A program made the translations under genes and the position numbers. DNA of 64,000 bases from Sipunculus nudus. Lineage: Eukaryota > Annelida > Sipuncula > Golfingiida > Sipunculidae. Below, piece by piece: positions 1 through 64,000 of the stretch; positions within the stretch are counted from its first letter, which is position 1; every line of letters begins with the position of its first letter. The notes under the pieces are model-generated. The model had not been told where the DNA came from and did no database searches. It saw nothing but the letters and a program-made list of their open reading frames with translations. The stretch is from contig CM049314.1 of assembly GCA_026874595.1 (NCBI GenBank), positions 51,195,812-51,259,811 of the forward strand. Reading direction: 5' to 3'.

Positions 1-1175
1 TAGCTTTATAACATACATAAAAAATGGTGGTGCCACCTGCAATCATTTTTGCACAGCGTCTGTCTGTTTGTCTGTTGAGGCCTAAAATCACTCATTTCTC
101 TGTAGTGGTTTGACATAACTGCCTAAAGTTTTGCAGGTTTATACATCCTGGACAGCTTTCTTGATTTTATGACAGGTGGCGCCACCTAAAATCTAGTTAA
201 CGCTGCACACATCCAAGCTCATATCTCAGGAACAGTTTGACTGATTGGGCCAAAATTGTCTATGTGTTTAGATCTCACATAGGTCTTTATCATACAAAAC
301 TGGAGTTGCCACCTGCAACCATTTTTGCACAGCGTCTGTCTGTTTATTGCCATGGGATAATGTCACTCATATCTCGTCAGTGGTTTGACGTATCTGCCTA
401 AAATTTTGCAGCTTTATACATCCTGGATAGCTTTCTTGATTTTATGACAGGTGGCGCCACCTACATTCTAGTTTACACTGCAGACATCCAAGCTCATATC
501 TCGGGAACCGTTTGAACGATTGGGCCAAAATTTTGCATGTGTATAGATCTCACATAAGTCTTTATCATACACAAAACTGGAGGGGCCACCTGCAACCATT
601 TTCGCAAATTTTGCACAGCTTCTGTCTGTTTGTCTACTGAGGCCTAAAATCACTCATTTCTCTGTAGTTGTTTGACATGACTGCCTAAAATTTTGCAGGT
701 TTATGCATCCTGGACAGCTTTCTTGATTTTATGACAGATGGCGTCACCTAAATTGTAGTTAACGCTGCACACATCCAAGCTCATATCTCAGGAACCCGTT
801 TGACTAATTGGGCCAAAATTGTGTATGTGTTTAGATCTCACATAGGTCTTTATCATACACAAAACTGGAGGGGCCACCTGCAACCATTTTTGCACAGCGT
901 CTGTCTGTTTGTCTGCCGTGGGCTATAATCACTCATACACATGTAGTGGACATTTCTGCCTAAAATTTTGCATATGTATACAACTTGAACAGCTTTCTGG
1001 ATTTGTAGTAGGTGGCACAACCTACATACACATTCAGGCTGCAGACATTCATGCTAATATGCAACATACCTCACTCTATTTCCCCTTGCCACTCAATCCA
1101 TGCCTCACTTCACCCATTCCACTCTGATTTTGGCGGATACACATAGTCACTTGTGGGCTACCCATGTTCTAGTTT
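1..1175 (+). repeat. family C repeat, 5' end cut by window edge
   Basis: It has about four core units of ~280 bp with GCCACCTGCAACCATTTTTG, followed by the family C 3' end: ATGCTAATATGCAACA, GGCGGATACACATAGTC, a degraded hairpin, and TTCTAG near 1170. The 5' head TATCCGCCAAAAC is not in the window. Confidence 0.85.
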
Positions 1176-1176
1176 T

Positions 1177-1353
1177 TAAAGTTTACACATTTTTTCTCTA
1201 TTTATAGATATATAAATACAGACCTAATCTTGGCCTGTTGGTTAATCTGTTTGATGCTTCAGTTGAATGAGTATATACTACCATTCTGATGATAAAATTT
1301 CCTTTTGTGAATCTCTTCCCAGTCAGCTGAGCGTCATGACCCATGGGTCACTT
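1177..1353 (+). repeat. family A 3' end fragment
   Basis: It carries CAGATGATAAAATT-like sequence (also at 38020) and ends AGTCAGCTGAGCGTCATG, the palindrome TGACCCATGGGTCA, and CTTGTT (1321-1352). It directly follows a family C 3' end. Confidence 0.75.
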
Positions 1354-1661
1354 GTTTACATATGGCTGGGCATTTACAATGGGTTGCTTTCAAATAACAT
1401 GTATTCAAGAGTTCATATAATTATCTTATAATTTCTACTAGAAATGCCCCAATGACGATCATTAAGGTTTCAAAATATAAAAGAACAGAAATAATTAAGA
1501 TCTCCATTATCATTAGGCTTTCTGTAAATGACACACAGTATAAGAAAGTTGTGTAGGTATCTGGATGATATAGGCGCTTGTAATATCATTTAAACATGTG
1601 ATTGTAGTGCTAGTTTATAGCACTCTTGGCTGCGCAAGGTCTAGAATACCCCCATCAGTTT

Positions 1662-1800
1662 AAGTAATAGTAATAGTAATAGTAATAGATACCCCAGTAA
1701 TAGTAATAGTAATAGTAATAGATGATAAAATGTGGTAATAGTAATAGTAATAGTAATATCAGAAATTGAAAGTAATAGTAATAGTAATAGAACACCCGTA
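1662..1800 (+). repeat. interrupted (TAATAG)n microsatellite
   Basis: Runs of TAATAG separated by short unrelated stretches (GATACCCCAG, ATGATAAAATGTGG, ATATCAGAAATTGAAAG). The interruptions differ from one another. Confidence 0.9.
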
Positions 1801-1804
1801 ATAG

Positions 1805-3126
1805 ACCCCATGTCTGCCTACCATACTGAAAATTGGGTCATTAGGACCTCTTCCTTCAAGATATTAAGGAAAAACCTCTGTTTTCCATAAAAAAGCCATT
1901 GTTACACTTCAAGGCTGCCTAATATCAAAACCACTGGTCAGGGTTTGATCATATTTAGTATTCATATTCTTCCATACATTTTCTATGAACATACAAAAAA
2001 TTAGGTCAGTGTTGGGTCTTATTTTGAAGTTATGGGCCAAAATATAATGCAATTTTAAAAAAATCAGGAAATATATTTACTTACCTAACATGAGAATTGC
2101 TGAAGCTATAGACTATGTTTCAGGAATATAACTTTATTTAAACAAGATTTAATTGTTTACCCAAAATTTGATCTGAATTTTGCAAATTTTTCAAGTTATT
2201 AGCATAAATAAAAAATCAATACCTTAAATTTTGTCCAACTTTGGCAATGGCACGTTTTTTCCCTGTAAGCACTGTTGATTTAATTTTCACAGCATTAATA
2301 CATAAGGATTTAATCTTTTAAAACCTGAAATTTCAATGGAATTTATTGAAAAGGGTAGCTTTTATTCAAGTTTTCATACACCATGTCAAGTGTTGTTTAC
2401 ATCTAGCCCACTTTGTAGTACAGCCTTCAGTTGCATTATGTAACCCACCCAGGCAGCTTGCCTGGACTCAGCTTGGCCACTACCAGCAGGCTTCCCCTCT
2501 GCCCTGCACTCCCCCCCCCCCCCCAACCAGATGGTGCATAAACAAGTTGATTATTGTTAATATGTTAGTATTTTCTGTATTTGATTCATTCTTATCATAG
2601 GCTATGCTACATTTTAAATTTTGTATTGTACCACCAGGGTTACAATGATTAAAGTGCACATTTAATTGTGTACACAAAGTGGTATATTGCTATGAAAGTG
2701 TGGATGTTTATCAGATAAGTAATTCCTTACTTCAGAAAGTAAAAACTTCACCACGTGTGAAATTGACTATCAATTCCAGTAATAAATTAAAGCTGAGATA
2801 GTAATTAGCACAATGATATTGTTTGTCCCTCATTCAACCAACAGTGTGTATACTTTATTTGAAAAGATTATATTTAAGTTTTATTTTATTAAATTTACTG
2901 AATCTTTTATTTTATTTCAGTGAATAAAATTAAGCATGTACTGAAAACTCCAATGTGCAAATCTTTTTAATAGTGGTTCAAATAATAATCTTGTAGATGC
3001 CATGTTGTGGCATTATTTTCTTTTAAATTCTGTTTAAACATTTGTGATTTAAAAATAATAAAATATATGTGTATGCATAATATGACCCATTCAGCTGAGT
3101 GCAGTGACCCATGGGTCCCTTGTTTA
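1805..3126 (+). repeat. family A element, 5' truncated
   Basis: The interior matches the second half of family A (CCATACTGAAAATTGGGTCA, AAGGCTGCCTAATATCAAAA, TTTGTCCAACTTTGGCAATG). It ends with CAGCTGAGTGCAGTGACCCATGGGTCCCTTGTTT at 3093-3125. A C-run lies at 2511-2525. The copies at 19.4-22.4, 26.6-28.9 and 50.8-53.5 kb show the intact arrangement. Confidence 0.8.
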
Positions 3127-3269
3127 GTTGGTGAACTTATGTGTCTGTTGCCAAATATATCAAAGTGGCTGCAGCCCTTATTATTAAATTTTACACACTT
3201 ATTGAACATTCATTGTGTTGTATTTGCAAAAAAAGATTTATGTGGCACAACCTATGTTTAGAGCCTAGA

Positions 3270-3785
3270 TAGATTTTTTAGCTCAGTTGACTTTTAAGTC
3301 CCCTGAGTCATAGCAATGGTCCTTTGTCCTCCATCCAGGCATCTGTCCAACTGGTCTGACATCCTTTAACAAGGCACCTTTTGAAACCGTTGCACCTACA
3401 AATAAAAAAATTCTACATACAGTTAAATGTCCTGGTGTTCTCTAGCCTAGCCGTAAACTTGATCACTGCGACAACATTTCTTTGAGATATTAGGAAAAAA
3501 TGCCCATTCCCCCCCTTCCAACCTTTCCATTGAGAGGATGCATAAACAGTATGAATGTAATAACATTCTACATATTGAATTCATTTTTAACTTAGCTGAG
3601 CCCTTGTCGTGGTCCATAGTCTGTCATCTGTCCGTCCATCTGTATGTCCCTAGATGTGGCACTTTTTGAAACCGTAGGACCTAGGAATCCAAAATTTGGC
3701 ATAATGTTAAATGTTCCCAAGATCTCCTACCAAGCCTAAAACTGGGTCTTTGTGACTTTGTTCCTTTGAGAAATTAAGGAAAAAA
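3270..3785 (+). repeat. family A 5' head fragments
   Basis: TTTTTTAGCTCAGTTGACTTTTAAGTC at about 3275 and a more degraded head near 3592 (CTTAGCTGAGCCCTTGTCGTGG) are each followed by GTCC/GTCT-rich text and a GGCACNTTTTGAAACCGT block. Neither has a matching 3' end before the family B head at 3791. Confidence 0.65.
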
Positions 3786-3790
3786 ATCAA

Positions 3791-6700
3791 TTTTTGCAAA
3801 CCTGTGAGCTAATGCGATGATGTGGCGTTGTCCGTCGTCTGTCGTCCGTCATCTGTAAGTTAACCCATACTATCTTAAAAATGGCTAGAGTTAGCATCAC
3901 GAAATTTTATGCTAAATATTAGTCATCTAAAAAACTCTATCGGATTCTGCTTATTTTTTGGCTAACTGCATTTTCTTAGATTTTACAGGGAAAAAGCTAG
4001 AAAAGCTTAAAAAATCTTCTTCTCCTAAACTGTTTAGTAAAATTGTTCAATGTTTTACAGAAATGATTCCTAGAACAATCTCTCTCAAGTTTGTTCGAAT
4101 GGTTTAAGTTCGTTGATTTTTGGCCAAGTTACAGGAAGATGAACTCAGTCATCTGTCCAAAAAAGCATACTAAAATTACAATCTCAGAAACGGCTGGAGC
4201 TATCATCACCAAATTTTATGGCAATGTTGGTCACATGAAATATCTGAAATTGAGGTATTGGTGGCACCACCTGCATCGGCCTTTTTTGTACTGGGGTCAT
4301 CAGTGCCTGTATCATACTAACGGCTACAAAAAACCTTCATATCTGAAACCATATGGCCAAATTGTTTAACATTGCACAGAAATGATCCTAGGGTAGTGCT
4401 TTCTGAAGTTTGTTCAAATGGTCTCAGTTCAGTGACTTTTGGCTGAGTTACAGGAACCTGAATTTAGTCATATGCCATAACAGCCCATTTTAGCTCAGTG
4501 GCTACAAAGATCTTCTTCTCAAAAACCAGTGGGCTAAATTCTTAAATCTCACAAGTTAATTATCCTTAGATGTTGATAATTCAAGTTTGTCCAAATGGTT
4601 TTGGTTCAGTGATTTTTGGCTGAGTTATGGAAGCTTAAATTAGCCATTTTGCTGTATTTTCTCATATCAGTTATAAACCTGCAAAACGTTTTTTGACTGA
4701 CGCCACTGAGGCCAATTTGTTTTATATTTTACAAGTATAATCCTCTGAATAATTCTTATAACAATTGTCTTTTATGGTTCCATAGAATGAATTTTAAAGT
4801 TGAACTTAGTCATCTGTCCAAAAAAGCATATTAAAATGAAAGTCTCAGAAATGGCCAGAGCTATCATCACCAAATTTTATGCCAGTGTTCTTCACATGAG
4901 TCATTAATGAAATTCAGGTATTGGTGGTGCCACCTGCATTGACCTTTTTTGTACTGGGGTCATTGGTCATCTGTACATTAACCTATAATTTCTCAGGAAT
5001 AGCAGGAGCTACTATCCCTAGATTTTATGCAATAATCTGTCACATATCAAATGTTGTGGGATTCGGCTTATTTTTTTGCTATTTGCATTTACTTAGATTT
5101 TATAGGGAAAAAGCTTAAATACCTTTAAAAGTCTTCTCCTGGTAAATGGTCCAGCCAAATTGTTCAATATTTTACAGAAATGATCCCAGAGGCAACCTTT
5201 TGTTCAAATGGTTTGCATTTGATGAATGGTAGCAGAGTTACACGAATTTGAACTTAGTCATTTGGCCAAGTAAGCATACTGACATAGTAATCTCAGAAAT
5301 GATAGAAGCTAGTGTTACCAAGTATTGTGCAAATGTTGGTCACATGACTCATATTTTAAGTTGCAGATTTCTGTACGACGTAGATTGACCTTTTTTTTAT
5401 GGGCAAAAACCTCATAATTTTAGCCTCTTTCAGCTAAAAATGTTTATGATGAAACTTGTTAGGTTGAATAGTTCAATTTTTCAAAAGAATTATCCTTGGA
5501 CATTGTTCTTTCAATCATATCAGAATAGATTGAGTTTGTTGATTTTTGGTTAAGTCGTGAAAGCTTAAGTTGGTCTTATGGCCTTATTATGTCTAATTCA
5601 AACTGAGGACTGCAAAAGTGTTTTTCAACAAAATTATTGTTTTCAATTTTAACTTCTGTAACATTGCACAAAAATTATTTCTAGGTGGCCTTTGTTCAGG
5701 TTTACTTGAATGATTTTTGTCAGAATTATTGGACCTTTAACAGTGAAAGGACTGCATCTTTTATTATTCTAAATATTTTGATAAGAAGTTTATGAATATG
5801 TCAGCTTGAAAAAAAAAGCATTTAAGCCTAAGTCTTTCAGTGTGTGTAAACAGATTTACCAACAGGCCAAGATTGTGTCTGTATCTTTGAATAGGTTGAG
5901 AAACTGCCATCTGTTTAAGATTTGGCAAGAGATGAAGAGTTCATTCAGTGCAGCCAGATATAGGTCAAGAGTTCAATCAGTGCAGCCAAGCACATGTGAT
6001 CACCTCATGGGTGACATGTAAACACCTCATTGGCACCATGTGATCACCTCATGAGTATCATGTGATCACCTCATGTGTGTCATGCCCCTCAGGGCTGCAT
6101 GTGGAGCCAATCTGTGAGCTTATGCAATGGAGTGGGTATTATTTCAGATTTGGCAACTGACCAAAGGTCATTCTGGATCTATTTATAGCTTCGGCAGACT
6201 GCCAACTAATTATCAGATTAGGCAACAGGTCAAGAGTTCACTCAGTGCAGCCAGGTATAAGTCAACAGTTCACTCAGTGCAGCCAGGTACAGGTCAAAAG
6301 TTCACTCAGTCTAGCCAGGTGCAAGTCTTGAGTTCACTCAGTGCAGTAGCCTGAGCTAGCAATTTGTCACAGGTCACTTGGGGCAACTGCCTTTCTCACC
6401 TAAGCCTGGTCAGCCCCATGCATCAGACTCAAGGTAAGTCTGATGTATTTGCCTGATATTTTGGCCTATCTATATGTTTTGATGGCTTTCTCATTCACGA
6501 GACAGGTGTAACCACCTACAATGACTTTTGCACAGTGTATGTTCCTGCTTATTTCTACAGAGGAATTTGATATATCAGCCTGAAATTAGGCATATTTATA
6601 CATATGAAATAGCTTTTGTGTATACAAGACTGGTGGTGCCACCTACAATAATTTTTTGCACAGTGTGTCCCTGCATATATTTCAGGAGGGGTTTGATATA

Positions 6701-6957
6701 TCAGTGTGAAATTGGGCATATGTATACATCTCTGATAGCTTGGTTGTATACAAGACTGGTGGTGCCAGCTACAACAATTTTTGTGTTGTGTGCACCCATG
6801 CTAGAATTTCAGCAGTGATGTTTGTGTGATTTTTTTTATTCAAAATGTTTAGTACTTGCATTGTTCATATACATGAAAAGTAATGGTCCAGCATTAAAGC
6901 ATTATACCTGGTGTATTTCCCAATGCACAGGTTCGCATTAGGCCTGTAGGCCTTGTT
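3791..6957 (+). repeat. family B Helentron-like element, near complete
   Basis: The head TTTTTGCAAACCTGTGAGC is a slightly altered form of TTTTTAGCGAACCTGTGAGC and is followed by GTCCGTCGTCTGTCGTCCGTC. The 3' end at 6926-6957 is CACAGGTTCGC (reverse complement of the 5' GCGAACCTGTG), ATT, the hairpin AGGCCTGTAGGCCT and TGTTT. The interior has repeated segments with GTCACATGAGTCAT, GGTGGTGCCACCTGCAT and a TTCACTCAGTGCAGCCAGGT mini-repeat at 5940-6350. There is no open reading frame typical of Rep/helicase, so it is non-autonomous. Confidence 0.82.
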
Positions 6958-7427
6958 TATTAAAAACCTATTTTCACACTTCAGGACTGCCTAATATCAA
7001 AACCACTCATCTGTTTTTTCTCATATTCACCATAAATTTTCCTCTATATAGTTCCTCTGTGTACATTCCAGAAAATAGGTGTGTATTATATATTTGTATC
7101 CCCAGACAAAGCCGGGAGATACTGTTTTCATACCGGTCCCGCCACCGCCACATATAAATCTTGTTGGCGCCATAACTAAAAAAATATTTCACGGATCTAT
7201 ACCAAACTTGGTATATGTATAGATATGGGTGAGAGGACGAGGCCTATTTAAAATGAGGTCATGACCTTGACTAGGAGAGTGTCCTTGACCTTGAATAGGT
7301 CCAATTTTGGGGAAAATCACACAAATTCTTAAATATCTCAAGAAATCTTGCATGGATTGATCCCAAAATCAAGTTGATGGAAGATCATGGATAGGGTTGT
7401 CATGTTCCAGAAACTGGTGGCGCCACC
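6958..7427 (+). repeat. family A fragment followed by an unassigned repeat-like block
   Basis: Bases 6960-7085 repeat family A interior (CACTTCAGGACTGCCTAATA, TTCCTCTATATAGTTCC). Bases 7098-7427 start CCCCAGACAAAGCCGGGAGAT, contain ATGACCTTGACTAGGAGAG and end beside GGTGGCGCCACCT. This may be a further non-autonomous family, but I see only one copy. Confidence 0.5.
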
Positions 7428-7539
7428 TATTATTCTTTACTTGTTTTCATGCCATTTAATACCCCCAATCATTGCTACTTGACAGTACTGTGAGCATTAT
7501 AAGTCAAAAACTAATGGACAGATATCTTTAATATTATGC

Positions 7540-8307
7540 TTTAACAATGAAAGAACTGCATCTTTTATTGTTCTAGATATTTTGATAAAAAGTTTATGAA
7601 TATTTCAGCTTGAAAAAAAGCATTTTAGCCAAAGTTTTTCAGTATGTGTAAACAGATTTACCAACAGGCCAAGATTGTGTCTGTATTGTTAAATAGTTTG
7701 AGAAACTGCCAACTGTTTCAGATTTGGCAACAGATCAAGAGTTCATTCAGTGCTGCAGGATTTAGATCAAGAGTTCAATCAGTGCAGTCAAGCACAAGGC
7801 ATGTGATCACCTCATGGGTGACGTGTGAACACCTCATGGGCACCATGGGTGTCATGCCCCTCAGGGCTGTATTTGGAGCCAATCTGTGAGCTTATGCTTT
7901 GGTGTGGATACTATTTCAGATTTGGTAACAGGCCAAAGGTCAGTCTGGATCTATTTATATGGCTTTCCCATTCACAAGACAGGTGTTGCCTCCTACAATG
8001 ACTTTTGCACAGTGTATGTGCCTGCTTTTTTCTACAGAAGAATTGTATATATCAGTCTGAAATTGGGCATATGTATATATCTCTGATAGCTTCTTTGTTT
8101 ACAAGACTGGTGGTGCCAGCTACAATCTTTTTAGTGTTGTGTGCACCTATGCCAGAATTTCAGCAATGATATTTGTGTAATTGTTTCTTATTCAAATGTT
8201 TAGTACTTACATTGTTCATATACATGAGAGGTAATGGTCCAGCATTGAAGTATATACCTGGTGTATTTCCCAATGCACAGGTTCGCATTAGGCCTGTAGG
8301 CCTTGTT
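7540..8307 (+). repeat. family B 3' half, second copy
   Basis: It repeats the 3' part of the preceding element from AAAGAACTGCATCTTTTATTG, through the TTCANTCAGTGCAG mini-repeats and TCATGCCCCTCAGGGCTG, to an identical end CACAGGTTCGCATT/AGGCCTGTAGGCCT/TGTTT at 8276-8307. The 5' half is absent. Together with 5740-6957 it suggests a partial duplication. Confidence 0.8.
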
Positions 8308-8429
8308 TTATGTTTTAGATGATTTATCAGTAATTAGGTTCACTTTAACTGCCCATCAGGGCCATCAGTCTGGAGGCTGACCGTTTCTTACCCATTATTG
8401 CCCATAACCTGTCCAAACAAATGATTGTG

Positions 8430-9156
8430 ACCAATTAATGAATTAGACAGATTTTGGCTCAGTTTTGGTCCGTCTGTCCATCTTTCTGTCCGTACATTAG
8501 ACTGGCACATTTTGACAATTTGTGACTGTGGTTTCATCTAGTGTCCTGAAACATTGTGTGTTATTAGGGCCCCGCTTTTGAATAACCAGATGCCCTATAG
8601 TAATCACTCTGTCCTTCCGTCTGTCCATCTGCTTGTCTTTCTGTATGTCCATCAAATTGGTTTCTTGATGATATCTCCAGTTTGGATGGACATATCAATT
8701 TCAAGCTTGATTTATATATTGCCATCCAATAAAGTAAAAACCTTTTTTTTTGGGGGGGGGGTCATGAGGTCAAAGGTCAAGGTCACAGGGTCATCTGTCC
8801 ACATATTTGTTTCCAAATGAAAACTCCAGGTTGGATTAAAATGTTGATTTCAAACTGGACAAATATATGGCCTACCAAATAAAGTAAGTACCCTTTTGAT
8901 TTTTGGGTCATAGGGTCAAAGGTCAAGGTTACAGGACAAACTTCTTTAAAAAGATTTGGATGCATTTAAGCTAAACTTTTCATCCCAAACCTTCCATCTT
9001 TCACATTTGCTCACCTGCCAATAGGGGAAGATTCTGTATGATATTGTTCTTTCATGTAGTCCATAAAAGTGCACAGTCCACAGAACCACTAGGATGTTAC
9101 ACCAACATTCTCAGAATTGATTTCAGCTCAGTGCCTTGACCCACAGGTCCCTTGTT
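8430..9156 (+). repeat. mixed A/F-type repeat fragments
   Basis: A degraded head with GTCCGTCTGTCC at 8463 is followed at 8566 by a family F head (AGGGCCCCGC.., ATGCCCTATAGTAATCAC). Then come two ~130-bp units with AGGTCAAAGGTCAAGGTCACAGG, and an A-like 3' end CAGCTCAGTG..TGACCCACAGGTCCCTTGTT at 9125-9156. Confidence 0.6.
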
Positions 9157-9365
9157 AAATTTTGTTTTTCTAAATGAGGCTGTGGCCCAATCAAGAGAAT
9201 CTATGGTAATAGACTAAAAGGGTAAATATTTGCCATCACCAATGTATTACTGTCATAACAGTCCAATAGGGGGTCTTATAATAAAATCAAACCTGGACTG
9301 CAGACATGTTTGTTATGAAAATTAATGTGTTCAAATTGACCTTAATTAACTGTTGCTGTTTTCAG

Positions 9366-9426
9366 ATCACGGTTTATCTTGGGAAAAGAGACTTTATCGA
9401 TCATCTCACACACATTGATCCCATAG
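9366..9426 (+). CDS. beta-arrestin, internal exon A (61 nt, partial gene)
   Basis: Arrestins bind activated, phosphorylated G-protein-coupled receptors at the inner plasma membrane, block G-protein coupling and link receptors to clathrin endocytosis. This exon follows a pyrimidine-rich tract ending TTTTCAG and is followed by a perfect GTAAGT donor at 9427. It reads ITVYLGKRDF then IDHLTHIDPI, with one leftover G. This is the first N-domain beta-strand region of arrestins; the Arg-Asp of KRDF corresponds to the region holding the polar-core aspartate (Asp26 in mammalian beta-arrestin 1). The leftover G joins AT at 30335 to make the Asp codon GAT, giving [13 protein letters not shown], a hallmark of the family. 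The upstream exons, including the start, lie before the window. Which arrestin paralogue this is cannot be settled from the fragment; an S-antigen/visual arrestin is possible but the sequence reads closer to beta-arrestin. Confidence 0.93.
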
Positions 9427-9792
9427 GTAAGTCATCTGTAATGCAATGTCCTCTATCCACAATTACCATATTTAGATATTCTTAGCCATATGTATGCTTT
9501 TACTAATTATTAGGATATAAAAATTAAGCATTGATATTTGAGTTATTTCTGGTTAGCTGGGCTAATTGTAAATCATCTGAGCTATAGGGAAATCCATTGT
9601 TCATCATCTGTCTGCATATTTTGCTGTCCATTTCTCTATCAGTTGTAGAAAGGCTGACCAAAACCCAGAGTGCCCAAGCAAATTTTCACATACCCAAGAT
9701 GCCGAAAAACTGATCTTTGCCAAAAAAAAAAAAACGAAAAGCAAAAATAAATTGTGATTTTGCATTGAGATTATTGACTAATGTACAGATTG

Positions 9793-10959
9793 TTTTTAGC
9801 TCAGCTGACTAAAAGTCATCTGAGCTATAGTAATCACTCTTTGTCCATTGTCTGTCCGTCCATTAACAGGGCACGAATTGTAACCACTAGACCTATAAAC
9901 TTTAACCGAAAATCCATGGAGGTCCATAAAAAATCTCTTTGGAAACCTGAAATTAGGTCACTATGACCAACATTCTTCATTCTTCCCCCCCCCCCCCCCC
10001 CGAATAATTTAAATTTGATACAAAAGCTCCAATATCTAAATAACAATTACATTGATTGCCATGATTATTTCCATACATATTGATCAAATAGTGTTTCATC
10101 AATTCCTAAAGACTTGGAGCCACCTGTTTTTTTTAGCTCTGCTGACTATAAGTCATCTAAACTAGAGTCGTGGTCCATTGTCCATCTTCCGTCCATCTGT
10201 CCAATCCAAATTCGGCATAATGTTAGATGTCCCCAAGATCTCCTACCAAGCCGAAAACTGGGTCTTTGCGACTTCGTTCCTTTGTGAAATTAAGGAAAAA
10301 CCTCAATTTTTTATTAAAAACAAATTTTCACACTTCAGGACTGCCTAATATCAAAAACACTCATCTGTTTTTCCTCATATTTACCATAAATATTCCTCTA
10401 TATAGTTCCTATGTACATGCCAGAAATAAGGTCTGTATTATATAATTAAAAAAAGGGTCTAAACAAAATGCATTTTGTAAATAATCAGGAAAGAAATTTG
10501 ATCACTTAACACAAAACTTGTTAAAGCTAAGCACATCTTTTCCAGTAATATACCTTTTATTAATCAAAATTAAATTGTATACCCAAAATAAGTTAAAAAA
10601 ATTTGTTAAAATATTTGCAAAAATAAAAAATTGGTACCTTAAATTTAGCCCAACTTTGACCATGGCAAGTTATTTTCCTGTACCTGCTGTGGATTTAATT
10701 TTCACAGCGTGTTTTTGTTAGCATTTCATCTGTTAACACCAAAAATTTGATACCAGTTGATCAGAATCTGTAGATTTTATTCAAGTTTCCAAGCACATGT
10801 CACATATTGTTTACATCAAGGTAGTGTTATGCAGTTTGCTAGAGCTCAGCTCCCCAGCTTCAGCTCTCGGTTCCTAAAATTTGGCACACAGTTTGATGTC
10901 TCCAAAATCCCCTACCATGCCAAGAATTTGGTCACTAGGACTTAATTCCTTCAAGATTT
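9793..10959 (+). repeat. two family A heads with interior, 3' truncated
   Basis: The heads TTTTTAGCTCAGCTGACT (9793) and TTTTTTAGCTCTGCTGACT (about 10131) each fold on AGTCATCTGAGCTA or its variant. The first runs into a C-run at 9986 and ~120 bases of array-type sequence. The second continues with GATGTCCCCAAGATCTCCTAC and ACTGCCTAATATCAAAA. Neither has its 3' terminus; sequence similarity to the family stops near 10960. Confidence 0.7.
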
Positions 10960-11423
10960 TAAAGGGACATAATCAGGCGAAAAAAATTATGCCTATTCTT
11001 TCACACTATCATCTCAGTACCTCGTATATGGCTGTTTAACACCTTGTTAGGGGTTTATGTGTTGGTAAACACGGTTCAGGTGTGTCTGTTTACCATAACA
11101 AGGCCACATGACCAGAGCTCAGATTGTAAGCCTTAACAGGCGGTGTTTCAGCCAGCGGGAACATGTATTACATTTTTGCGGCTAAAACAGTCAGGATATC
11201 TCCTGATTGACGTGTTGTGGTCAGGCGACACCCGTGCTGTGTTTTTGCTGACATCTTTGATCGCACCTGGGCCACTGCTTTTACACTCATGAACAAGAGT
11301 AAGCAACAGGTTTCATGGCAATATTTTGCCAGGTACAAATTTATTTTAAAGGGAAGAATCTATTTTTCATGTTAACTCAAAATGCTTTATAGGTGATTTG
11401 GCCCCTTTAATAAAAAACTTCAA

Positions 11424-14400
11424 TTTTAGCGAACCTGTGAGCTTATGCAATGGTGTGGCGTTGTCTGTCGTTCGTCGTCCGTACGTTAACCATAGCTAAG
11501 TCAAAAACAGCAGTAGCTAGCATCACCAAATTTTTTGCAAATAATCAGTCATCTGAAAAACTATCAGATTTTGTTTATTTTTTTTCTAACTGCATTTTCT
11601 TAGATTTTTTAGATTTAAAAAAAATCTTCTTCTCCAAAACTGTCCAGCCAAGTTGTCCCATATTTCACAGAAATGATCCCTGGAACAATCTCTCTCAAGT
11701 TTGTTAGTCATCTGTCCAAAAAAGCACACTAAGATTAAAATCTCAGAAACGGCTAGAGCTATAATCACCAAATTTAATGCCAGTGTTGGTCACATATGTC
11801 ATTTCTGATTTTGAGGTATTGGTGGGGCCACCTACATTGATGTGTTTTTTACAAGCTTATATACACTGATTTATGATGAAACTGTTAAGCTGATTGGTTT
11901 AAACTTTACAAGAATTATTCTATGGTAGGGTTCTGCCAGTTTTATAAGAATAGATTGGGTAAATACAGTTTTAAAAAAGCATTGTAGCCAATTAAAAAAG
12001 GCTTTCTGTATTTGAAAACAGATTTGAGAACATGCTGAGTTGCAGCAGCCAAGTCAAGAGGTCACTCAGTACAAACAGGTGGGGTCCAGACATCACCATG
12101 GCAACTGACCTGGCTCGGGGGGGGGGGGGGGGGGGGGGGTGTCTAGACAATGTATCTAGATGTCTAGACACAGCGTCTAGACGTCTGGATACAATGTTTA
12201 GATGCAGAATTCCCAGATTAATGGAACTATATCTTTCAACTGTTTGAAAAAACTTGGTTTGCATTTTAAGCAAATCGGGTTTATCATCAGGTCACATGTG
12301 AACTGCTGTGCCTTCATTTTTGGTTGACATCTGACCTTTCCTTGCTGCCCAGTGTCCATTTGTGCGTCTATTTCCACACATAAACCCACATATCTCGGAA
12401 ACCGTTTGACCGATCAGGCTAAAAATTTTGCACAAATTTAGCCCTTTGATAGCTTTATAACATACACTAAAAATGGTGGCGCCACCTGCAACCATTTTTG
12501 CACAGCACCCATTTGTTCATCTGCCTTGGGATAATATTACTCATATCTCAGCAGTGGTTTGACTTATCCACCTGAAATTTTGCAAGTTTATACATCCGGG
12601 ACAGCTTTCTCGATTTTATGACAGGTGGCGCCACCTACATTCACATTTACGCTGCAGACATCCAAGCTCATATCTTGGGAACCGTTTGATCAATTAGGTC
12701 AAAATTTTGCATGTGTCTAGATCTCACATAGCTCTTCATCATAGGCAAAACTGGTGGTGCCACCTGCAACCATTTATGCACAGCGTCCATCTGTTCATCT
12801 GCCTTAGGTTAAAAAATCACTCATATCTCAGCAGTGGTTTGACTTATCCACCTGAAATTTTGCAGTTTTATACATCCTGCACAGCTTTCTCGATTTATGA
12901 CAGGTGGCGCCACCTACATTCACATTTACTCTGCAGACATTCAAGCTCATATCTCGGGAACCGTTTGACCAATTAGGCCAAAATTTTGCTTGTGTATAGA
13001 TCTCACATAGCTCTTCATCATAGGCAAAACTGGTGGTGCCACCTGCAACCATATATGCACAGCGTCAATTTGTTCATCTGCCTTGGGATAATATTACTCA
13101 TATCTCAGCAGTGGTTTGACTTATCCACCTGAAATTTTGCAGGTATATACATCCTGCACAGCTTTCTCGATTCATGACAGGTGGCGCCACTTACATTCAC
13201 ATTTACTCTGAAGACATTCAAGCTCATATCTCAGGAACTGTTTGACAGATTAGGCCAAAATTTTGCATGTGTCTAGATCTCACATAGCTCTTCATCATAG
13301 GCAAAACTGGTGGTGCAACCTGCAACAATTTATGCACAGCGTCCATCTGTATATCTGCCTTAGGTTAAAATCACTCATATCTCAGCAGTAGTTTGACTTA
13401 TCCACCTGAAATTTTGCAGGTTCATACATCCTGGACAGCTTTCTCGATTTTATGACAGGTGTCACCACCTACATTCACATTTACTATGCAGACATTCAAA
13501 CTCATATCTCGGGAACTGTTTGACCAATTAGGCCAAAATTTTGCATGTGTCTAGATCTCACATAGCTCTTCATCATAGGCAAAACTGGTGGTGCCACCTG
13601 CAACCATTTATGCACAGCGTCCATCTGTTCATCTGCCTTAGGTTAAAAAATCACTCATATCTCAGCAGTGGTTTGACTTATCCACCTGAAATTTTGCAGG
13701 TTTATACATCCTGCACAGCTTTCTCGAGTTATGACAGGTGGCGCCACCTACATTCACATTTACTCTGCAGACATTCAAGCTCATATCTCGGGAACCGTTT
13801 GACCAATTAGGCCAAAATTTTGCATGTGTCTAGATCTCACATAGCTCTTCATCATAGGCAAAACTGGTGGTGCCAACTGCAACCATTTATGCACAGTGTC
13901 CACCTGTCATCTGCCATAGGTTAAAATCACTCATATCTCAGCAGTGGTTTGACTTATCCACCTGAAATTTTGCAGGTTTATACATCCTGGACAGCTTTCT
14001 CGATTTTATGACAGGTGTCGCCACCTACATTCACATTTACTATGCAGACATTCAAGCTCATATCTCGGGAACTGTTTGACCGATTGGGCCAAAATTTTGC
14101 TTGTGTATAGACCTCACATAGCTCTTCATCATAGGTAAAACTGGTGTTGCCACCTGCAGCCATTTATGCACAGCGTCCATCTGTTCATCTGCCTTGGGAT
14201 AATATTACTCATATCTCAGCAGTGGTTTGACTTATCCACCTGAAATTTTGCAGGTTTATACATCCTGGACAGCTTTCTCGATTTTATAACAGGTGGCGCC
14301 ACCTACATTCACATTTACTATGCAGACATTCAAGCTCATATCTCAGGGAACCGTTTGACCGATTAGGCCAAAATTTTGCTTGTGTATAGATCTCACATAG

Positions 14401-17400
14401 CTCTTCATCATAGGCAAAACTGGTGGTGCCACCTGCAACCATTTATGCACAGCATCCATCTGTTCATCTGCCTTAGGTTAAAAAATCACTCATATCTCAG
14501 CAGTGGTTTGACTTATCCACCTGAAATTTTGCAGGTTTATACATCCTGCACAGCTTTCTCGATTTATGACAGGTGGCGCCACCTACATTCACATTTACTC
14601 TGCAGACATTCAAGCTCATATCTCGGGAACCGTTTGACCAATTAGGCCAAAATTTTGCATGTGTCTAGATCTCACATAGCTCTTCATCATAGGCAAAACT
14701 GGTGGTGCCAACTGCAACCATTTATGCACAGTGTCCACCTGTCATCTGCCATAGGTTAAAATCACTCATATCTCAGCAGTGGTTTGACTTATCCACCTGA
14801 AATTTTGCAGGTTTATACATCCTGGACAGCTTTCTCGATTTTATGACAGGTGTCGCCACCTACATTCACATTTACTATGCAGACATTCAAGCTCATATCT
14901 CGAGAACCGTTTGACCGATTGGGCCAAAATTTTGCTTGTGTATAGACCTCACATAGCTCTTCATCATAGGTAAAACTGGTGTTGCCACCTGCAGCCATTT
15001 ATGCACAGCGTCCATCTGTTCATCTGCCTTGGGATAATATTACTCATATCTCAGCAGTGGTTTGACTTATCCACCTGAAATTTTGCAGGTTTATACATCC
15101 TGGACAGCTATCTCGATTTTATAACAGGTGGCGCCACCTACATTCACATTTACTATGCAGACATTCAAGCTCATATCTCAGGGAACCGTTTGACCGATTA
15201 GTCCAAAATTTTGCTTGTGTATAGATCTCACATAGCTCTTCATCATAGGCAAAACTGGTGTTGCCACCTGCAACCACTTATGCACAGCATCCATCTGTTC
15301 ATCTGCCTTTGGATAATATCACTCTTGTCTCAGCAGTGGTTTGACTTATCCTCCTGAAATTTTGCAGGTTTATACATCCTGGACAGCTTTCTCGATTTAT
15401 GACAGGTGTCGCCACCTACATTCACATTTACACTGCAGACATCCAAGCTCATATCTCGGGAACCATTTGACTGATTGGGCAAAAAGTTGCACGTGTATAG
15501 ATCCCACATAGCTCTTCATCATAGGCAAAACTGGTGGCGCCATCTGCAACTTCTTATGCACAGCGTCCATCTGTTCATCTGTCTTTGGATAAAATCATTT
15601 ATTTCTCACCAGTGGTTTGACTTATCCACCTGAAATTTTGCAGGTTTATACATCATGGACAGGTTTCTTGATTTTATGACAGGTGGCGCCACCTACATTC
15701 ACATTTACTCTGCAGACATCCAAGCTCATATCTCAGGAACCATTTGACTGATTAGGCCAAAATTTTGCATGTGTCTAGATCTCACATAGCTCTTCATCAT
15801 AGGCAAAACTGGTGGTGCCACCTCCATTTATGCACAGCGTCCATCTGTTCATCCGCCTTGGGATAATATTACTCATATCTCAGCAGTGGTTTGACTTATC
15901 CACCTGAAATTTTGCAGGTTTATACATCCTGGACAGCTATCTTGATTTTTTAACAGGTGGCGCCACCTACATACACATATTTACTATGCAGACATTCAAG
16001 CTCATATCTCGGGGAACCGTTTGACTGATTGGGCCAAAATTTTGCTTATGTATAGATCTCACATAGCTCTTCATCATAGGCAAAACTGGTGGTGCCACCT
16101 GCAGCCATTTATGGACAGCGTCCATCTGTTCATCTGCCTTGGGATAATATTACTCATATCTCAGCAGTGGTTTGACTTATCCACCTGAAATATTGCAGGT
16201 TTATACATCCTGGACAGCTATCTTGATTCTATAACAGGTGGCGCCACCTACATTCACATTTACTATGCAGATATTCAAGCTCATATATTGGGGAACCGTT
16301 TGACCGATTGGGCCAAAATTTTGCTTGTGTATAGATCTCACATAGCTCTTCATCATAGGCAAAACTGGTGGCGCCACCTGCAACCACTTATGCACAGCAT
16401 CCGTCTGTTCATCTGCCTTTGGATAATATCACTCTTGTCTCAGCAGTGGTTTGACTTATCCACCTGAAATTTTGCAGGTTTATACATCCTGGACAGCTTT
16501 CTCGTTTTATGACAGGTGGCACCACCTACATTCACATTTACACGGCAGACATCCAAGCTCATATCTCGGGAACCATTTGACTGATTGGGCAAAGAGTTGC
16601 ACGTGTATAGATCCCACATAGCTCTTCATCATAGGCAAAACTGGTGGCGCCATCTGCAACTACTTATGCACAGCGTCCATCTGTTCATCTGCCTTTGGAT
16701 AAAATCGCTCATATCTCAGCAGTGGTTTGACCTATCCACCTGAAATTTTGCAGGTTTATACATCATGGACAGTTTTCTTTTTTATGACAGGTGGCGCCAC
16801 CTACATTCACATTTACTCTGCAGACATTCAAGCTCATATCTCAGGAACCATTTGACTGATTAGGCCAAAATTTTGCATGTGTATAGATCTCACATAGCTC
16901 TTCATCATACGCAAAACTGGTGGTGCCACCTGCAACCATTTATGCACAGCGTCCATCTGTTCATCTGCCTTGGGATAAAATCACTCATATCTCGGCAGTG
17001 GTTTGACTTATCCACCTAAAATTTTGCAGGTTCATACATCCTGGACAATTTTCTCGATTTTATGACAGGTGGCACCACCTACATTCACGTTTAAGCTGCA
17101 GACATCCATGCTAATATGCAACACAGCACGCTGTTTTCCCCTTTCCACTTAATTCATGCCTCACTTCACCTGTCCCACTCAGATTTCTGCGGATACACAT
17201 AGTGGCTTGTCGACTACCCTTTTTCTGGTTTTAAAATGCCCTAGTCCGAAACTTGCAGGTCAGAAACGTCCATTTGGCTGAAATCATAATGACTAAGATA
17301 GATATGCAGGACTTAGGAGGATCAATATTAAATTTTAAAAATAAACCTCCATTCATACTCCTAAACTTTGCACAGGTTCGCATTAGGCCTGTAGGCCTTG

Positions 17401-17402
17401 TT
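11424..17402 (+). repeat. family B element with a family C array nested inside
   Basis: The head TTTTAGCGAACCTGTGAGC is at 11424, and the 3' end CACAGGTTCGCATTAGGCCTGTAGGCCTTGTTT at 17371-17402. Bases 11424-12260 match the family B copy at 58391-59300, including the cluster of GTCTAGAC palindromes near 12142. From ~12265 to 17230 the sequence is family C. From 17231 family B resumes (AAAATGCCCTAGTCCGAAAC), as at 59630. A long G-run is at 12118-12140. Confidence 0.8.
12265..17230 (+). repeat. expanded family C tandem array (~278-bp monomers, ~17 copies)
   Basis: The GCCACCTGC site recurs about every 278 bases from 12481 to 16925 (4444 bases, 16 intervals). Each monomer carries two GGTGGCGCCACCT-type palindromes, GGTTTGACTTATCCACCTGAAATTTTGCAGG, and CTCATATCTCGGGAACCGTTTGACC. 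The 3' end retains ATGCTAATATGCAACAC, TGCGGATACACATAGTGGC, TTGTCGACTACC and TTCTGG. Higher-order periods of 834-835 and ~1111 bases are visible. Confidence 0.92.
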
Positions 17403-17886
17403 TTTTTAAACTGTAAAAATGTCATTTGTTTTGTTGTGCAATCTATTTAAAAGTTATTGGGCATCATAAAGACTCTAAGATTATAAAATATAACAGGTGG
17501 ATACTTTAAGTATTTTGCAGAGATGAAGATCGTCTGACACCCAGAATCGGCAGGTGCGCGATAATAGAACAGCCAAGGATTTCTCACACTTTCCATCATT
17601 GCTTATTTATTTTAAACTTCTAATTTTTGTTTGTGTCATATATCAATAAAAACATGACTATTTAAGCGTGTTACTATAACAGAATTGTCGCGGACTTCTC
17701 TACATTTTATATAATCTAAATTGAAAAGAACAGGCGAAGTTGGGACCAAGCGAGTCGCCTTTAAAGGCCACGTGACAGTGTAAGCTGTCCTCAGCTTGGT
17801 CATATCCGTGGATCAAGGGCAGGAATTTTATTATCAGAGATTTTAATTATACATTCTAAGAAAACACAAGGCCGTAAACGACAGTT

Positions 17887-18790
17887 TTATTAGCTCAGCT
17901 GACTTTCAGTCATGCTGGGCTATAGCGATGGGTCTTTGTCCGTCGTCCTTCCGTCTGTCCGTTCGGCCGGCCGTCCGTCCGTTAGCAGGGCACAAATCGT
18001 AACCGTAGGGGCTAGGGCCATGAACCCTATGCAGTCTTAGAGGTTATAAAAAGATCTCCTTGCAAACCTGAAATTAGGTCACTGCGACCTTTATTCTAGA
18101 AGTTATGGGGTGTGTTTGCACCCCCCAGAAATGACTCTTTGAGACAAAATTTTCATCCCAAACCTTCCATCTTTCACATACAGCTCACCTACCAACAGGG
18201 GAAGAACCATAATTTTTTTTAGGTCAAAAGGTCAAAGGTCAAGGTCACAGGAGCCTCTTCTTTGAAAAGCCTGTGGATGCCAACCCTTTCATCCCAATTC
18301 TTTGATTTTTCACATATAGGTCACCTACTAAGTGGGAGAAGAATCCTATAGATTTTGAGGTCACAAGGTCAAAGGTCAGGGTCACAGGATCCACTTCTTT
18401 GAAAAGGTTGTGGACACATTACAAGCTAGACTTTTCATTCCAAACCTTCCAGCACTGATATCGCTTCTCTGCCAACAGGGGAAAAGACCTGTTGATTTTG
18501 AGGTCAAAGGTCAAGTTCACAGCACCCACTTCTTGCGTGGAGTCATTTTCAGGCAAACTTTTCAATCTGTACCTTCCATCTGTCATATATGGCTTACCTA
18601 CCAATAAGGGAAGAAGCCTATTGATGTTGAGGTCAAAAAGTCAAAGGTCAAGGTCACAATATTTAATTGTTCTAAATGCTTGTGAGCATATTTCAAGTGT
18701 AATTGTTCAACCCAAACCTTCAGTCTTTCACATATGCCACATCTATGCATCACTCAGTTTGACTCAAACTTCATATTTATTGGTCTTTTA
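17887..18790 (+). repeat. family A head plus ~135-bp tandem units with AGGTCA half-sites
   Basis: The head TATTAGCTCAGCTGACTTTCAGTCAT with GTCCGTCCGTCCG text is at 17889. From ~18140 come four or more units containing TTTTCATCCCAAACCTTCCATC, TTTCACATA, CTCACCTACCAACAGGGGAAGAA and GAGGTCAAAGGTCAAGGTCACAGG. The best cluster has AGGTCA at 18221, 18229, 18236 and 18242. No family A 3' end follows directly. Confidence 0.75.
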
Positions 18791-19398
18791 GCTTGAATAA
18801 ATAACTTATTGATTTTGGGGTCAGCTGGTCAGCAGGTTAAAGGTTGCAGGTCAAAGTTATTCACCCATTGGTTGCCAAGTAATTACACCAGATTTAAGTG
18901 GTTAGTAGTTACCCATCATTTAGAAAGAATCCAGTTGATATATGGGCAAAAGGCCAAGGTCATAAGTCAGGGATGTTCACAATTCCTTATTTTACAGACC
19001 ATCTCTATTTTTCTTGTATATATAACCATCCCACTCCAGCTGGTACATCTCCCTGTGTGGCTGTAATTGTGAGTGACACTGGTGACATATGACTCCCTTT
19101 TGTATCAGCCTATTAAGTGATAAGGCTCAGTGATAAGTACCTCGTTACTTCATAACAAAAAACACTGTTGTCAGAATGCTTCAGCCAGGCATTAAGACTA
19201 TGAGAGTATAGTATTAAGGTTTAGCTACTGATTTATAAGATGATGGGAACATTTTGCAGTTTATTTTATGGAATCCTAGCAATAAACTTGGTTTCCTAGA
19301 TATCTGAATATTTTAATATATATCACCACATATAAAAGCAAGTGTTTGTTCTCATAATATGTGGATGTGTACCTTGATTTAGGATGGCTTTTTGTTTT

Positions 19399-22300
19399 AT
19401 TAGCTCAGCTGACTATAAGTCATCTGAGCTATAGTCGTGGTCCATTGTCCGTCGTCCGTCCGTCTGTCTGTCCGTCCTTCCGGCCGTCCGTCCGTCCGTC
19501 TGTCCGTCTGGATGTCCGTCCGTAAGACTGGCACGTTTCGACACTGTTGGACCTATGAATCTGAAATTGGGCATACAGTTAGATGTCCCTAAAATCTCCT
19601 ACCATGCTGAAAATTGGGTCAATAGGACTTCGTTCCTTCGAGATATTGAGGAAAAACCTCAATTTTTTATTAGAAATCTATTTTCACACTTCAGGACTGC
19701 CTTATATCAAAACCACTCATCTAGTTTTCTTCATATTTACCATAAATATTCCTCTATATAGTTTCTATGTACATGCCAGATATTAAGTCAGTATTATATA
19801 ATTTAAAAAAGTTATGGGCCCAAACATAATGGACTTTGTAAAAAAATCAGGAAGATATTTGGTCACTTAAGACCAAAAGTGTTAAAGGTAGGGACTTTTT
19901 TCCAGTAATACAACTTTAATTAATCGAAATTAAATTGTATACCAAAAATTAGATCAAAATCTGGTAAATTTTTTTAAATATTGGCAAAAATATAAAATTG
20001 GTACCTTAAATTTTGCCCAACTTAGGCCACGGCACATTTTTTTCCTGTAAGTACTGTGGATTTAATTTTCACAGCATGTATACATAAGGATTTAATCTGT
20101 TAAAATCTGTATTTTGAAAATAAAAGCTGCAAAATTAGGCTAGTTATTGAATTTTTTTGGAGGCTCTTGTTGTATTCCCTTACATTGTCAAGCAGTCCAC
20201 TTTGATGACTGTAGGTCATTCAGTGCACATCTCTATGCTCCCCAGGCTGTTGGCATAATTTTAGATGTCCCAAAAATCTCCTACCATACCAAAAATTTGG
20301 TCATTAGGACTTGGTTCCTTCGAGATATTAAGGAAAAAAACTGTGTTTTCCATAAAAAAATCTATGTTACACTTCAAGGCTGCCTAATATCAAAACCACT
20401 GATCTGTTTTTGATTGTATTTAGTATTCACTTTCCTTCATACATTTTCTATGAACATACCAAAAATTAGGTCAGTCTTGGGTATTATTTTGAAGTTATGG
20501 GGCAAAACATAATGCAATTTTTTAAAAAATCAGGAAATATATTTACTCACCTAACATGAGAATTGCTGAACCTAGAGACTTTTTTTCAGGAATATAACTT
20601 TATTTAATCAAGATTCAAGTGTTTACCCAAAATTAGATCTGAATTTTGCAAATTTTTCAAGTTATTAGCTTAATAAAAAAAAATCAATACCTTAAATTTT
20701 TGTCCAATTTTGGCACTGTTGATTAAATTTTCACAGCATATATACATAAGGATTTAATATTTTAAAATCTGAAATTTAAAAGAAATTGATTGGAAAGAAT
20801 AGCTTTTATTCATGTTTTCATACACCATGTCAAGTGTTGTTTACATCTAGCCCACCTAGTAGTACAGCCTTCACTTGCATTATGTAACCCACCCCAGGCA
20901 GCTTGCCTTGGGTCAGCTTGGCCACTACCAGCAGGCTTCTCCTCTGCCCTGCACTCCCAGTAATAAATTAAAACTTGGATAGTAATTAGCACAATGATAT
21001 TGTTTGTCCCTCATTCAACCAAAAGTGTGTGACCTTATTTGAAAAGATGTTTTATTTTATCAAATTTACTGAATCTTTTATTTTATTTTGGTGAATAAAA
21101 TTAAGCATGTACTGAAAACTCCAGTGTGCAAAACTTTTAAACAGTGATTCAAGGAATATTCTTCTAGATGCCATGTTTTGGCATTATTTTCTTTTAAATT
21201 CAGTTTAAACATTTATGATTTAAAAATAATAAAATATATGTGTATGCATAATATGACCCAATATGAGCTACACTCTGGATATATGATGGTTGCAACTTTT
21301 GCAACAATTCTGATATTTTAACTTATAGTTTCAGTTTTTTACTCTGTATATATAATGATTGCAACTTTTGCAACAATTCTAATATTTTAACTTATATTTT
21401 CAGGTTTTTTTATTAAAAATTTATAAAACCTGTAAATAAAAGAATGATTCAGATATAAACTTCTTAATGGAAAAAGTGGATATGCTTAAAAAAATAGGAT
21501 TATATATAAAATTAAATGCATTATTCCCTTGAAAGTGAAATAAAGGTATTAGTCCATTCTGTCAACTTGCCTGTCCATCTGTAAATTTTCATATGCATCA
21601 CAGTATCTCAAAACTTTTACTGTTTTTCTTCATGACAGTTTTGTCAGAGTATTTATTGCAATCATATATTTAGAACTTTACTGTAACCAAGTAGGAGGGC
21701 CCCTTTCCTCTTAGCTTTTCATATTCTTATATAAATGAAAAACATTACAATAGAACATTTCTACATCCACCTTTGTGCTGCCCTCACTTTTCCCTTCTCC
21801 GAAACCCCTTTCCAAAGTCAGCCTCAGTAAGCAAGAACAAGATGAATCAGATATATTCATACTTTAATATTTTGTATAACTATTTGTCCATAGGTACCTA
21901 TGTACATGCCAGAAATTATGTCAGTATTGTGTAATATGTAGACACAGTAGGCATCACAATAATGTACCTTGTCAAGACTAAAGAGATATTGTGTCATACA
22001 GTCACAAATTCATGAATCACTTCATCAGCATAGTTAATCATAACATCATATCTGTCAAATTGAAAGCTTGCAGACTACAAACACTTTAGATCCTTCAACA
22101 AATAGCCTTATCATCATTGTACTACTGCTTATTACTGCTGTCATTGCATTCATATTTGCTCAAATATATCACAATTTTCAACCCCTCCTAAAAAAATAAA
22201 AAATAAACCACTATATTTGACTATTAATCCATCAGTCAGGTAATTTCATTTATCATTTACTCACATATAACATTAAATTCCTTTATAATAGCCCAACATG

Positions 22301-22407
22301 TCCATGATATTCATAAGCTTTATCGACTTGATATAGTATCACAGTGGAGAAACATTTATAGTCCAATCATGATCAGCTGAGCGCCGTGACCCATGGGTCC
22401 CTTGTTT
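19399..22407 (+). repeat. family A Helentron-like element, near complete (3.0 kb)
   Basis: The head TTAGCTCAGCTGACTATAAGTCATCTGAGCTATAG folds into a stem and is followed by a ~90-base GTCC/GTCT tract (19440-19532). The interior is a diverged duplication: GATGTCCCTAAAATCTCCTAC at 19580 and GATGTCCCAAAAATCTCCTAC at 20265. The 3' end at 22373-22407 is CAGCTGAGCGCCGTGACCCATGGGTCCCTTGTTT. There is no transposase frame. Confidence 0.83.
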
Positions 22408-22984
22408 CAAGACTCTTAGTCATGCTTTCTGCATTTCTTTTCTTTCAGGTTTGGCAGTTTACCTACCCTGCTGACCCCATTGAAAAGCAGAGTGATAATA
22501 AAAAATATTGGACTTACACTTTTTACAATTGCATATCTATAAATCTGATATGAGGGCCTGGACATGCCTTTTGAATTATTTTGGGCATTCATTACTGGAT
22601 AATTTGCCCAAGTTTGGTCTCTTATTGGAGAATGTGGGATATCAAATGTCACACTTGTCAGAAATCCATAATGTCTGCCAGTTAGCCACCTTAGAAATTC
22701 TTTCTTCAGTGCAGTTTCAGTAATTTTTCTTTAATGTTTGGTCCGATTTAGAGAATGTTTGTTGTCTGATTTCAGACTTGTCAGAAGTCCAATATGGCCA
22801 CCAGGCAACCATCTTTTAATTCCTTTTGATCATATTATCTCAAGAACAGTTAAAGTGAATGCAGTTGGATGTATATTTATGTAATCTTGTAAAGGATTGG
22901 GTCAAATATTTCTGAATAAATATTACCATCATTTATAAAAGTGCAGTACAGTTGGCTTGTATTGAATAAAAATTCATACAGAAG

Positions 22985-23321
22985 CACCTGTTTCTCAATA
23001 ATTCTTGCATGTATTTCCTTGATTTTTGCTATATATTTTGATCTTATATTTTCCCTTTGTGGTGTTCCTTTGAGACTGACAGGTTTCAAGCAAGCTGTTG
23101 GAATAGTTCCTGATAGCTTAACAATCATGCATTTTCCTCAGACCATCAATTCACTGTGTTTTAACCAGACATAGGTGATATATATTTCTGTTGTCATAGA
23201 AAATTTTCAACAAATTGGCAAATTGGTTCTTCAAAATTTGACTGGAAGTTGTGAATCTCAGTCCATGATGTCACAGGTCATGCTTGGCAGCTGAGCGTCA
23301 TGACCCATGGGTGACTTGTTC
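22985..23321 (+). repeat. family A 3' segment, second subtype
   Basis: It is a diverged duplicate of 45182-45475 (GAGACTGACAGGTTTCAAGCAAGCTGTTGG; CAGACCATCAATTCACTGTG; CAGGTCATGCTTGGCAGCTGAGCGTCATGACCC). It ends in the family A hairpin and CTTGTT. Confidence 0.75.
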
Positions 23322-24375
23322 AAGTTTTAATTAACTCCGGTCTTACTTGCCTCCACAGACGGACGCTCTTATGAACTATTACATGAGATATAACTGCAAA
23401 TATGCAGCGTAGGTATCCAGCATAGTGAACCGCAGAGTGAGAGCATGGAAGCCAGGGCAACACATGGACAACACGTCCGTCCTTCTTTGATCAAACTCTG
23501 TTTTCCTATCTTTTTGATGAAAGTTTTTGTGAATGAATCATATATTTCACATTCTGCGGAGTACAAATTTTGAATAAGTCTTGCAGGTTTTGTGTTCATT
23601 TGTTCATAGCGATATCGATGTCAGGTTGAACTTCTGTCTATTTTTTCCCGAGCTTTGCTCAGGGCCGCAGTCATACACTACGGTTCCGGGTGATTTTTAA
23701 GTAGGAACATCCGAACAGAGTGATAATTTCCCCCGCATGCAAGTACACAGGTGAACAGCGTGACCTAGTTTTGGGCTTCTTGGGACAGGCAGCCATCCCG
23801 CACCGAGTGAGCGCTAATCGGTGCTGTAATCAGCCATTTGTCACCTGTCTGTAGTTCAGATACCACGGCCCACAGGTTAATACCGTTTACATGTTTGCAA
23901 ACTTACGCAAGCACCAAATGTTTTTGTGGGGAAATACTGTAACATAATTGGATGTCAAATACACAGGGGCTGATGCCCTGGATAAAATCCCAACTGATTA
24001 CGCAATACCCGTGCCTCTTGCACTCGTACTTGATCACCCGTGAGTGAAGCTCATTTTTGCTAGACGCCGGTCATTTCCTGGTTGTCATCAACCATGTAAA
24101 TTGCAAACATTTGAATATACTGCATTATCCAAATGAAAGAACAGCATAAATGGTCAAAATTGGAAAAAAAATATTCGGAAACCTTATTAGACTGTATTTT
24201 CGGACCGAAAGGGAGACTTGTGTACCTGACTTCACGGGAAACAGATATCTAGTTGTCGATCAGTTAAGACATTCAAGCCGGCAGTTTGACGAAGTTCGTG
24301 CAAAATTTTGCCTCTCAGGCTTAGACCCGCACATAAGTTGACTCCCCTTTCTTGGATTAATTTTTTGGGAACAAA
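23322..24375 (+). other. unassigned intronic sequence
   Basis: Slightly more GC- and CpG-containing than its surroundings, with no match to any repeat in the window and no long open frame. I see no splice-flanked coding block and no RNA gene. Confidence 0.5.
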
Positions 24376-24939
24376 TTTCTCCACGTATATGCGTTTTTTC
24401 ACGGTAAACCCACATATCTCGGGAACCGTTAGACTGATCAGGCTAAATATTTTGCACAAATGTGGCCCTTTGATAGCTTTATAACATACACTAAAAATAG
24501 TGGCGCCACCTGCAACCATTTATATACAGGGTCCATCTGTTCATCTACCTTGGGATAATATCACTCATATCTCAGCAGTGGTTTGACTATTCCACCTGAA
24601 ATTTTGCAGGTTTATATATCCTGGACAGCTCTCTTGATACATTCACGTTTACGCTGCGGCATCCATGCTAATATGCAACACACTTCACTCTATTCCCCTT
24701 GCCACTTAATCTATGCCTCACTTCACCCGTCCCACTCTGATTTCTGCGGATACACATAGTCGCTTGTCGACTATCCATATTCTAGTTTTAAAATGTCCTA
24801 GTCTGAAACTTGCATGTCCAAAACATCCATTTTGCTGAAATCATAATGACTAAGGTAGATTTGCAGGTCTGTAGTATAGCATCCAAAATAATTTAGAAAG
24901 GACTATGCATCAGTAAAATCACAGCAGTATCTATTTATT
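24376..24939 (+). repeat. family C single-unit fragment plus family B-type tail
   Basis: It begins in family C interior (AAACCCACATATCTCGGGAACCGT), has one GGCGCCACCTGCAACCATTT site, and ends with TGCGGATACACATAGTCGCTTGTCGACTATCC and TTCTAG at about 24784. The next bases, TTTTAAAATGTCCTAGTCTGAAACTTGCA, equal those after family C at 17231 and 59630. Confidence 0.8.
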
Positions 24940-26532
24940 AGGGCCCTGCTTGAAAAGCAGGTGCCCTATAGTAATCGACCTGTCCGTCTGTCTGTCTGTT
25001 GTGCTGTCCGTCTGTCAGTCTGTCGGTCGGTCCGTCTGTCCACAAATTCTTTTCCGGAAGGTAACTCCAGGTAGGATTGACGGATTGAGTTCAAACCTGA
25101 AATATGTATTAACCATCAATTATGGAAGATCCCTATCGATTTTGGGGCCCGGAGGTCAAAGGTCAAAAAAGTTATTCACAGTTTGGTGTTAAATTTTAGG
25201 TCCCTCTTTCAGCAGGGCAGAAATCATAATTGTAACCATAATTGTTTGTTCCACCTTAACAGTAGGACAGGTCCTCATGTCAACAGCAGCGAGGCATGAT
25301 ATATGGTCATAGTCAGCCATTTTTCTGTAAGTTATTTGGTAAAAACCATTACTGAACACCTAGTAAGGTTGCACTCTCTTAGCAAATATGCATGCAAAAG
25401 GACACACATTGTTAACACAATAACTCGTAATAAGTATTTCATATAAGGTCCCCAGACTCAAGGCAGTGATGGACCTTTTGATGAACTACATCATGTTTGA
25501 AGATGGTGACCTTGATGGATTTTCAAGGTCACAGAGGTGATAATGCTAAAATGATGTTAACCAAATAGCTCGCAAACAATTTGACTAACACTCACTGAAC
25601 TTGCACCAGTAATGTTTGTTATGAAGGGCTGGTCAAGTTCGAAGATGGATGACCTTGACAGAGGCGATAATTCTCAAATGATGTTAATGCAATAACCCGC
25701 AAAGAATTTGATGAACAATCAACTTCATTTCTGCATAATAACTCCCCTAACATATGATGGATAGGATTCACACATAAGATGTATCACCCGTGGCCTAAGG
25801 GAGAAGCTTATTGATATTTGGGTCAGAAGGAAAAAAAAAAGTAATACAGAGTTTGGTGTTCAGTTGCTGGTGTCTCCTTCAGCAGGCAAGAAATGGATGA
25901 ATCTTTTTCGATTCACTCGCGTACAGCGGCATTACATTTTCACAGCATATTTTATACAGACAATTTGAAGATTCCCCAGAAAAGGTTACACTGGCCCAAC
26001 GCACCACAGTGGCTCTCATTTAGACCATGTTTGGACAAATCTATCTCCACTTCCAACATCTCAAGGAATTTGGACTTAGTATAGTGACCATCAACAAATT
26101 TACGTATAGTGACCATCAACAAATTCACATTGATATTCATATGTAGACATTCTACACATAACAGTGCATCTGAAGAACCAAGCCCAAGAACACCTGAATC
26201 TCAGTTAAAGAGAATGACCATTTTATCACTACTAATATTTGACACAGCCCAGCCAAGACTTCAACCAAGAATAATTGGCACAGGTAATACAGAAATACAG
26301 AAACTAAAAATGCATGCAGTTCTTTTATATCATTATTTTGATAGCTTTGAACATTTTCACTTTACCATATCTTTTCTTCCAGTTTATACATGTCAGCTGT
26401 TCTTTACAGGTTCTTTAATTTTTAAATATCACTCTTTCAGCCCATGCTACCAAAGTACACCAAATTCACAGTACTTCAGTTTATAATGACTGCATCTTTT
26501 GCGGGGCCCTTACTGACCTGTCAGTTTTCTAG
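24940..26532 (+). repeat. family F Helentron-like element (1.6 kb)
   Basis: The head AGGGCCCTGCTTGAAAAGCAGGTGCCCTATAG folds on itself and is followed by GTCCGTCTGTCTGTCTG. The 3' end at 26501-26532 is GCGGGGCCCT (pairing with the head AGGGCCCNGC), the hairpin ACTGACCTGTCAGT and TTTTCTAG, followed by TT. The interior has AGGTCAAAGGTCA at 25153 and two diverged segments with GGTGACCTTGA. No coding potential was seen; a 125-codon open frame at 26109 has no family features. Confidence 0.8.
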
Positions 26533-26554
26533 TTGATATAATATACAAGTAAGA

Positions 26555-28873
26555 GTTTTTTAGCTCAGCTGACTATAAGTCATCTGAGTCTTGATCCATT
26601 GTCAGTCTTCTGTCCATCCGTCAGTTAGACTGCCATGTTTTGAAACCATGAGACCTACAAATCCAACATTTGACATACTATTAGATGTCCCCAAGATCTC
26701 AAACCAAACCAAAAACTGGGTCACTGCAACTTTGTTCCTTCAAGAAATTAAGGAAAAATCTCAAATTTCCATTAAAAACCTATTATCACACTTCAGGACT
26801 GCCTAATATCAAAACCACATATCTGTTTTTTCTTAATATTTATCAGGAGTATTCTCTTATATATTTCCTATATACATGCCAGAAATTAAGACTGTTAAGT
26901 GTAATTTCTATAAGTTATGGGCTTGAACATATTGGACTTTGGAAAAAATCAGGAAAAATATAAGCTCACGTAACATGTGAATTTTTTAAGCTAGAGACTT
27001 TTTTTTCCAAGTATTTAACTTTGTTTAATTAAGATTCAATTGTATACCCAAAATAAGATCTGAATTTTGTAAAAATTTTAAAGTTATTAGCATAAAAATA
27101 AAATCAATACCCTAAAATTTTGCCCAGATTTGAACATGGCATGTTTTTTTCCTGTGATTTAATTTTCACTGCATGTTAACTTACATATTTGATTTGTTTA
27201 AAACTGAAATTAGTAAATAAAAACTTGAAAAGTAGTCTAGTTATTGAATTTTTTCTTGAGTCTCTATTGAAGCCACTTGCTTTGTCCGGATGCAGGCATC
27301 ATATTTAGTATGCCTATTCTTCCATACATTTTCTTTGTATATACCAAAAATTAGGTCAGTATTGCATATTGTTTTGAAGTTATTGGCCTAAATATAATGC
27401 AATTTTTAAAAAATCAGGAAATATACTTACTCACTTAACATGATAATTGCTGAAGCTTTTTTTCAGGGATATAACTTATATAATCAAGATTCAATAGTTT
27501 ACCCAAAATTAGATCTGAATTTTGCAATTTTTTTAAAGTTATTAGCATAAATAAAAAATCAATACCTTAAATTTTGTCCAACTTTAGCAATGGTACGTTT
27601 TCTCAGTGTAAGCACTGTTGATTTTATTTTCACAGCATATATACATAAGGATTTGATCTTTAGAATTCTGAAATTTCAAAGAAATTGATTGAAAAGAGTA
27701 GCTTTTATTCAGGTGTTCATACACCATGTCAAGTTTTTTTTTACATCAAGCCCACGTAGTAGTACAGCCTTCACTTGTGTTATGTAACATCCACTCCAGG
27801 CAGCTTGCTTTGGCTCCCCTCTTCCCTGCACTCACCCCCCCCCTCCCCCCCCCCTTTGAAAGTGCATAAACTAGATGAATGTTTTAATTTTCTGTATTTG
27901 ATTCATTCTTAATCTAGGCTATGCTATATTTAAGATTTTGTATTGTACCACCGGGGTTACAATGATTAAAGTGAACATTTAATTGTGTCCACAATGTGGT
28001 GTATTGCTATGAAAGTGTGGATGTTCATCAGATAAGGAATTCCTTACTTCAGAAGAGTAAAAACTTCACCAGGTGTGAAATTGACTGTTAATTCCAATAA
28101 TAAATAATAGCTGAGATAGTTATTAGCAGAATGATATTGTTTGTCCCTCAATCAACCAACAGTGTATATACTTTATTTGAAAAGATGTTTTTATTTTATC
28201 AAATTGACTGAATCTCAGTTTTTGGTGAATACAATTAAGCATGTACTGAAAATTCCAATGTACAAAACTTTAAATAGTGATTCAAGGAATAATCTTGAAG
28301 ATGCCATATTGTGGCATTATTTTCTTTTAAATTCAGTTTAAACATTTGTAATTTAAAAATAATAAAATGTGTTTGCATAATATGACCTGATTTGAGCTAC
28401 ATACACTCTGGATAAATATTGATTGCAACTTAGAACTCTGATATTTTAACTTATATTTTTCAATTTTTTTACTTGTAAATAAAAAAATATGAATCTGAAA
28501 AAAAGTATTAATGGAAAAAGTAGATATGCTTAAAAAAAATAGGCTTTAATATAAACGTAAATGCATTATTCCCTTGAAAGTGAAATAAAGGTATCAGTCT
28601 ATTCTGTCCACTTGCCTGTCCATCTGTAAATTTTTTATAAGCATCACCGTATCACAAATCTTTTACTGTTTTTCTTAATGACAGTCTTGTCAGAGTATTA
28701 GTTTTGCAATCATATATTTGAAACTTTACTATAACCAAGTAGGAGGGCCCCATTCCTCTTAGCTTCTCATATGCTTATATATATGAAAAACATTACAGTA
28801 GAATATTTTGCATTTTTTGCCTTTGCAAAAACTTAAAACTTCAGCTGAGTGCCGTGACCCATGGGTCCCTTGT
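26555..28873 (+). repeat. family A element (2.3 kb)
   Basis: The head TTTTTTAGCTCAGCTGACTATAAGTCATCTGAG is at 26556. The interior is duplicated (26680 and 27300 onward), with a C-run at 27836. The 3' end is CAGCTGAGTGCCGTGACCCATGGGTCCCTTGTT at 28842-28873. It is collinear with the copies at 19.4 and 50.8 kb. Confidence 0.82.
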
Positions 28874-29061
28874 TGTGTTGTGTGCACCCATGCCAGAATT
28901 TAAGCAGTGATGTTTGTGTAATTGTGTCTTGTTCAAAATGTTTAGTACTTGCTTTGTTCATATACATGTTACACATGTACTTGAAAAGTAATGGTCCAGC
29001 ATTGAAGCGTTATACCTGGTGTATATCCCATTGCACAGGTTTGCATTAGGATTGTAGGCCT
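28874..29061 (+). repeat. degraded family B 3' end
   Basis: It contains GTGTGCACCCATGCCAGAATT, TAATGGTCCAGCATTGAAGC, and CACAGGTTTGCATTAGGATTGTAGGCC, a mutated form of the family B terminus in which the hairpin is broken. Confidence 0.7.
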
Positions 29062-29329
29062 CTGTCGGGTACGGGACACAAAGATCATTTTTCTTGCCTT
29101 TAGGTAAAGGTTTATGTCTGACCCACTTGCCTGTCAGGCAAGTAGGAGGTGACTTTTAGTTGCCCTAATACCATTTTCTGGAACTTTTACTTGCCCAAGT
29201 GGTTGACTGTTAATGTCAAGCCCTGCCTGTGTTTCACAACAGTGCATGTTCAAGCCACAAGACCTGTCAACCATGAGATGCCCTCACTGATTTTGCCCCA
29301 AAAATGTGATACATGTTCACACTGGCTGA

Positions 29330-29890
29330 AACCATGAAGTTAAAACTCCACATGCTGATATAGGTCCTCTGTGGAAACTGAAAAGTATGTTAGTGTGACA
29401 TATAATTTCAAAGTTATGAACCAGAAACCTCAGAATCCATCCATCAGTCTGTTAACAAGGCACAAATGGTAACCTAAAGACCCAGGACATTCAAACTTCA
29501 CATGCTGATTGGTCAAGACATGTCATTTGTCACAAAATGTAGGTCACTGTGACCTATATTATGGAGCAAAAAGGTTGAAAGCCATTATTTGGCATTAACA
29601 TGCCACAAATCATAATTGCAAGATCCAGGAAGTTCAAACTTCCCATGCTGACTCATCTTGATAGGTTTTTTTGTGAAAACCAAAATACATGTATAGGCAA
29701 GAGTGACCTATCATCTCTAATTTAAGGAGCAAAAACCGCAGATGCCATCCATCAATCTGATAATAATGCACAAATCATAACCGGAAGACCCAGGAACTTC
29801 AAACTTCATATGCTGACAGGTTCTGACTCATGATAGGTCCTCTGAGGAAACCAAAAACTAGTGCACTGTGAGCTATATATATTTTCCAAT
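29330..29890 (+). repeat. tandem block of ~150-165-bp units upstream of the minisatellite
   Basis: Diverged units share the elements GCACAAAT-CATAA, then A-GACCCAGGAA-TTCAAACTTC, then CATGCTGA, then GTGACCTAT-TT and GGAGCAAAAACC. They start near 29460, 29604 and 29770, with a partial one near 29330. They resemble the ~335-bp array units at 35.3-40 kb (GGCACAAATCGTAAC, ACCTAGAATCTTC), so they are probably an old relative of the same family. Confidence 0.7.
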
Positions 29891-29904
29891 TTGTGGAGCG
29901 AAAA

Positions 29905-30334
29905 CCTGTCATCATGTGGATGTCTGGTATGTGATAGCCTGTCATCGTGTGAGTGTCTTGTATATGATAGCCTTTCATTGTGTTAATGTCTTGTATGTGA
30001 TAGCCTGTCATCGTGTGAGTGTCTTGTATGTGATAGCCTGTCATTGTGTGAGTGTCTTGTATGTGATAGCCTGTCATTGTGTTAATGTCTTGTATGTGAT
30101 AGCCTGTCATTGTGTTGATATCTTGTATGTGATAGCCTGTCATTGTTTGGATGTCTTGTATGTGATAGGCTGTCATTGTGTGAATGTCTTGTATGTGATA
30201 GCCTGTCATCATGTGGATGTCTTGTATGCGATAGCCTGTCATCATGTGGATGTCTTGTATGCGATAGCCTGTCATCATGTGAATTTCTGTTTTTTGATAG
30301 CCTGTCATCATGTGGATGTCTTGTATCTTTGTAG
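29905..30334 (+). repeat. 33-bp minisatellite ending at the exon B splice acceptor
   Basis: Twelve 33-bp units in strict register start with CCTGTCAT and end in TGATAG (TGATAG or CGATAG at 29932, 29965, 29998 and every 33 bases to 30295). A thirteenth unit (30301-30334, 34 nt) ends CTTTGTAG, which is the functional acceptor. All units carry a TGTCTTGTAT pyrimidine/T-rich segment just before their terminal AG. Because 33 is a multiple of three, both strands show long but meaningless open frames. The array probably arose by tandem duplication of the acceptor region. Confidence 0.95.
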
Positions 30335-30576
30335 ATGGAGTGGTATTGGTTGACCCAGAGTACCTCAAAGATCGCAAAGTGTTTGCCCATGTTCTTGCGG
30401 CGTTCCGGTACGGTCGTGAGGATTTGGATGTCCTTGGTCTCACCTTTAGGAAGGACCTGTTCCTGGCCTCGCTTCAAGTCTATCCACCAGTCAAAGAGCA
30501 GCAGAAACCTCTGACACGCCTTCAGGAGAGACTGATAAAAAAACTTGGGCCTAATGCATACCCATTTTTCTTTGAG
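30335..30576 (+). CDS. beta-arrestin, internal exon B (242 nt) with finger loop
   Basis: The exon completes the split Asp codon and then encodes 80 residues: [16 protein letters not shown], a strand region, [41 protein letters not shown], and [29 protein letters not shown] is the finger loop that inserts into the cytoplasmic pocket of the activated receptor, and [13 protein letters not shown] is the amphipathic helix I of the N-domain. Both are essentially as in vertebrate beta-arrestins, so the exon looks under strong constraint. The acceptor TTTGTAG (30328-30334) is the last unit of a 33-bp minisatellite. The exon stops in phase 0 at GAG; the next bases are GCAAGT, so the donor is GC rather than GT. 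Exon C continues the protein exactly. The segment equivalent to two exons in mammalian genes appears here as one, which is inference from memory of gene structures. Confidence 0.96.
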
Positions 30577-30582
30577 GCAAGT
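30577..30582 (+). promoter_or_regulatory. GC-type 5' splice donor of arrestin exon B
   Basis: After the conserved PFFFE codons ending GAG, the sequence is GCAAGT. Apart from C at the second intron base, this fits the extended donor consensus AG|GYAAGT, and GC donors are known to need such an otherwise good match to U1 RNA. No in-phase GT donor keeps the join to exon C. A sequencing error or a rare allele (T to C) is the alternative. Confidence 0.8.
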
Positions 30583-30796
30583 CTTTCAAGTTCTTACCAA
30601 ATATTTATCCATTTGATTGTCAGTCATACTGAGGTATAGCCATGGTTTGACCTAAGTCTGTTGTCTTTTCCTCCTTCATTTCAGCTGTCCAGGCAGCTGT
30701 CCATGGACAGGGCACAATTTATAAGAAAAAAGAAAAGAATTCCTCTATTTTCAGGGAAATGGTCAATATATGTTTGATTTATAAGCCTGGGAAAGT

Positions 30797-33762
30797 CTTT
30801 TTAGCAATCCTGTGAGCTTATGCGATGGTGTGTGGTCGTCTGTCATCAGTACATGAACCTCTACTATTTTGAAAACAGCAGAATCTTGCATCACCAAATT
30901 TTATGCAAAAAATTAGTAATCTTAAAAAACTATCAGATTTTGCTTATTTTTTGGCTAGCTGCATTTTCTCATATTTTCTAAGGAAAAAGCTGAAAAACCT
31001 TTAAAAATCCTCTCCTCTGTATTGTTCAGCAAAATTGTCCAGTATTTCATAGAAATAATTCTTTGAACAATTTCTCTCAAGTTTGTTTGAATGGTTGAAG
31101 TTCGGTGATTTTTGGCTGAGTTACAGGAAGTTGAACTTACTCATCTGTCCAAAAAAGGATGCTAAAATTACAATCTCAGAAACGGCTGGAGCTATCATCA
31201 AAAATTTTATGCCAATGTTGGTCACATGTGTCATATCTGAAATTGAGATATTGGTGGCGCCACCTGCATTGACTTTATTGTACAGGGGTCAGTTATCAGT
31301 TCATTAACCCTTTATTTTTCAGGAACAGCAGGAGCTAGCATCCCCAAATTTTACACAAAAATCAGTCACATATCAAATGTTGTGGGATACAGCTTTTTTG
31401 GTGCCACCTGCAATAACTTGAAAAGCTTGAAAAACTTTGAAAATCTTCTTCTCTCAAACTGTTCAGACAAATTGTCCTATATTTCACAGAAATGATTCTC
31501 AGAACAATTCCTTCCTCTTAAGTTTGTTCGAATGGCCGTAGTTATTTGATTTTGGCCGAGTTTCAGGAAGTTGAACTTAGTCATCTGTCCAGAAAAGCAT
31601 ACTGAAATTGCAATCTCACAAACGGCTAGAGCTGTCATCGCTAAAATTTATGCCAGTGTTGGTCACATGCGTCATATCTGAAATTTTGTATTGGTGTCAC
31701 CACCTGCATCAACCTTTTTTGTTTTTTCAGTTTTTGGTTTTCAGTACATTACCAATAATTTCTCAGGAACAGCAGGAGCTAGCATCCCCAAAATTTACAC
31801 AAAAATCAGTCACATATCAAATGTTCTTGGATACAGCTTTTTCACCACATGCATCATTTTACATTTTACGGGAAAAAAGCATGAAAAACTTTGAAAATCT
31901 TCTCAGAAATCATTGAGCCAAAGTGTTCAATATTTTACAAAAATGGCCCAAGGGATAAGCTCTCTCGGGTATGTTCGATTGATTTTATTCCAGTTTGGCT
32001 AATTTTGGCTGAGTTAAAGGAATTTGAGATTAGTCATTTGGCCAAACTAACATGAGAATCTCAAAAACGACAGGAGCTAGTATCACTAAGTTTTCTGCAA
32101 ATGTTGCAACATGACTCATGTTTGAAATTGAGGTTTTTGTGGTGCCACCTTTATGGACCTGTTTATTTTATGAACAAAACCTTGTATTTTTAGCCTCTTT
32201 CAGCTTAAAAATGTTTCATGATGAAACTGAAGCTGAATGGTTTTAGCTTTCACAAGAATCTCTTTTTCACACAAGTTCTCTTAATTTTAAAAGAATAGAT
32301 TGGATTCATTGATTGTTGGTAGAGTCATAAAAAGCTGAAGTTACTCTTGTAGCCATTAGTAAGTCTTTATCAAATTTAAGGCTACAATAGACTTCTTCTA
32401 CAAAAATGTTTTTCAATAATAACTTCTGTAACATTGCAGAAAAAAGATTCTTAGGTGGCCTTTGTTCAAGTTTAATGATTTTTGGAAGAATTATTGGAAC
32501 TGTAACAATTAAAGGACTGCATCTTTTATTATTCTAATCCTTTTGATAACAAGTCTTAAATATGTCAGCTTGAAAAAAAAACATTTTAGCCAAAGTCTTT
32601 CAGTATGTGTAAACAGATTTACCAACAGGCCAAGATTGTGTCTGTATCTATAAATAGCTTGGCAGATTGCCAACTGTTTCAGATTTGGCAACAGGCCAAA
32701 GGTCAGTCTGGGTCTATTTATAGCTTTTGCAACTGCCAACAGTTTCAGAATATGCAATAGGTCAAGTGTTTACTCAGTGAACCATATATAGGTCAAAAGT
32801 TCACTCAGTGCAGCTAGGTGCAGGTCAAGAGTTCAGTGAGTGCACACCGAGTTTGCCCGGGGTCCTAAGGTCAGTTCAGCTTCATTTCCTCAAGGCTGCA
32901 TGTAATCAACTCAGGGCTGGCATGACCCTCAAGGCTTCATGTGGACACCTCTTGGGTGCCATGCCCCTCAAGGCTGCATGTGATCACCTCATGGGTGCCA
33001 TGCCCCTCAAGTCTGCATGTGGAAACCTTATGAATGCTTGTAACCCTGGAAACTGTCAGGGCTCTTAGGTTCAGTTTAGTTTCTCTTTGATGGGCTCAAG
33101 GTATTGGTCTGAAATTAGGCATGTTCATCCTACTTAAAAAGGTTGTCATGTACACCAGACAGGTGGCGCCACCTACCTTCTGGTTTTTGTAGAATAAATT
33201 AATGCCTTTTTCTCAGGAGTGATTCGCAGTATTGGCCTGAAATTGTGCATATCCAGAAATCTTAGACTCCTCTATCTTGTACTCAAGACTGGTGGCACCA
33301 TCTGCAATCTTTTTCCTATTGCATCCATCTGTACATGTGCTTTGGGTAAAAATTGCCTGTATCTCATGAGTGGGTCAAGGTATTGTTCTGAAATTTGGCA
33401 TGTTCATCCATCTTGGAAAGTTGTCACGTAAACCAGATAGGTGGCACCACCTAGTTTCTGGTTATCATAGAATAAATTAATGCCCTCAGGAGTGAAATTG
33501 TTTATGTCCATACATCTTTAATGGCTTTTTTGTAAGTGGTGGTGCCACGTACATTCATTTTTTTGTTCAGTGCACCTATGCACGTATTTCAGCTGTGATG
33601 TTTGTGTAATTGGTGCATGCACTCAGGTTCAAAATGTTCAGTGCTTGCATTGTACATATACATGTCACACATGTACTTGAAAAGTAACAGTCCAGCATGG
33701 AAGCATTAAACCTGATGTCTATCCCTTTGCACTGGTTCACAGTAGGCCTGTAGGCCTTGTTG
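30797..33762 (+). repeat. family B element (3.0 kb)
   Basis: The head TTTTTTAGCAATCCTGTGAGCTTATGCGATGG is at about 30798. The interior is collinear with 3791-6957. The degraded 3' end CTGGTTCACAGTAGGCCTGTAGGCCTTGTT is at 33731-33761. Several GGTGGCGCCACC sites lie inside. It starts about 220 bases after arrestin exon B. Confidence 0.78.
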
Positions 33763-33801
33763 TAGAATAAATTAATGCCCTTTTCTCAGGAGTTATTTTT
33801 A
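33763..33801 (+). repeat. repeat flank interrupted by family D
   Basis: GTAGAATAAATTAATGCC and TTTTCTCAGGAGT repeat the sequence at 33190-33220. The continuation of that text (TATTGGCCTGAAATTTTGCA) resumes at 34977 after the family D insert. Confidence 0.8.
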
Positions 33802-34975
33802 TTATGCCCCCGCCACGAAGTGGCCGGGACATATAGTTTTACCCATGTCCGTCCTTCTGTCATTCCGAAATCAAACAGTTGTACGGACTTTTTTTCGCAA
33901 TGCCTGCAGATATTGGCCTGCTTTTTGGTGTGTGGGCAGATAATGACCAGTTACAGAATGAGTTCGCGTTTCGTCCCGGTTGACCTACTTTGACCGTTTT
34001 ACGCCTCCTTAACTTAGAAAATTTCATGAAAAATAGAAATATTCATGACAGATACACATGTACGGACTTTTTTTCGCAATGCCTGCAGATATTGGCCTGA
34101 TTTTTGGTGTGTGGGCAGATATTGACCAGTTCGAGATCGAGTTCGAGTTTCGTCCCAGTTGACCTACTTTTGATTGTTTTAGGGCTCCTGAACATAGAAA
34201 ATTTCATGTAAAATATAAATTTTCATGACAAATACACTTGTACAGACTTTTCTTCGCAATACCTGCAGATATTGGCCTGATTTTTGGTGTGTGGGCAGAT
34301 AATGTTCAGTTACAGATCGAGTTCGCGTTTTGTCCCAGTTGACCTACTTTTGACCATTTGACGGTGCTCTAACATAGAAAATTTCATAAAAAAGTGCACA
34401 TGTATGGACTTTTTTCGCCGTGCCTGCAGATACGGGCCTGATTTTTGGTGTGTAGGCAGATAATGACCAGTTACAGATCGAGTTCTTGTTTTGTACCAGT
34501 TGACCTACTTTTGACCATTTGACTGCTCCTGAACATAGAAAGTTTCATGAAAAATAGAAATTTTCATAACAAATGCATATGTACTGATTTTTTTCCTCAA
34601 TGCCTGCAGATACCACCCTGATTTTTTATGTGCGGGCAGATAATGACAGTTACTGATCGAGTTCGCGTTTCATCCCGGTTGACCTACTTTTGATTGTTTT
34701 ACGGCTCCTAAACATAGAAAATTTCATGAAAGATGTACAGAAATTTTATGGAAAATGCACATGTATGGACTTTTTTTCACAATGCCTGCATATACTGGCA
34801 TGATTTTTGGTGTGTTGCTTGATAATGACCCGTTACAGATCCAGTTTGCATTTTGCCCTTGTTGACCTACTTTTGACCATTTGACACCTCCTGAACTTAA
34901 AAAATTTTTCACAATTTTACACATGTTTCTAATTTGCCCCAGGCGGGGGCATTCGTGTCGTTCCGACACATCTAG
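33802..34975 (+). repeat. family D Helentron-like element, complete (1.17 kb)
   Basis: The head ATGCCCCCGCCACGAAGTGGC contains the stem GCCAC/GTGGC. The body is six ~185-bp tandem units (GTACGGACTTTTTTTCGCAA, TGCCTGCAGATATTGGCCTG, GTTGACCTACTTTTGACC, AGAAAATTTCATGAAAAAT). The 3' end GGCGGGGGCAT (reverse complement of the head), hairpin GTGTCGTTCCGACAC and ATCTAG finish at 34975, followed by TT. The flanks join to a continuous repeat sequence seen at 33205-33245. Confidence 0.88.
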
Positions 34976-35322
34976 TTATTGGCCTGAAATTTTGCATATC
35001 CAGAGATCTTAGACTCGTCCATCTTGTACTCAAGATTGTGGCACGCCATGTGCAATTGTTTTCGCGTTGCATCTATCCATACATGTGCTTTTGGTGAAAT
35101 TGCTGACATCCCAGGAGTTGGTCAAGGTATTGGTCTGAAATTTGGCATGTCAGTTTTCTAGTAGACCAAACAGGTGGCAGCAGATGCCCTTTTCTCAGAG
35201 TTTTAGTTGACTATATTCAGCAGTGGTGTGATATACCACTCAATCCATCCGTCCCTTCACCTGTACCACTCTGACTTCAGCGGAGACACGTTGTTGCTTG
35301 TCGACTGCTGGTTTTCTAGTAA
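34976..35322 (+). repeat. family B/C-type fragment with family C 3' end
   Basis: It resumes the interrupted repeat (GAGATCTTAGACTCGTCC) and ends with CAGCGGAGACACGTTGTTGCTTGTCGACTGC and TTCTAG near 35318, a diverged family C terminus. Confidence 0.65.
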
Positions 35323-38300
35323 GCTCAGCTGACTGTCATCTGTTAGCATGGCACAAATCGTAACAACTGGACCTAGAATCTTCATTCTTGACACACTGAG
35401 AGGTCCATGAAAAATATCCTTGGAAACCAGAAATTAGGTCTCTGTTAACCATATCCTTCGAGCTATGGGGCCCCAAAGTACCCCCCCCCCAGAGTAGTAA
35501 AGAATTTCATACAAAAACTTCAATATCTCATTAACTACATCACTGATGGTCATGATTTTTGGCATACATATTGATTATGAAATGTTCCATCAGTTCCTGC
35601 AGACTTGTGGCGCCACCTGTATTGTTTGATTTTTTACGATTTTTTCCTCTATTTTTGAGACCTTTAAGGATGCTGTCATCTGTTAACGTGGCACAAATCA
35701 TAACGACTGGACCTAGAATCTTCATTCTCGACACACTGAGAGACCTATGAAAAGTCTCCATGGAAACCAAAATTAGGTCTCTGTTACCCATATTCTTCGA
35801 GCTATGGAGCCCTAAAGTACCCCCAAGAAAAGTAAAAAATTTCATACAAAAGCTTCAATATCTCATTAACTACTTGAATGATGGTCATGATTTGTGGCAT
35901 AACTAATGATCATGAGATGTGTCATCTGTTCCTGCAGACTGGTGGCACCACCTGTATTGTTAGATTTTTTACGATTTTTTCCTCTATTTTTGAGACCTTT
36001 AAGGATGCTGTCATCTGTTAGCATGGCACAAATCGTAACGACTGGACCTAGAATCTTAATTCTCAACACACTAGAAGACCTATGAAAAGTCTCCATGGAA
36101 ACCAGAAATTAGGTCTCTGTTACCCATATCCTTCGAGCTATGGGGCCCCAAAGTACCCCCCCAGAGTAGTCAAAAATTTCATACAAAAACTTCAATATCT
36201 CAATAACTACATCACTGATGGTCATCATTTTTGGCATACATATTGATTATGAGATGTTCCATCAGTTCCTGCAGACTGGTGGCGCCACCTATGTTATCTA
36301 TCAAGAGGGTACAAATTGCAACAACTGGACCTAGAAACTTCATTCTTGTCATGCAAGGAGGCCCATGAAGAGTGCCTGTGGAAACTTGAAATTAGGTCTC
36401 TGTTACCCATATCCTTCAAGCTTTAGGACTCTGAAGTATCCCTCAGAATAATGGACAATTTGATACAAAAGCTGAAGTATCTGAACAACTAATACGGAGA
36501 TCATCATGATTCTTTGCATGGATAATGACCATTAAGTGTTTTTAGCTCAGCTGACTGTAAGTCATCTGAAGTATTCCTCAGAATAATGGACAATTTGATA
36601 CAAAAGCTCAAGTATCTAAACAACTATTGCAGTGATCACCATGATTCTTTGCATGGATATTGATCATGGAATGTGTCATCAGTTTCTGCAGTATGGTGGC
36701 GCCACCTGTATTTTTTTTATTTTTACGAATTTTTTTCTCTATTTTTGAGACCTCATAAGATGCGGTCATCTGTTAACATGGCACAAATCGTAACAACTGG
36801 ACCAAGAATCTTCTCTCTTGACATGCTGAGAGGCCCATGAAAAGTTTCCTTAAAAACTTGAAATTAGGTCTCTGTTACCCATAACCTCTGAGCTATGGGG
36901 CTCCGAAGTACCCCCCAGAATAATGGAAAATTTGATACAAAAGCTCAAGTATCTGAACAATTATTATATTGATCACCATGATTCTTTGCATGGATATTGA
37001 TCATGAAATGTTTCATCAGTTTCTGCATTCTTGTGGCGCCACCTGTATTTTTTAATTTTTAGCTCAGCTGACTGAAAGTCATCTGAGCTGTAGGGATCAC
37101 CTTTTGTCCGTCGTCTGTCCGGCCATCCAGGCGTCTGTCTGTTAACAGGGCACAAATCGTAACCGCTAGACCGGAAATCTTCTTACTTGAAATCCTGGGA
37201 GGTCTATGGAAATTCTCCTTGTAAACCTGAAATTAGGTCACTGTGACCTATATTCTTCGAGCTATGGGGTTCTGAAGTACCCCCCAGAATAATGCAAAAT
37301 TTAATACAAAAGCTCAAGTATCTGAACAACTAATGCATTAATCACCATGATTCTTTGCGTGGATATTGATCATGGAGTGTTTCATCAATTTCTGGAGATT
37401 GGTGGCGCCACCTATATTTTTTTTATTTTTTACGATTTTTTTTCTCTACTTTTGTGATCTTTAAACATTTGGTCATCTGTAAACAGGGCACAAATCATAA
37501 TGACTGGACCTAGAATCTTCTGTCCTCACCCCCAGGGAAGCCCATAAAAGGTCTACATGGAAACCCGAAATAAGGTCCCTGTTACCCATATTCTGTGAGC
37601 TATGGGACTCTGAAGTACACCCCAGAATAAAGATTTGGTCATATATTAACAGAGCACAAATTATAATGACTTGACCTAGAATCTCCTTTCTTGATATGCT
37701 GGGAGGCCCCTGAAAAGTCTCCTTGTGCACCTGAAATTACATCTCTGTTACCCATATCCTTCATCCTATGCGGCTTTGAAATACCCCCCAGAATAAACAT
37801 TTGGATTTGTTAACAAGGCACAAATCATAATAACTGGACCTAGATTTTTATTTTTTGACATGCTGGGACACCCCTGAAAAGTCATCTTGTAAACCTTGAA
37901 AATAGGTGTCTGTTACCCATATCCTTCATGCTACAGAGCTCCATAGTACCCCAATGAATATTGGATGATTTTATACAAAAGGTCAAGTTTGGAAAAAGTA
38001 TTTCATTCAAATTTTACATTCAGATGATAAAATTACTTTTGTCAATGTCTTCCTGGTCAGCTGAGCGTCATGACCCCTGGGTCACTTGTTACTTATTTTT
38101 TTCCCTTTTTTAGCCCTCAGCCCTTAGGCTGATGGGTTATTGTCGTCACCCAAGCTGTCCGTCCGTCCGTCCGTCTGTCCGTCTGGCGTCCGTTAACTTT
38201 TACCTTGTGAGGGGGATATCTGGAAAAGGATTCACCGCCAGAATTTTATTTCCTCGGTAAAGATGTATATCGACAAAATCTCGGTCAAGTTCGAAGATGG

Positions 38301-40022
38301 GTGACCTTGACCTATTTTTCTACATTTTAGAGCTGATTATAGAAAAACACTTAGATGCTTATTACTCAGGAACCATTTGGTGGATTTTCACAAAACTTAC
38401 TTTGATTATTGGGACTTATAGTCTGTACCTGCTACACAAGTTTGGTGGTGCCACCTACAATTTCTGATTTTTATTGAATTTTTATCGGATTTTTCAATTT
38501 TGGGCTTGTGAGTGGGATATCTCAAAAAGGATTCACCGTAGGAATTTTATTTTTTTCGGTGAAGATGTATATTGACAAAATCTCAGTCAAGTTCAAAGAT
38601 GGGTGACCTTGACCTATTTTTCTACGTTTTAGAGCTGATTATAGAAAAAAACATTTAGAAGCTTATTTCTCAGGAACCATTGGGTGGATTTTCACAATAC
38701 TTACTATGATCATAGGGACTGATGGTCTGTAACTGCTGCACAAGTTTGGGGGTGCCACCTACAATTTCTGATTTTTAATGAATTTTTCTTGGATTTTTCA
38801 ACTTTGGCCTTGTGAGCGGGATATCTCTAAAAGGATTCAAAAAAGGAATTTTATTTCTTTGGTGAAGATGTATAATTACAAAATCTCGGTCAAGTTCAAA
38901 GATGGGTGACCTTGACCTACTTTTCAAGGTCACAGAGCTTATAATAGAATAAAACTTAGAAGCTTATTTTTCAGGAAGCATTTGGTGGATTGTTATGAAT
39001 CATGGTACATACCTCTCCATTTTAAATTTATAACTGAGAAATGTACAGATATACATCCATGTCAGAACAGATATTTAGTACTTGTTACTGTTACCACCTT
39101 TAAACACTGTTCTTTTGGCTGAGGGCTTTTGTCAGCTTCTGCTGATATTCTAGTTTCAGACCTGCAATGAAACTGTCATCTGTTAACAGGGCACAAATCG
39201 TAACCACTGGACCTGGAATCTTCAAACTTAATATCCATGCAGGAAGGTCCATGAAAAATCTCCTTAAAAACCTGAAATTAGGTCTCTGGTACCCATATCC
39301 TTCAAGCTATGGAGCTCTGAAGTACCCCCCCCCCAGAATAATGCAAAATTTGATACAAAAGCTCAAGGATCTGAATAACTACTGCATTGGTCACCATGAT
39401 TCTTTGCATGAATATTGATCATGGAATGTTCCATCACTTCCTGCAGATTGGTGCCGCCACCTGTATTTTTTCCAATTTTTACAAATTGTTTTCTCTTTTT
39501 TCAGACCTGCAATGAAACTGTCATCTGTTAACAGGGCACAAATCGTAACCACTGGACCTGGAAACTTCAAACTTAATATCCAGGGAGGTCCATGAAAAAT
39601 CTTCTTGAAATCCTGAAATTAGGTCTCTGTTACCCATATCCTTCAAGCTGTGGGGCTCCGAAGTACCCCCCCCCCCCCCCCCAGAATAATGCAAAATTTG
39701 ATACAAAAGCTCAAGTATCTGAATAACTACTGCATTAATCACCATGATTCTTTGCATGAACATTGATCATGGAATGTTCCATCACTTCCTGCAGATTGGT
39801 GCCGCCACCTGTATTTTTTCCAATTTTTCCAATTTTTTTACTCTTTTTTTCAGACCTGCAATCAAACTGTCATCTGTTAACAGGGCACAAATCATAACCA
39901 CTAGACTTGGAATCTTCAAACTTAATATCCAGGAGGTCCATGAAAAATCTCCTTGAAAAACTGAAATTAGGTCTCTGTTACCAATATTCTCTGAGCTATA
40001 GGGCTTCTAAATACCCCCAAGA
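35323..40022 (+). repeat. array of ~335-bp units with embedded family A heads
   Basis: Units begin CTGTCATCTGTTAACATGGCAC at 35333, 35673 and 36008 and recur through 39.9 kb. Each has ACAAATCGTAACNACTGGACC, GAAATTAGGTCTCTGTTACCC, a short C-run in AAGTACCCCCC, ATCATGATTCTTTGCATGG, and GACTGGTGGCGCCACCTGTATTTTTT. Family A heads (AGCTCAGCTGACT) sit at 35324, 36544 and 37061, and a family A 3' end (GACCCCTGGGTC, CTTGTT) at 38049-38089, so this is a family A subtype with internal tandem units. Confidence 0.82.
38111..39154 (+). repeat. family E Helentron-like element, complete (1.04 kb)
   Basis: The head TAGCCCTCAGCCCTTAGGCTGATGGGTT folds (CAGCC/GGCTG) and is followed by GTCCGTCCGTCCGTCTGTCC. The body is three ~300-bp units with CAAGTTCAAAGATGGGTGAC and CTTGACCTA. 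The 3' end GGCTGAGGGCT (reverse complement of the head), hairpin TCAGCTTCTGCTGA and TATTCTAG is followed by TT. It interrupts TTTTTTCAGACCTGCAATGAAACTG, which is uninterrupted at 39500. Confidence 0.88.
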
Positions 40023-40023
40023 A

Positions 40024-40840
40024 TAATATATCCGCCAAAACAGAGTTTTGCTGAGCGGAATTTTACGAAACCCTGGATTATGTTCGAGTCACGTGAACTG
40101 CTGCGCCCAGATTTTGTTTTGACCTCTGACCTTTCCTCTGCGCTCTGCATCAGTCTGTGCTTCTGTTATGACACATTAACCCATATATCTCGGGAACTGT
40201 TTGACCAATCCGAGAAACATTTTTTGCCCAAATGTAGCCCTTGGATAGCTTTATAACATACATAAAAAATTGTGGCGCCACCTGCAACTATTTTTGCACA
40301 GCGTCCATCTGATTGTCTGCCATGGGATTCACTCATATCCCTGCACTTGTTTGACTTATCTGCCTAAAATTTTGCAGGTTTATATATCTTTGAGAGCTTT
40401 CTAGATTTTATGACAGGTGTCGCCACCTACATTTACATTATGCTGCTGACATCCAAGCTTATATCTCGGGAACAGTTTGGCCAATTGGGCCAAAATTTTG
40501 CATGTGTATAGATCTCCCATAGCTCTTTATCATACGGAAAACTTTTGGTGCCACCTGCAACCATTTTTGCACAGGTCCGTCTGTTTGTCTGCCGTGGGGT
40601 AAAATCACTCATATCTCAGCAGTGGTTTGACTTTTTGCATTTGTATACAACTTTGATAGCTTTCTGGATTTTGTGGTAGGTGGCACAATTACATACACAT
40701 TTCGGCTGCGGACATCCATGCTAATATGCAACACACCTCACTCTATTTCCCCTTGTTACTCAATCCATGCCTCACTTCACCCGTCCCACTCTGATTTCGG
40801 CGGATACACGTAGTCGCTTGTCGACTACCAATATTCTAGT
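40024..40840 (+). repeat. family C Helentron-like element, complete (0.8 kb)
   Basis: The head TATCCGCCAAAACAGAGTTTTG (stem CAAAAC/GTTTTG) is followed by AAATTCCGC-type text on the other strand and TTTTGACCTCTGACC. One and a half ~280-bp units follow. The 3' end is GGCGGATACAC, hairpin GTAGTCGCTTGTCGACTAC and ATATTCTAG, then TT. It interrupts AGAATAATGCAAAATTTGATAC of the surrounding array. Confidence 0.88.
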
Positions 40841-40967
40841 TAAAAATTTGATACAAACAAAAGCTCCAGTATCTGAATAACTAATGCCTTGATAGCCATG
40901 ATTCTTGGGATATATATTGATCATGGAGTGTTTCATCAGTTCCTGCAGACTGGTGGCACTACTTGTA

Positions 40968-43900
40968 TTTTTAGCGAACCTGTGAGCTTATGCGATGGTG
41001 CGGTGTCCATCGGTCGGTGTCTGTACATTAACCCATACTACCTTGAAAACAGCAAAAGTTAGCATCACAAAATTTTATGCAAAAAATTAGTCATCTAAAA
41101 AACTCTATCGGTTTTTGCTTATTTTTTGTCTCTGCATTTTCTTAGATTTTATAGGGAAAAAGCTAAAAAAGCTTTAAAAATCTTCTTCTCCGAAACTGTT
41201 CAGCCAAATTGTCCAGTATTTCACAGAAATGACTCCTGGAACATTCTCAAGTTTGTTCGAATGCTTTAAATTTGGTGATTTTTGGCTGAGTTACAGGAAG
41301 TTGAACTAAGTCATCTGTCCAAAAAAGCATACTGTTTTACAATCTAAGAAACAGCTGGAGCTATCATCACCAAATTTTATGTCAATGTTGGTCACATGAG
41401 TCACATCTGAAATTGAGGTATTGGTGGCGCCACCTGCGTCGGCCTTTGTTGTAAGGTGTCATCAGTGCCTGTATCACACGGAGGGTTTCTTCTCTGAAAC
41501 CATATGGGTAAAATGTTTAAAATCGCACAGAAACGATCCTAGGGTAGTGCTTTCTGAAGTTTGTTCAAGTGGTCTCTTTTCAGTGACTTTTGGCTAAGTT
41601 ATGGGAAGCTGAAATGAGTCATATGCCATAACAGCCCATTTTAGCTCAGTGGCTACAAAGATCTTCTTCTCAAAAACCACTTGGCCAAATTCTTAAACCT
41701 CACAAATTAATTATCCTCAGATGTTGATAATTCAAGTTTGTTCAAAAGGTTTTGGTTCAGTGCTTTTTGGCTGAGTTACAGGAACCTGAACTTAGCCAGT
41801 TTGCTGTATCTTCCTATATGAGTTATAAACCTGGGAAACGTTTTTCGACTGATGCCACTGAAGCCAGTTTGTTAAATATTTTACAAGAATAATCCCTACA
41901 ATAATTCTTATAATAATTGTCATTCATGGTTCCACGTGAATGATTTTTGGCTGAATTATGGAGATTGAATTGAGTCATTTTACCATATATGTTAGCTGTG
42001 TTATGCTGTTACATCTAGCCTGGCACCAGTTCCTCAGCATCCATTGCATCATGCCACTAGACATTTAGATTTCAGGTTATCTTTGGTTAATATTGACAAG
42101 AAAGTTTTTTTAAAAGCTTTTAAAAAATTTAGATTTATGATTTTAGTTATTCATCATACCAGGCAGTCATGGATATTCAGCAATAGCAGGAGCTACCAGC
42201 CCCAGATTTTATGCAATAAATGTTGTGGGATTCAGCTTATTTTTTTGTTATCTGCATTTACTTGTATTTTATAGGGAAAAAGCTGAAAAACCTTTAAAAG
42301 TCTTCTTCTTGTAAACGGTCCAGCCAAATTGTTCAATATTTTACAGAAATGATCCCAGAGGCAAGCACTCTTTGTTCAAATGGTTTGCTTTGATTAATTT
42401 TTGTCACACAAATTTGAACGTAGTCATTTGGCCAAGTAAGCATACTGACATAGTTATCTCAGAAATGAAAAAAGCTAGCATCACCAAGTATTGTGCAAAT
42501 GTTGGTCACATGACTCATATTTGAAGTTGCAGATTTAGAGGTGCCACCTACATTGACCTTTTCTTTGGGCAAAAACCTCATAATTTCAGCCTCTTTCAGC
42601 TTAAAATGTTTATGATGAAACTGTCAAGTTGAATCTTTTAATTTTTTTAAAGAATTATCCTAGGACATGGTTCTTTCAATCATATCAGAATAGATTGAGT
42701 TTGTTGATTTTTGGTTGAGTTGTGAAAAGCTTAATTTGGTTTTATGGCCATTATTATGTCTTTTTCAAACTGAGGACTGCAATAGTGTTCTTCTACAAAA
42801 TTATTGTTTCAATGATAACTTCTTTAACATTTGACAAAAATTATTGTTAGGCCTTTGTTCAAGTTTACTTGAATGATTTTTGGCAGGATTATTGGACCTT
42901 TAACAAGGAAAGGACTGCATCTTTTATTATTCTAGATATTTTGATAAAAAGTTTATGAATATGTTAGCTTGAAAAAAAAGCATTTTAGCCAAAGTCTTTC
43001 AGTATGTGTAAACAGATTTACCAACAGGCCAAGATTGTGTCTGTATCTTTAAATAGGTTGAGATACTGCCAACTGTTTCAGATTTGGCAACAGATTAAGA
43101 GTTCATTTAATGCAGCCAAGCACAAGGCATGTTATCACCTCACGGGTGACATGTGAACACCTCATGGGCACCATGTGATCACATCATTGGTAGCATGTGA
43201 TCACCTCATGAGTATTATGTGATCACCTTATGTGTGTCATGCCCCTCAGGGCTGCATGTGGAGCAAATCTATGAGCTTATGCAATGGTGTGGCTATCATT
43301 TCAGATTTGGCAACAGGCCAAAGGTCAGTCTGGATCTATTAATAGCTTTGGCAGACTGGCAACTGTAACAGATTAGGCTAAAGGTCAAGAGTTCACTCAG
43401 TGCAGCCAGGTACAGGTCAAAAGTTCACTCAGTGCAGTAGCTGCATTCTATATACTGTGGAAGTGGTTTTGTTAGTGGGGGTTTTATTTTCGTGCTTTTC
43501 GCGGGAGCATGATCTGCGCTAAGTTAAGAACACAGGTTATTTCGAACACCCTAGACATGCCCATTAAGTTAATGTTTTTACTGTCAGGTGCCAGCACTAT
43601 CGTTAGATACAAGTAAAGAGTAATGGCGAATTGAATAGACGATTCTGTGTCACATAGATCATTAATGTTTAATGGGGCACTGAGAAATTAAACACAACAC
43701 TGTTTTTATATATAAAATTCATTTTGTATGCAAAAAAGTCTAGTGTTTTCATCGTTATTTTGGTATGTGACCTGGCAGTGCTTGGCAGGTTGTGATGTTG
43801 CTGGCTGATCGATGCTATCGTTGGCCACTTGGAAGACTGCGGGTTTCTCACCTGACACACAGTCACTTGAGTCTCAGAATCCCTCATTGCAGTATAGCTT

Positions 43901-45181
43901 GTTGTGAGGCTTCTTCAACTAGTATGTTAGAGTAGTCATGTTGCTTGATATAAGATTTCATAGCAAGTGATATTTCAGCTGAAATTCACCCCGATTAAAA
44001 GTGTTTGTAGAAACCACTGTGAAACAAATAGCCTTTGAAGCCCTTTAGAACCGCCCTCCAAACATCTTTGATGCACAACTGAGAGCCAGCCGCTATTGTG
44101 GTCAGCTCTGTTTGTTGTTCACACATAGCAGGCTGCTTCTAATAAGATATCTTAGTTGCTGTTGTTGAGCAATTCCACAATTTACTCAGCGTCTGGTGCA
44201 GTACCATAGCATCATCAAAGGAAATTAGTCCTGGTATTTACGCATTGTTCACCCTGTGCAATCACGCTACTCGCTTGCCCGTAGCATGTACGCAGTCACC
44301 CGAAGCTTGTTAGGTGGAAGGTTGGTTGCTTTACAAACCTGGCTTTTATGTAATCGTTTGAATATATTGATAATTTGATACAAATTGAATTTCCCATACA
44401 TTCAGATTTGCACGAAAATTCAAACTTCGCTAATGCTGTAAAATGGAAAAAGCACAAAAAATTCAGACACGCCAAATTAACCACTTCCACAGTATAGCTT
44501 TGGCAGACTGCCCACTGTATCAGGTTTGGCACTAAAAGTCAGTCTGGATCTATTTATAACTTTGTCAAACTGTGTCAGATTATGCAACAGGGCAAGAGTT
44601 CACTCAGTGCAGCCAGGTACAGGTCAAAAGTTCACTCAGTCTAGCCAGGTGCAGGTCAAGGGTTCACTCAGTGCAGTATCTTGAGCCAGCAATTTGTCAC
44701 AGTTCAACTGCTTTTCTCACCTAAGCCTGGTCAGCCCAGTGCATCAAACTCAAGAGATGTTTGATGTATTGGCCTGATATTTTGACCTGTCTATGCGTCT
44801 TTGATGGCTTTTGCGTTCACAAGACAGGTGTCGCCACCTACAATGACTTTTGCACAGTGTATATGCCTGCTTATTTCTCAAGAGGAATTTGATATATCAG
44901 CCTGAAATTTGGAATATTTATACATATCTTAAAGTTTTGTCATATAAAAGACTGGTGGCACCACCTACAATTATTTTTGCTTATATTGTATAAACCCAGC
45001 ATAGGTTTGCATTAGGCCCTGAAGGGGATATCAGGCTGAAATTGGGCATATGTATACATCTCTGACACTTCATCGTATACAAGCCATGTAGGCCTACTTG
45101 AAAAGTAATGGCCCAGCATTGAAGCATTGTACCTGGTGTATAAACCCTGCATAGGTTTGCATTAGGTCTGAATGCCTTGTT
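40968..45181 (+). repeat. family B element interrupted by a TIR transposon (4.2 kb)
   Basis: The head TTTTTAGCGAACCTGTGAGC is at 40968 in a T-run of the array unit. The interior is collinear with 3791-6957. The degraded 3' ends CATAGGTTTGCATTAGGCCCTGAAGG (about 45000) and CATAGGTTTGCATTAGGTCTGAATGCCTTGTT (45155-45181) suggest a short terminal duplication. A 1.04-kb TIR element occupies 43451-44496. Confidence 0.78.
43451..44496. mobile_element. non-autonomous TIR DNA transposon with TA flanks
   Basis: The ends are an 18-bp perfect inverted repeat, TATACTGTGGAAGTGGTT at 43451-43468 and its complement at 44479-44496. Counting TA as target duplication (43453-43454 and 44493-44494), the element is CTGTGGAAGTGG to CCACTTCCACAG, 1038 bp, which suits a Tc1/mariner-type target choice. 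There is no transposase frame, so it is a MITE-like deletion derivative or unrelated filler between mariner-like ends. Family B sequence (TTCACTCAGTGCAG, CTTTGGCAGACTG) lies on both sides, which supports insertion. Confidence 0.85.
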
Positions 45182-45877
45182 GCTATATATGTTGATCTTA
45201 TATTTGGCCTGTGTGGTGTTCATTTTCGAGACTGACAGGTATCAAGCAAGCTATGGGATTAGTTCCAAATAGCTCAACAACCATACATTTTGCCTCAGAC
45301 CATCAAGTCACTGTGTTTTAACCAGACATAAGTGTTACATATTTCTGTCATTGTAAAAAGTTTCAACAAAATTGGCAAATAGGTTCTTCAAAAATCATAC
45401 TGGAAGTTGTTAATCTTAGCCCATGTCGCAGGTCATGCTTGGCAGCTGAGCGTCATGACCCATGGGTCACTTGTTTTGAATTTTTACCTGTTTTTTTTAG
45501 AACACTAGGTCTGTTAACAAGGCACCAATTGAACCCATAAATGCTAGAATCATGAACCCCTGCATCCTGAATGTTCTTCAAAAGTTCTCCACAGAAGATT
45601 GACATTAGGTCACTATGACCAAATTATATTATCTTGAAGTTACAGGGCATGTTTGAGCACCGCAGAAATATAGTAACAAGTATATACAAATTACAAGTTT
45701 TCTCAGAAAAGGCTGGATGGCTTGTTTTTAAGTTTGGTGTGGTTATGGGTCTTGATGAACTTGAGCTTATATGCATGAATCATGATACCACCTACATAAT
45801 CTTAATTAGTTGCCTGTGCAGGGACATATTGTCAACATGTCAGTCAGCTGAGCGTCATGACCCCTGGGTCACTTGTT
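45182..45877 (+). repeat. two family A 3' segments in tandem
   Basis: 45182-45475 is the subtype also seen at 22985-23321 and ends TGACCCATGGGTCACTTGTT. 45476-45877 has array-like text (TCTGTTAACAAGGCACC) and ends AGTCAGCTGAGCGTCATGACCCCTGGGTCACTTGTT. Confidence 0.75.
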
Positions 45878-46408
45878 ATTATAATTATGACATATTCATT
45901 AAATGTAACAACTTAAAATTGTGTATAATGAATTCTTAATTGAATAAGGTAACACATTGCCACAACTATGAAATCCCTGAGTCTTTTTGGTCTAGACAGA
46001 AATTGTCAGTACTTGTTTTCTGTGCCCTCTGACGTTCTTTTTTAATATTCAGAACTGTCTCAGTTGCTGTCACGTGTCGTAATTTGAACAGGAATTGCAT
46101 TATGAATATTTGCAAGTGTCAGCACCAGTTGCTCGGTGTCCCCTGTGACTCCATGTATATTAAGAGGCCGACAATGTCTGCAGGTGTGTGACACAGAATC
46201 TCAAGGTTCAACTTTGTCGCGTAACATATCACACCCACTAAAACAGCTCTGGATTTTTAGTCTTTTTCTTACATTTAAACCTCAGAATTTATATGATGGT
46301 CAGTTCTCGCATGATTACTATACAACATATTTATAGTATGTAGCGCGAGAACCCACCATGGCAGTCAGCTGACATTGTATATCATGATTATATGATCACC
46401 CTTATTTA

Positions 46409-47605
46409 AACTAGAACAAGGGTAGTCGACGTTGTCGACTACCTGTATCCGCCTAAATCAGAGTGGAACGGGTGAAGTGAGGCATGGATTGAGTGGCAAG
46501 GGGAAATAGAGTGAAGTGTTGCATATTAGCATGGATGTCTGCAGCCAAATGGTGAATGTAGGTTGCGCCACCTACCACAAAATCCAGAAAGCAGTCCAAG
46601 TTGTATACATATGCAAAATTGGAGGCAGATAAGTCAAACCACTATATGTTTATGAGTGATTTTAGCCCGTGGCAGACAAACAGATGGTCGCTGTGCAAAA
46701 ATGGTTGAAGGTGGCGCCACCAGTTTTGCGTATGATAAAGAGCTATGTGAGAACTATACACATGCAAAATTCTGGCCCAATCGGTCAAACAGTTCCCAAG
46801 ATATGAGCTTGGATGTCTGCTGCATAAACTAGAATGCAGGTGGCGCCACCTGTCATAAAATCAAGAGAACAGTCGGGGATGTATAAACCTGCAAAATTTT
46901 AGGCAGATATGTCAAACCACTGCCGAGATATGAGTGATTTTATCCCATGGCAGACAAACAGACGGGAGCTGTGCAAAAAATGGCTGTAGGTGGTGCCACC
47001 AGTTTTGCATATGATAAAGAGCTATGTGAGATCTATACACATGCAAAATTTTGGCCCAATCAGTCAAACGGTTCCCGAGATATGAGCTTGGATGTCTGCA
47101 GCGTAAACATGAATGTAGGTGGCGCCACCTGTCATAAAATCAGAAAAGCTATCCAGGATGTATACGCATGCCAAATTTCAGGTGAATTAGTCAAATCACT
47201 GCAGAGATATGAGTGATTTTAACCCAAGGCAGACGAACAGATGGACACTGTGCAAACATGGTTGCAGGTGGCGCCACCATTTTTTGTGAATGTTATAAAG
47301 CTCTCCAAGGGCTACATTTGTGCAAAAAATTTTCCTGATCCGTCAAACGGTTCCCGAGATATGTGGGTTTATGTGTGGAAACGGACGCACAAATGGACGC
47401 AGAGCGCAGAGGAAAGGTCAGAGGTCAAAACAAAATCGGGGCGCAGCAGTTCACATGTGACCCGAACATAATCCCGGGTTTCGTAAAATTCCGCCAAGCG
47501 GTTACGGAGGAGTTCTCCGGACACCTACGCCGCGGCGGCGGTGGCAGCAGCGGCGTGCAGCTGAAAACATAGTATCCGCAAAACTCTGTTTTGGCGGATA
47601 CAATT
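46409..47605 (-). repeat. family C element, complete, inverted (1.2 kb)
   Basis: Read on the minus strand it starts at 47605 with TATCCGCCAAAACAGAGTTTTG, runs through two and a half ~280-bp units with GGTGGCGCCACCT, and ends GGCGGATACAGGTAGTCGAC, AACGTCGACTACC and TTCTAG at about 46411. It is the only clear minus-strand member in the window. Near the 5' end a CGGCGGCGG stretch (47530) breaks the homology. Confidence 0.88.
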
Positions 47606-48044
47606 AACTGATTGTAAACAATAAAAATAAAAGTGCACATATATTTTTAGCTCAGCTGACTATAAGTCATCTAAGCTATAGTCATGGTCCATCATACATC
47701 TATCCATCTGTCCATCTGTTAGACCGGCACGTTTGAAACCTACAAATCCAAATTTCGGCATACTGTTAGATATCCCCAAGATCTCCAAACTGAAAACTGG
47801 GTCACTGCGACTTCGTTCCTTCAAGAAATTAAGGAGAAACCTCAAATTTCCATTAAAAACTTATTATCACACTTAAGGACTGTCTAATATCAAAACCACT
47901 AACCTGTTTTTCTTAATATTTAAAATTTAAAATTAAATTGTATACCCAAAATTAGATCAAAATCTTTTAAATTTTTTAAAATATTAGTGTAAAAATAAAA
48001 TCAGTACCTTAAATTTTGCCCAACTTTGACCATGGCACGTTTTT

Positions 48045-49715
48045 ATGCCCCCGCCACAAAGTGGCCAGGGCATATAGTTTTACCCATGTCCGTCATTCCG
48101 TCCTTCCGTCCTTCCGTCATTCCGAAATCAAACAGTTGTAAGGACTTTTTTGGCTATGCCTGCAGATATTGGCCTGATTTTTGGAGTGTGTGCAGATAAT
48201 GACCAGTTACAGATCGAGTTTGCGTTTCGTCCCGGTTGACCTACTTTTGACCGTTTTACGGCTCCTTAACTTAGAAAATTTCATAAAAAATAGAAATTTT
48301 CATGACAAATACACATGTACAGACTTTTTTTCGCAATGCCTGCAAATATTGGCCTGATTTTTGGTGTGTATGCAGATATTGACCAGTTACAGATCAAGTT
48401 CGCGTTTCATCCCGGTTGATGTACGTTTGACCGTTTTATGGCTACTTAACTTAGAAAATTTCATTAAAATTAGAAATTTTCATGACAAATACTTATGTAT
48501 GGACTTTTTTTTGCAATGCCTGCAGATACCGCCCTGATTTTTAATGTGTAGGCAGATAATGACCAGTTACAGATCGAGTTCGAGTTTCGTCCCGGTTGAC
48601 CTACTTTTGATTGTTTTATGGCTCCTAAACATAGAAAATTTCATGAAAAATATAAATTTTCATGACAAATGTACATGTACAGCTGTTTTTAGCCCTCAGC
48701 TCATAGGCTGATGGGCTATTGTCGTCAACCAAGCTGTCCGTCTATCCGTCCGTCCATCTGTCTGTCTGGTGTCCGTCTGTCCGTCCGTTCCAAGTCTGTT
48801 AACTTTTACCTTGTGAGCGGGATATCTCTAAAAGGATTCACCGTTGGAATTTTATTTTATCAGTGAAGATGTTTATCAATAAAATCTCGGTCAAGTTCGA
48901 AGATGGGTGACCTTGACCCATTTTTCTACATTTTAGAGCTGATTATAGAAAAACACTCAGAAGCTTATATCTCAGGTACCATTGTGTGGATTTTTCACAA
49001 AACTTACTATGATCATTGGGACTGATGGTCTGTACGTGCTGCACAATTTTGGTGGCGTCACCTGCAATTTCTGATTTTTTAATGAAATTTTATCAGATTT
49101 TTCAATTTTGGCCTTTTGTGCAGGATATCTCCAAAGGTATTCACTTAAGGAACTTCATTACTTCAGTGCTTTTGCATCATATTTACAAAATCTTGGTCAA
49201 GTTCAAAGATGGGTGGTCTTGACCTACTTTTCAAGGTCACAGAGCTTAGTATAGAAAAAAACTTAGGGGGATATTTCTCAGGAAGCATTTGGTGGATTGT
49301 TATAAAACATGGTACATACATGGTACATACCTCTCGCAATGCAATGCTTACAGATACTGGTCCAATTTTGGTCTGTGGGCGCATAATGACCACTTACAGG
49401 TCGAGTTCGCGTTTCATCCCAGTTAACCTATTTTTGACCATATGACAGATCCTGAACATAGAAAATTTCATGAAAGACAGAAATTTTTATGAAAATTGCA
49501 CATGTATGGACTTTTTTTCACAATGCCTGCATACTGGCCTGATTTTTGGTGTGTTCCTTGATAATGACCCGTTACAGATCGAGTTTGCATTTTGCCTTTC
49601 TTGACCTACTTTTGACCATACAACACCCCCTGTACTTAAAAAAATTTTACAAAATTTAACAAATGTTTCTAATTTGCCCCAGGCGGGGGCATTCGTGTCG
49701 TACCGACACATCTAG
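48045..49715 (+). repeat. family D element carrying a truncated family E insert
   Basis: The head ATGCCCCCGCCACAAAGTGGC and 3' end GGCGGGGGCAT, hairpin GTGTCGTACCGACAC and ATCTAG define the outer element. After ~640 bases of ~185-bp units the sequence changes at 48690 to a family E head. Family D text returns at about 49334 (GCAATGCAATGCTTACAGATACTGG). Confidence 0.85.
48690..49333 (+). repeat. family E element, 3' truncated, inside family D
   Basis: TAGCCCTCAGCTCATAGGCTGATGGGCTATTGTCGTC begins the copy, followed by a GTCC/GTCT tract and two to three units matching 38210-39025. It stops after a doubled ATGGTACATAC and lacks GGCTGAGGGCT and the terminal hairpin. Confidence 0.85.
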
Positions 49716-50839
49716 TTTTCTTGAGGCTCTATTGTAGTCAGTTGCTTTGTCAATATTGCAGGGTCACACTTCAGGTCACTGGAGGTCAGCTATGCAAGAG
49801 CTTCTGGTTTGTTATAGTCACTGGGGGAGATCCCCTGCTGTGACAGGTGTACAGTTATTCACATGTCAACACCCCAATCCCCCCCCCCCCCCCCCACTGC
49901 AAACCCGACCCAACAAGTGTTATGCAGTAATTGTTACTGTCTCCACTCCAATATACAAAAACTTTCCTTGAAAAAGAAATTCGAAGTGTAATCCAGAAGA
50001 TGCCATGTTGTGTTAATGTAGCATTTTTGAGGAAATCAGTTTTCTTTTAAATGATTTTAACAAATATAATTAAACCTAAATTAAGCAAATTATGGATAAA
50101 TAAAGGCACAATTTAAAATTGTAAAATCTGAATAAAAAAATCTGGTAAAAAATAAATAAACATTTGTATGCATGATGTAGTGTTGTCTGACAAGATTGAG
50201 ACTTATGATGATGCAGTTTAGAATTATGAATCAACTTTTATATTCAGATATATATGTCATATTGGAAATGTATAGAAATATAAACTTATAATAAAAAAAT
50301 GATGTGATAAAAAAATGAGGATCCCATACAGACATTTGTTAATCATTTCCTGCCTCAGCAGAACTGGAGATCAGGCTTTGTTTGCCATGTATGTGAATGC
50401 AAAAGTGTTGTTAATCCACTTTTTTCTCCCCCCCCCCCCCTGCTCCTGTGCACTGGGACATTAGTTTTTATTGCAAATGTGTAAAATTTATTAAATTAAA
50501 AAAATAATAGGATTAGAAAAAATTAAGATCTTATTGAAACATATTCTTGCCTTAGGAGAATGGAACATAAAGTGATCAGCTCTGTCCATCTTCTCTCCGT
50601 TATCATTAAATTTATATTAATTATGAAATTTTTCTTGTAAGCACTGTTGAAATAACTTTCATATGCTGTATGTGTTTGGAATAAAGCTATTTAAGTCTGA
50701 AATTTGAAAGCAAATTATATATTCAGTTGTGTATTATTGCAGATGTAAAACTTTGAAAAAAATTGGTATAATAAAAAATTAGGAAATAATTGAAACTTCA
50801 TATATTATCAGCTTTGTGTGTCTACCAGTCTGTCTGTCC

Positions 50840-53465
50840 TTTTTAGCTCAGCTGACTATAAGTCATCTGAGCTATAGTCGTGGTCCATTGTCCGTCGTCC
50901 GTCCGTCTGTCCGTCCGTCCGTCCGTCCGTCCGTCCGTCCGTCCGTAGATGTGGCACGTTTTGAAACTGTAAGACCTAGGAATCCAAAATTCAGCATAAT
51001 GTTAGATGTCCCCAAGATCTCCTACCAAGCCGAAAACTGGGTCTTTGCGACTTCATTCCTTTGAGAAATTAAGGAAAAACCTCAATTTTTTATTAAAAAC
51101 CTATTTTCACACTTCAGGACTGCCTAATATCAAAACCACTCATCTGTTTTTCCTCATATTTCCTATAAATAATCCTCTATATAATTCCTATGTACATGCC
51201 AAAAATTAGGTCTGTATTATATAATTTAAAAAAGTTATGGGCCCAAACATAATGCATTTTGTAAATAATCAGGAAAGAAATTTTATCACTTAACACAAAA
51301 CTTGTTAAAGCTAAGCACTTTTTTTCCAGTAATATAACTTTTATTAATCAAAATTAAATTGTATACCCAAAATAAGATCAAAATCTTTTAAATTTTTTAA
51401 AATATTAGCAAAAATAAAAAATTGGTACCTTAAATTTTGCCCAACTTTGACCATGGCACGTTTTTTTGCTGTAACCGCTGTGGATTTAATTTTCACAGCA
51501 TGTTTTTGTTAGCATTTCAACTGTTAACACCATAATTTGAAACCAGTTGATCAAAAACTGTAGATTTTATTCAAGTTTTCAAGCACCATGTCACATATTG
51601 CTAGTGTTTTGCAGTTTGCTAGAGCTCAGCTCCCGAGCTTCAGCTCTAAGTTCCTTAAATTTGGCATACAGTTGGATTTCTCCAAAATCCCCTACCATGC
51701 CAAGAATTTGGTCACTAGGACTTAATACCTTCGAGATATTAATGAAAAACTTCATTTTTCCATTAAAAACCCATTGTTACACTTCAAGACTGCCTAATAT
51801 CAAAACCACTGATCTGACTTTAATCATAAATAATATACATATTTTTCATTCTCTATGCACATGCCAGAATGATGTCAGTATTGCGTAATTGTTTTAAGTT
51901 ATGGGCCCAAACATAATGCACTTTGTAAAAAATCAAGAAATATATTTACTCCCTTAACAAGGGCATTGCTGAAGCTAGAGATTTTTTTGTCAGGGATGTA
52001 ACATTATTTAATCAAGATTCAATTGAATACCCAAAATTAGTTCTGAATTTTTCAAATTTTATAAGTTATTAGCATAAATATAAAATTAGTACCTTAAATT
52101 TTGCCCAACTGTGACCATGGCACGTTTGTTTCCCGTGAGCACTGTTGATATAATTTTCATATCATGCACACATAAGGATTTCAGCTTTTTAGTTTAGAAA
52201 GCTGAAAGAAATTGGCCAAATATTGTAGCTTTTAATAATGTTTTTTATGAGACCCTGTCAGACTTTGGCTCTCTCCAGCCCCTCTTGAGTCACCACTTTG
52301 TTGACCTTGTTGACCTTTCATCAAATTATGCACGCTTGAGGCGAGAATCCAGGCAGGTTATGGCCAGCCACAGTTGATCCAGGTGTCCGACCCAACTCAT
52401 CTAGTAGTTTTAACCAACAACATAACAATAAACAATAAATTAATAAACTTTTATTGGTTTTTAATAACAAATTAAAGAAAAATAGAAAAGGAATTTGTTA
52501 GTTTATAATAACAGAAAATTAACTTGCAGTTACTGATGATATAAGAATCTTGTATCGATGGGTAGAATGTCACATATTCCAAATAACGCCATGCAGTCAC
52601 CTATTGCATTTTTCAGTTCAATTTTAATGATAAAGAAGTAAATCATATTATTCATTACTAATCATTAGGGATTATATGAATGAAATTAATGATAGACAAA
52701 GATGCAGTTGATAATATTAATCTAGATTCCTACTGTGTCTAGTGTGTACATTGATGTGAAATTAGTCCAAAATGAATTTTTACAGTTATTTTTTAATATA
52801 AATAAAGGCCATAAAACCAGGTACTTATGATCATTATTTAAATGTGTGAATTTTGTATATTCTGGATTCTCAACATCTTTGTTTGGTGAAAACTGAATAA
52901 ATACCAGACATGGTGCAAATACTTTGTAATTGTATTTAAATACGAATATGATTATGTACTCCATTATAAAATTTCTTGCATAAAGAATGGGAATTCAGGT
53001 AAAAATGAAAGTATATGAATACTCGTGCAAATACTTTCAAAATGTATTCATGAATGCATTCATGAATATATTCTGTAATATTATTTTAATAATCATATCA
53101 GTTATATTTCATTTTAAAAAATCATATGATTCTCTTATTATTTTTAATTAAAATTATATTTGGGACAATATTTGTAATTTTTTTAATAAATAGTTAAACT
53201 CTTATATTATATGTTCTGCTTATAAGTTATATGACCAAGTCAAAATCTGTGTGACAGTAGTACTCCATTTGTTAATAAAATAAATGAAATCAATCCTCTT
53301 CCCTGTCTCCAAAGGTACTATCAAAATCATACATAAGCTAAACAACAACAACTCATATTACAGCTTATATTTATTACCACACAAAACCAGCATGTGCCTC
53401 ATTTCTAAATAATATTTTTTTATCATATATAACAGCTGAGCGTCGTGACCCATAGGTCCCTTGTT
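50840..53465 (+). repeat. family A element (2.6 kb)
   Basis: The head TTTTAGCTCAGCTGACTATAAGTCATCTGAGCTATAG is followed by an uninterrupted GTCC tract to 50945. The interior is a diverged duplication (GATGTCCCCAAGATCTCC at 51005; GGATTTCTCCAAAATCCCC at 51670). From 52270 to 53400 it is less like the other copies. The 3' end is CAGCTGAGCGTCGTGACCCATAGGTCCCTTGTT at 53433-53464. Confidence 0.8.
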
Positions 53466-53717
53466 TAAGTATTTAGTTATTTTGAATGAACTTTCCTGTA
53501 AGCATTGTTGAATTAAGTGAAAATCCTATGTATATACACTATAATAATACAGAAATGTTGTAACTCCCATCATTCCACACACACACCCTCTTCCCACCCC
53601 CCACCCCCCCACCCCCACCACCACCAAGTCCTTTCATCTGTGGACTGTGGACATCAGTTATATTTCAACTGTATACCTTTCATTAAATAAAAAATACATA
53701 TATTTAATAATATATCT

Positions 53718-54364
53718 ACAGATTCTTGCCCCTGTCACTGCTTGAGGGGCCCCCTCAGTCCTGGTCACGGTATAGTGAATCACCCTGAGGAAGATTTGCA
53801 AGGACAGTTCAAATCATTACGTGACTCTGTAGCTCATGTTGTGCTTCCTGCTGACCATAAGGTACATGACTGTAGACAAGGAGTGCCACGCAATGACCAA
53901 CCACTGCTCAATGTTATTAGTAAGTCGGCTCGTTATGCTGAAACTACATAAAAACTCTTGGCAACACTACCACAGGATAAGGCCCTCGAACAAGAACTTA
54001 ACCACATATACCTGATAAACCTGGCACATGTGCAGTCCTTGAAAGATGAGTATGCAGACTTAATTGTTCGCTCACAATATCTGCAAGCCTCCAGAATTTT
54101 TTGTACCCTGCAGAAAAATATGTCTGCCTCACCACCGAGGGCAATTGAAAATCTTCGCATAGCAAACAGCATTATCTCGAGAACCAAGCACGTGACAGAG
54201 AGGGGTCATACAGCCGTCCCAGAGGTTTTGGCTACAGGCCTGAGTATCGTGGTGGTTATCAGTCAAGACAGTACAATGCCAATACCTCTGCATTCCGGAA
54301 CTTCCAAGATTCTGGTGTTCCATATTCAAGACCATCCCAGCAGGACGCCCATGATCAGAACTGA
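53718..54364 (+). pseudogene. DIRS/PAT-like gag, with nonsense codon and frameshift
   Basis: One frame runs from about 53718 with FKSLRDSVAHVVLPADHKV, then ISKSARYAETT, a TAA at 53949-53951, and continues in the same frame with LLATLPQDKALEQELNHIYL and DLIVRSQYLQASRIF to about 54160. The C-terminal part is open in a different frame from 54149 to the TGA at 54362: a basic, aromatic tail with SRPRGFGYRPEYRGG, an RGG-like nucleic-acid-binding composition typical of Gag tails. The body and tail are therefore out of frame. The initiator is not evident; no ATG lies near the start of similarity. Confidence 0.72.
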
Positions 54365-54439
54365 TTGGTGACACTGTGTGCTGTTAACATTTAGATTTCT
54401 AGCTTCTTCTGTTGATTCTCAACACTGCTGCCTTCTTTT

Positions 54440-54588
54440 GACGCCCATGGACTATGTGTATACAGGTTCCAGCAGACTCATCAATAATTTTGATGCCCAT
54501 GGACTATGTGTATACAGTTTCCAGCAGACTCATTGATAATTTTGGTGCCCATGGACTATGTGTATACCATTTTCAGCAGACTCTTTAA
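54440..54588 (+). repeat. three tandem 52-bp units between gag and RT
   Basis: Units start at 54440, 54492 and 54544, each GNNGCCCATGGACTATGTGTATAC followed by CAGCAGACTC. The third runs into the RT frame and contains its first ATG (54558). As 52 is not a multiple of three, changes in copy number alter the gag-to-RT frame relation. Confidence 0.93.
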
Positions 54589-56438
54589 ATGCTAAAGCTT
54601 ATGAAAACATTGGGGTGCCTTCACAAGTCATTAGCTGGTTAACACATGGTGTTGCAATACCGTTCAGGGTATTACCTCATCATTTTGAATTCCAAAATGG
54701 GGTTGTTGATTCTAAACACTGTGTGTTTATTGACAATGAACTTGAATGCTTATTGCAATCAGGGGCTGTGAGACAGGTTGACTCTACACCTGCTTGTGTG
54801 TCTCCCATTTCAGTGGTGCCGAAGAGAAATAACCAGTTGAGACTAATTATAGATCTTCGAGAGGTAAACAGGTGCTGTGATGTACCTTCATTCAAACAAG
54901 AGGATATTAGAACTGTACAGTCACTTGTCAAGCCTCATGACAAACTTATCACACTTGATATACGCAATGGTTTTTATCATATCCCTGTTCTCAGGGAGCA
55001 CCAACAGTATTTAGGGTTTTCCTGGAGGGGAAAATACTATGTATGGCAGGTTTTACCCTTTGGTTTATGTGTTTCTCCATTTTATTTCCAGAAGTGTATT
55101 AGGCCTGTAGTTAAATATTTGAGAGAAAACAACTTGAGGGTTGTTGCTTATGTTGATGACTTCATATTAATGGTAGATAGTCATAATATTGATGCACACA
55201 AAGATTTACTGCTAACAGTATTACAGAAGCTTGGCTGGTTTATAAACTGGGAAAAATCCAATCTGGTTCCGAGTCATGTGGTTAATTTCCTTGGGTATAA
55301 AATATGTACCGTTACAAATGATAACAAAACTTGGATTTATATCCCCAAAGATAGGGTGAGGAGACTTAGGAAGGATATAAATAGAGCCTTAAATCAAGGT
55401 TGGCTAACTGCTAGGGCACTAGCACGTATAGCAGGCCAGTGTATTAGTATGACATTGTGTATTTTACCTGCCAAACTAATTCTTCGCAAATTGTAACGGT
55501 TGCTTGCTACAAGAAACTCATGGACAGACCGACTATGTCTAAATCCCGCCATTTGCAGGGATCTTCGTTGGTGGCTGTGTGCCCTAACCACCTGGAATGG
55601 GAGCCCAGTAACCAACAAGTCAATTCAGGTACAACTTGTAACAGGCGCATCAGCCTCCGGCTGGGGGGCTGTATGCAAGAACATGGAGGCAAGCGGCTTA
55701 TGGGATGTATTCACCACCCATCAGTCGTCAAACTACAGGGAGCTGTTCGCCATACTGTTAGCCTTACTAACTTTTATGCCTCTTCTCAAGGGAAAAGTTG
55801 TACAGGTTCTAACAGACAATATCTCCAGTGTTGCCTAAATCAACCACTTAGGCGGCCTATGTTTACAACTGACACATGTAGCAAGGGCTATATGGGCTGC
55901 CACATACAACAATCAGATAGACCTCTCTGCGAAGCATTTGGCTGGTCCAGAAAATACTCATGCCGACTTATTATCACGAAAGCTAACTACTTACGACTGG
56001 ATGATGAGCCCTCGCTTATTTCAAATGTTAGACTGACTGTGGGGTCCTCACGACATAGACCGGTTTGCATCCCTCATAACAACTCAGCTCCCCAGATACA
56101 ACAGCCTGTACTGGGATCCTCTAACCAAGGCTGTCGATGCCCTGGCCCAAACCAACTGGGGGGGATGCAACAACTTTGTAAACTGCCCGTTTTGGCTAAT
56201 TCCGCGAGTGCTGGCCCTAGTCGTTTCTCAGAAGGCAGACGCTACCCTGATCGCCCCCTGGTGGCCCAGTCAGTCTTGGTTCCACAGGCTCCTCAGCTTA
56301 TGCAGAGACAGGCCTGTCAGGCTACCGAGAAACAAACAGTGGATAATACCACTGGGACTGCAGCCGGAACCGTTAAAGAACCCAGGGTGGCGCCTGTATG
56401 CTTGGCGAATCTCTGGCAAGATCAGCTACTTGCCATAG
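54558..56438 (+). pseudogene. DIRS/PAT-like RT-RNase H-methyltransferase-like polyprotein, three nonsense codons
   Basis: A single frame carries the reverse transcriptase (54558-55496). From the ATG it shows LRLIIDLREVN (~94-104), catalytic Asp134 in LITLDIRNGFYHI, LPFGLCVSPF (~166-175) and YVDD at 198-201. TAA at 55494 then interrupts. The frame continues into RNase H: VTGASASGWGAV, NYRELFAI, LTDNISSVA, then TAA at 55836, and HADLLSRKL. After TGA at 56034 comes the DAM-methyltransferase-like block of DIRS elements (DIDRFASL, AVDALAQTNW, APWWPSQSWFHRL), ending at TAG 56436. The first catalytic Asp of RNase H is Gly (GGC at 55644), so this copy is probably inactive. Confidence 0.88.
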
Positions 56439-57616
56439 GTTGGTCACAACGTGCTGCAGTGCAGCTCCCTTTCAGTCTGTCTCAGTCCACATTACAGCTT
56501 TATAACAGACTTTTAAATAAGTTATTTTACTTTTGCAAGGAAAACAAGGTTGTGTTCCCACCAACGAAAACGGCAGACCTAGCAGATTTTCTATGTGTAC
56601 TATCTGATGTGTCTGATAGGCCTAGGTCCACTTTACAATCCATGCTTACTGCTTTGTCTCACTGCTATGTGGCCTATCAGTTGCCTGATATTACTGTTGA
56701 TAATAATATTAGAAGACTGGTGGATGCCTTGATCAAGTCAGGTACCACTGTCCCTCGTAGACGTGTAAAATTGCTCCCAGTGGAACCATTTACTGATCTC
56801 TTCAAAGCTTGGCCAGAGAATGACAAGCTGTCAATAAAGCAACTACGTATGAAAGCAATCACACTCCTCACTATGACTTACATGCTTAGACCCTCTGATC
56901 TTGCACCTAACGCTGTTCAGTTTGACCCAGGGTCAGGTGATGCTAAGCGCATGTTATTTTCCATGGACCAATTAGAGTTTAAGAACGATGGATCCCTTAC
57001 TGTTACTTACCATGGAATAAAGAATGACACTGATAGATCAGGGTTTTCAGTTACTGTGCCCCATTGTGCTGATAGACAGCTCGACCCTGTACTTTGCCTA
57101 CAGACTTATATTGTCCGAACATCTCATATGAGAGGGCCAAAGGGCCCAGTGTTCCTTACTCTTAGGAAGCCATGCTCTGCTATTTCTGCTGCTACGGTAG
57201 GTCAGATTTTACAGGACAGTATTACTGCTGCAGGCCTTGGTGGACAGGGTTTTTCTGCTAAATGTTTCCGTCCCTCAGCTGCCACAAGGGCAGCTGAGCA
57301 CCAATGTGATCCTGACACAGCTATGCATATTGGTAGATGGAAGTCTAGATCTGTTTTCTTTGAACATTATGTATCCTGTAGAGCACCAAAGGAGTACAAA
57401 TCGTTCATGCTGTCACAGCAATTAGTTTTTATTTGCACATTCATGTGCTTTCTTTTCCTGTTTTCTTATCTTCAGATGGGCATGTCATACAGGCCTAGTC
57501 TTTTTTACTTGTTTCTCATTTTGGTGTTATGGATATACTCTGAAATAAGGCACATTGTAATTTATTTTTATGTTATAAATAAATTATATACTGTTTACTT
57601 GTTTGTTGTGACGTAG
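55520..57616 (+). CDS. DIRS/PAT-like tyrosine recombinase (open frame, overlaps RT-RNase H)
   Basis: The frame is open from before 55520 (first ATG) to TAG... its stop at 57614-57616 reads TAG. Recombinase sequence begins only about residue 315 (LPFSLSQSTLQLYNRLLNK, the core-binding domain). The earlier part is the shifted reading of the RNase H region, although overlap of these two genes is normal in DIRS elements and the true start is unknown. Catalytic candidates numbered from this ATG: Arg457 in MLRPSDL, Lys501 in YHGIKND, Arg584 in KCFRPSAATR (Lys at the place usually His in HxxR), Trp607 in GRWKS, Tyr617 in FFEHYV. The enzyme would integrate the circular cDNA by site-specific recombination. 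The last ~24 codons lie in the first 76-bp repeat. Confidence 0.85.
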   Translation: MDRPTMSKSRHLQGSSLVAVCPNHLEWEPSNQQVNSGTTCNRRISLRLGGCMQEHGGKRLMGCIHHPSVVKLQGAVRHTVSLTNFYASSQGKSCTGSNRQYLQCCLNQPLRRPMFTTDTCSKGYMGCHIQQSDRPLCEAFGWSRKYSCRLIITKANYLRLDDEPSLISNVRLTVGSSRHRPVCIPHNNSAPQIQQPVLGSSNQGCRCPGPNQLGGMQQLCKLPVLANSASAGPSRFSEGRRYPDRPLVAQSVLVPQAPQLMQRQACQATEKQTVDNTTGTAAGTVKEPRVAPVCLANLWQDQLLAIGWSQRAAVQLPFSLSQSTLQLYNRLLNKLFYFCKENKVVFPPTKTADLADFLCVLSDVSDRPRSTLQSMLTALSHCYVAYQLPDITVDNNIRRLVDALIKSGTTVPRRRVKLLPVEPFTDLFKAWPENDKLSIKQLRMKAITLLTMTYMLRPSDLAPNAVQFDPGSGDAKRMLFSMDQLEFKNDGSLTVTYHGIKNDTDRSGFSVTVPHCADRQLDPVLCLQTYIVRTSHMRGPKGPVFLTLRKPCSAISAATVGQILQDSITAAGLGGQGFSAKCFRPSAATRAAEHQCDPDTAMHIGRWKSRSVFFEHYVSCRAPKEYKSFMLSQQLVFICTFMCFLFLFSYLQMGMSYRPSLFYLFLILVLWIYSEIRHIVIYFYVINKLYTVYLFVVT

Positions 57617-57620
57617 ATTT
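57545..57620 (+). repeat. 76-bp direct repeat, copy 1 (B1)
   Basis: Identical to 57828-57903. It contains the end of the recombinase frame and an AATAAA at 57578 that could serve as a poly(A) signal. Confidence 0.95.
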
Positions 57621-57827
57621 ACAATTTGAAATTGTAGTCACACAAACAATTAAACTGCATGTGCTGCCGCCTGCAGCGGTCAGCTGCACTTTGTAAGCGC
57701 CAGGTCACTTACGGTAATTTATTCATGCTAGGTGCTAAGTGGTAACATATTAATCATATTTATCATAGATTAATGACCAGGCTACCTAGGTTAAGACGGT
57801 TCGGTGATGGTGAAGCACTGGGCATGG
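57621..57827 (+). repeat. 207-bp segment between the repeats (candidate A2)
   Basis: Non-coding, with the potential stem GCTGCCGCC..CAGC near 57663. In PAT-type elements this segment should recur at the 5' end; no such copy was seen upstream of gag. Confidence 0.6.
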
Positions 57828-57903
57828 ATAAGGCACATTGTAATTTATTTTTATGTTATAAATAAATTATATACTGTTTACTTGTTTGTTGTGACGTAGA
57901 TTT
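57828..57903 (+). repeat. 76-bp direct repeat, copy 2 (B2)
   Basis: All 76 bases equal copy 1. It is the probable right end of the element; similarity stops at GATTT (57903), after which GCTGAAAGATCG is unrelated to the text after copy 1. A second AATAAA lies at 57861. Confidence 0.9.
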
Positions 57904-58155
57904 GCTGAAAGATCGTGTTAATAATATACATCTTATGTTCACAATGCTTTAATTTTAACATTATGAAATGCATGGTTTGGTCACAAAATATTATTTGCAA
58001 CATTTTCTTACTAATCAGTACAAAACAATCCTGTCAACCAGCCATGGCCTATATTACCTTTTCCTCTTTGACTTTATCTCCATTTCATATTATTTTAGAT
58101 TTTTACATTCAAGGTCAACTTCAGTTGAGCACAGTGACCCATGGGTCCCTTGTTT
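57904..58155 (+). repeat. family A 3' end downstream of the retrotransposon
   Basis: AT-rich text ends CAGTTGAGCACAGTGACCCATGGGTCCCTTGTTT at 58122-58155. Bases 53466-53560 (CCTGTAAGCATTGTTGAATTAA) look like family A interior, so the retrotransposon may sit inside a family A element. Confidence 0.65.
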
Positions 58156-58390
58156 CTATTTACCGGACTCTTTTCCAATGGGTTTAAGTTCTTCAAGTCC
58201 TCAAAATTTTATCATGTGAAAGTTGTACCAGGGCTGCATTGGGAGCGTTGGCAGGCATGATCAAGTGCAACTATGAATTCTCAGCATAACTATTGGAGGA
58301 GTTGTAAAAAGTGACCTTGCTCTTCAGGGTAAAATCTGCACAAATCTATGGTATATGTGCATGAACAAATAACATTTGATTATTGCTTTA

Positions 58391-59802
58391 TAGTGAACCT
58401 GTGAGCTTATGCGATGGTGCAGCGTCGACTGTCCGCCATCCACCGTCGTCCATACGTTAACCCATGCTATCTCAGAAACTGTCAGAGCTAGCAGCTCCAA
58501 ATTACTTGTAAGAATCAGTTACATGTCAAACTTCATCGGATTGAGCATATTTTTTGGGAATCGGCATTAACTTCCATTTTATAGGGAAAAACCTAAAAAA
58601 CTTTAAAAATCTTTTCTCCGAAACTGTCCAGCCAAATTGTCCAATATTTCACAGAAATGATCCCTTGAACAATTTTTCTCAAGTTTGTTGGAATGGTTTC
58701 AGTTCGGAGATTTTTGGCCGAGTTACAGTAGGTTGAACTTAGTCATATATCCAAAAAAAGCACACTCAAATTAAAATCTCAGAAACAGCTGGAGCTATCA
58801 TCACCAAATTTTATGCCAATGTTTGTTACATATGTCACATCTGAAATTGAGGTATTGGTGGTGCCACCTACATTGATCTGTTTTTTACAAGCGAAAATGT
58901 AATTTTAGACTCTTCTAGCTAATACACTGTTTTATGATGAAACAATTAAGCTGATTGGTTTAAACTTTACAAGAATTTATCTATGGTAGGGTTCTGCTGG
59001 TTTTATAAGAATAGATTGGGTAAATGCAACTTTAAAAAGGCAATGTAGCCAAATGAAAAAGGCTTTCTGTGTTTGAAAACAGATTTGACAACATGCTGAG
59101 TTTCAGCAGCCAAGTCAAGGGGTCACTCAGTACAACCAGGTTGGGTCCAGACATTACAATGGCAACTGACCTGGCTCTGTCTGGTTTCTAGACAATGTGT
59201 CTAGACGTCTAGACACAGCGTCTAGATGTCTAGACTCATCGTCTAGATGCAGAATGCCCAGATTAGAACTATTGGAAGTATATCTTTCAACTGTTTGGAA
59301 AAACTTGGTTTGCATTTTTAGTGAATATGTGAGCTAATGCAATGGTGTGGTGTCGTCGGTCTTCTGTCATGAGTCATAGCTTTCTCATAAAGGGCAGGAG
59401 CTAGCATCACCAAATTTTTTGCAAAAAAATTGTCATCTAAAAAATTCTAGTGGATTTTGCATATTTCTTGCCTAACTGCATTTCTTAGATTTTATAGGGA
59501 AGAAGCTAAAAAACATTAAAAAAGGTTCTTTACTGAAACCATGCTGCCAAATTGTCCGTTCATCTGTCCCAATAATCCTCCCTGGCTAAAAGAACATATC
59601 CGAAATATCCTGACTGATACATTCTAGTATTAAAATGTCCTAGTACGAAACTTGCAGGTCGGAAACGTCGATTTTGCTGAAATCAAAATGACTAAGGTAG
59701 ATATGCAGGACACAAGAGGATCAATATTAAATTTAAAAAAATAAACCTCCATTCATACTCCCAAACTTTGCACAGGTTCGCATTAGGCCTGTAGGCCTTG
59801 TT
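58391..59802 (+). repeat. family B element with a second B head nested in it
   Basis: The head TAGTGAACCTGTGAGCTTATGCGATGG is at 58391, and the interior matches 11424-12260, including the cluster of GTCTAGAC palindromes at 59185-59255. At 59316 a second head, TTTTTAGTGAATATGTGAGC, interrupts after TTGGTTTGCATTTT. A family C-like terminus (GATACATTCTAG) is at 59610-59622. The family B 3' end CACAGGTTCGCATTAGGCCTGTAGGCCTTGTTT closes it at 59771-59802. Confidence 0.78.
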
Positions 59803-61330
59803 TCTCATCAGGTCTAATACACATATTATTTCACCCAAGGTCTTGTCTGAGTTGGATAACTGGCAACCTTCACCTTGATCTTTAGGGTCAAATCAGCTGA
59901 AATGCAGAATTTTTTTTTTACCCTCATTACTTTTATAGTACTTTCTCAAATTTGATACACCAAGCTCTTTGAGATAATGGGATAACTGGTGACCTTGATG
60001 TTCATGGTCAAATAATAATAATAACATAACTCAAATATTTTTTTTACTAAAAGTTCAGTTGTGCTGCACATAGGACATAAGTAAATATTCATTATAATAA
60101 AATATTATGGAAAAGTATAGGTAAGCATAATTAAATTAGACAATGTAAAAGTATTGAACAAAAATGTATTTAGGTGTAACATGACTTACAATCTAGCAGA
60201 AGTGTTCTCCTAAGATGGCACTTAAATGTGTTGGAGTGTTGAATTTTATTACCTTGTCCCAAGATGATGATTTTACATCAACCCCTTCATAGCCACATGA
60301 TTAGAACAGACTTGGCGCTATAGCTGTTTTCTCTTGTTGGCTCACCTGTGAGGTACAGCCATTGTGCGGTGTCTGTCTGTTGTCTGTCTGTTAACACTAG
60401 CAGCTTTTCTCAACAATGTCTTTGCATATACTCCTGGAAATTTTGTATATAAGTGTAAATGAACTATAAAGGCCACAAACCAAAATTGGTTGCTTTACCT
60501 GCATTTTTTATTTTATGTGCGTTTTGTGTGTAATGGGTCCATGAGAAATTGCACTCTTTTGAACATGGTGGCATATTCTGTGGTCATGGTATAACTAATA
60601 AAATAAAGCAAGTGCATCATCCTGGCATATATCCCTGTCATCATTCAAATTGTTTCAATAATTGGCCAACATTTTTCAGACCCGTGTACGACACATTGGT
60701 ATTTTGGCCCTGTGTTTCTTTTTAAATGTTTCATTTACTTTTTATTAAACTCAGACTCAGTGGATCAGCGGATGCTTTTCTTATCAAAGGCTGTGTGAAT
60801 TCTCACTTTATTTTGCACATATATTGATCTGGGTGAAATTGATGAATCTTGAAATCTTTTTATACATAAATATATCAAATATTTTCTCTTAGAATGTGGA
60901 AAAGTAATTATGTTTTTCAAACATACATGTATCATGATAATTATTGGTAAATGCGTGATAAAAATTTAAAGATTTAATAAATGTGATAATTATATAGTTA
61001 TCAATATACGATTAGGCTCATTACCAATAATTGCTTATTGCATAATTAAATGGAACCAGGCCACTATTTTCATTTGTTACATAGTGCACTGTATACCTAG
61101 TTGGCTTGTTTTTACATGCTCATCAAATTTCAATCTGACAGGTAACTATCACTCAGTTACCCTTAAGCCACTTCAAACTTATATTTTTAGCAAAATACCA
61201 ACAGAAATGTCAATTTATAGCATGTATTTTAAAAAATTTCCACACTGTGGGAGGGGGATTCTCAACCTCTCCTACCTTGGGGGCTACGCCTTCTCTTTAT
61301 GCTTCACTCTGACAAAGCATTTATTTACTC

Positions 61331-61640
61331 CCCCCCCCCCCCCCCCCCCCCACCCCTTAGACTTTGCGCAGGCTACGGCCCTTGAAATTGTGCATAGATA
61401 CCTCCATCTCTTACTCAAGACTGGTGGTGCCATTTGCAATTGTTTCCATGTGGCATCGATCTGTCCATTTGCTTTGGGTGAAAATCACTCATATTGCAGT
61501 AGTGGATGGATGTATCAGCCTGATATTTAGCATGTTTATCAGTCTTTGATAGTTTTGTTGTAGAGCAGAAAGGTGGCATCACCTGCAGTGTAGTTTTTGT
61601 AGAATACATTGATGCCACCATATGTTCTTGGAAGAGCTTG
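61331..61640 (+). repeat. C-run and family B interior fragment
   Basis: A run of ~21 C (61331-61351) precedes GGCCCTTGAAATTGTGCATAG, CTTACTCAAGACTGGTGGTGCC and GTAGAATACATTGATGCC, which match 33230-33320 and 33760-33780. No ends are present. Confidence 0.65.
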
Positions 61641-62733
61641 AAATCTGCATGGTGAGCTTGACAAGGTGAAATCAGCCAAATTATAGGTCATCATCTTTAG
61701 GATTTCTTGTGAATGTGATAACATTTTGTCCCCAAATTTGATAGACAGAATGTTTAAACCAAGTTCTTAGAGGAGTTTGAAAACGGGTGACCTTGATCTT
61801 ACTCTTCTCTTGTACATCCTGTATAGATCAGTCATGATTGGATTCAGTATTCACACACACATTATGTGTAACCAATCACTTATGTTCAAGACCACATCTT
61901 AAGTTCATCTCAGTTTAGCTTTCAGATGATAAAATTCCTGTCGTGAATGTTAGGCTAATTGTCATGCTAGTCAGCAATATATTGCAGTTTTTGGAATTTA
62001 ATCTTGCAAAGGTTTGGGGATATTTTGGTATCAATGATGCCACACTTTCCAAGTTAAACATATGGTGGGGACTATTTGTTAAAAGTGATATATTACAACT
62101 GAGTGAATCAGTTGCTCCTTAGGTCAAGAATTTGTAAACTTTTTCAATGATCTGAAGGCAAAGTTTGCTCAACTTGCACTACTAGAAATATGAAGTAATA
62201 TGGATAAGGTGGAATCAATAATGAAAGCAATATTTCTGGCTTAAGGTTATGTTGTTACCATGTCTGATCAAAATGACAGCATCAGATCTTGCAAGTTAGT
62301 GATCAGAACTCAATTTTTTAGGTGTTTAATTTCAACATGCTCTGATTCATCCAGCATTGTTTCTTCATTTGGTTTACTGTTAAATCTGCCTACTTTCTGT
62401 CAAATAGGTACAGCTGAGTATCATCACTGTTAAGATGATATGTTTGTTGGGTGCAGTGAAAGTGGTCCTAAAATAGACCCCTGTGGATCCCCACAGCCAG
62501 GCAGTGAAGCAATAACAATCTGTAAGATGTTAATATATGCTTCAGATTAAGGGAACCTAGCTATATTAGAGTGGATAAGCCCAGTATCTTGGTATACTAC
62601 AGCATCCTTGATCATTAACAGAATACCATTCTGTCATATAATCAGTGATATGTATGTCAGCTTTGAAAAGTAGCGCTGTATAAATTGATATTTAGTTAAC
62701 AATCTGATAATGCTGTGTTCCTTACTCTTCCAG

Positions 62734-62793
62734 CTGCCACAAGCCTCTCCAGCCTCTGTCACTCTCCAACCAGCCCCGGGAGATACTGGAAAG
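62734..62793 (+). CDS. beta-arrestin, internal exon C (60 nt)
   Basis: Exactly 20 codons, read LPQASPASVTLQ then PAPGDTGK, lie between a CTCTTCCAG acceptor and a GTAAGT donor at 62794. The block SVTLQPxPxDTGK is diagnostic of arrestins and directly follows the AYPFxFE segment of exon B in the family, so phase and order both fit. It forms the beta-strands and loop of the N-domain after helix I. The preceding intron is 32,157 nt. The remaining N-domain, the hinge and the C-domain with clathrin/AP2-binding tail must lie downstream of the window. Confidence 0.94.
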
Positions 62794-63367
62794 GTAAGTA
62801 TGTCAGGAAATCACTGAAAAACTGATCTGCTTAATAAAATTACTTTACTGAAGGATTAAGAGCTGGTTCTATGCAGCAATTGACGTGACGGCAGGGACAA
62901 GTTAGCTCCGCCCACCTTGGAAATGGTTGCTAGGTAGGACATTAAACCAAGAAAGCGTGTTGTTTATAACGTTACACGTGAATCAGGCACTTCAGCCGTA
63001 CATCGCACCAGACTTCAAACAGTATTAATTTTACATAGAAAGCACCCTTAGGTTTAAAGTGTACATATGGAGTCCACAGAGATGTTTTAAAAATAAAATT
63101 GAGAAATTTGATGAATTTGCGCCTGTTTCTGATCGATATGGCCGGTGTCGGAGAACTAATCAGCTGACCCATCGCATCAGCCAGGACACCAGAGCGGTTA
63201 GTTAAAATTAACACTTTGTTCAAGTCTAGCAGAAACAATTTGAAAAACAACAAAGTAACAGTTATTAAAATATTTGTTTATCACCTAGGGTGCAGTTTCA
63301 ACAAAATTTTAAAGATGACAACGTAAAAAGTGTTGCTTCCATACAAGTTAAAACGACATATGCTGTA

Positions 63368-63383
63368 GGGGGGGGGGGGGGGG
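63368..63383 (+). repeat. poly-G run
   Basis: A homopolymer of about 16 G; its exact length is uncertain in any assembly. Confidence 0.9.
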
Positions 63384-63819
63384 GTGGAGATTTTATAACC
63401 TTGAAAGTTTGTTTTTTCAAATCAGTTTTCCCAATTGAAATTAATAATAATAATAATCAAACTAGTGTCAATACCCTGCAGTATTCAAACAATAAATTAT
63501 TGAAGAACTAGTAAAATCACAGATGATGTGTTTACATCACAACTTGGTTAATCATATATCGAGTATGTTATATAAAATTTAATATACTGAGAATATTATT
63601 GAATAATACAGATTTGAAACTTAGTTAAAATTATTGTCAAATATTGCATGTATATTGATGTTTGTCCTAGGAAGCACCCTGTTTATACACAGGAAGAAAG
63701 ATGTGTAAACAAGAAGAAATTTAAATGCATATATGATATAGATATTTTTTATGAAAGTCCCAAATCTTTTGTATTGTGTTAAAGATGTGGTGGGACAAGT
63801 GCATATATATATGTCAGAG

Positions 63820-63980
63820 ACGAGATTGAAATCCAGGCGGATTTTAAATTCGCCTAGACGAGATTGCGATTGTGATCTCGCCTAGGTGAGATTGCAATTG
63901 TGATCTTGGCAAGACAGATTTTAAACTCGCCTAGACGAGATCACAATCACAATCTCGCCTAGGCGAGATTAAAATCCATC
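63820..63980. repeat. 28-bp units in head-to-head palindromic arrangement
   Basis: CGCCTAGACGAGATTGCGATTGTGATCT and CGCCTAGGTGAGATTGCAATTGTGATCT are adjacent 28-bp units. After a short spacer the same sequence returns inverted (CGAGATCACAATCACAATCTCGCC). Flanking CGGATTTTAAATTCGCC and AGATTTTAAACTCGCC extend the relation. The block can fold into long stems and probably continues past the window end. Confidence 0.85.
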
Positions 63981-64000
63981 ATGGAGCAGGCCATGATTTT

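Follow-up and report, generated by a model that had tools for sequence, protein, structure and literature searches.

The window, that is, the whole 64,000-nucleotide stretch of Sipunculus nudus DNA that was analysed, holds members of six repeat families, A to F, whose positions are collected in Table 1. With up to six mismatches allowed (<=6), ten A 3' termini lie on the plus strand and none on the minus strand. No Helentron coding sequence was recognisable in the window with two proteins of the first Helentron group, described below, as queries (best E 0.43). The stretch 48686-49319, inside the second D copy, resembles the interior of the E element.

Table 1. Repeat copies and termini in the window, and the Helentrons elsewhere in the genome that carry A or D termini (HINE, non-autonomous Helentron; positions refer to the window unless a contig is named)
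Feature	Position	Strand	Remarks
Family A HINE	36544..38088	+	5' hairpin/repeat at 36544; second nested at 37061; 3' CTTG at 38088
Family A HINE, candidate 5'/3' end pairing	19402..22404	+	3' variant GACCCATGGGTCCCTTG
Family A HINE, candidate 5'/3' end pairing	26562..28872	+	
Family A 3' terminus	1324..1354	+	
Nine further A 3' termini, starts	3092, 22374, 23288, 28842, 38058, 45443, 45845, 53433, 58122	+	
Family D HINE	33804..34975	+	
Family D HINE	48045..49715	+	
Family E probable HINE	38112..39153	+	
Family F probable HINE	24940..26532	+	
Family C probable HINE	40029..40839	+	
Family C probable HINE	46411..47600	-	
279-bp tandem array, family C type	12389..17117	+	flanked by B-related 11424-12270 and 17223-17403
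Family B 3' terminus	6926..6955	+	other starts: 8276, 17371, about 33730, 59771
Family B 5' repeat	11429..11439	+	another at 40974
B-repeat copy, unoccupied site of D1	40981..41221	+	75% over 247 aligned columns
A1, A-type Helentron	C17:35640361 to 35625479		14,883 bp
A2, A-type Helentron	C5:42923483 to 42907358		16,126 bp
D1, D-type Helentron	C3		12,003 bp
D2, D-type Helentron	C5:20300944-20313327		12,384 bp

A sequence-only reading of this DNA had proposed that the six families have a common terminal anatomy, and this anatomy is real: every string that it quoted is present in the window, and subterminal inverted repeats were found in all six families. By sequence, each family has a short 3' palindrome, and its 3' terminus passes from a short hairpin to CT(A/T)G and then to T; since the palindrome of B continues into CTTG, B conforms too, and six of six families end in CT(A/T)G plus T. 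Exact 3'-end patterns number 18,717 genome-wide (A 5,572; B 3,865; C 5,381, with a pattern of hairpin plus CTAG that leaves out the inverted repeat; D 2,170; E 1,645; F 84), and the reversed pattern gave 0 for every family. The TT said to follow each end was indeed next at 538 of 584 listed ends (A 95/100, B 95/100, C 98/100, D 90/100, E 87/100, F 73/84), and a single T at 579 of the 584, six families pooled, as counted by eye over the first 100 ends per family (84 for F).

In A, C, D, E and F the 5' repeat also forms one side of a 5' hairpin, a feature that the earlier reading had missed. When a single copy per family was folded against 200 shuffles, this hairpin gave z scores of -5.3 (A), -6.2 (C), -2.8 (D), -4.4 (E) and -5.1 (F), matched by at most one shuffle in 200, and the one B copy folded gave no 5' hairpin beyond the shuffles (z 0.45). 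In the five families other than B the 5' hairpin is stronger than the 3' hairpin, the fold of which has a z of -1.4 to -2.4 in B, C, D and E and is unexceptional in A (-0.8, with an alternative fold preferred) and F (-0.25). Internal tandem repeats were resolved in four families, with periods of 335 (A), 279 (C), 180 (D) and 304 (E), and not in B or F. A search of the window for hairpins preceding CT[AT]GTT found 13 sites, against 2 when the window was reversed; the ends of B, E and F escaped it, and 3 of its 13 sites lie inside C repeats. A looser pattern that added a paired inverted repeat did not discriminate between the window and its reversed control (10+3 versus 10+2), and an Rfam search at the gathering threshold gave no match.

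Which proteins move these elements? The search for an autonomous Rep-helicase element with matching termini, suggested by the sequence-only reading, succeeded for A and D; for B, C, E and F no parent was found, and none of their 3' ends occurs at 46 Rep loci, within the stretches that were read. The A and D parents begin and end at the predicted termini. Similarity between A1 and A2 extends from the T run that precedes the 5' repeat as far as CTTG|TTT, with no match outside, and amounts to 83% over the first 1.35 kb, where the repeats differ, and to about 96% beyond. The open frame of A1 has 2,342 codons, its stop lies 1,020 nt from the 3' end, and the protein carries Herpes_teg_N (a tegument-like DUB), DUF6570, Rep, PIF1 helicase and endonuclease domains. 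D1 and D2 both start at T(n)|ATGCCCCCGCC, and their 3' similarity (98.6%) ends at CTAG|TTT. The D1 protein matches DUF6570, Rep and PIF1, with an endonuclease match below the curated cut-off, and in tblastn D1 aligns to the first-group endonuclease. The Rep of both A1 and D1 contains the HUH motif. The reading frames of D1 and D2 are both interrupted, so that D may no longer move.

Empty sites were found for A1 and D1. The joined flanks of A1 match C17:35737853-35738022 at 90% over 164/164, with an exact T|T junction, and those of D1 match seven B repeats of the window in one piece at 72-75% (including that at 40981..41221); both elements were inserted into a T run without target duplication. 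An empty site for A2 was sought and none was obtained. In the window, positions 36565-37740 of an A copy share 93-95% identity with part of the 5' region in both A-type Helentrons, and for the D copy at 33804..34975 the identity with D1 is 82% along 1.1 kb of the 5' part and 87% over the last 55 nt of the copy. A and D are linked to Helentron parents, and the proposed Helentron-associated class with a TT target is supported by these elements, their boundaries and their empty sites.

Rep matches number at least 143 genome-wide, from 150 of 195 candidates, and the lineage counts concern the 46 Rep loci with a 3' side that was read. Among 24 A-lineage loci, 18 carry an A 3' end downstream in the coding-strand orientation (17 under the strict pattern), and 6 have none in the stretch read; such an end occurs at 0 of 14 first-group loci in the stretches read, outside which their own ends may lie. 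The D 3' end is present at two of three D-lineage loci, and the third is a fragment. The A lineage subdivides further, with matching 3'-end variants: a pair of the 3' hairpin changes on both sides between sub-lineages (A-T in 13/21 and G-C in 8/21 distinct ends), and the outermost stem pair is broken in 7/21. Members of the first group (domains DUF6570, OTU, Rep, PIF1 and endonuclease) have long 3' tails with tandem repeats, and their own ends were not located; as parents of A to F they (H11, H7, H4, L013, L017, L019 and others) were rejected, having no A-F 3' end. On this comparison of sequences, termini go with the replicase lineage in two families, A and D.

The best explanation, to which we assign a probability of about 0.92, is that A to F are HINEs and that each family belongs to a separate Helentron lineage, with a protein that recognises that lineage's ends. 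For B, C, E and F, both the HINE status and a replicase of their own are suggested by their anatomy.

The sequence-only reading had instead a single Helentron-type replicase mobilising all six families by structure alone. This would suit an anatomy common to families of differing sequence, often nested in one another's company, four of which have no replicase found (none of the 84 exact F ends lies <35 kb from a listed Rep match, the nearest being about 36 kb away, by eye). However, the replicases found with the A and D ends are about 33% identical in their Rep regions and fall on separate branches of the tree (that of D long and unsure), and no A end occurs at the first-group loci in the stretches read; a single replicase is therefore not supported, and we consider it unlikely.

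Could the A and D ends by Rep genes be merely neighbouring HINE copies? HINEs are abundant, the loci L034, L037, L040 and L050 have two A ends each, and in four A-lineage loci the distance from the endonuclease is deviant (L046 1,386, L055 1,411, L067 1,191 and L050 233 nt). Yet within a sub-lineage this spacing varies little (five loci at 1,022-1,101 nt, six at 528-634 nt), A ends over the 191,742 bases around the loci number 23 on the coding strand and 1 on the opposite strand, and paired full-length copies are similar up to their ends and dissimilar beyond, which makes chance neighbours very improbable. Canonical Helitrons deserve slightly less credence still: the 3' hairpin and the CTAG of C, D, E and F would fit them, but the 5' ends open with a T run plus an inverted repeat, the 3' ends of A and B are CTTG, the A1 and D1 empty sites are T|T, a C-terminal endonuclease is present, and the set of 5' TC, 3' CTRR and A|T target was not seen. 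MITE-like cut-and-paste elements, for which inverted repeats close to both ends might speak, can practically be dismissed, as the 3' repeat is internal to the end, ahead of the hairpin, rather than terminal, the parents carry a Rep-helicase, and the A1 and D1 empty sites have no target duplication.

How might lineage-specific Helentrons move their HINEs? In studied Helitrons the 3' hairpin is a terminator, according to the portion of PMC4778049 consulted. By analogy with them, Rep would nick the 5' junction next to the 5' hairpin, the helicase would then peel one strand away, the 3' hairpin with CT(A/T)G would be the stop signal, and the peeled strand would be joined to the target at a nick in a T run, a nick perhaps made by the endonuclease. 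HINEs would have retained the ends, with the middle replaced by tandem repeats.

Another question concerns orientation. Along the single chromosome examined, 130 of 143 pairs of elements that belong to different families and lie <20 kb apart have the same orientation, and one run of 922 kb is uniform (37 of 37). Host-gene strand, fork direction, inheritance through nested insertion and local duplication may each be a cause. T20 tracts were rejected as one: their agreement with neighbouring HINEs is weak (58/88 at <50 kb, with 2% of shuffles as high; 69/109 at 50-100 kb), and with each other they do not agree (8/14 at <50 kb). A doubtful, though not idle, idea is that Helentrons pick the target strand by chromosomal polarity, notably the direction of the replication fork, so that unrelated families record one map; the small number of F insertions close to contig ends, most of them outward-pointing, can be cited for it because telomere-proximal forks would run outward. 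In IS200/IS605, transposition is single-stranded and orientation follows replication direction, as stated in the part of PMC5371812 consulted; these elements are bacterial and serve as an analogy for the orientation domains only. If true, fork polarity would give eukaryotes a parallel to the IS200/IS605 rule, and orientation sharing across families, if genome-wide, would be a direct clue to strand choice. No report of orientation domains of Helitrons was found in a limited literature search that included parts of PMC10294476 and PMC12628747; the same search yielded no parent for a bivalve HINE.

HINE/DINE-1 elements and Helentrons are known from mite, Culex and Drosophila, and as far as the consulted part of PMC4067079 goes, its HINEs resemble the families described here in having inverted repeats in subterminal position, a palindrome at the 3' end, T|T insertion without duplication and partner Helentrons with matching ends, as well as a 5' inverted or palindromic repeat (seen here outside B) and internal repeats (seen here in A, C, D and E); a variable number of Ts at T|T is also listed as common to both. 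The ends themselves are different, and here one genome contains several divergent replicase lineages, of which two are each linked to their own end type. The Herpes_teg_N domain of the A-type protein recalls the Helentrons with a viral-tegument-like deubiquitinase, molluscs being among their hosts, in PMC9741609, in the consulted part of which nothing was seen on element ends or non-autonomous partners. Also similar in anatomy are Cg_HINE of Crassostrea gigas and bivalve Pearl, with an 11-12 bp subTIR and 5' IR, a GTCC-type microsatellite, satellite-like central repeats, a 3' palindrome and TT (PMC7492417, in part). In the same portion of that paper none of 10 autonomous Helentrons could be related to Cg_HINEs, and the part of PMC7992393 consulted gives no evidence of autonomous elements. 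In contrast, two families are linked here to their parents, which ties HINEs to autonomous Helentrons, a relation left unresolved by the oyster HINE paper; since end type tracks replicase lineage in these two, families might be assignable to their engines by their ends.

Every string quoted in the sequence-only reading of this DNA is present in the window (C9:51195812-51259811), and its six repeat families (A to F), read as HINEs, i.e., non-autonomous Helentrons, do terminate alike, with a short inverted repeat and a small hairpin ahead of CT(A/T)G, which T follows. Family B had seemed deviant because its palindrome overlaps CTTG. Across the host genome (1.43 Gb, 153 contigs), the exact 3'-end patterns occur 5,572 (A), 3,865 (B), 5,381 (C, hairpin and CTAG only), 2,170 (D), 1,645 (E) and 84 (F) times, and none of the six is found when its pattern is read backwards. 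The bases that follow were counted by eye, for the first 100 listed ends per family and all 84 of F: TT follows in 95 (A), 95 (B), 98 (C), 90 (D) and 87 (E) of 100 and in 73/84 for F, and the next base is T in 579 of the 584 together. From the A+T content of the window, TT would be expected by chance after about one end in ten.

The 5' ends carry a feature that the earlier reading overlooked, and it exceeds the reported one in strength. The 5' repeat of A, C, D, E and F pairs as an arm of a 5' hairpin that no more than 1 in 200 shuffles equals (one folded copy each); the same folding of one copy of B gave no such hairpin. In the shuffle test, the single 3' hairpins of A and F fold no better than chance. 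The 3' hairpin of family A rests on comparative evidence, not on single folding: in 21 distinct A-type ends, a given stem position reads A-T 13 times and G-C 8 times, both sides changing, although 7 of the 21 have a broken outermost pair.

Are there autonomous elements with the same ends, as had been proposed? For family A, two parents were found, A1 on contig C17 (14,883 bp) and A2 on C5 (16,126 bp). On the 3' side they are 98% alike over the final 1.7 kb, and the likeness ceases at an A-type end, CTTG followed by TTT, ∼1 kb past the gene. On the 5' side it starts 6 bases upstream of the A-type 5' repeat, at 83% in the first 1.35 kb, where the repeats differ, and then ∼96%. Both have two nested 5' ends, as does the A element of the window. 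The open frame of A1 (2,342 codons) encodes DUF6570, Rep, PIF1 and endonuclease domains together with a deubiquitinase domain of tegument-like type. Within A1 and A2 (joined stretches L020/L023 and L021/L024), a 3' end of family C stands at the identical place; therefore, this HINE rides within the parent. L054, also of the A lineage, contains a family B 5' end at ∼643, in the opposite orientation.

Family D also has parents with the same ends, though their frames are interrupted. D1, on C3, measures 12,003 bp from ATGCCCCCGCC, preceded by T(n), to CTAG followed by TTT, and encloses a Rep-helicase-endonuclease gene, in which introns are possible. Compared with the D elements of the window, D1 shows 82-88% identity over the first 1.1 kb and 85-87% over the last 55-61 nt. 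A protein search for relatives returned one close copy (94%, interrupted too) and one 84-aa fragment (82%), with no D end beside the fragment in the stretch read. The close copy, D2, on C5, measures 12,384 bp and ends as D1 does, the likeness ceasing at CTAG before TTT.

How insertion proceeds is set by the empty sites of A1 and D1. When the flanks of A1 are joined, they match an uninterrupted place ∼97 kb off at 90% over all 164 bases, the joint falling between two Ts with nothing gained or lost. For D1, the joined flanks align unbroken with seven of the window's B repeats (72-75%), without duplication, though the number of Ts differs. The joined flanks of A2 matched their own two halves and 39 left-flank places; some of these extended beyond the joint, by 25 bases at most, and none held the whole span.

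Does one replicase, as had been suggested, mobilise all six families? The genome holds at least 143 Helitron Rep domain matches (150 of 195 candidates scored), several in open frames of >2,200 codons. The 3' sides of 46 loci were read: 24 of the A lineage; 14 of a first group of Helentrons; 3 of the D lineage; L031, which helicase and endonuclease place differently; and 4 without an endonuclease match (L033, L036, L041 and L053), among which L041 carries an A end. In 18/24 A-lineage loci an A end follows the gene on its coding strand (17 by the strict pattern, L052 by the tolerant one only), and none appeared in the stretch read for L015, L038, L043, L054/L066, L056 and L065. A ends occur in 0/14 first-group loci, whose ends may lie farther on than the stretches read, and D ends in 2/3 D-lineage loci. 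Across the 191,742 bases scanned at these loci, 23 A ends lie on the coding strand vs 1 on the other.

The A ends themselves vary, as do their distances past the endonuclease match. L014, L018, L037, L047 and L049, close to A1, have ...GCATCATGACCC... or near-variants at 1,022-1,101 nt; L032, L040, L044, L045, L051 and L039 have a G-C version, ...ATGGCC[C/T]ATGGGCCACT(A/T)G, at 528-634 nt; in L016 and L034, distant in the A lineage, the end reads ...GCGCCGTGACCCATGGGTCCC... and lies at 368 nt and 283 nt, respectively. Elsewhere, the distances are 1,386 (L046), 1,411 (L055), 1,191 (L067) and 233 nt (L050). A tree was built from 33 endonuclease segments (34 supplied, each ≥90 aa, L031 omitted). 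One supported branch unites the 15 rows that have A ends with 5 A-lineage rows that lack them, and the first group forms another; D sits next to the first group on a long branch, and the join between groups may be false.

For A and D, end type thus goes with replicase lineage, and the Rep regions of the two are ∼33% identical, so that a single replicase for all six families is unsupported. The families have a common anatomy within Helentrons, and separate engines probably serve them; a Helentron protein would presumably refuse foreign ends. One first-group protein, read as two pieces, has DUF6570, OTU, Rep, PIF1 and endonuclease, which is the Helentron set; the stretches read of this group hold none of the A-F 3' ends. 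Nor did B, C, E or F 3' ends appear in the stretches read at the 46 loci, and, by eye, the nearest of the 84 exact F ends lies ∼36 kb from any listed Rep match. The parents of these four families may be extinct, unread, or within the first group, whose ends were not found.

Coordinates of individual features
Feature	Location	Strand	Remarks
33-bp tandem repeat	window 29905-30326	both strands open	12.8 copies
Match to A1/A2	window 36565-37740		93-95% identity to ∼1.2 kb of their 5' region
Two long open frames	window 54540-57616		by motifs, presumably reverse transcriptase and tyrosine recombinase of a DIRS-like element
Family C central repeats	window 196, 471, 46829	+, +, -	GGTGGCGCCACC-type hairpins then CTAGTT, a 3'-end look-alike within the array
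First-group Helentron region H11	C11:50376001-50393000		99% like H7 over 12.7 kb, another 4.6 kb at 97%; likeness reaches the edge of the sequence read, short of the element ends
First-group Helentron region H7	C7:31572001-31589000		compared with H11

Another point concerns orientation. All 10 A 3' ends of the window lie on the + strand. On contig C1, the first 100 listed exact matches of each of A to E extend to 23, 21, 15, 47 and 68 Mb, respectively; over 0.1-68 Mb, unrelated HINE families agree in orientation over tens to hundreds of kb. Pairs from different families share orientation in 130/143 cases within 20 kb, 177/215 at 20-50 kb, 212/324 at 50-100 kb and 391/630 at 100-200 kb; the fraction is 0.54-0.56 at 200-800 kb and 0.47 at 0.8-1.6 Mb (shuffles, 0.50-0.51). 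Pairs of C with C share it more weakly (11/16). The first 14.7 Mb holds 283 insertions in 78 runs, vs 141 ± 8 when shuffled, and the longest of these runs, 37/37 over 922 kb, includes all five families (maximum in 1,000 shuffles, 19). F insertions point outward in 7/8 cases within 3 Mb of a contig end, 9/11 within 5 Mb and 12/20 within 10 Mb, contig ends being assumed to be telomeres. Part of the sharing at short distance comes from local duplication and nested insertion; at longer distance, it could reflect gene strand or the direction of replication. Long T tracts explain little.

Collectively, the observation of six families with a common terminal structure stands, and their assignment to the Helentron-associated class, which was already known, is supported; the inference of one replicase is not. 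What is new here is the links to the parents and the orientation domains. The architecture seen here is that described for HINEs (PMC7492417, PMC4067079), including the GTCC-type microsatellite and the satellite-like central repeats.
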